Origin: a virus
Reading direction: 5' to 3' (one strand)
Length of the DNA: 22,457 nt
IMG/VR virus record: IMGVR_UViG_3300024518_004094
Coordinates: 1 to 22,457 of that record
The notes under the pieces are model-generated. The model was not told the DNA's origin. It saw only the letters and a program-made list of their open reading frames with translations, and ran no database searches. Every line of letters starts with the position of its first letter. Positions within the stretch are counted from its first letter, which is position 1. Of the stretch, positions 1 through 22,457 are shown in pieces. The translations under genes and the position numbers were made by a program.

Positions 1-27
1 GGCACATTAACAAAATACTAGGAAAAT

Positions 28-189
28 ATGAACCAGCCTATAAAAAGAAAAAGTCGTACGAATAATCCGATTGCAAAACTCCTACCAACGTTTATACATA
101 AACGTTTTAAAGATTTAACTAAATACACGCGGAAATTGAAACATGGCAAGAAGTTACGGCTATATCTACAAGAAAAGGACCCAGATTAA
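28..189 (+). CDS. Small basic conserved phage protein (53 aa)
   Basis: A 53-residue lysine/arginine-rich protein with no cysteine, signal peptide or membrane segment. Its N-terminal part contains NPIAKLLPTF, followed by a basic stretch with KYTRK. This layout resembles the tiny NP-x-AK...YxRK proteins I know from marine phage contigs (similar to DUF7230), whose function is unknown. The ATG is preceded by AGGA at 20-23 with a 4-base spacer, which supports the start. The 3' part overlaps the next small gene by 47 bases in another frame. The high positive charge would suit nucleic-acid binding, but that is inference. The gene may belong to a cluster that begins left of the window. Confidence 0.55.
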   Translation: MNQPIKRKSRTNNPIAKLLPTFIHKRFKDLTKYTRKLKHGKKLRLYLQEKDPD

Positions 190-262
190 GAGGCCGGGAC
201 GTCATGCCAAAAGCTATTCCAAGCGTCTCCCCCACAGAAAACGCTCACGAGGCCAAGGTTAA
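143..262 (+). CDS. Tiny highly basic protein ending in RGQG (39 aa)
   Basis: A 39-residue protein in which about half the residues are K, R, H or S. It contains the block KRPGRHAKSYSKR and ends in RGQG. I recognise the pattern KRPGRHxKS...(K/Y)RGQG from tiny proteins that recur in uncultured marine phages; their function is unknown. It overlaps the upstream 53-aa gene by 47 bases, so one dense stretch encodes two basic peptides. Only a weak GGAAA-type ribosome site lies upstream, so translation may be coupled to the first gene. The next promoter starts 14 bases after the stop, so this gene probably closes a transcription unit. A role as a DNA- or RNA-neutralising peptide is speculative. Confidence 0.55.
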   Translation: MARSYGYIYKKRTQIKRPGRHAKSYSKRLPHRKRSRGQG

Positions 263-275
263 TTTTCCCTAGGGC

Positions 276-304
276 TTGACATATATCCTACTAAACCCTA
301 TATT
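276..304 (+). promoter_or_regulatory. Sigma-70-type promoter, TTGACA-17-TATATT
   Basis: TTGACA lies at 276-281 and TATATT at 299-304, separated by exactly 17 bases. The expected transcription start is close to 311, at or next to an ATG, so the leader before the oxygenase GTG at 324 would be only about 13 bases. It should drive the 324-1356 gene run. Confidence 0.75.
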
Positions 305-323
305 ACCAATATGAAAGGAAAAT

Positions 324-800
324 GTGATTATTCTTCTTGATAACTTTGTTGCTTTAAGTGAATGCAAGCAACTGATAAAACTATATAAACAATACAAGCA
401 TTTAGCTCATCACTGGGCTGGCTCTTATCCAATTGATACTTCAAAAATTACACATTCCTTAATTAAAAAAATATTAAAACAATCAGAAGAGACTGTCCAA
501 AAATACTTTAATACTAAATTTGTGGTAGATTGGGCCGAACTCAAATGGACCGTACACGGCTCTGATCATCCCTTGCATTATGATGGAACTAGTTCTGATA
601 CGACTTTAGCTTCTGTAACATATCTTAATAATACTTCTTCAGGTGCAACACTTTTTAAAGAGGGATTACAGGTTATGCCAAAGGAAGGTCGCATGATTAT
701 ATTTGATGGAAAAAAATACTTACACGGGATGGATACATGTCTAGAAGATCGATATACTATCCCGATATGGTATAAAAAAGGAGAAACTCATGCGGTATGA
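324..800 (+). CDS. 2OG-Fe(II) oxygenase, stand-alone (158 aa)
   Basis: A prolyl-4-hydroxylase-like 2-oxoglutarate/Fe(II)-dependent dioxygenase. These enzymes hydroxylate a substrate using 2-oxoglutarate and O2. The iron ligands are visible: H85-Y-D87 (HxD), and H134 in LHGMD. R143 in DRYTIP fits the 2-oxoglutarate carboxylate. The length matches a minimal double-stranded beta-helix domain with no added domain. The start is GTG, with AAAGGA at 314-319 upstream; an out-of-frame ATG overlaps it. The stop overlaps the next gene by 11 bases. A second, divergent enzyme of the same fold lies at 6845. Many marine phages carry such genes, but their substrates (protein, nucleic acid or glycan) are unknown. 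Confidence 0.85.
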   Translation: MIILLDNFVALSECKQLIKLYKQYKHLAHHWAGSYPIDTSKITHSLIKKILKQSEETVQKYFNTKFVVDWAELKWTVHGSDHPLHYDGTSSDTTLASVTYLNNTSSGATLFKEGLQVMPKEGRMIIFDGKKYLHGMDTCLEDRYTIPIWYKKGETHAV

Positions 801-978
801 GTATACAATAACAAAAGAAGGCGGAGAAGCTGAAATAATGAAGGCTATGAGCTGGAAGAAACTATTTAAAAGTCTCTTGCTCAAGTATCCTAAATTCAGT
901 GGCTGGTGTACCTATTTTAATAAGAAGGGACACCTACAAACAAGAGCCTTTAGAGAAGGGAAAGAAACGAGAAAATGA
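790..978 (+). CDS. Hypothetical protein (62 aa)
   Basis: A short basic protein (K/R-rich) with an aromatic core around FSGWCTYFNKKG; I do not recognise the family. A strong ribosome site, AAGGAG at 778-783, sits 6 bases before the ATG. The gene overlaps the oxygenase stop by 11 bases and the following gene by 4 bases (ATGA), the coupling expected of a phage operon. This context is the main reason to accept it as real. No membrane segment or signal peptide is seen. Confidence 0.55.
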   Translation: MRYEYTITKEGGEAEIMKAMSWKKLFKSLLLKYPKFSGWCTYFNKKGHLQTRAFREGKETRK

Positions 979-1184
979 AAAAGAAAATACTTCTAGAAGC
1001 AAAAGGGGCCAGCGATAAGCAATGGTCCGTAATGGTTCTGGAACTCAACATCATGAAAAATGCATGGAAAAAATTTGGTGTCACTTTAAGTCTTAAGTCT
1101 CCGGACGCAGCGAGAATTATAGCTTGGGGCACTAAGAATTATGATCAAATAAAACATGACAAAGATCATCATCTTTCTAGCTAG
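975..1184 (+). CDS. Hypothetical protein (69 aa)
   Basis: Starts at an ATGA overlap with the preceding gene, so it is probably translationally coupled. The sequence reads like a small alpha/beta domain: a basic start, ASDKQWSVMVLELN, then an amphipathic segment and a LSLKSPDAARIIAWG block. It has no recognisable catalytic motif and no family I can name. The last 29 bases overlap the next gene in a different frame. Confidence 0.5.
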   Translation: MKKKILLEAKGASDKQWSVMVLELNIMKNAWKKFGVTLSLKSPDAARIIAWGTKNYDQIKHDKDHHLSS

Positions 1185-1356
1185 TGGAGTATTAATTACA
1201 TATCCGCTGGATAAAAGCGTTATACCCGACTGTTTTAGTCAGGGTTCTAGGATCGTGGAGAAAATATCCACGTACCAGGGACCCGGGCCTGAACAAGGCT
1301 GGTACCTCAATAAATCACGCCATAAGATTCAAGTAGGTGGATTTTATTGTGAATAA
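1156..1356 (+). CDS. Small exported or membrane-linked hypothetical protein (66 aa)
   Basis: The N-terminus (MTKIIIFLASGVLITYPLD) is a short positively charged hydrophobic segment like a signal peptide or anchor. It is followed by a SVIPDCFSQGSR block and a C-terminal GGFYCE; two cysteines lie outside the hydrophobic segment. I recall similar short proteins with a PLD-SVIPDC block in marine phages, without assigned function. It overlaps the upstream gene by 29 bases. Bases 1272-1290 form a seven-base-period GTACC/GGACC/GGCCT array within the coding region, so this part of the protein may be shaped by the repeat rather than by function. The start is plausible but has no clear ribosome site. 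Confidence 0.5.
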   Translation: MTKIIIFLASGVLITYPLDKSVIPDCFSQGSRIVEKISTYQGPGPEQGWYLNKSRHKIQVGGFYCE

Positions 1357-1359
1357 ACG

Positions 1360-1394
1360 TACCGATCCCTAGAAGGGAGTTGAAGGAATCGGTA
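1360..1394. terminator. Inverted repeat between convergent genes, possible weak terminator
   Basis: Arms TACCGAT (1360-1366) and ATCGGTA (1388-1394) are perfect complements, with a nested CCCT/AGGG pair at 1367-1370 and 1374-1377. It begins 3 bases after the stop of the plus-strand operon and faces a minus-strand gene ending at 1447. There is no T-run on either side, so termination is only suggested. Confidence 0.35.
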
Positions 1395-1446
1395 ACAAAA
1401 GGTGAGAATGTTCTCGTCCTCTACCACATTTTGGACACAATGTCAA

Positions 1447-1677
1447 TTAGGTCTTTTCTTCAGGCTTTATCGTCTTTTCTCTACATGAAAATTTAATATA
1501 AACTTTATTAATATTAATATAATCATCTCCCATAACATTATATAGAGTCAGGGTATCATGGGTTCCGGCTCTCATACACTCGGCCCAGTTAAGAAAAGTA
1601 CTATTTTTCTCATAGGGAACTTGGCATTGATCATACAACGCAGAGCAAATAATGATGCTTAAAACTATAATTTTCAT
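1447..1677 (-). CDS. Small secreted cysteine-containing protein (76 aa)
   Basis: A minus-strand gene inside a plus-strand region. The N-terminus MKIIVLSIIICSALYDQC is a clear signal peptide or lipoprotein-like segment. It is followed by about 55 residues with cysteines at 18, 34 and 65, so disulfides in the periplasm are likely. Small proteins with the pattern signal, C, WxxCxxAG, ..., xFxC are common in marine SAR11-type phages as I recall them; their role is unknown (envelope or superinfection functions are guesses). It is divergent from the gene at 1719, with only 41 bases between the starts. After its TAA the frame stays open for 25 codons with a zinc-finger-like motif (see findings). Confidence 0.65.
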   Translation of the reverse strand: MKIIVLSIIICSALYDQCQVPYEKNSTFLNWAECMRAGTHDTLTLYNVMGDDYININKVYIKFSCREKTIKPEEKT

Positions 1678-1678
1678 G

Positions 1679-1707
1679 TTGACAAGGTTCTAGTAAAATC
1701 CTATATT
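1679..1707 (+). promoter_or_regulatory. Sigma-70-type promoter, TTGACA-17-TATATT
   Basis: TTGACA at 1679-1684 and TATATT at 1702-1707 with exactly 17 bases between them. The predicted start near 1714 leaves only about 5 bases before the ATG at 1719. The -35 box begins 2 bases from the start codon of the divergent minus-strand gene, so expression of the two genes may be linked. Confidence 0.75.
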
Positions 1708-1718
1708 ATAAATCAATT

Positions 1719-1904
1719 ATGAAGGATAAAGATACTATGTTTAGAAAGCTGGCGAAAGAGATTGCTCTGCATAAATCACAAAACGATTTACTTAAAGAAC
1801 AATTGAGAATTTGCGAGCAACGTAATAAAATTCTTCATAAATATATTAACAATTATATAGATCAAACCAAAGAAAAGGAAAAGAAAAATGACAGATATAA
1901 CTAA
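1719..1904 (+). CDS. Small coiled-coil protein (61 aa)
   Basis: A charged, helix-forming protein with leucine/isoleucine spacing typical of a coiled coil through QNDLLKEQLRICEQRNKIL, ending in a K/E-rich tail. No enzyme motif is present. The ATG at 1719 lies only about 12 bases after the -10 box, leaving no room for a ribosome site. A second in-frame ATG at 1737 is preceded by AAGGA at 1722-1726 and may be the true start, giving 55 residues. It overlaps the following gene by 17 bases. It may act as a partner or oligomerisation factor; nothing more can be inferred. Confidence 0.55.
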   Translation: MKDKDTMFRKLAKEIALHKSQNDLLKEQLRICEQRNKILHKYINNYIDQTKEKEKKNDRYN

Positions 1905-2082
1905 ATATCGAAATGTATCCTTAACACATGAAGTATATGCAAATCTAATCAAGATTTCAAAGACGCTTACACGTGTTCCAGGAGTAAAGGTTTCCATTAG
2001 TAAAACAGTGGAAACACTGGCTGAACAAGAAATACAATTGCTCAACGGAAAACTAAAGAAAAAAGAAGAAAAGAAAAAATAA
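1888..2082 (+). CDS. Putative ribbon-helix-helix-like DNA-binding protein (64 aa)
   Basis: The N-terminal part reads YRNVSLTHEVYANLIKISK and is followed by SISKTVETLAEQEI. This fits a beta-strand-helix-helix arrangement of Arc/CopG-type ribbon-helix-helix proteins, in which the strand (NVSLT) touches DNA and the two helices dimerise. The C-terminus is a lysine-rich tail. The family assignment is by pattern only. AAAAGGAA at 1873-1880 precedes the ATG with a 7-base spacer. If the fold is right it could be a regulator acting on palindromic sites in this genome (candidates at 6655-6800 and 11119-11143). Confidence 0.6.
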   Translation: MTDITKYRNVSLTHEVYANLIKISKTLTRVPGVKVSISKTVETLAEQEIQLLNGKLKKKEEKKK

Positions 2083-2084
2083 AA

Positions 2085-2483
2085 ATGAGAGGAAAGACAT
2101 CAGCAAATCACGACGCTATCACAATGCAGCAGCGTACCAAAGAACCGGAAGAAAATCTTTGGACCGCTGTCCTAACACGGGCGGCTCAAGATGTTTTTAC
2201 CACCAGTGATTGGGCGGCTACTCAAGCAGCCATAGCATGGTTTAAAAGTAAAAGTAGGGATTTTAGAGAGGTGTGTGAATTAGCAGGAAGAAATCCTCAA
2301 TACGTTTATAGTAAAATATTACCTAAGATTAATGATAGAGAAAAATATATTAATACCCTAAAAGAAAGACGTCCCTATGCAAAAGGTATGTCTCCTCTTA
2401 TTTTAAGGAATAGAATTTCAAGAAATAGAAAGGTAAATATAAATGGAAAAGAATATGCTTCAAATAATTTGTCAAACGTGTAA
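2085..2483 (+). CDS. Conserved phage protein with helix-turn-helix-like segment (132 aa)
   Basis: Residues 25-80 (LWTAVLTRAAQDVF..., AIAWFKSKSRDFREVCELAG, NPQYVYSKI) have the look of an all-helical domain of a type frequent in marine phages. The DFREVCELAGRNPQYVYSKI stretch reads as a helix-turn-helix, suggesting DNA binding. The C-terminus is very basic (RNRISRNRK). It starts 2 bases after the preceding stop without a strong ribosome site, and overlaps the following zinc-knuckle gene by 41 bases. A transcriptional role is inferred from shape only. Confidence 0.55.
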   Translation: MRGKTSANHDAITMQQRTKEPEENLWTAVLTRAAQDVFTTSDWAATQAAIAWFKSKSRDFREVCELAGRNPQYVYSKILPKINDREKYINTLKERRPYAKGMSPLILRNRISRNRKVNINGKEYASNNLSNV

Positions 2484-2643
2484 CGGAAATGGATATATAA
2501 AACACAATGGACTTTATGAAGAAACAATTATACAGTGTCACGATTGTAAAAGTGAAGGAGAGACAAAAAATAATGACTCCAAAATGGCAAAAATTAGTAA
2601 TGCTTCTAATGGTTCTAAGTATTACAGCTGTCCTCATAACTAG
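2443..2643 (+). CDS. Small DnaJ-type zinc-knuckle protein (66 aa)
   Basis: The sequence contains CQTCNGNGYIK and CHDCKSEGE, two CxxCxxxG elements spaced as in one zinc site of the DnaJ central domain (four cysteines binding one zinc). No J domain is present; such isolated knuckles are common small phage proteins. AAAGGT at 2428-2433 precedes the ATG. The C-terminal ~23 residues overlap the lipoprotein gene in a different frame, so only the first ~43 residues are likely to be functionally constrained. Role unknown. Confidence 0.6.
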   Translation: MEKNMLQIICQTCNGNGYIKHNGLYEETIIQCHDCKSEGETKNNDSKMAKISNASNGSKYYSCPHN

Positions 2644-2863
2644 TTGTTCTGAGTTTGCACTCTTAGCAAGCGGGAGTTCTTTGGCCATTAGTCAAAATAC
2701 GTATGCTAAAGTGTATAATGGTGTAGATGTATTAACAATTATGAATACAGAAAAAAGTATGAAGAGACACGTTTACGACAACGCCAAGAAAGCATGGGCA
2801 GAAACAAAAGAAGGAAAGAAATATATTTATGACCAATCAATCGACCTCTTTAAAAATAAATAA
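2573..2863 (+). CDS. Small lipoprotein-like protein (96 aa)
   Basis: Starting at ATG 2573 the protein opens with MTPKWQKLVMLLMVLSITAV followed by LITSC, a signal peptide with a lipobox-like ending. The mature part contains ASGSSLAISQNTYAKVYNGVDVLTIMN and a basic helix with KRHVYDNAKK. I recognise this mature sequence type from SAR11-type phage contigs; function unknown. The frame is open upstream to 2507, but that extension would bury the signal peptide. AAGGAG near 2555-2560 is a somewhat distant ribosome site. The product probably sits in the outer membrane or periplasm, where lysis or superinfection exclusion are possible but unproven roles. It overlaps the glycosyltransferase by 35 bases. 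Confidence 0.65.
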   Translation: MTPKWQKLVMLLMVLSITAVLITSCSEFALLASGSSLAISQNTYAKVYNGVDVLTIMNTEKSMKRHVYDNAKKAWAETKEGKKYIYDQSIDLFKNK

Positions 2864-3794
2864 TGGTCTCCCGATGGGTGGGACCGAACTCCAATCACAA
2901 TTAATTTATTCACGACTTAACCCTAAGTTACTGAAAAATAAGAATATTATTCTCTCTGTCTGTGATCCCAAAAGATTAAAAAAAGATGAAATAAATATTA
3001 TTTGGCAACAGCTAAGTTATGACCAACAAAATATTCAACGAATGAAGGACAGAAAATTTGTTGATAATGTAGACTGGTTTGTTTTTAATTCTCACTGGTC
3101 CTTCACTGAATTTAGAAGACGATTTGGTTGTCCTGAATATAAATCAAGAGTTATACAAAACTGTATTGCTCCTTTCCCTTTTAAAATTAAAAAACCAAAA
3201 GATAAAATAAAACTTATTTATACTTCTACACCCTGGCGTGGACTCGCAGTCCTAGTCAGAGCGATTGAAATATTAAATGAAACTAGAAAAGATTTTGAAG
3301 TAGATATTTATTCTTCTACTGAAATTTATGGAGAAGGATTCGCCGAATCTATGGGAACTAAATTTGAACCAGTCTTTGCAAGATGTAAGGAGATTTCTAA
3401 CATTAATTTTAAAGGTTATGCACCCAATGATCAGGTACGAGGTGCATTAATGAATGCTCATATATTTGCATATCCTTCAGTATTTGAAGAGACCTCTTGC
3501 ATTGCAGCCATCGAGGCATTAGCTGCCGGTTGTCGAGTAGTCACCACTAACTATGGTGCTCTTCCAGAAACCTGTGGATCTTTTGCACGTTATGTTGAGT
3601 TTGAAACTGATGCTGGACGTTTGATTGAAAATTATGCCAGCGCTCTCAATGAGGAAATGGACATGATTTATAGTCAAGAAACCAAACAAGATTTAGATTT
3701 ACAAATTAATCATTACAACACGCGTTGGTCAGTCATTCAACGAATCAAACAATGGGAGGCTTTTCTTGGACAAGCAGACGCTAATAGCGGATAA
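2829..3794 (+). CDS. GT4-type glycosyltransferase (321 aa)
   Basis: A GT-B-fold, family 4 type retaining glycosyltransferase that transfers a sugar from a nucleotide donor. The N-terminal acceptor domain begins with the glycine-rich NNGLPMGGTEL (residues 11-21). The linker TSTPWRGL (132-139) opens the donor domain. The donor motif YPSVFEETSCIAAIEALAAG (215-234) has the E-x7-E pair (E221, E229) and is followed by NYGALPET. At 321 residues it is a compact version typical of cyanophages and pelagiphages. The ATG at 2829 lies inside the lipoprotein gene; the conserved GLPMGGTEL block makes the later ATG at 2874 unlikely. It overlaps the next glycosyltransferase by 29 bases. Targets could be phage DNA, capsid or host surface glycans. 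Confidence 0.85.
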   Translation: MTNQSTSLKINNGLPMGGTELQSQLIYSRLNPKLLKNKNIILSVCDPKRLKKDEINIIWQQLSYDQQNIQRMKDRKFVDNVDWFVFNSHWSFTEFRRRFGCPEYKSRVIQNCIAPFPFKIKKPKDKIKLIYTSTPWRGLAVLVRAIEILNETRKDFEVDIYSSTEIYGEGFAESMGTKFEPVFARCKEISNINFKGYAPNDQVRGALMNAHIFAYPSVFEETSCIAAIEALAAGCRVVTTNYGALPETCGSFARYVEFETDAGRLIENYASALNEEMDMIYSQETKQDLDLQINHYNTRWSVIQRIKQWEAFLGQADANSG

Positions 3795-4479
3795 GCCTAC
3801 CGTCTATGTCGCGATGCCCTGCTTTGATGTGGTGCAACGTGATACCTGTGTTTCTTTAATGAAACTCTTTGGTGAGTTTCGTAAAGTCGGAATCAGTAGT
3901 CAATTTAATGTGGTGAAATCTTCCTTAATAAATTACGCTAGGAATCTAGCAACCTGTGGATTTCTTGCTAGCAAGTGTGATCACATGCTCTTTGTTGATT
4001 CAGATGTTGAGTTTGAACCGGAAGCAGTCTTACGCATGTTAGTGGTTCAAAAAGATATTGTCTGTACTCCCTATCGAATTAAATTACAAGATACTACACA
4101 GGTCAGATATGCTGTTGATTATCCTGACAGAGACAAAATAGAAATGCTCCCGGGTGGGATTATAGAAGTAGAGCAAGGGCCCGCAGGACTCATGGTGATT
4201 CACCGTCGAGTTTTTGATAAACTGATGAAGGTTCATCCTGAAATGCATATCAAGCACACCGGCGCTCTCACTAAAGAAATGAATAGTAAATATTTATATA
4301 ACTTTTGGGATACAACCTTTAATCCCAAGATAGGATTATGGAAAGGTGAGGATTTAGCCTTTTGTGATCTTGCTCGAAGTGTAGGATTTAAAATTTATGC
4401 CAATACAGAATCCACGATGATTCATCATGGAACTTTTGGCTGGGAAGGAAAATTTGGTGACAGTATCGACAAAAAATGA
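3766..4479 (+). CDS. GT-A-fold glycosyltransferase (237 aa)
   Basis: A nucleotide-sugar transferase of the GT-A (family 2-like) fold. The N-terminus has a strand (TVYVAMPCF), the DHMLFVDSD segment supplies the metal-binding D78-x-D80, and KGEDLAFCDLAR near residue 200 resembles the acceptor/catalytic region, followed by IHHG. The start codon is TTG at 3766, supported by GGGAGG at 3754-3759 with a 6-base spacer. It overlaps the GT4 gene by 29 bases, so the two enzymes are made together and probably act in sequence on one acceptor. The acceptor is unknown. Confidence 0.82.
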   Translation: MDKQTLIADKPTVYVAMPCFDVVQRDTCVSLMKLFGEFRKVGISSQFNVVKSSLINYARNLATCGFLASKCDHMLFVDSDVEFEPEAVLRMLVVQKDIVCTPYRIKLQDTTQVRYAVDYPDRDKIEMLPGGIIEVEQGPAGLMVIHRRVFDKLMKVHPEMHIKHTGALTKEMNSKYLYNFWDTTFNPKIGLWKGEDLAFCDLARSVGFKIYANTESTMIHHGTFGWEGKFGDSIDKK

Positions 4480-4492
4480 TAAAGTCCTAACC

Positions 4493-4711
4493 ATGGACGA
4501 AGATATTAAATTAAATAAAGTTTACCAAGATGTATTTAAATTGGCGATGACACTTTCTGAAAAGTATCCTCAGCAGGTTGTTGCCTCTACTTATATGGCT
4601 ATTGCTATGCGATTGTATCGTACGGCGTTGGCTGAAGAAGAGTATGGACGTCTCATGAGATTTATTATGGATACTCCAGTAGAGCCTTTCAATACACCAA
4701 CCTATCATTAA
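4493..4711 (+). CDS. Conserved small phage protein (72 aa)
   Basis: An all-helical small protein (IKLNKVYQDVFKLAMTLSEK, VASTYMAIAMRLYRTAL) of a type I recall near glycosyltransferase and nuclease genes in marine phages. No function is known and no catalytic motif is seen. The frame is open from 4427, but that would overlap the glycosyltransferase by 53 bases and give an unconserved-looking leader, so the ATG at 4493 is preferred. The last base of its TAA is the first base of the next ATG (4711), indicating coupled translation. Confidence 0.6.
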   Translation: MDEDIKLNKVYQDVFKLAMTLSEKYPQQVVASTYMAIAMRLYRTALAEEEYGRLMRFIMDTPVEPFNTPTYH

Positions 4712-5136
4712 TGACTGAAGAAGAGAAAGCATACATCGCCGGACTATTCGACGGTGAGGGGTGTGTAACCTGTAAGCAAAGGAAAACTAAACGCAAGGAC
4801 CGAGGAGATAAGATCTATAACCAGTGGTACATCCGCTGTGAGATTGCCATGACCGATCGCGGTGTGATCGAGTGGCTCCATCGAACCCTAGGCTTTGGCT
4901 GGTGGAAAGAAAAGAAATATAATAATCGACCTGGAAATTATAAAAGACAATGGCGCTGGTGCTGTGGTTACCGAGACGCATTGATCTTTGCTAAGTTACT
5001 CTGGCCTTACGCACAGATTAAACTTCATCATTTAGAAAAGATCATTGATCATTACGAACCGTTGGCCCCACCCCCTGAACCTAACGTGGTGGACCTGGCT
5101 GAGTATCGTCATAAAAAAGTGATGGCTTATGAGTGA
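4711..5136 (+). CDS. LAGLIDADG-like homing endonuclease-type protein (141 aa)
   Basis: A single LAGLIDADG-type motif is visible near the N-terminus as YIAGLFDGEGCV (residues 8-19), with the acidic residue that coordinates metal. A basic, tryptophan-rich middle follows, then KLHHLEKIIDHYEP. Single-motif members normally work as homodimers that cut long DNA sites. This one is free-standing, with no intron or intein around it, as is common in marine phages. The C-terminal NVVDLAEYRHKKV tail is not part of the endonuclease core. It overlaps the ParB-like gene by 8 bases. It could still be an active mobile gene, or a domesticated DNA-binding protein. Confidence 0.75.
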   Translation: MTEEEKAYIAGLFDGEGCVTCKQRKTKRKDRGDKIYNQWYIRCEIAMTDRGVIEWLHRTLGFGWWKEKKYNNRPGNYKRQWRWCCGYRDALIFAKLLWPYAQIKLHHLEKIIDHYEPLAPPPEPNVVDLAEYRHKKVMAYE

Positions 5137-5449
5137 GACTTTAAGATCCGATCGTAATGACTTTCCGGAACGCTACCATGAGCATGCCATCGAGGACCTG
5201 GTGTGGGATAAACCTAATAGCCTTGGGACTCCTGAGCTAGAAAAATTAAAAAAAAGTATTTTAGAAAAAGGAATGATTTACCCGATTGTCATTCGACCGA
5301 AGGATAAGGATAAACCTGAGGTTATGAATGTTCAGGTGGGCAGGCAGCGAATATGGATTGCCAAGGAGCTGGGCTATACGCACATCTCGACTTATCATTC
5401 TGACTTTGAAGACATTAACTTTGGGAATAGATTACAATGGAAAAAATAA
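5129..5449 (+). CDS. ParB/sulfiredoxin-like domain protein (106 aa)
   Basis: Residues 37-85 match the ParB N-terminal/Srx fold: LEKLKKSILEKGMIYPIVIR, then NVQVGRQRIWIAKELGYTHI. The usual DGxHR box is replaced by VGRQR (70-74), which keeps the arginine. The protein is just this one domain, with no helix-turn-helix, so it is not a classical segregation protein. In phages such domains occur as nucleases, CTP-binding switches or parts of DNA-modification systems. It overlaps the upstream gene by 8 bases and the next 56-aa gene by 13 bases. Confidence 0.7.
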   Translation: MSETLRSDRNDFPERYHEHAIEDLVWDKPNSLGTPELEKLKKSILEKGMIYPIVIRPKDKDKPEVMNVQVGRQRIWIAKELGYTHISTYHSDFEDINFGNRLQWKK

Positions 5450-5607
5450 AAAAAGATAATTATGAGGCTACGGCAGAATGCATCGTGACCGAACAGGTCT
5501 CGGCTCCTGAGATTGTAGAGTTGTTTAAAGATAAAAAATTTTATAAATGGTATCAACTTAATTATATGCCTTTAAGTGTTGACCCTGACAATCATGAGTA
5601 TGAATGA
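5437..5607 (+). CDS. Small hypothetical protein (56 aa)
   Basis: A short acidic protein: MEKIKKDNYEATAECIVTEQ at the start, then APEIVELFKDKKFYKWY, ending in DNHEYE. It fills the only gap between the ParB-like and exonuclease genes. It overlaps the first by 13 bases and the second by 4 (ATGA), and this tight fit in a coupled run is the main support. The KFYKWYQLNY segment is aromatic-rich. No family is recognised; it might be a small partner of its neighbours. Confidence 0.55.
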   Translation: MEKIKKDNYEATAECIVTEQVSAPEIVELFKDKKFYKWYQLNYMPLSVDPDNHEYE

Positions 5608-6335
5608 GTGGAACGTGTATTATGGCTGAAATGAGAGAGGACCGAGCACCGGTGAAATGGAATAAAAAATTTAATTATGTCCGGGGTCCGAGAACCACGG
5701 TCCAAGGCTCACGGACCTACGAGGTTGGTGGCCGAAATCTCCCGAGTGTAACGACTATCCTTGCAAAGACCAAGGATCAGGAATATATCGAGCGATGGAA
5801 AAAAAGAGTCGGATATGAAAAAGCAGACTACATCAAGAATTATAGTAGCAAGCGTGGCACTGCCATGCATAAGTTCATTGAGAAACACCTCGAAGGTACT
5901 GGGTATGATGACCTTACTGAGATTGGACGGGAGGCGAAGCCCATGGCACAAAAGATTATTGAGGTGGGTCTTGCACCGATGGAAGAAATTTGGGGCTCGG
6001 AGGTAACACTTTACTACCCGGACCTCTATGCAGGGTCCACGGACCTAGTGGGTATGTACAATGGGAGACAAACTCTCATTGATTTCAAACAGTCAAATCG
6101 CCCAAAGCAGCGTGAGTGGGTAACAGATTACTTTTTGCAAGTAGCAGCATACTGCATGGCTCATGACTATCTTTATGATACACGAATTGAGCAAGCAATC
6201 ATAATGATATGTACCCCAGATTGCTATTACCAAGAATATAAGGTAGAAGGATTAAACCTAAGACAACATAAATACGATTTTATGGAAAGAATGGATAAAT
6301 ATTATGACCAATCACATCAACAACCCGTTCTATAA
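5604..6335 (+). CDS. PD-(D/E)XK exonuclease, RecB/Cas4/MGME1-like (243 aa)
   Basis: A RecB-family single-strand or DNA-end exonuclease. The motifs appear in order: PSVTTIL (47-53), KRGTAMHKFIEKH (H89), a conserved glutamate near E132, AGSTDLVG (D147), the DxK signature LIDFKQS (D160, K162), and QVAAYCMAH (Q179), the usual helix after the active site. The length is typical of phage MGME1-like enzymes. It probably takes part in genome recombination, end processing or degradation of host DNA. Two seven-base-period GGWCC arrays lie inside the gene (5685-5717 and 6020-6045), the second across the D147 motif. It overlaps the 56-aa gene by 4 bases and the next gene by 32. Confidence 0.85.
   Translation: MSGTCIMAEMREDRAPVKWNKKFNYVRGPRTTVQGSRTYEVGGRNLPSVTTILAKTKDQEYIERWKKRVGYEKADYIKNYSSKRGTAMHKFIEKHLEGTGYDDLTEIGREAKPMAQKIIEVGLAPMEEIWGSEVTLYYPDLYAGSTDLVGMYNGRQTLIDFKQSNRPKQREWVTDYFLQVAAYCMAHDYLYDTRIEQAIIMICTPDCYYQEYKVEGLNLRQHKYDFMERMDKYYDQSHQQPVL
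5685..5717 (+). repeat. Seven-base-period GGWCC array, five units, inside the exonuclease gene
   Basis: Five-base cores start at 5685 (GGTCC), 5692 (GAACC), 5699 (GGTCC), 5706 (GGCTC) and 5713 (GGACC), each exactly 7 bases after the last. Three match GGWCC perfectly and two differ by one or two bases. A shorter pair lies just upstream (GGACC 5639, GCACC 5646). Confidence 0.75.
6020..6045 (+). repeat. Seven-base-register GGWCC array in exonuclease active-site region
   Basis: GGACC at 6020, GGTCC at 6034 and GGACC at 6041 lie at offsets 0, 14 and 21, so all are in one seven-base register. The 6027 position (TATGC) is degenerate. The array spans codons 139-148, including D147. Confidence 0.6.
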
Positions 6336-6597
6336 AGCATTAGAACTTAAGTATGCAGCCGAGGTAGAAGATGCCAAAGCCAAGATAACCTTATACTTTA
6401 GTAATCCTCAAGGGGTAGCTGATCACTCAGGTATTACTGAAGAGTTGGATAAATTACTACATAAGATGTCATCAGCGATGGAAAGGGTATATCAACTCCG
6501 TCAACACTTTGGTCCTCAATCTGTTAAAGATGTCAAAACTAAGGCAGATGATGGCGAAACTAAGGCAGAAACCGTACCTAAAACGTCCTCTATATAG
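6304..6597 (+). CDS. Conserved small phage protein (97 aa)
   Basis: A helical, charged protein: NPFYKALELKYAAEVEDAKA and LDKLLHKMSSAMERVYQLRQ suggest a helical hairpin or coiled coil. A low-complexity K/T/E tail (DVKTKADDGETKAETVPK) contains a short internal repeat TKA-D/E. Related sequences that I recall sit downstream of exonucleases in marine phages; their function is unknown, possibly a nuclease or single-strand DNA accessory. It starts within the last 32 bases of the exonuclease and closes this operon before an AT-rich gap. Confidence 0.6.
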   Translation: MTNHINNPFYKALELKYAAEVEDAKAKITLYFSNPQGVADHSGITEELDKLLHKMSSAMERVYQLRQHFGPQSVKDVKTKADDGETKAETVPKTSSI

Positions 6598-6844
6598 TAT
6601 TCTACAAGAAAATATTTTTTTATTTTTTTTATTTTCAAATATTTTTGGTTCTTTGGTACAAATAGATTATTATCATTGGTATATATAATTAATTGTGTAC
6701 CATAAATAATTTTACTGTACCAAATATATGGTACAATATTCAAATAATACAATAAAATAGGCGATTCTAGCGCTTTATGATTTTATTTATTTTTGGTACA
6801 CACATACTACTTATAGTAAGGGTGTAGTTATGATAGGGTGAGGT
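6598..6844. promoter_or_regulatory. AT-rich intergenic region with five GGTACA sites (candidate operator or origin)
   Basis: A 247-base noncoding stretch, extremely A/T-rich, with long T tracts at 6615-6650. GGTACA occurs at 6655-6660, 6730-6735 and 6795-6800, and its complement TGTACC at 6696-6701 and 6716-6721. Flanking bases are also shared (W-TTTGGTACAMA). Sites at 6716-6722 and 6729-6735 form a 7-bp inverted repeat with a 6-base centre. The last site lies just before TATAGT (6812-6817), a possible -10 box for the 6845 gene. This could be a repressor-controlled promoter or a replication-origin element. Confidence 0.6.
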
Positions 6845-7333
6845 ATGGAAAGCTCAGTTAAAATAATAGACAACTTTCTTCCGAAAGAAGAATTTCAAGC
6901 AATTCAACAACGGATGTGTAGTGATACTTTTCCGTGGTATTATAATGATCGCATCAGTAGTCCTCAAGATCCCAAAGAATACTTCTCTTTTTTCCATACT
7001 TTTTATGCAAACCATGAGCCTAGAAGTAAGGCATTCTATTTATTGGGTAATCTATTAAATAAAATAAATTGTAAGGGAATTGTAAGAGTAAAAGGTAACC
7101 TACAGTTAGGTCAGAGTAAAAAAAGACAAAATAAAATGCACATAGACTATAAATTTAAGCATAAAGGGTGTATCCTTTATTTAAATGCTAATAATGGCGA
7201 AACGCATTTTAAAAAAACAAAAGTGATGCCTAAAGAAAATAGACTTGTTTTTTTTGATCCGAGTGAAGAGCATAGTAGTACAGTTTGTAGTGATGCGAAA
7301 AGAAGAATTACAATAATTTTTAATTACTTTTAG
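6845..7333 (+). CDS. Second 2OG-Fe(II) oxygenase (162 aa)
   Basis: A stand-alone 2-oxoglutarate/Fe(II) dioxygenase domain. Iron ligands: H99-I-D101 (KMHIDYKF) and H143 (SEEHSST); R154 in AKRRITIIFNYF fits 2-oxoglutarate binding. The LYLNANNGETHF and MPKENRLVFFDPS strands match the double-stranded beta-helix core. The N-terminus is closer to cyanophage-type 2OG oxygenases (VKIIDNFLPKEEF, then DTFPWYYND) than to the oxygenase at 324, so this is a separate subfamily rather than a recent duplicate. It is the first gene after the GGTACA region, whose sites may control it. Substrate unknown. Confidence 0.85.
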   Translation: MESSVKIIDNFLPKEEFQAIQQRMCSDTFPWYYNDRISSPQDPKEYFSFFHTFYANHEPRSKAFYLLGNLLNKINCKGIVRVKGNLQLGQSKKRQNKMHIDYKFKHKGCILYLNANNGETHFKKTKVMPKENRLVFFDPSEEHSSTVCSDAKRRITIIFNYF

Positions 7334-7336
7334 AAT

Positions 7337-7627
7337 ATGGCTAAAAAAAGAAAACAGAGTGTCTCTCATGACCCTCCATCTATACCCTACCAAAAGTATC
7401 GGGTACATTGGATTGATATACTATCCGATTCAGGATGGGCAGAAGAAAAAGAATTTAATAGAATGAAACTAACTCATCCTATTAATGAAGGTTGGTTATA
7501 TTCTAAAGATAGAGATGCTATTAAATTATTTGCTTCCTATGATAGAGACGATGATGGATCTCTTACATTTGGTGATAGAACCATGATTCCCCTAGCTTGT
7601 GTTAAGAAGATGATAAGGCTTAAGTAA
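7337..7627 (+). CDS. Conserved hypothetical protein (96 aa)
   Basis: A small aromatic-rich protein: YRVHWIDILSDSGWAEEKEF, then INEGWLYSKDRDAIKLFASYDRDDDGSLTFGDRTMIP and a basic end. The layout suggests a compact beta domain; DRDDDGSLTFGD superficially resembles an EF-hand loop, but without the rest of an EF-hand. I recall similar short proteins (WxDxxxDSGW...) in marine phages, with no known role. It starts 3 bases after the oxygenase stop and its TAA overlaps the next ATG by one base. Confidence 0.55.
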   Translation: MAKKRKQSVSHDPPSIPYQKYRVHWIDILSDSGWAEEKEFNRMKLTHPINEGWLYSKDRDAIKLFASYDRDDDGSLTFGDRTMIPLACVKKMIRLK

Positions 7628-7776
7628 TGGATGAAGCGGAGTTTCCTGGAGGTGTTGACTGGTTAAGTGAAGAGAAGTATAACATGTTAAAGGAGAAAAC
7701 AATGGCTACAAAGAAAAAAGCAAAGAAAAAAATTAAAAAGAAAAAAAGAAAATCTAAAAAGAAAAAGAAAAAATAG
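7627..7776 (+). CDS. Lysine-rich small protein with a possible internal start (49 aa or 24 aa)
   Basis: Read from ATG 7627 it is 49 residues: an acidic N-terminal half (MDEAEFPGGVDWLSEEKYNM) followed by an almost pure lysine tail. A second in-frame ATG at 7702 is preceded by TAAAGGAG (7688-7695) with a 6-base spacer, one of the best ribosome sites in the window. It would give a 24-residue MATKKKAKKK-type peptide. The first ATG overlaps the preceding stop by one base and could be used by coupling. The polycation may bind DNA or RNA. The stop abuts the convergent terminase small subunit stop at 7777 with no terminator seen. Confidence 0.55.
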   Translation: MDEAEFPGGVDWLSEEKYNMLKEKTMATKKKAKKKIKKKKRKSKKKKKK

Positions 7777-8331
7777 TTATGTGGCCTCAGAGTCAGTGGC
7801 TTCAACTTTTTCTGGTGGTTCTAGCGCTTTCACTTCTTTGGTGGGTGATGGTGGCGGCTCCTCTACTTCACCTTCGATTTGTTGGGCTTTAAGAATTGGT
7901 GCGTAATCCTCTAAAATCTGTTTCATTTTGGCCTCTAGTTCACCTTCTGACATATCTTCTAATTTTCCTGTTTTTATTATCTTTTGTTCTATATATAATC
8001 CCGCTGCTTTTCCTCGCATATTTTCCGCGTTGGCGGCTGCAGAAAAAGAGCCTCTCTTTAACGCCGCGTCTCTAATCTTTGCAAGTTCTGTGATATGACG
8101 TTCGTATGTTACTTCGAATCTTCGAAGTCTTTCTTCTCTTAATTCTCCTAAATATTTTACAACCAATGGGAAGTATCTTGGATTCTGTAATCTAGAAGCC
8201 ATTGGTCTTGCATTGTCTTTGGAATAGCCAGCGTCGATACAGGCCTGATGCCCCGTCGTACGCCCTTCATTATATACAAGCATTTCGCAGAATCTCATCT
8301 GCATTTCAGTTAATCTTTTAGGTACACCCAT
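7777..8331 (-). CDS. terS: Terminase small subunit (184 aa)
   Basis: The DNA-recognition subunit of the packaging terminase. LTEMQMRFCEMLVYNEGRTT with ACIDAGYSKDNARPMASRLQ forms the helix-turn-helix of Terminase_2-type proteins. A helical segment (ITELAKIRDAALKRGSFSAA, AAGLYIEQKI) fits oligomerisation, and the C-terminus is acidic and proline-rich. The frame is open to a TTG at 8388, but the predicted transcription start (about 8370) lies downstream of it. The ATG at 8331 has AGGA 7 bases upstream and is preferred. It lies on the strand opposite to the large subunit and about 5 kb away, so the subunits are transcribed separately. The ribosome site is buried in a 10-bp hairpin. Confidence 0.8.
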   Translation of the reverse strand: MGVPKRLTEMQMRFCEMLVYNEGRTTGHQACIDAGYSKDNARPMASRLQNPRYFPLVVKYLGELREERLRRFEVTYERHITELAKIRDAALKRGSFSAAANAENMRGKAAGLYIEQKIIKTGKLEDMSEGELEAKMKQILEDYAPILKAQQIEGEVEEPPPSPTKEVKALEPPEKVEATDSEAT

Positions 8332-8336
8332 AATAA

Positions 8337-8370
8337 GGTCCTGTCCGGTTTGTGGTGGAGGGACAGGACC
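8337..8370 (-). promoter_or_regulatory. Perfect 10-bp hairpin in the terS leader covering its ribosome site
   Basis: GGTCCTGTCC (8337-8346) and GGACAGGACC (8361-8370) are exact inverted repeats with a 14-base loop. On the minus-strand mRNA the hairpin would begin at or next to the predicted 5' end, and its 3' arm contains the AGGA upstream of ATG 8331. It may control translation or RNA stability, or be a protein site in DNA. Confidence 0.7.
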
Positions 8371-8376
8371 ATTGAC

Positions 8377-8405
8377 AATATAGGCCAACTAAAGTAATAT
8401 GTCAA
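8377..8405 (-). promoter_or_regulatory. Sigma-70-type promoter for terS, TTGACA-17-TATATT
   Basis: On the minus strand TTGACA lies at 8405-8400 and TATATT at 8382-8377, separated by 17 bases. It is identical in boxes and spacing to the promoters at 276 and 1679. It sits between the divergent terS and the 8407 gene. Confidence 0.75.
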
Positions 8406-8406
8406 T

Positions 8407-8742
8407 ATGAAGAAAGATGACTTGACTAAAGCCCAACGTGATCTGGTAGATCACATTGAAGCTGAAACCGAAACTATTCTCATTAAGGGTATAGGGATAA
8501 ATTCCCCTGAAATGAAGGCTACTAATTTAAAGCTAGCGGAGATGCGTAAAGAACTTGATAGAGTTAAATTAGAAAACAATAATTTATATACTAGAGTGGC
8601 TGATGCACTTGAAGTTAATGAGTATCATCAGAGACTTAATGGTAAATTACAGGTGAGAATTGCTGAACTAGAGGATGACAATCAAAGAATATCTAAACAA
8701 ATTGAAGATCAATTAGACAGAGCTCGAAAGGCAGGACTTTAA
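8407..8742 (+). CDS. Coiled-coil protein (111 aa)
   Basis: Almost entirely helical, with repeating hydrophobic spacing through KLAEMRKELDRVKLENNNLY, LQVRIAELEDDNQRISKQIE and a charged end. This predicts a long coiled coil and oligomerisation. No enzymatic motif is seen. The start lies next to the -35 box of the opposing terS promoter. The stop overlaps the next ATG by one base (TAATG), so the two are co-translated. It might be a scaffold- or adaptor-like protein, but evidence is lacking. Confidence 0.6.
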   Translation: MKKDDLTKAQRDLVDHIEAETETILIKGIGINSPEMKATNLKLAEMRKELDRVKLENNNLYTRVADALEVNEYHQRLNGKLQVRIAELEDDNQRISKQIEDQLDRARKAGL

Positions 8743-8996
8743 TGCTGATAGGTAGAGAAATGTTTAATGCGCTGGCTCAGTTCATGGATCCGATTAAAGG
8801 GAGTGAAATTTGTAGATTAGCACGAGTAAGTGTTGAAATGCCAAACAAAGAGTTGTATGATGTTAAAGAATTTATTCTGGCTGAAAATAAGATTATCGGC
8901 GCACGAGAAACCCACCGTTTAATTATTAGAGTACAACCTGAAGTGGCTGCCCCTGGAGATGTAATGAAAAAAGTAGGGGATGTAGTCATGAAGTAA
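8742..8996 (+). CDS. Hypothetical protein (84 aa)
   Basis: A small mixed alpha/beta protein: MFNALAQFMDPIKGSEICRL, then ELYDVKEFILAENKIIGARE, a strand THRLIIRVQP and a glycine/valine-rich end (DVMKKVGDVVMK). I do not recognise it. It is coupled to the coiled-coil gene by a one-base overlap and followed 16 bases later by the nuclease gene. Confidence 0.5.
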   Translation: MLIGREMFNALAQFMDPIKGSEICRLARVSVEMPNKELYDVKEFILAENKIIGARETHRLIIRVQPEVAAPGDVMKKVGDVVMK

Positions 8997-9012
8997 TTGG
9001 CTCAAAAGTAAG

Positions 9013-9378
9013 ATGACACCAGAAAGAAAATTATGGCATGAGCTTAAAAGAAATACACCTCAAATTACATGGACAAGGCTTGAAAATTTTGCTGGAGTTG
9101 GTACTCCTGATCTATTGGGGTATGCTAATTCTGGGCACTTTTTTACTGTTGAGTTAAAGGTCACAAAAGCCAATAAGATTCGATTCTCTCCCCACCAAAT
9201 ATCATTTCATATCACACATCCCAAGAATACATTTATCTTAGTAAAGGCCCTTGGTCCTTGTACCATGAAACTTTTTCCAGGATCCCTGATCCAGGAACTA
9301 GTGAAGGAAGGCTATGCTTGTGAGTCCGGGGTCCAGGGTCCCTGGTCCACGGTGCTTGAGCCTCTGCTTGCTTGTTGA
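9013..9378 (+). CDS. VRR-NUC/Hjc-like PD-(D/E)XK nuclease (121 aa)
   Basis: A compact restriction-fold nuclease. The signature runs GVGTPDLLGY (D33) then FFTVELKV (E47-x-K49) and a conserved Q62 in PHQISFH. This matches VRR-NUC and archaeal Hjc-type Holliday-junction resolvases, which cut branched DNA; phages use them to resolve replication intermediates before packaging. The core ends near residue 100. The last ~25 residues (SGVQGPWSTVLEP...) are encoded by seven-base-period GGTCC arrays and look like repeat-derived extension. Adjacent packaging genes fit a debranching role. Confidence 0.8.
   Translation: MTPERKLWHELKRNTPQITWTRLENFAGVGTPDLLGYANSGHFFTVELKVTKANKIRFSPHQISFHITHPKNTFILVKALGPCTMKLFPGSLIQELVKEGYACESGVQGPWSTVLEPLLAC
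9246..9355 (+). repeat. Three seven-base-period GGWCC-type arrays at the nuclease 3' end
   Basis: First array: cores at 9246 (GGCCC), 9253 (GGTCC), 9260 (GTACC). Second: 9281 (GATCC), 9288 (GATCC), 9295 (GAACT). Third: 9323 (AGTCC), 9330, 9337 and 9344 (all GGTCC), 9351 (GGTGC). Within each array the spacing is exactly 7 bases. Confidence 0.75.
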
Positions 9379-9442
9379 TTATGTGTTGGACCTGCTTGTT
9401 GATTGCTTGTGTGTATGTGCTTGCTTGTTTTTTGTTTTTTTC
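9366..9442. repeat. CTTG-rich simple repeats left of the Gp88 gene
   Basis: Repeated TGCTTG/GCTTGCTTGTT words, two copies of TGCTTGTTGAT and a GCTTGCTTGTTTTTT copy at 9419-9433. The 15-base copy recurs at 10141-10155 on the other side of the GC-rich gene. The stretch lies between two convergent genes and appears noncoding. Confidence 0.55.
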
Positions 9443-9492
9443 TTGGATCCATCGTAAACGCTAAGCTGTTGGACCGGTGAAGGTCTTCAGGC

Positions 9493-10101
9493 TTAATGTT
9501 TTTTGTATTGAATTTCTTTGACATCTTTGTTCCAACAGGCGCGACAGCTGCCGCACTTCATACCTTGTTCAGGGGCCGGGCAGACATAGACGCCAGCTCG
9601 GGGCTTCGTCACGACGGTCGACCAATGAGTCCAGGCCTGACCCGGGACTGTATCATTCTTTGCATTCGATAGTCTAATAATTAAATTTGGTGGAATTGTG
9701 GAGCCCGGAAGCGGCAGGTATTGTCTCTCCTGTGTTGGCAGCCAGTGACTGGTCTCCGGCGTGCTTGCGCATACTTCGAATATTTTCCGGAGATGGTCCG
9801 CGCTCTGCAGGTCCCCTGAGTCGTGCCAGCGGAAGTGCTTCTTGCCCTTGATCAGTGTTGCCATGGCCTTGGTCCAGGATCCATGGTTCAAGCTCTTCAG
9901 GCGACGCTCCAGCGCTGCCTTCTGTATTGGCATTATATATCGATTCTTTAAAGCATAGCATCCATGGCACGGGGTGCCCGGAACCAGGGCCAGCTTAGCT
10001 CCTGTCTGGCAGGCTGCGGCCGGAATACTATAGGCGCCTTCAGGCATCTTGCCTGGTGCGCTCAGTCCTCCGGTGATCTTGCTTGCTTCTTTCTTTAACA
10101 T
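9493..10101 (-). CDS. Gp88-family phage protein (202 aa)
   Basis: A member of the mycobacteriophage gene-product-88-like family (PF17338-like), function unknown. Recognisable blocks are SKITGGLSAPGKMP (7-20), SIPAAACQTG (25-34), PGTPCHGCYALKNRY (41-55), HFRWHDSGDLQSADHL (89-104) and LPTQERQYLP. The C-terminal cysteine cluster is YVCPAPEQGMKCGSCRACW (172-190), with C31, C45 and C48 further upstream. The cysteines suggest a metal or iron-sulfur site. The gene is clearly richer in G and C than its surroundings and is flanked by CTTG-type repeats, suggesting transfer. Its ATG lies only 6 bases past the -10 box, so the mRNA may be leaderless. Arrays at 9864-9889 and 9965-9990 lie within it. Confidence 0.75.
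   Translation of the reverse strand: MLKKEASKITGGLSAPGKMPEGAYSIPAAACQTGAKLALVPGTPCHGCYALKNRYIMPIQKAALERRLKSLNHGSWTKAMATLIKGKKHFRWHDSGDLQSADHLRKIFEVCASTPETSHWLPTQERQYLPLPGSTIPPNLIIRLSNAKNDTVPGQAWTHWSTVVTKPRAGVYVCPAPEQGMKCGSCRACWNKDVKEIQYKKH
9864..9889 (+). repeat. Seven-base-period array inside the Gp88 gene
   Basis: Cores at 9864 (TGGCC), 9871 (GGTCC), 9878 (GATCC) and 9885 (GGTTC), each 7 bases apart. Confidence 0.55.
9965..9990 (+). repeat. Seven-base-period array inside the Gp88 gene, second
   Basis: Cores at 9965 (GGCAC), 9972 (GGTGC), 9979 (GGAAC) and 9986 (GGGCC), each 7 bases apart. More degenerate than the other arrays, but keeping the GG...C form. Confidence 0.45.
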
Positions 10102-10106
10102 ATCAT

Positions 10107-10135
10107 TTAATATCCTATTTGTGCTTGTTTGTCAA
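10107..10135 (-). promoter_or_regulatory. Sigma-70-type promoter for the Gp88 gene, TTGACA-17-TATTAA
   Basis: On the minus strand TTGACA is at 10135-10130 and TATTAA at 10112-10107 with a 17-base spacer. The start codon at 10101 lies 6 bases beyond the -10 box, so transcription would begin at or about the ATG. Confidence 0.65.
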
Positions 10136-10136
10136 T

Positions 10137-10172
10137 TCTTGCTTGCTTGTTTTTTTTTGCTTGTTTTTTTTT
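10137..10172. repeat. CTTG/T-tract repeats right of the Gp88 gene
   Basis: Contains CTTGCTTGCTTG followed by T9, then GCTTG and T9-10. It shares GCTTGCTTGTTTTTT (10141-10155) with 9419-9433. Confidence 0.55.
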
Positions 10173-10182
10173 AACTCTGGCC

Positions 10183-10204
10183 GGGCGCGCCTGCCGGCGC
10201 GCTC
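10183..10204 (-). terminator. GC-rich hairpin downstream of the 100-aa gene
   Basis: GCGCGCC (10185-10191) pairs with GGCGCGC (10196-10202) around a 4-base loop, extended by one wobble and one G-C pair. It lies about 26 bases past the stop of the minus-strand 100-aa gene. On that strand it is followed by A-rich, not T-rich, sequence, so it is not a textbook terminator. Confidence 0.4.
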
Positions 10205-10229
10205 AGCATTTAATTGTTTGAATGTTTTG

Positions 10230-10532
10230 TTAATCAAGGAGGACCATATATTCTTTAGCAAAGTACTGTCTGAAAAAATTGATTCCATTACGTACTTTTT
10301 GCCATTGATCCTGGTTATCACTGAAGCCAGGTTTTTGTTTAGTCGCGACGTCTAAATGCTCCGCGGCTAAATTTAATTCAATAGTTTTATCATATATAAC
10401 CGCCGCGAATTCCGGCAGTTCAATTGATTGACCACTGAACGGGTTCTGTCTTGTTACCATCTCCGTGCTCATCTCACCTGCCGTTAAATCATATGGCAGT
10501 TTTAGTTTTTTGTTTTTGTACTCTATTTTCAT
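10230..10532 (-). CDS. Hypothetical protein (100 aa)
   Basis: An unrecognised small protein. The N-terminus KIEYKNKKLKLPYDLTAGEM looks like beta strands. The middle has TRQNPFSGQSIELPEFAAVI, and the rest is helical (IELNLAAEHLD, FRQYFAKEYMVLLD). NPFSGQSIELPEFAAVIYD has the look of a conserved phage domain, but I cannot name it. The ATG overlaps the stop of the 32-aa upstream gene by 4 bases (ATGA), indicating coupled translation. A GC hairpin follows the stop. Confidence 0.6.
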   Translation of the reverse strand: MKIEYKNKKLKLPYDLTAGEMSTEMVTRQNPFSGQSIELPEFAAVIYDKTIELNLAAEHLDVATKQKPGFSDNQDQWQKVRNGINFFRQYFAKEYMVLLD

Positions 10533-10627
10533 TTTGCCGCCTCTTTTATATTTTCCATGTCTTTTTTAACGAGTCGCAATATTTCTTCCATTGCATCTGC
10601 TATTCTTTTTAATTGTTTTTCATTCAT
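10529..10627 (-). CDS. Very small helical protein (32 aa)
   Basis: A 32-residue peptide (MNEKQLKRIADAMEEILRLV plus a lysine/glutamate-rich end) predicted as a single amphipathic helix. It is coupled by a 4-base ATGA overlap to the 100-aa gene and lies just downstream of a promoter-like TTGACT. Short leading peptides of this form are frequent in marine phage operons. Function unknown; it may be a partner of the 100-aa protein. Confidence 0.5.
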   Translation of the reverse strand: MNEKQLKRIADAMEEILRLVKKDMENIKEAAK

Positions 10628-10634
10628 AGTCTTA

Positions 10635-10663
10635 ACCTTATCATTTAAAATCCTACGAGTCAA
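10635..10663 (-). promoter_or_regulatory. Possible promoter for the 32-aa/100-aa gene pair
   Basis: On the minus strand TTGACT (10663-10658) and TAAGGT (10640-10635) are 17 bases apart; the -10 box is weak. The region holds a 17-base block (10639-10655) matching 10101-10117 at 16 of 17 positions, upstream of the Gp88 gene. Confidence 0.4.
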
Positions 10664-10705
10664 GCCTGTGTGTGCTTGTTCGTCTGGACATAATCTTTAT
10701 TTTTT

Positions 10706-10762
10706 TTGACCCAAGATCCGCTGGCTAATATTCATCCCCAGGGCAGATCTCGGCTCAAGTTT
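10706..10762 (+). repeat. First converging pair of TTGASCC..AGATC elements
   Basis: Copy A, TTGACCCAAGATCC at 10706-10719 (plus), faces copy B, GATCTCGGCTCAAGTTT at 10746-10762 (element on minus). Copy B matches copy D (10907-10923) at 16 of 17 bases. Confidence 0.65.
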
Positions 10763-10767
10763 GGCCA

Positions 10768-10812
10768 AGCTAAAAGCAAAGGTTCCGCATGGATTTTCAG
10801 TTGCATTTAGCT
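10768..10812. repeat. 12-base inverted repeat, 21-base loop
   Basis: AGCTAAAAGCAA (10768-10779) pairs with TTGCATTTAGCT (10801-10812) at 11 of 12 positions. It lies between the two TTGASCC pairs. Confidence 0.6.
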
Positions 10813-10825
10813 AGCAAACCATTTT

Positions 10826-10922
10826 AACTTGACCCCAGATCCAAGCCCCCAATTACAATCGGTCTAGTACAAATCTTTGCTAGACACATTAGAGCAATCC
10901 GCCTTGGATCTGGGCTCAAGTT
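10826..10922. ncRNA. Long stem-loop, candidate structured RNA element
   Basis: The arms AACTTGACCCCAGATCCAAG (10826-10845) and its near-complement at 10903-10922 pair at 19 of 20 positions. Inside is a nearly concentric 6-bp stem, GTCTAG (10862-10867) with CTAGAC (10880-10885). The result is a long hairpin with one large internal loop. The arms are copies C and D of the TTGASCC element. An RNA product is inferred from structure only; a DNA protein-binding site is the alternative. Confidence 0.45.
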
Positions 10923-11010
10923 TAAAACCAGCCGAGCCAAAAACCTAAACTAATATAGGCAATACTCATTACTATTAAAAAGATGTTAAATTGCATAATT
11001 TCTTTCTAGC

Positions 11011-11066
11011 TCAAGCGATTAAGACGCAATTAATTGAGTTTAACCGCTTGAACTTTTTATTCTTTT
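11011..11066 (+). terminator. Hairpin followed by T-rich tract, candidate terminator
   Basis: TCAAGCGATTAA (11011-11022) pairs with TTAACCGCTTGA (11040-11051) at 11 of 12 positions, with a nested CAATTAATTG palindrome at 11027-11036. A T-rich run (11054-11066) follows on the plus strand only. It would end a plus-strand transcript from the structured region upstream. Confidence 0.45.
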
Positions 11067-11112
11067 ATCATCCAACGCTAGTAGCATTTTATCTTAAAGA
11101 ATTACTATCATA

Positions 11113-11149
11113 TATAATCCTATTGACTATTGATGTCAATAGGTATAAA
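11113..11149 (+). promoter_or_regulatory. Promoter with 9-bp palindromic operator before the 11182 operon
   Basis: CCTATTGAC (11119-11127) and GTCAATAGG (11135-11143) form a perfect inverted repeat with a 7-base centre. It overlaps TTGACT (11123-11128), which with TATAAA (11144-11149) gives a short-spaced (15) promoter. It also directly follows TATAAT (11113-11118), a second possible -10 box. Either way the palindrome covers the start region, as a repressor site would. Confidence 0.55.
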
Positions 11150-11181
11150 ACTTTATTTTTAACTTAAATCGAAAGGACAAA

Positions 11182-12156
11182 ATGCGTATCAGATTAAATT
11201 CAGAATATAGAAACAAGATAGCAAATCGTATGCGAGTACATCTTGAACAAGAGGACACGCAAGAAAAAGAGGCATTTTTTAAAGCAAGAGAAGAAATGAA
11301 ACCTTTACAAGATATAACTTGGAAACTTGCTGAACAAATCGTAAGCCGACACTATACACCAGAAGATATTAAAATGGCTTATCATTTACAAAACAAGTTT
11401 GAAAATGTGGACACTATTGCAAAAGACAGTTGCTTTCATTTTGGGTATCAAGGACAAGTCGAGGATAGAGATAATAATGACAAACCAATAATGAAAGACA
11501 AATACATTGAAAGTCATTTTGACTTTAAATTAAATGGCAATATCAATGGTCAAGAAAATAGTAGACAAAACGATTTTGCTTATGCCATGTATCGTGATGA
11601 GTTGAAAGGTAGAGAAAATTGTAATCCAGATATAAACATTGAACAAAAGGGAAATCAATCAAATCCACATTGGACAAAGGTTGATGACGCAAATGAAAAA
11701 TATCTTGGCATGAATGGTGGCGATAAAAACCAAACATCATTTTCAAAAGAATGGAACAATGATTATGTTCTTGATTTAATTGGTCGAGAATATTGCCGAG
11801 ATAGGTCTATTGCTTGTAATAAAGAGGAATATGATACCTTGATGTTTTGGCAATCTAAAAAAGGTCAATTAATAACTTGCCACGAAAAATGGATTGACAG
11901 CATTTTAAATCAGATGAAAGAAATTAAACTTGGTTTAAAAGGTTATAGATATTTAGATGAGGGTTTAGAACTTGCAACTGAACTTGGTTTAAATATTAAT
12001 GACGCAGAAATAATCAGAACCAACTCTACTGGCTTGGTCATTTACAATCCGAAAAATCTTGCTGACAGAATAAAAGGTATGAAGAATAAAAGCATATCAA
12101 GAGAACAGAAAATAGCTTTACGCAAGGCATACGACACGCAACAACAAGCTAACTAA
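11182..12156 (+). CDS. Conserved phage protein of unknown function (324 aa)
   Basis: A soluble, charged protein without signal peptide or membrane segment. It begins MRIRLNSEYRNKIANRMRVH, has a FFKAREEMKPLQDITWKLAE helix, a charged N/Q/D-rich middle with NDFAYAMYRDELKGRENCNP, and a helical C-terminus (ISREQKIALRKAYD). I recall the N-terminal RxRLxSEYRNKIANRM block from marine phage contigs, where it has no assigned function. AAAGGA (11171-11176) precedes the ATG. It is the first gene behind the palindromic promoter and so is likely a regulated operon leader. No nuclease, polymerase or kinase motif is visible. Confidence 0.6.
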   Translation: MRIRLNSEYRNKIANRMRVHLEQEDTQEKEAFFKAREEMKPLQDITWKLAEQIVSRHYTPEDIKMAYHLQNKFENVDTIAKDSCFHFGYQGQVEDRDNNDKPIMKDKYIESHFDFKLNGNINGQENSRQNDFAYAMYRDELKGRENCNPDINIEQKGNQSNPHWTKVDDANEKYLGMNGGDKNQTSFSKEWNNDYVLDLIGREYCRDRSIACNKEEYDTLMFWQSKKGQLITCHEKWIDSILNQMKEIKLGLKGYRYLDEGLELATELGLNINDAEIIRTNSTGLVIYNPKNLADRIKGMKNKSISREQKIALRKAYDTQQQAN

Positions 12157-12168
12157 TAGCTTTACATT

Positions 12169-12195
12169 TAAGGGATAATATGTCATTATCCCTTA
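12169..12195 (+). promoter_or_regulatory. Perfect 11-bp hairpin with a start codon in its loop
   Basis: TAAGGGATAAT (12169-12179) and ATTATCCCTTA (12185-12195) are exact inverted repeats around a 5-base loop ATGTC that contains the ATG at 12180. The ribosome site AAGGGA lies in the 5' arm. A second in-frame ATG (12195) starts on the last base of the stem. Confidence 0.75.
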
Positions 12196-12395
12196 TGTTT
12201 AATTTAATCGAAAGTAATAAAAAGTTCAAAATCAAATACACTAAAAGTGATGGCGAAACAGTTAGACGTTTCGGCATTATTACTGATAGCTGTCGTGGAT
12301 TTGGGAATAGAGCGAAAGACAGCAAACCTTTTTTGCATTATTGGGATTTAGATAAAAAAGGATATAGATACGCAACCAATTGGGAGATACTATGA
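12180..12395 (+). CDS. Small beta-rich hypothetical protein (71 aa)
   Basis: Strands alternate through KFKIKYTKSDGETVRRFGII, GFGNRAKDSKPFLHYWDLDK and KGYRYATNWEIL, giving a small beta-barrel-like look. The IKYTKSDGE...HYWDLDKKGYR pattern is loosely like half of a WYL or SH3-type domain, but I would not assign it. The first five codons lie within the perfect hairpin at 12169-12195; the alternative start at ATG 12195 would give MFNLIESNKKF. The stop overlaps the next gene by 4 bases. Confidence 0.55.
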   Translation: MSLSLMFNLIESNKKFKIKYTKSDGETVRRFGIITDSCRGFGNRAKDSKPFLHYWDLDKKGYRYATNWEIL

Positions 12396-12664
12396 AAGAA
12401 GAACGAAGAATAGTTGATGATAACTTACCTAAATGGCTCGGCTCTAGATTTTTGAGTGCAGTTCATTACATATGGCAAGTGAAAGACAAAGGCAAAGAAG
12501 AAACAATGAAGAGAGTTGATAATGTTTGGAGTAGTGGACAATTCACAGATGAAGAAATGTCTTGGATAATGCTCATCTTAATTATTCCTAAAGCACATCA
12601 CTTAATCAAGAACTCAGATGAGTGGAGAAACTTTCAAGCGATGAAGAGTGAGAGTGTGCATTAA
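12392..12664 (+). CDS. Hypothetical protein (90 aa)
   Basis: A helical, tryptophan-containing protein: ERRIVDDNLPKWLGSRFLSA, then VDNVWSSGQFTDEEMSWIML and ILIIPKAHHLIKNSDEWRNF. The ATG at 12392 overlaps the upstream stop by 4 bases (ATGA) and follows GGGAG (12382-12386); an in-frame TTG at 12380 is less likely. The MSWIMLILIIP stretch is hydrophobic but short and broken by the rest, so it is probably the core of a helical bundle. Family not recognised. Confidence 0.55.
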   Translation: MKEERRIVDDNLPKWLGSRFLSAVHYIWQVKDKGKEETMKRVDNVWSSGQFTDEEMSWIMLILIIPKAHHLIKNSDEWRNFQAMKSESVH

Positions 12665-13056
12665 TGAGCCAACTCAAATATTGCCAAGGTCCTAAGTGTC
12701 ATACGTATGATACTAAGGATAGGAAACGCGGACCTAAAGATAATAAGAGGAATGAAACAAGAAGAAGATCAAGCTTCTATTATCTTGATGGTAACTGTTG
12801 CTCAATGCAATGTATGTATGATTGGTTTAATGTATATGGGCAACGAGCCTTGGACCATTTCGGTCGAGTAACTCAGCCTAGAGTATTGAGCGCGGATAAT
12901 GCTTGGGTTAACAGACGTGATTGGCGACGTGATAATGATGATCAGTACTATGCTTACAATCATGTGACCGAGGAACGCAGACCAATAACAGCACAACAAT
13001 ATAATGATGACAGCAACCTTGATGATCAAGGCAGATTGAATTTGTCTACAAGTTAA
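12664..13056 (+). CDS. Conserved phage zinc-binding-like protein (130 aa)
   Basis: The N-terminal half has C7-x4-C12 (YCQGPKCHTYDTKDR) and, after a basic RRRSSFYYLDGN stretch, C45, C46 and C50 (NCCSMQCMYDWF). This suggests a four-cysteine zinc site like a treble-clef or FCS-type finger. The second half (GQRALDHFGRVTQP, YYAYNHVTEERRPITAQQY) is polar and ends in an acidic tail. I recognise this protein type just upstream of terL in marine phages; role unknown. It starts on the last base of the preceding stop and ends 8 bases before a strong hairpin. Confidence 0.65.
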   Translation: MSQLKYCQGPKCHTYDTKDRKRGPKDNKRNETRRRSSFYYLDGNCCSMQCMYDWFNVYGQRALDHFGRVTQPRVLSADNAWVNRRDWRRDNDDQYYAYNHVTEERRPITAQQYNDDSNLDDQGRLNLSTS

Positions 13057-13063
13057 ACTAATC

Positions 13064-13086
13064 AAGGCGCCGCTTCGCGGCGCCTT
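13064..13086 (+). terminator. Strong 10-bp GC hairpin ending the 11182-13056 operon
   Basis: AAGGCGCCGC (13064-13073) and GCGGCGCCTT (13077-13086) pair perfectly around a 3-base TTC loop, 8 bases past the stop. No T-run follows, so termination may need other factors, but position and strength fit a terminator. Confidence 0.6.
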
Positions 13087-13105
13087 GGTCGCGGGACCAC
13101 GATCC
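13087..13105 (+). repeat. Seven-base-period GGWCC array, noncoding
   Basis: Cores at 13087 (GGTCG), 13094 (GGACC) and 13101 (GATCC), 7 bases apart, directly abutting the terminator hairpin. This shows the arrays are not an effect of codon choice. Confidence 0.55.
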
Positions 13106-13148
13106 AATAGAGGTACCAGCCCCGATCTCAAACTCCAACAGCAGCAAC

Positions 13149-13180
13149 GACCCCAACCCCCCTAAACGAAAAAAGGGGTC
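13149..13180 (+). repeat. Inverted repeat before terL
   Basis: GACCCC (13149-13154) and GGGGTC (13175-13180) are exact complements around a C-then-A-rich centre. It lies in the 192-base gap before terL; possibly a second weak terminator or a processing signal. Confidence 0.35.
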
Positions 13181-13202
13181 CCACTACTTTTGGGTGAATT
13201 GC

Positions 13203-13231
13203 TTGATTTAGAGTGTCATAGCTGTTAAATA
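13203..13231 (+). promoter_or_regulatory. Possible promoter for terL
   Basis: TTGATT (13203-13208) and TAAATA (13226-13231) are 17 bases apart, ending 17 bases before the ATG. Both boxes are imperfect. Confidence 0.35.
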
Positions 13232-13248
13232 CATTTTGGGACTCCTAT

Positions 13249-14730
13249 ATGAACTTAAATAATATAAATATTTCAGAATTACCTGCGGATGTCCGAAAAA
13301 CCTACAAAAGGTACCAGGTAATGCATGCCGAAAAAAAAATACAAAATTTAGCCAAGACGGATTTTTTATCTTTCGTGAAGTGTGTATGGCCTGAATTTAT
13401 TGAGGGGCCCCATCACAGGCACGTTGCAGAAAAATTTAATAAATTAGCCAACGGCGAAATAAAAAGATTAATTATTAATATGCCACCCCGGCATACAAAA
13501 TCAGAATTTGCTTCTTATTTACTACCCTCCTGGATGGTGGGACGAAATCCAAAATTAAAAATTATTCAAGTTACCCACACCGGAGAATTAGCTATTAGAT
13601 TTGGTCGTAAGGCAAAACATTTAATTGATTCTCAAGAATATTCTAAAATTTTTAAAACCCGATTACAGGAAGATAGCAAAGCCGCTGGGAGGTGGGAAAC
13701 AGCACAAGGCGGCGAGTACTTCGCTGCTGGAGTCGGCGGTGCAATCACCGGACGGGGTGCTGACTTATTAATCATTGACGATCCACACTCGGAACAAGAT
13801 GCGTTATCTCCGAGTTCCTTGGAGAATGCATATGATTGGTATACTTCAGGACCACGACAACGTCTTCAACCTGGTGCTTCAATCGTTTTAGTTATGACAA
13901 GATGGAGTACAAAAGATTTAACGGGGATGTTATTACGACATCAAAAAGAAGTTAAAGGAGATCAGTGGGAATTGGTAGAATTTCCTGCCATTTTAGGCGA
14001 TGGCACAGAAGAAGAGGAATCAGTTTGGCCAGAATATTGGAAGATGGAAGAATTACAAAAAGTCAAAGCGACTCTTCCGGTTGGAAAATGGAATGCTCAA
14101 TGGATGCAGAATCCAACTTCCGAAGAAGGAGCAATTATAAAGCGAGAATGGTGGCGTCCTTGGAAGAAAGACTGGATTCCTGAGCTCCACTATGTTATTC
14201 AATCTTATGATACGGCCTTCTTAAAGAAGGAAACAGCCGATTATTCTGCGATTACCACGTGGGGTGTTTTTTATCCAGCGACAGAGATGCCGGGAAATTT
14301 AATTTTGTTGGATGCTTATAAGGGTCGGTTAGAATTTCCTGATTTAAGACGAAAAGCTCTGGAACATTATAAATATTGGAATCCTGAAATGGTACTAATT
14401 GAATCTAAAGCGTCTGGATTACCTTTGACTTACGAACTTCGTCAAATGGACATTCCAGTTGTGAATTTCACACCGAGTAAAGGTAATGATAAACACGTGA
14501 GAGTTAATTCAATTGCACCACTTTTTGAAAGTGGGGTTATTTGGGCTCCAGAAACAAAATTTGCGGAAGAAGTGATAGAAGAATGTGCTGCATTCCCGTT
14601 TGGGGACCATGATGATTTAGTGGATAGCACTACGCAAGCTTTAATGCGCTTCAGACAGGGAGGATTTCTTCCTCATCCTGAAGATTATGTAGATGAAAAA
14701 AGGTCACAAGAGAAACGGAATTATTATTAA
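13249..14730 (+). CDS. terL: Terminase large subunit (493 aa)
   Basis: The packaging motor: an N-terminal ATPase and a C-terminal RNase-H-fold nuclease. The P-loop-like MPPRHTKSEF (78-87) is the variant PPRHxKS form. Walker B is LLIIDDPHS (173-181), with a coupling segment LVMTRWS (214-220). The nuclease carboxylates are D321 in QSYDTAF, E385 in LIESKASG, and D453/D455/D456 in GDHDDLVDS. The length is normal for podoviral Terminase_6-type proteins. It abuts the next gene with a one-base TAATG overlap. The small subunit is about 5 kb away on the other strand. The start follows a hairpin-rich gap; no good ribosome site is visible. Confidence 0.93.
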   Translation: MNLNNINISELPADVRKTYKRYQVMHAEKKIQNLAKTDFLSFVKCVWPEFIEGPHHRHVAEKFNKLANGEIKRLIINMPPRHTKSEFASYLLPSWMVGRNPKLKIIQVTHTGELAIRFGRKAKHLIDSQEYSKIFKTRLQEDSKAAGRWETAQGGEYFAAGVGGAITGRGADLLIIDDPHSEQDALSPSSLENAYDWYTSGPRQRLQPGASIVLVMTRWSTKDLTGMLLRHQKEVKGDQWELVEFPAILGDGTEEEESVWPEYWKMEELQKVKATLPVGKWNAQWMQNPTSEEGAIIKREWWRPWKKDWIPELHYVIQSYDTAFLKKETADYSAITTWGVFYPATEMPGNLILLDAYKGRLEFPDLRRKALEHYKYWNPEMVLIESKASGLPLTYELRQMDIPVVNFTPSKGNDKHVRVNSIAPLFESGVIWAPETKFAEEVIEECAAFPFGDHDDLVDSTTQALMRFRQGGFLPHPEDYVDEKRSQEKRNYY

Positions 14731-16307
14731 TGAGAAAAGAACTTTTTAACGAAATATTTGGTCTAATGAAAAAATTAGACATTCCTCTTAACCTTGGAAC
14801 TCGAACTAATGTGAAAAGATTACCTGCTGTGCAAGATATGACTAATCAGGTGCTTAGTGAAGGACGTTTACAAAATTACGTTGATGAAAAAGGTGTTGAT
14901 TTGGTATTAAAACTTTTTGCACGAGATGGTGCTTATATTCCTCATCTTAATGATCTAGAAGGAAAACAGTTTTTATCAAATTTGAAAACTTTTGATAAAA
15001 TCAAAAACCCACCAACGCCTAAAAGTGCAGAAGTTCATTTATTTTCTAAATTACCAGGTGATCCAATCACTCCAGAAGCATTCACTGGTCAAAAAGCCCG
15101 TGACCAAGCAATGTTTTCATCTGCCATTTTAAAACAAAGCATGAATTTATCCAAAATTGACCAAGATCTAGCAAAAAAATTAAATTTGGATATGTCCAAG
15201 ATTTCTGATTTTGAGAAATTACAAGTATGGAAAGATAAACATGGAGTACCGGATTTTACTAAAGACGAAGGTGTTGGATCCTTATTTAAAACAATAAGTA
15301 AGGACCCTGTTGCCGATGTTGGAAAGATAATGGATAATCTTGAAAAAGAAGGTAAATCCCTTGTTGACCAAATGACAAAAATTACTGATCTGGCTTATAA
15401 AATGTCTCCTGAGGGTATAGCGGCTGCAGAAGCGGCAAGGAAATCTTTACTTAAAAGAATGAGCGAAGGTAAAGGTTTTGCCGGTGGTGTTTTTGGTAAA
15501 AGAAATGATGGATATTTTAGGGCCTTGGTCCGTCCATTTTTGCTCAAAGAACATGAAGCTGGAAGAATTAAACTGGCGGACAATACTTTAGGTTCTCTTA
15601 AAAATAGCAACGATATTAAATCCGGTGGAGGAAACGATTTTATGTATCCGGATCCGGTTAGAATTTTCAGACACCATTATGGCGATGATGCCTTTGACTT
15701 GATCCCTGATCAAGAGGTGTTTGGTATGGGCCCTTCTGGTTATGGCCCAACACGAGATAGAATTAACGAAGTGATGATTAAAGCCGGGATTAAACCGACC
15801 ACGGTCCAAGGACCAGGAACCCCGGGCGGTTATCTAACCAAAGGGGAATACCAAGCCAAGCTCGATGAGCTTGATGAGGTGAGAGGTTATATCAAAAATA
15901 AAGAAGGCCGATTTGGAGATATGTCGGAAACAGAAATTGCAGAAGAATTTGCTGATCTTGATCAAAAAGGAGCTTCTATCAAAAGGGCGATGGAAATAGA
16001 TCATCCCAAACCAAAAAAAGACCGACCCAGTATTCGTATCATAAAAAATTTCGAAAGAGATCTGACAGATATTGAATTAGCGCAAGAAGGTTATAACCTT
16101 CAAGAAATTCAAATTCTCATGAGAGCTCAACAAGTGATGAAAAAGGAAGGACAGAATCCTGATGACGCACTTGCCTGGGTCCGTGGTCAAATGGCGGATG
16201 ATGCTGGCGTCGAGTTTGAAGAATTCATGCCCGACTTTGACTGGGGCGACTTCCCAGGAAAATATTCCACAGGCGGTGGCGTAGGCTCCATGTTTAGGAG
16301 AGTTTGA
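14730..16307 (+). CDS. Large phage protein, probable virion-associated (525 aa)
   Basis: A soluble, lysine-rich protein between terL and portal, of a type I recognise from uncultured marine phages but with no assigned function. Recognisable blocks include RIIKNFERDLTDIELAQEGY, MRAQQVMKKEGQNPDDALAW and VRGQMADDAG near the C-terminus. It ends in KYSTGGGVGSMFRRV, a glycine-rich tail resembling the SEGGRVGMKFGGE module inside the following protein. Position suggests an internal or head-assembly protein. The bases at 15796-15821 form a seven-base-period array that encodes the TTVQGPGTPGG linker. It starts on the last base of the terL stop. Confidence 0.65.
   Translation: MRKELFNEIFGLMKKLDIPLNLGTRTNVKRLPAVQDMTNQVLSEGRLQNYVDEKGVDLVLKLFARDGAYIPHLNDLEGKQFLSNLKTFDKIKNPPTPKSAEVHLFSKLPGDPITPEAFTGQKARDQAMFSSAILKQSMNLSKIDQDLAKKLNLDMSKISDFEKLQVWKDKHGVPDFTKDEGVGSLFKTISKDPVADVGKIMDNLEKEGKSLVDQMTKITDLAYKMSPEGIAAAEAARKSLLKRMSEGKGFAGGVFGKRNDGYFRALVRPFLLKEHEAGRIKLADNTLGSLKNSNDIKSGGGNDFMYPDPVRIFRHHYGDDAFDLIPDQEVFGMGPSGYGPTRDRINEVMIKAGIKPTTVQGPGTPGGYLTKGEYQAKLDELDEVRGYIKNKEGRFGDMSETEIAEEFADLDQKGASIKRAMEIDHPKPKKDRPSIRIIKNFERDLTDIELAQEGYNLQEIQILMRAQQVMKKEGQNPDDALAWVRGQMADDAGVEFEEFMPDFDWGDFPGKYSTGGGVGSMFRRV
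15796..15821 (+). repeat. Seven-base-period GGWCC array in the 525-aa gene
   Basis: Cores at 15796 (CGACC), 15803 (GGTCC), 15810 (GGACC) and 15817 (GAACC), 7 bases apart. It encodes TTVQG, the same residues that the array in the exonuclease encodes at its positions 31-35. Confidence 0.65.
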
Positions 16308-19300
16308 TGGCCTCTAACAAAGACACCACTTTAAAATTAATCCGGCAATATGAAGCTCTTGTTGAAAGAGGTTTGGCACAAGGAGATTTAAGTAAAACCC
16401 CTAGCTTTGCTACATGGGTGGAAAAGAAACACGGCCGTTCCGCTATGAGACTTGCGCAGACCGTTATCCATGAATTTCCTCAAGAATTTTCTACGCCCAA
16501 GATAGCGGAAGCTAGAGATACTTTACTTAAAACATTAATTGCAGAAGCTAATCAAGGTGAAAAATTTGTAGAGCTGAACACTCTTTTAGACAAAGTGAAT
16601 GTGGTTGAAGGAGGAAGAGTCAGAGGAGGACTTTTTGATAAAAATTCTCCTTTACTTCATACCAAAGAAGATAAAGTTAGAATGGCCTTTGATAATATCG
16701 TGGAGGCGGATGAAATTATAGAATGGCCTAAAAAATCTACGAAGAATCTTAAATATGCTAAAACCCCTTTAATGGCCATGATTGGAGAACGAACAGGAGT
16801 TTCAGGTCCTCAATATATGGATGCAGTTTTAGCAAAAGGAAAATTAAGAGATAGTAATTTTTCAAAATTCAATATTTATAAACCCAAACATATTTATGAT
16901 AAGGAACTTGTAAGAATTGCGGGCAACACCGGGGTTATAGAGTCCGGCAAACCTTTTTCTGAAATTATGGCAGACGCTAAGTATAGAGCGGGAGGGGGAG
17001 TTCAATGGAGTAAGGCACAAGGGGTTCGTCCCGATCCTGCTGAGACTATTAATAATTTTGCGCTAAGACACTGGGACCATCATAAAAAACATCAAACCGG
17101 AAACTCTCAAATAGAATTTTTTTGGAACAAGAAAAAAAATGCGAAGGGTAAACCTTTGGCGGTGGATTGGGAAACCGTTCCTAAAAATAAAAGAGGATTT
17201 AAATCCTTAAAAGGAAGCCAGGTATTTTTTAGATACAAAAACGAGAACTGGGGTATTGATAAATTAAGAAGGGAAGGAAGACAGTCTAAATTATTTAAAG
17301 AAGTTTATGCTGCTAAACAGGAGTATAATAAACTTTTAGCTAAATCAGTCCCTGATCCTAACAACCCTAATAAGAAGATATCTTTCGAAACACTAATGAA
17401 AAGAACCTATAAAAAAGGTTATGATACATTAGGAAATATTTATGCCGTAGATCACGAAAAATTAGTTGCCGACAAACCTTTTAATGCTTTAAGAGTAGCG
17501 AGCCGAAGATTAAATGATCAGTTAAGTTATATTGCTCATCATGCGAAGCAAAAGAATTTTAAAAAGATTTTAACGAATGCTTTAGATCTTACTCAGTTAG
17601 ATGATCCATTAAGAGCTGGGCAAGAGTTAGCGGAAGAGGTTTTGGTGGAAGGTTATAAAAGTCCCTTAACTGGACCCCAAGAATTAGCTCAAACAGTTTT
17701 AAAAAAAGACGTAGATAAGTTAAGTCGACCCATGGCTAATCAATTAGTTAATTTGTTTTCTGTTTCTACCAATGAGGAACTTGTAAGACCCATTCTAGAC
17801 GCGGCAAATTTACCAGGAGCTAAAATTTGTGGTGTTGTTTTTGGACAAGGAAAAAGATTTGGCACTGCTGCCGGAGGTCCTCCCGGAGGATGTCCTGATG
17901 AAATGGCTCAGGCTTTAAATGAAAATCCAGATGAAGTTTTTAAAAAAGTAGCAGAATCTAAACAAAAAGGAGGAGCTTTAGGTCGAGCTTCTAATTGGGC
18001 AAAAAATATTTTAACTAAAGTTCCTAAAGGCGGAAGACTCGGCGCTATTCTCACTGGTGCGGGAGCCGTGGGCGCTGGTACGTGGGCCATGATGGGTGGA
18101 GCGAAGGCTGAAGAACCCGGGACCACGGAACTCGAAGCTCAAGACATCACGATCGATCAACCCGAAAGCATGATGTACAACGCAACCGAAGGAAACTTCG
18201 TCAATGCCGAGGGAGAACGAGAAACTCAACCGGGAATGTTGAACTGGATTGCCGACAATCCAACCAAATCAAGTTTGGCAGCGATGCCTCTCGCGATGGG
18301 AGCAGGTTTCGGATTAGAGAAGCTCTCATCAAAATTTGGAAACGAATCCGTAGCCAGAAGCGGATTAAAATCAGCAGGAAGATATTTAACAGGATGGAAA
18401 GCATTAATTCCAGCCATGATGATTCCTCATGCGCTCCATGAGTATAAGGCAGGCTATGACCTTCCAGAAATGGTAACCAATCCCATCAATGCGTTATGGG
18501 CATTAGGGATTAGAGGAGAAAAGGATTTAAAATTAGTAAAAGAGTATTATGATGATATGAAAAAAGTAGGTCGTCGAGGATTAGACATGACAACTTTAAA
18601 AGGTTTAAAGAGTGTTCAGGGATGGAAAGAATTACCTGGTAATTTTAAAACAGCGATGATGTCACCAGCAGCCAAAGGAACGAATATGGCTTTTGGTACA
18701 ACCTTTAGAAAACCTTTTGTGGCGACGATGGGTGCTTTAGATGGTATCGCCAAAACTGAAGGAGCTAAAGCCTGGGGAAAAAGAGCGCTCTTACGATCTG
18801 CTTTAATTCCAGCGGGCATTTTAGCGGCAACACCAGCAGGATGGTTAACCGCAGGATTCTTAGGAGCAGACTTCCTTTGGGATCAGTATAAAGATTACCG
18901 AGATGGAAATGTTCGAATTGATGAAATGAGAGCTCGAGGAGCCATTTCAGAAGATGAAGCCGATAACTATCGATCGTTAATTCTTCAAGGCAGCATTCCT
19001 TTCGGAATGGGCAATCGAATGTTCGGTCCTGACACCATGAAAATTGGGGGACAGGATTTAGATCCAACCCAACAACGAGAATTGTTAAAGGGCATGGAAG
19101 CGCAACTTGATGAGTGGCAAGCGGGAGATATGGAAAGACGTGCGAAACACAGAGAAGATGATTTTACCTTCAGTGAAGGTGGAAGAGTGGGCATGAAGTT
19201 TGGTGGAGAAATGGATCGAAGAACATTCTTAAAATGGTTAGGGGCTCTAGCAGCGGGTGCGACGGGTATCTTGAAAGGTAAAAGTAAAGATATCGTTAAG

Positions 19301-20218
19301 CCTCTCGTCAAAGATGCAACCAAAGCTATTCCAGCAAAATTTATCGGTGTTGAGGGAATGCCGGCGTGGTTCCCAAGAGTAGTGGCTAAGATTAAAGCCC
19401 ACGGTAAACTGATCGAGATGGCAGACAAGCATTATGTTCAAGGAGATATTTATGAAATGGTCATTCCAACCAAAGTGCCTAAATTTGACATGGTAGGGGG
19501 AAAACAGAAAATGTCTGGTTTTGAAACGGTGCAGAAAAAAGTCATCATGGAAGATAATCCATTAACAGGAGAAATTGAACTTAGTTGGAAAGTGGAAGAT
19601 TTCGATGGGGAGATGACCAGACAGATTAACTTTAAACCGGGAGAAGCCGGTTATCAGAAATTTGGAGTAGATGATGCTGAAGCGGCTGCTCAGGGTATGA
19701 CAGAATTTCACAGAGTTAAAGTGGAAGAACCCGAATTTAGTTATGGCAATCCGGATCAAGCTAATCCGTATCGTGAAGAGTTTGAGTATAGAGATATCTT
19801 TACTCAAGGAGATGAGGTTGTTGATGGTTTAGAAGCTTTGACAAAATCAAAACAGATGATAGCCAAAGATGGTACCGTTTTTAATATTAAAGAATATGAC
19901 CCTAGCGACAAAGTTGTTGATGAAGCTTTTCAAAAGAAAATCTATAAAGACATTGAAGGTGAGGAAGCTGTTATACCAGAACCTAAGCATTCAGGGATTG
20001 ATCACCAAGGAAATGTTTATGGAGAAGAAGAATATTTAGAAATTATTGGCGGAGACATTCCTGAGCACTTGAAGAAAAAAGCTAAAGGAGGAGTCATAGA
20101 AACGGGAAACATAGCAAGAGAACCTGGATTGGTTCCTCCATTATCAGGACCAACACCACAAGGTGAAGGCATTGTAGGGTTGTTTTCTAATCCCAAACAA
20201 GTTAACATGAGATCATAG
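16307..20218 (+). CDS. Very large probable virion or ejected protein (1303 aa)
   Basis: The longest gene here, directly before the portal, of a marine-phage type with unknown function. The ATG at 16307 follows AGGAG (16296-16300); an in-frame TTG at 16304 is possible. Residues ~1-600 are soluble and charged, with an HNH-like YAVDHEKLVADKPFN...N block (D382, H383). The middle has several glycine/alanine-rich hydrophobic segments (GAGAVGAGTWAMMGGAKAEE, SALIPAGILAATPAGWLTAG). GGRVGMKFGGEMDRRTFLKW (about 959-978) contains a Tat-like RRxFLK, followed by a ~320-residue soluble tail. It ends in PPLSGPTPQGEGIVGLFSNP, which I recognise from related phages. Membrane-active stretches next to the portal gene suggest an internal protein ejected at infection (inference). 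Confidence 0.65.
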   Translation: MASNKDTTLKLIRQYEALVERGLAQGDLSKTPSFATWVEKKHGRSAMRLAQTVIHEFPQEFSTPKIAEARDTLLKTLIAEANQGEKFVELNTLLDKVNVVEGGRVRGGLFDKNSPLLHTKEDKVRMAFDNIVEADEIIEWPKKSTKNLKYAKTPLMAMIGERTGVSGPQYMDAVLAKGKLRDSNFSKFNIYKPKHIYDKELVRIAGNTGVIESGKPFSEIMADAKYRAGGGVQWSKAQGVRPDPAETINNFALRHWDHHKKHQTGNSQIEFFWNKKKNAKGKPLAVDWETVPKNKRGFKSLKGSQVFFRYKNENWGIDKLRREGRQSKLFKEVYAAKQEYNKLLAKSVPDPNNPNKKISFETLMKRTYKKGYDTLGNIYAVDHEKLVADKPFNALRVASRRLNDQLSYIAHHAKQKNFKKILTNALDLTQLDDPLRAGQELAEEVLVEGYKSPLTGPQELAQTVLKKDVDKLSRPMANQLVNLFSVSTNEELVRPILDAANLPGAKICGVVFGQGKRFGTAAGGPPGGCPDEMAQALNENPDEVFKKVAESKQKGGALGRASNWAKNILTKVPKGGRLGAILTGAGAVGAGTWAMMGGAKAEEPGTTELEAQDITIDQPESMMYNATEGNFVNAEGERETQPGMLNWIADNPTKSSLAAMPLAMGAGFGLEKLSSKFGNESVARSGLKSAGRYLTGWKALIPAMMIPHALHEYKAGYDLPEMVTNPINALWALGIRGEKDLKLVKEYYDDMKKVGRRGLDMTTLKGLKSVQGWKELPGNFKTAMMSPAAKGTNMAFGTTFRKPFVATMGALDGIAKTEGAKAWGKRALLRSALIPAGILAATPAGWLTAGFLGADFLWDQYKDYRDGNVRIDEMRARGAISEDEADNYRSLILQGSIPFGMGNRMFGPDTMKIGGQDLDPTQQRELLKGMEAQLDEWQAGDMERRAKHREDDFTFSEGGRVGMKFGGEMDRRTFLKWLGALAAGATGILKGKSKDIVKPLVKDATKAIPAKFIGVEGMPAWFPRVVAKIKAHGKLIEMADKHYVQGDIYEMVIPTKVPKFDMVGGKQKMSGFETVQKKVIMEDNPLTGEIELSWKVEDFDGEMTRQINFKPGEAGYQKFGVDDAEAAAQGMTEFHRVKVEEPEFSYGNPDQANPYREEFEYRDIFTQGDEVVDGLEALTKSKQMIAKDGTVFNIKEYDPSDKVVDEAFQKKIYKDIEGEEAVIPEPKHSGIDHQGNVYGEEEYLEIIGGDIPEHLKKKAKGGVIETGNIAREPGLVPPLSGPTPQGEGIVGLFSNPKQVNMRS
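18113..18138 (+). repeat. Seven-base-period array in the 1303-aa gene
   Basis: Cores at 18113 (GAACC), 18120 (GGACC), 18127 (GGAAC) and 18134 (GAAGC), 7 bases apart. It encodes EEPGTTELEA, just after a hydrophobic segment. Confidence 0.55.
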
Positions 20219-20225
20219 GAATATT

Positions 20226-22457
20226 ATGGCAGAAATGGATAAACCGTTACCCAATGTAACGGAAAAAGTACACTTAGAATCCCCTGAAGAAACGATTATT
20301 GAACAAACCGAAAAAGTAAAAGAAGTCAATGACGAGGGTATTGAAGTTGTTCAAAACGAAGATGGCAGCGCGGATATCGAATTTGAACCTGGTAAAGTTA
20401 ATCAGGCGGATGGGGAAGATCATACAGCTAATCTAGCGGATCTTCTTCCTGATGATGTCTTAGGACGTTTAGGTTCGAGACTTTTCCAAGAATACGAAGA
20501 TTACCGTGTAGCCAGAAAAGATTGGGAACAAACGTATGTGACCGGTCTGGATTTATTAGGATTCAAATATCAACAACGAAGTGAACCCTTTCAGGGAGCT
20601 TCGGGTGCTACGCATCCGGTGTTAGCTGAAGCGGTTACCCAATTTCAAGCAACTGCATACAAAGAACTCTTACCTTCTGATGGTCCTGTCAGAACTCAAA
20701 TTTTAGGCGTCTCGACAAGAGATAAAGAAGATCAAGCAACTCGGGTTAAAGATTACATGAATTATCAAATCATGAATGAAATGCCAGAGTACGAAGATGA
20801 GTTTGATCAAATGTTATTTTATTTACCCCTAGCGGGCTCGGCTTTTAAAAAAGTTTATTATGATGACATGATGGGACGAGCGGTTTCCAAATTTGTTCAA
20901 GCCGATGATTTAATTGTCCCTTATAGCGCAACCTCTTTAGACGAGGCGGAATGTGTGGTTCAAAGAATGTATATGTCCCATAACGAGATTAGAAAATCTC
21001 AAGTCTCCGGATTTTATTCTGATATTGAGTTAGGGCAACCAACCATTCAAACCGATCGAATACATGAAGAGGAACGAAAACTAGAAGGAAGCCGAAAAAC
21101 ATATAACCAATTTAGCGATCAAACTTACACTATTTTAGAATTTCATATTAATTTAGATCTTGAAGGATTCGAAGATATTAATCCTGAAGATGGAGAACCC
21201 ACAGGAATTAAACTTCCTTACATTGTAACAATGGAATCGGGTGGAAGAAAAATTTTAGCGATTCGAAGAAACTATCAACCTAACGATCCACTCAAATCAA
21301 AGATCCAATACTACGTCCATTTTAAATTTCTGCCTGGACTTGGTTTCTATGGCTTTGGTTTGATACATATGATTGGCGGCTTGAGCAGAACTGCTACAGT
21401 CGCTCTCCGCCAATTACTTGATGCAGGAACTTTATCGAATCTTCCTGCTGGATTTAAGATGAGAGGGATTCGGGTTAGAGATGACGCGGCTCCTTTACAA
21501 CCAGGTGAATTTAGAGATGTGGATGCACCGGGTGGAAATTTAAAAGATGCATTTTATCCGTTGCCTTATAAAGAACCTTCTCAAACGTTGCTCCAATTAA
21601 TGGGTATCGTGGTTCAAGCAGGTCAACGATTTGCTTCGATTGCAGATATGCAAGTGGGAGATGGAAATCAAAACGCTGCAGTGGGTACAACGGTTGCTCT
21701 TTTGGAAAGAGGTTCCAGAGTGATGAGTGCGATTCACAAAAGAATCTATAATGCCCTTAAACAAGAATTTAAATTACTTTCAGGAATCTTTTCACAGTAT
21801 TTGCCAGCGGAATATCCTTATGATGTTGTCGGTGGTCAACGAATGGTTAAGCAAACGGACTTTGATGACCGAGTGGATATTGTTCCCGTTGCGGATCCCA
21901 ATATTTTTTCGATGACCCAGAGAGTCACGTTAGCTCAAACAGAATTACAATTGGCAATGTCCAATCCTCAAATGCATAATCTTTATATGTCTTATCGTAA
22001 AATGTATGAAGCATTAGGTATTAAAAATATCGATCAGCTTTTACCTCCTCCGCCTCCGCCTCAACCCAAAGATCCGGCGTTGGAACATATTGATGCGATG
22101 GGTATGAAACCTTTTCAAGCTTATCCTAAACAGGACCACAGAGCTCATATCACGGCTCATATGAATTTTATGGCAACGAATTTTGTACGAAACAATCCAC
22201 CGATCATGGCTTCTTTAGAAAAGAATATATTCGAGCACATTAGTCTTATGGCTCAAGAACATGTCGAACTAGAATTTGCTCAACAAATTACGCAAATGAA
22301 ACAGGCCCAAGCTCAAGGAGCTGGCGGTCCACAGATGCAGCAACAGATGCAAGAATTGAATTTACAAATGGAAGCTCGTAAAGCGGTTTTAATTGCTGAG
22401 TTTACTGAAGAGTTTATGGCTCTCGAAAAACAAATCACATCCATGTTGGATAGTGAT
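20226..22457 (+). CDS. Portal protein, P22-like (partial, 744 codons, runs off the window)
   Basis: The dodecameric channel of the capsid vertex through which DNA is packaged and ejected, and which the terminase docks to. The 744 codons seen are open to the last base, so the C-terminus is missing. Features of P22-type portals: EDYRVARKDWEQTYVTGLDLL near the start, PFQGASGATHPVLAEAVTQF, then QMLFYLPLAGSAFKKVYYDD, ADDLIVPYSATSLDEAECVV and FLPGLGFYGFGLIHMIGGLS. Next are NAAVGTTVALLERGSRVMSA and a C-terminal glutamine-rich helical region after a PPPPPPQP hinge. AGGA (20217-20220) lies 5 bases before the ATG. The large size points to a podovirus. It starts 7 bases after the 1303-aa gene. Confidence 0.88.
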   Translation, partial: MAEMDKPLPNVTEKVHLESPEETIIEQTEKVKEVNDEGIEVVQNEDGSADIEFEPGKVNQADGEDHTANLADLLPDDVLGRLGSRLFQEYEDYRVARKDWEQTYVTGLDLLGFKYQQRSEPFQGASGATHPVLAEAVTQFQATAYKELLPSDGPVRTQILGVSTRDKEDQATRVKDYMNYQIMNEMPEYEDEFDQMLFYLPLAGSAFKKVYYDDMMGRAVSKFVQADDLIVPYSATSLDEAECVVQRMYMSHNEIRKSQVSGFYSDIELGQPTIQTDRIHEEERKLEGSRKTYNQFSDQTYTILEFHINLDLEGFEDINPEDGEPTGIKLPYIVTMESGGRKILAIRRNYQPNDPLKSKIQYYVHFKFLPGLGFYGFGLIHMIGGLSRTATVALRQLLDAGTLSNLPAGFKMRGIRVRDDAAPLQPGEFRDVDAPGGNLKDAFYPLPYKEPSQTLLQLMGIVVQAGQRFASIADMQVGDGNQNAAVGTTVALLERGSRVMSAIHKRIYNALKQEFKLLSGIFSQYLPAEYPYDVVGGQRMVKQTDFDDRVDIVPVADPNIFSMTQRVTLAQTELQLAMSNPQMHNLYMSYRKMYEALGIKNIDQLLPPPPPPQPKDPALEHIDAMGMKPFQAYPKQDHRAHITAHMNFMATNFVRNNPPIMASLEKNIFEHISLMAQEHVELEFAQQITQMKQAQAQGAGGPQMQQQMQELNLQMEARKAVLIAEFTEEFMALEKQITSMLDSD

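Follow-up and report, generated by a model that had tools for sequence, protein, structure and literature searches.

The met boxes read by the ribbon-helix-helix (RHH) protein MetJ are palindromic 8-bp units arranged in tandem upstream of promoters. Their tandem 8-bp layout resembles that of the octad lineages described below, but the met box is palindromic and GCTTGNNN is not. A 7-bp counterpart is found in plasmid pSM19035, whose arrayed heptads overlap promoters and each take one dimer of the RHH protein omega (ParB) (PMC9499535). The phage arrays reported here share with these omega parS/operator heptads an arrangement in which several 7-bp direct units follow one another without gaps at promoters. 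They differ in the word (WATCACW in the omega heptads, GCTTGNN here), in the single direction of all phage units, in the 8-bp spacing of sister lineages and in having a reader that is only a candidate. The pac sites of SPP1 and SF6 also have direct repeats close to the gene for the terminase small subunit; in SPP1 they span the terS promoters and the start of the gene (PMC4737164), whereas the arrays reported here are located upstream of terS, and TerS shows no covariation with them. The TAACTGA arrays of Beggiatoaceae and cyanobacteria are likewise mostly intergenic heptamer direct repeats, but they consist of one fixed heptamer, mostly near start codons of cellular genomes (PMC4679880), while the phage units have two free bases.

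The window, i.e. the whole analyzed stretch of 22,457 nucleotides, is a fragment of an HTVC027P-like pelagiphage. HTVC023P-type pelagiphages are described as widespread and little known (PMC9599517). The literature search, with subscription papers outside its scope, yielded no description of these arrays, and the string "palindrom" is absent from the text of PMC9599517.

GGWCC-like heptads in the window and its relatives

The first-pass annotation had reported GGWCC-like words exactly 7 bases apart, and period-7 words of this kind are present at the loci that it named; the array placed at 9965 is best read starting at 9973, and only weak pairs occur at 15700-15710. GGWCCNNGGWCC with at most one mismatch (a two-unit match) was found 23 times against 0.55 expected (maximum 3 in 100 shuffles). 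GGWCC triples matching at no fewer than 12 of 15 bases number 25 at period 7, 10 at period 14 and 0-3 at each remaining period tested between 5 and 15 (0.33 expected under the Markov model). A cyclic HMM run from random starts, with the motif not supplied, chose period 7 in the window (gain 103, versus 35-58 for periods 4-6 and 8-11). These heptads (class B) are distributed as follows, none being assigned to a strand:

1239-1288: intergenic heptads (segments 1239-1260 and 1266-1288; HMM posterior above 0.5, peaks 0.81 and 0.72; triples at 1265 and 1272)
5680-5728: array within an exonuclease-like gene (posterior 1.0)
6015-6050: array in the exonuclease-like gene (posterior 0.98)
9245-9363: biggest array, at the 3′ end of the VRR-type nuclease gene (posterior 1.0)
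9844-9992: arrays within the GP88 gene (9844-9909 and 9961-9992; posteriors 1.0 and 0.89)
13062-13106: heptads upstream of TerL (posterior 0.96)
15797-15827: array in the gene following TerL (posterior 0.99)
18112-18138: array in gene 16304-20218 (posterior 0.79)

The heptads at 13062-13106 partly overlap a GC hairpin. No RNA family was found at the arrays in four sources.

That codon bias does not explain the pattern, as had been proposed, holds in the main: codon choice leaves most of the class B period-7 signal unexplained, since the 21 in-gene triples compare with 3.98 after synonymous-codon shuffling (maximum 12 in 60 shuffles). Codon-order shuffling leaves only 0.25, so that part of the signal lies at the protein level. 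The window also holds 52 GGWCC sites against an order-2 expectation of 27.5 (about twofold; maximum 38 among 40). This enrichment would suit a mark tied to GGWCC modification or restriction of the AvaII type, another early suggestion, whose probability we rate as close to negligible: the family-wide units are GRWYCWW and the non-palindromic GCTTG, which forms the strongest arrays, and it is not evident what part a fixed 7-base ladder would play in site modification.

Period-7 heptads recur family-wide among the relatives of the window (the analysis covered the 161 of 164 loci that are at least 3.9 kb long), where the class B unit is a loose, near-palindromic GRWYCWW. The loop at 5680-5728 is heptad-like in several relatives too (homologous stretches of 18 relatives). 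GGWCC alone was rejected as a family-wide probe for being too narrow; HTVC027P is empty by this measure yet carries GCTTG heptads. When single genomes were fitted by HMM over the TerS-TerL interval, period 7 was not preferred in HTVC023P, 023Pt_psg01, DSL-LC04 and G001.

The recurrence extends to silent positions of the terminase large-subunit gene:

13249-14730, plus strand: terminase large subunit (TerL), with two silent-site-conserved heptad sites in its relatives

Silent-site tests detected a period-7 signal at synonymous positions of TerL in the relatives. The two conserved heptad sites rank highest among the sliding windows and, taken as a group, also differ in silent-site conservation (0.269 vs 0.109, p 0.0009); across all TerL columns the rank correlation between conservation and heptad posterior is nil (rho -0.05, p 0.37). 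Together with the family-wide recurrence and the GCTTG arrays abutting promoters, these tests support DNA-level selection on the heptads. This would mean that DNA-level information is encoded at silent positions of a terminase gene.

Strand-specific GCTTG arrays between the terminase genes

A second layer, (GCTTGNN)n, is stronger than the GGWCC heptads and was found de novo between the terminase genes on the TerL strand, reading (NNCAAGC)n leftward; the motif/period fit gained 4016 at period 7 and 691-821 at periods 5, 6 and 8-11. There are 177 such class A arrays on one strand, none on the opposite one and none in 634 kb elsewhere. Counted as units at spacing 7 in 368 loci, a redundant set because G records overlap L loci, 3944 lie on one strand and 0 on the other. 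Each genome carries about 20 direct-repeat units, spread over two or more clusters. In 165 heptad genomes successive GCTTG words lie 7 bases apart 2306 times, 8 bases 5 times and 9 bases 15 times, while in 38 octad genomes of sister lineages the distances are 8 (281 times) and 7 (28 times). The spacing has thus moved between 7 and 8 bases with the word GCTTG unchanged, which constitutes a natural experiment. The octad genomes keep a class B period of 7 (36, against 4 for period 8), and the readers of the two layers may therefore differ.

Among the matches listed in a viral contig scan for exact 5-unit arrays, 118 of the 119 loci examined encode genes of the window's family. Class A arrays are missing from 56 of 106 intervals, in part because the contig is cut. 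That GP88 forms part of a mobile cassette was considered and rejected, given that 6 of the 13 covered loci keep their arrays yet show no GP88 match. The window itself is rich in GGWCC heptads and its GCTTG words are decayed:

9013-9378, plus strand: nuclease-like gene, which we take to be of the VRR type (PHROG 2165, E 2.8e-11)
9366-9427, plus strand: degenerate GCTTG words (class A), several of them multiples of 7 apart (9366/9394; 9370/9405/9419)
10081-10163, plus strand: degenerate GCTTG words, located at the GP88 start and upstream of it, with two pairs multiples of 7 apart (10081/10123; 10145/10159)

TRF reports period 28 at 9364-9429 and period 14 at 10143-10172. The class B array at 9245-9363 occupies the position at which the GCTTG arrays of relatives start, as in the anatomy of locus L115.

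Slippage, one of the origins initially offered, or the duplication of a 7-mer in tandem might be suspected because microsatellites of this word, exact heptamer repeats, occur in bacterial genomes (fewer than four distinct spacers in 109 of 118, among the matches listed). In the phages, however, spacers vary and neighbouring ones are identical in only 73 of 1845 cases against a permutation mean of 141 (minimum 118, 200 permutations), which sets class A apart from a simple tandem repeat (microsatellite) and disfavours slippage. The TerL sites, moreover, depend on synonymous choices in a conserved protein, and a mutational origin appears very improbable.

Leftward promoters, terminases and packaging

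Further arrays lie beyond the GP88 gene, for which the window contains:

9493-10101, minus strand: GP88-family gene (Pfam GP88, E 1.8e-24)
10107-10135, minus strand: promoter-like site of the GP88 gene, leftward, TTGACA-17-TATTAA (read from the sequence)

This site adjoins degenerate CAAGC words. In the relatives, leftward TTGACA-17-TATTAT promoters matching in at least 10 of 12 bases adjoin 149 of the 255 arrays located beyond GP88, as against 6/255 in shuffled controls and 1/255 on the opposite strand, and these arrays mostly terminate at the -35 box. The first cluster (n=227) has no adjoining promoter (5/227 at a score of at least 9), and the likeness to omega at promoters is accordingly limited to the arrays beyond GP88.

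Promoter contact bears on two further readings. The strict strandedness of class A, 3944 units against 0 in the redundant loci, and the mixing of spacings 7 and 8 inside one array (locus L578) would fit recognition as a single strand (RNA, or DNA that has been displaced) by a protein whose protomers each span 7-8 nt; CspB takes one heptamer per protein (PMC4679880). Yet many arrays end exactly at -35 boxes, a double-strand promoter position, and class B is near-palindromic, which leaves this reading doubtful. The number and clustering of the direct repeats would also suit replication-origin iterons or a parS-like partition site, all the more as omega/parS serves as both operator and centromere (PMC9499535); a promoter adjoining so many arrays argues against it, and we regard it as distinctly unlikely.

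A packaging signal had been proposed as well. The window encodes TerS as follows:

7777-8388, minus strand: terminase small subunit (TerS; PHROG E 1.8e-10; Pfam Terminase_2 29.9 bits, cut-off 26.1)

Posterior profiling took 78 of 80 TerS loci as input, of which only the non-redundant ones were then kept. Of 10 profiled records, 9 have their highest heptad density between the terminase genes; the density attains 27.6% in the interval 750-1000 bp upstream of TerS. This location would suit a packaging signal; TerS would dock on the repeated words of a pac site and packaging would begin toward TerL, in line with the single, fixed orientation of class A and with the direct repeats in SPP1 pac (PMC4737164). 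The proposal loses ground on the side of the protein. The TerS recognition helix varies widely while GCTTG is constant and does not track the arrays, which disfavours TerS as the reader; two array-less loci (L185 and L163) share their recognition-helix type with array carriers, and TerS pairs 90-92% identical differ in array spacing. In addition, the DNA-binding domains of SF6 TerS show little specificity toward pac repeats (PMC4737164), and a separate promoter-like site, free of arrays, belongs to TerS in the window. We consider a pac site a minor possibility. Contig left ends fall within 2.5 kb upstream of TerL in 43 of 64 cases and right ends within 2.5 kb downstream in 10 of 49 (67 of 80 loci used); this clustering may reflect assembly breakage in a variable region.

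A candidate RHH-like reader

Protein-binding sites fit best among the options first raised. In our leading reading, held tentatively and at a little below an even chance, the arrays are tandem recognition or operator sites, under selection in the DNA of HTVC023P/HTVC027P-type pelagiphages and related phages, and are read by a small RHH-type phage protein. One dimer would bind each word, dimers would line up along the 7- or 8-base ladder, and the array-bound protein would control the adjoining leftward promoters; the GGWCC heptads would be a looser, near-palindromic form thinly scattered over the genome. The data show that the arrays exist, with their strand, spacing, spread through the family, contact with promoters and selection on their words; we infer the reader and the direction of regulation, and the GGWCC layer may use the same reader. 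A more elaborate version, in which an omega-like RHH protein coats the roughly 20 heptads between the terminase genes as a filament, switches the leftward GP88 operon and organizes DNA genome-wide through GGWCC heptads, the shift from 7 to 8 accompanying a different RHH type, seems rather doubtful. Conserved and specific to this family, the cis element offers a ladder of sites that can be counted and a candidate for the reader, and so provides a directly testable regulatory system in HTVC023P-type pelagiphages. The candidate in the window is:

1888-2082, plus strand: ribbon-helix-helix-like protein of 64 aa, candidate reader (family match E 4.6e-25; translation)

We suggest this conserved phage protein, represented in HTVC027P by gp21, as the reader. 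Its gene is present in 28 of 29 loci that reach at least 5 kb upstream of the exonuclease, window included. RHH-like genes also occur in the array-less L185, L190, L196, L163 and G001 (L190 lies within the record of G001), and KT997847 has a homologue and no arrays. In 0 of 86 cases did the 200 bp preceding the RHH gene contain a GCTTG/CAAGC pair at 7 or 8 bases.

The fold assignment is likewise tentative. Three of seven proteins scored 14.9-19.0 bits against Pfam RHH_1, below its cut-off of 20.5, and the other four, that of the window included, gave no match; neither did any of 14 members of the A1 group of RHH-like proteins or the heptad-type members. Omega_Repress had no match in 12 records. 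Weak AlphaFold monomer models (pLDDT 65 and 71) place two helices where expected and no strand, and PDB look-ups with such a model returned helix-loop-helix and other unrelated chains, with no RHH chain. The A1 group was linked by hhalign to the octad type (prob 85, E 5.8e-6), and the 7/8 spacing label changes 4 times on the RHH tree, compared with 3 times on that of TerS and 3 on that of VRR.

GGWCC-like heptads in the window and its relatives

The window is a virus record of 22,457 bases, and its large terminase (TerL) shares 70% identity with that of Pelagibacter phage HTVC027P, 66% with 023Pt_psg01, 62% with HTVC023P and 58% with lake phage DSL-LC04. Family searches named TerS, an exonuclease, a GP88 family protein and a ParB_N-like domain; the ParB_N-like protein (106 aa, 5129-5449) scores 26.3 bits, at Pfam's cut-off.

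The first-pass annotation had proposed that GGWCC-like words recur every 7 bases and that codon bias does not account for them. The pattern is real: it lies far above chance, is specific to 7 and its multiple 14, and gave 21 in-gene triples versus 3.98 under synonymous-codon shuffling (maximum 12). Among 80 TerL relatives, period-7 triples scoring at least 11, 12 and 13 numbered 690, 205 and 57, versus 81, 7 and 0 in Markov copies; periods 6, 9, 12 and 15 were raised too, as predicted from codon structure.

Hidden Markov models (HMMs) of 111 non-redundant relatives reached the reverse-palindromic unit G-R-W-Y-C-W-W from 4/4 random starts, with no symmetry imposed. In a 1300-chunk sample the gain was 2008 at period 7 versus 763-835 at periods 5, 8, 10 and 11, and was higher at the codon-linked periods 6 and 9 (2984 and 2291). 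It exceeded 1 per kb in 139 of 161 loci and in 25 of 161 mirror-reversed copies. Degenerate GGWCC heptads also occur in three viral contigs from the pattern scan (L034, L069 and L086; GC 49-72%), one arm reading GGTCC and the other GGACC in L069. In the window, a GC hairpin (GGCGCCGCTTCGCGGCGCC, 13062-13085), possibly a terminator, overlaps GGWCC-like heptads just upstream of TerL.

GCTTG arrays between TerS and TerL

The conserved cis element reached from this finding looks like a tandem operator. Of the two layers of heptads, the window's GGWCC-like words form the weaker one. An HMM trained on the TerS-TerL interval alone gave (GCTTGNN)n, its five fixed bases at 93-99%. These intervals hold 177 such arrays (929 units), all on one strand, and none was found in 634 kb outside them; 56 of 106 intervals carry no array. 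Covered loci mostly have 18-28 units, and at least 6 were present in 49 of the 53 that have a GP88 match and in 6 of the 13 that lack one.

Among the matches listed for the viral collection, 119 loci with the exact five-unit pattern were examined and 118 belong to the pelagiphage-type family; the period-8 pattern gave at least 84 loci with degenerate octads, 76 from that family. Bacterial and archaeal matches listed were mainly exact microsatellites (at least 4 distinct spacers in 9/118). With GCTTG arrays masked, GGWCC-like words in octad genomes (GCTTG spacing 8) numbered 36 at period 7 versus 4 at period 8; the two layers are thus separable. Slippage, an origin suggested earlier, is disfavoured for GCTTG arrays: neighbouring spacers differ beyond chance, identical pairs numbering 73 of 1845 versus 141 in within-array permutations.

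Heptad density over 2 kb was profiled in 10 records, and 9 of them have their peak between TerS and TerL, a weak one in HTVC023P and 023Pt_psg01; in G001 the peak lies elsewhere. Measured from TerS, the density is 27.6% in the stretch 750-1000 bp upstream, against 0.5% within the gene.

Beyond the first cluster, past the GP88 gene, a minus-strand TTGACA/TATAAT-like pair matching at least 10/12 follows 149 of 255 distinct arrays, versus 6 in shuffles and 1 on the plus strand. The -35 box begins at the first base past the array in 103 of 175 pairs scoring at least 9. The window has the following site:

10135-10107, minus strand: promoter-like TTGACA-17-TATTAA before GP88, adjoining CAAGC words at multiples of 7

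A 24-base inverted repeat (10822-10845 and 10903-10926, 92% complementary) lies between GP88 and TerL. Contig ends of relatives bunch just before TerL: of 64 left ends, 43 fall within the 2.5 kb upstream of it, reflecting either physical ends or assembly breaks. In viral locus L578, 9025-9142 matches the Rfam Flavobacterium-1 RNA (75.7 bits; gathering 58.9).

Silent-site signal in TerL

In 80 TerL genes (the window and 79 relatives) the mean heptad posterior was 0.0714 versus 0.0108 after synonymous shuffling (maximum of 12, 0.0117), the two highest sites reaching 0.43 and 0.52. Since the HMM had been trained on the same phages, the test was redone by counting CNNG triples, which needs no training: at lag 7 there were 20 versus 3.8 (maximum 6, 20 shuffles), and other lags from 5 to 13 stayed inside their own shuffle ranges, except lag 13 (7 versus maximum 6). 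Both sites rank top in sliding windows of codon conservation; column-wise correlation of TerL codon conservation with the heptad signal was nil.

A candidate array-binding protein

TerS was considered as the array reader, and its covariation with the arrays fails. A weak RHH_1 match in 023Pt_psg01 was the starting point for a protein family that occurs in 95 loci and whose members are about 55-65 aa long; it is present in 28 of the 29 loci with at least 5 kb upstream of the exonuclease (DSL-LC04 being the sole miss). Its N-terminal K-Y-[KR]-N-V-S-L is identical in 14/14 members of the first alignment and looser in the wider alignment of 66. Sub-threshold profile scores, a profile-profile link and a resemblance of its motif to that of ribbon-helix-helix (RHH) proteins suggest that it may belong to that class, and we infer that it acts on the arrays. 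RHH types of 10 octad or mixed genomes share at most 66% identity with those of 54 heptad genomes, and TerS identity across this divide reaches 92%; parsimony counts of 7/8 spacing did not favour RHH over TerS or VRR (a nuclease-like gene). A homologue of the RHH-like protein is encoded at 4022-4138 of KT997847, an Autographiviridae record without arrays.

What the first reader, a model, noticed from the sequence alone, without database searches (positions are those of the whole stretch)
10700..11066. Structured noncoding block with four hairpins and a terminator-like end: candidate new phage RNA
Between divergent operons, about 365 noncoding bases contain in series: an imperfect inverted pair (10706-10762), a 12-base inverted repeat (10768-10812, 11/12), a 20-base inverted repeat (10826-10922, 19/20) enclosing a nearly concentric 6-bp stem, and a 12-base hairpin (11011-11051) followed by a T-rich tract only on the plus strand. 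Such consecutive nested stems are not expected by chance in AT-rich phage DNA and fit a plus-strand structured RNA of roughly 350 bases. No tRNA or known riboswitch pattern is evident. Its role is unknown; control of early/late switching, packaging or host mimicry are open.
Basis: partly seen in the sequence, partly recalled or inferred. Interest (0 to 1): 0.88.

Follow-up and report, generated by a model that had tools for sequence, protein, structure and literature searches.

The report
Shuffled RNA-hairpin array of ocean phages
Viruses that infect the ocean's commonest bacteria (SAR11) carry, at one fixed place in the genome, a string of folded RNA hairpins whose variable tips are swapped one at a time between viruses; this appears to be an undescribed RNA family and its job is not yet known.

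Summary
The hairpin block is real and far beyond chance, but it belongs to the minus strand, not the plus strand. The window is from an HTVC023P/027P-type pelagiphage. Its 10706-10920 stretch is one copy of an array found at the same place (between the terS-side and terL-side operons) in hundreds of relatives. Unit A is a hairpin with a near-fixed base (CUUGAG...GGUCAAG, G·G mismatch), a strongly co-varying stem and a variable tip. Unit B (GGUCAAG...CUUGRCC) follows most A units and shares a strand with A. The window holds A1, B1 and A2. Stems tolerate G·U on the minus strand and almost never A·C (92:5; 62:2 in an independent set), so the minus strand is the folded one. A second array type uses another base (CUGAUC/GAUCAG). 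In HTVC027P and three other phages a known Rfam RNA, Flavobacterium-1, lies in the same intergenic region and strand; the window has no Rfam match. Single units 90-100% identical are shared by phages whose neighbouring protein is only 42-65% identical, and the same tip occurs on different stems. So it is a noncoding RNA locus built from exchangeable hairpin cassettes. Transcription and function are not shown: trans-acting decoys or cis mRNA elements remain open.

The parts
11111..11139 (-). promoter-like site TTGACA-17-TATATA of the minus-strand transcript, inside a palindrome that may also give the plus-strand promoter of the 324-aa gene
   Evidence: conserved in 21 aligned relatives; block 11107-11168 conserved in most relatives; consensus match only, not shown to be active
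11059..11102 (-). 5' hairpin motif AUUCUUUAAGAUA-hairpin-GAUGAUAAAAGAAU
   Evidence: 10 loci with the motif, 6 of them right after the promoter, stems differ
11008..11054 (-).
   Evidence: inverted repeat; similar hairpin in L033, a different one in HTVC027P
10828..10920 (-). A unit A1: CUUGAG-stem-variable tip-stem-GGUCAAG with G.G mismatch
   Evidence: CM R1 59.6 bits (in the training set), minus strand; 100 nt identical in L119/L121
10763..10834 (-). B unit B1: GGUCAAG-variable-CUUGGCC, sharing GGUCAAG with A1
   Evidence: 93-96% identical B units in L028 and L142
10706..10759 (-). A unit A2 (degenerate stem with G.U pairs)
   Evidence: CM R1 43.7 bits (in the training set), minus strand; 95% identical segment in L084
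10635..10663 (-). weak promoter-like site (TTGACT...) before the minus-strand operon (small ORF, 100-aa gene, gp88-like gene)
   Evidence: sequence reading; inference

Best explanation
The block is the window's copy of a noncoding RNA locus of HTVC023P/027P-type pelagiphages, read from the minus strand. The locus is an array of hairpin units: A hairpins with a common base and a co-varying stem, separated by B hairpins that share a base strand with A. The tips are variable modules exchanged between phages one unit at a time, probably by the phages' own recombination on the short conserved bases (inferred). Most likely mechanism (inferred): transcribed from the divergent promoter near 11110-11140, each hairpin folds on its own and presents its tip as a separate RNA domain, and the string works in trans as a multivalent ligand or decoy for host or rival-phage factors, which would explain both the uniform mounting and the rapid turnover of tips. 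Shown: structure, strand, synteny, exchange. Not shown: transcription, partners, function.
For: Covariation: 98.4% of cells paired, 9 of 16 pairs with changes on both sides, score 0.451 against 0.115 shuffled. Checks free of selection for pairing: 46 of 59 elements picked by the base alone pair at 9 or more of 12 positions; in 118 alternative-base elements the inner positions not fixed by the search pattern pair about 97-99%. Strand: G.U 92 vs A.C 5, 62 vs 2; in 48 loci fetched by the gp88 protein, 32 have hits on the gp88 strand, which always outscore the other strand where both are hit. Synteny: 282 of 284 and 319 of 322 marker genes in the expected place and direction. Phage-specific: no hit in 297 Pelagibacterales genomes except one SAG whose 62-kb contig carries this phage's TerL. 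Exchange: single units 90-100% identical between phages with 42-65% identical p324; same tip on A, B, alternative-base and unrelated stems. Rfam RF02976 lies in the same region and strand in HTVC027P and three others.
Against: No transcript evidence; the HTVC027P transcriptome paper does not mention the region in its text. Tips trimmed of their stems fold only slightly better than shuffles (mean z -0.41), so their structure is uncertain except in a few recurrent classes. Thermodynamics favour the A base over the B base (0.88 vs 0.10), so the conservation of the B base is unexplained. G.T is also tolerated in folded single-stranded DNA. The A sets from the finder were chosen partly for pairing. 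22 of 74 p324 loci have neither base type within 1 kb. No partner or target is known; the trans-acting step is inference (about 0.35).
Confidence: 0.85

Rival explanations
1. Cis-acting mRNA element: the hairpins insulate, process or protect the 3' part of the small transcript from the divergent promoter (or form the leader of the leftward operon); tips drift because only the stems matter.
For: Arrays lie upstream of genes on the same strand, often after small ORFs and before another promoter-like site; in L190, a different phage type, one A unit fills the gap between two convergent genes.
Against: Free drift does not explain near-identical tips moving between stems and phages nor recurrent conserved tip classes; no U-tract follows A2 in the window.
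Confidence: 0.35
2. DNA-level element: folded single-stranded DNA used for recombination, replication or packaging, as integron attC sites or pac/cos sites are.
For: Fixed position between the terS-side and terL-side operons; unit exchange; G.T is tolerated also in folded DNA.
Against: Known structured RNA RF02976 sits in the same region and strand; a promoter-like site and a 5' hairpin motif precede the array; units of 45-140 nt carry no genes.
Confidence: 0.12
3. Mobile palindromic repeats without function (BIME- or MITE-like).
For: Modular, variable copy number, single-unit sharing between phages.
Against: One place per genome, one orientation, conserved synteny, compensatory changes in stems.
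Confidence: 0.08

Closest known systems
Flavobacterium-1 RNA (Rfam RF02976, sRNA, function unknown)
   Same: Occurs in the same p324-gp88 intergenic region and on the same strand in HTVC027P and three relatives
   Different: The window has no match; A and B units do not match the family; in other phages it lies beside the exonuclease gene instead
GOLLD and ROOL RNAs (large ornate phage RNAs)
   Same: Phage-encoded noncoding RNAs of unknown function with many stems (PMC12286853)
   Different: No Rfam match; no tRNA in the window; here the units are separate and exchangeable
Integron cassette arrays / attC sites
   Same: Array of exchangeable units with imperfect hairpins, conserved ends and variable terminal structure (recalled, not tested)
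   Different: Units carry no gene; no integrase seen among the neighbours examined; evidence points to RNA
BIME/REP mosaics
   Same: Alternating palindromic modules with shared motifs in intergenic DNA
   Different: One locus per genome, one orientation, co-varying stems, tips exchanged
Type III toxin-antitoxin RNA repeats
   Same: String of folded RNA units; a lead for the decoy idea
   Different: Repeats here are not identical; no toxin gene recognised next to them

Membership tests
Rfam RNA families (all 4227) | match at or above the gathering score | tested here: not met
   window: none; 30 array loci in two batches: only RF02976 in L244; weak hits elsewhere are chance level
Structured RNA in general | compensatory base changes, G.U tolerated on one strand | tested here: met
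Structured RNA in general | transcribed | not testable with these tools
   no reads available; promoter-like site conserved
Integron attC array | gene cassettes between sites | tested here: not met
   units 45-140 nt, gaps 2-120 nt as a rule
Integron attC array | tyrosine recombinase IntI nearby | tested here: inconclusive
   not among the eight window proteins scanned; not searched exhaustively
BIME/REP | dispersed over the genome, both orientations | tested here: not met
   one place per contig; one orientation in all but one locus
CRISPR array / type III antitoxin | near-identical direct repeats | tested here: not met
   about 370 tip clusters among 560 units; neighbours differ
   the structured strand is minus, where that tract is A-rich
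Host (SAR11) RNA | present in host chromosomes | tested here: not met
   1 of 297 Pelagibacterales genomes, on a contig with this phage's TerL

The most novel reading that the evidence does not exclude
Pelagiphages keep an adaptive array of exchangeable RNA domains: a fixed locus in which standardised hairpin bases carry a large shared pool of RNA tips, acquired singly from other phages, acting in trans against host defences or competing phages.
Probability: 0.3. Interest if true: 0.95.

Novelty: categorically new. Interest (0 to 1): 0.85.

Why it matters
SAR11 and its phages are among the most abundant entities in the ocean, yet no function or description of this locus was found here. It is a structured-RNA family absent from Rfam, with very strong covariation, a fixed genomic address and a mode of evolution (swapping of single RNA hairpins between phages) that I know of in no other system. 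HTVC027P, a cultured member of the group with published infection transcriptomes, carries the alternative-base form, so expression can be tested at once. If the tips are ligands or decoys, they are a natural library of RNA effectors.

Tried and rejected
Plus-strand RNA with terminator: rejected. tRNA and known riboswitch or Rfam RNA in the window: none. Tips as spacers or antisense against phage genes: tips compared with about 1.5 Mb of mostly pelagiphage-related DNA outside arrays hit almost only other hairpin loci and low-complexity CAAGC repeats, apart from false elements inside the p324 gene. Host-derived element: not in SAR11 genomes. A/B switching: the B base is conserved, but energy models favour A, so a switch is only a possibility. 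Function of the adjacent 324-aa protein: no family, AlphaFold model of low confidence (pLDDT 64); fold search not pursued. blastn of the block against cultured phages: no match. Literature searches found no description, but only open-licence papers are held. The terS-relative scan was not analysed further.

Full report
OBSERVATION. The window is a 22,457-bp IMG/VR virus record. The stretch 10700-11066 folds better than all dinucleotide shuffles on both strands, more so on the minus strand (z -7.8) than on the plus strand (z -4.75). No tRNA and no Rfam family is found in the window.

WHAT PHAGE. The terminase large subunit is 70% identical to that of the cultured Pelagibacter phage HTVC027P and 62% to HTVC023P. 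The block lies between a leftward (minus) operon with a small ORF, a 100-aa gene, a gp88-like gene (Pfam GP88) and terS, and a rightward operon that begins with a 324-aa protein of unknown function (p324) and leads to terL and portal.

A CONSERVED ELEMENT. Upstream regions of p324 homologues, fetched by protein similarity only, repeatedly contain a hairpin with the ends TTGACC...GGCTCAAG on the plus strand. Read on the minus strand it is CUUGAG-CC...GG-GUCAAG. A finder that required only TTGA/TCAA ends and a complementary stem gave 526 hits counted on both strands; over 90% carry a G·G (C·C on the other strand) mismatch next to the base, and shuffled sequence gave 7 hits on one strand with no such mismatch. 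The stem above it co-varies: 98.4% of cells paired, 9 of 16 pairs with changes on both sides, covariation score 0.451 against 0.115 in shuffles and at most 0.079 in slid controls. Because that set was chosen partly for pairing, two checks were made. Elements chosen by the base alone pair at 9 or more of 12 inner positions in 46 of 59 cases. In 118 elements of the alternative base type, found by an exact pattern that leaves the inner stem free, inner positions 13-16 pair in 467 of 472 cells with several pair types at each position.

STRAND. On the minus-strand reading, stem positions 11-16 show 92 G·U and 5 A·C combinations; the independent set shows 62 and 2 at positions 13-17. In 48 loci fetched only by the gp88 neighbour, covariance-model hits occur on the gp88 strand in 32 loci and always outscore the other strand where both are hit (one further locus has only a weak opposite-strand hit). 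Genes downstream are predominantly on the same strand. In HTVC027P (L244/L532) and in L534, L537 and L538 the Rfam RNA Flavobacterium-1 (90-103 bits, cut-off 58.9) lies in the same intergenic region on the same strand as the hairpins. The folded strand is therefore the minus strand of the window. The G·U argument alone would not exclude folded single-stranded DNA.

ARCHITECTURE. Most A units are followed by a B unit, GGUCAAG...CUUGRCC (186 of 225; the downstream UUGRCC core is found in 7% of random places), which shares GGUCAAG with A. Arrays hold one to five detected A units in the same orientation, usually 30-120 nt apart. Energy models favour the A base (0.88) over the B base (0.10), so whether the shared strand switches is open. 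The window holds A1 (10828-10920), B1 (10763-10834) and A2 (10706-10759), preceded on the minus strand by a promoter-like site conserved in relatives (11111-11139), a small 5' motif and another hairpin (11008-11054). HTVC027P has the same arrangement with the base CUGAUC/GAUCAG, which changes in concert in A-left, A-right/B-left and B-right.

PLACE AND RANGE. Pattern-found arrays have terL, p324, gp88 and terS in the expected place and direction in 282 of 284 cases (A type) and 319 of 322 cases (alternative type). Long contigs carry the array at one place only. Of 297 Pelagibacterales genomes only one matched, a single-cell genome whose 62-kb contig carries this phage's TerL. One A unit was found in an 88-kb phage without this TerL, between two convergent genes. 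Of 74 p324 loci, 47 have a full A or alternative-type unit within 1 kb, 5 a weak one and 22 none; at least L019, L074, L078 and L080 among the last carry the same tip family on other stems.

EXCHANGE OF UNITS. L119 shares with the window exactly A1 (100 nt, 100%) although p324 is only 65% identical; L028 shares only B1 (93%); L084 shares only A2 (95%), apart from promoter-region matches. Among 51 locus pairs that share a near-identical unit and a comparable protein, the most divergent have p324 at 42-60% identity and share a single unit. Ends of short shared segments lie nearer to the conserved bases than random positions do, modestly (53% vs 39% within 10 nt; this set includes flanking coding matches). 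The same tip occurs on A, B, alternative-base and unrelated stems: 59 nt of L135 (A) are identical in L055 (alternative base), and the UAAACAAUU class occurs on several kinds of stem. Tips fall into about 370 clusters among 560 units, counting some overlaps and both strands of the alternative type. Trimmed tips fold only slightly better than shuffles; some recurrent classes have invariant cores.

MECHANISM. Shown by sequence evidence: a structured strand, its polarity, the array organisation, the fixed address, and exchange of single units. Inferred: transcription from the promoter-like site; exchange through short-homology recombination by phage enzymes (an exonuclease of PHROG 298 is encoded nearby); action in trans as a set of RNA ligands or decoys. 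The last step is my preferred reading at about 0.35, with a cis mRNA role about as likely. The confidence of 0.85 given for the best explanation is for the RNA-array reading, not for the decoy step.

COMPARISON. It is not a member of any Rfam family tested, and not an integron, BIME, CRISPR or type III antitoxin array by the features tested. It resembles integron arrays in how it evolves, and GOLLD/ROOL in being a phage noncoding RNA of unknown role (PMC12286853). I found no description in the open-licence literature searched; papers under other licences could not be checked.

Noticed in passing
5679-5707, 9324-9352, 9865-9893, 15783-15825: GGTCC-rich repeats inside ORFs, apparently in frame (e.g. 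GPRTTVQGSRTY, GVQGPWSTVLEP), reminiscent of Rickettsia palindromic elements inserted in proteins.
   Followed up: no
9365-9440, 10077-10172; many relatives: Low-complexity TGCTTG / CAAGCNN repeats next to promoter-like sites.
   Followed up: no
L004, L027, L030, L031 and others, just 3' of the array: Recurrent palindromes CTTTAGAATGATTCTAAAG and GGGCGGGCCCACCC.
   Followed up: no
L056, L059, L061, L070, L073, L140, L165, L204, L237: A second recurrent tip class of about 115 nt with the conserved core CUAUARYAYAGGUCGCGA; not in Rfam.
   Followed up: partly
L244 5496-5616 (MN698241.1 17753-17873); 10 of 39 pelagiphage-type records: Rfam Flavobacterium-1 RNA occurs in pelagiphages, in the array region or beside the exonuclease gene.
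   Followed up: partly
12180-12392: 71-aa protein with a borderline match to WYL_2 (Sm-like SH3 fold), next to p324.
   Followed up: no
L007 3934-3969, L020 3837-3874 and others: A separate hairpin (TTTGCCAAGTG/CACTTGGCAAA type) near the start of p324 in some relatives.
   Followed up: no
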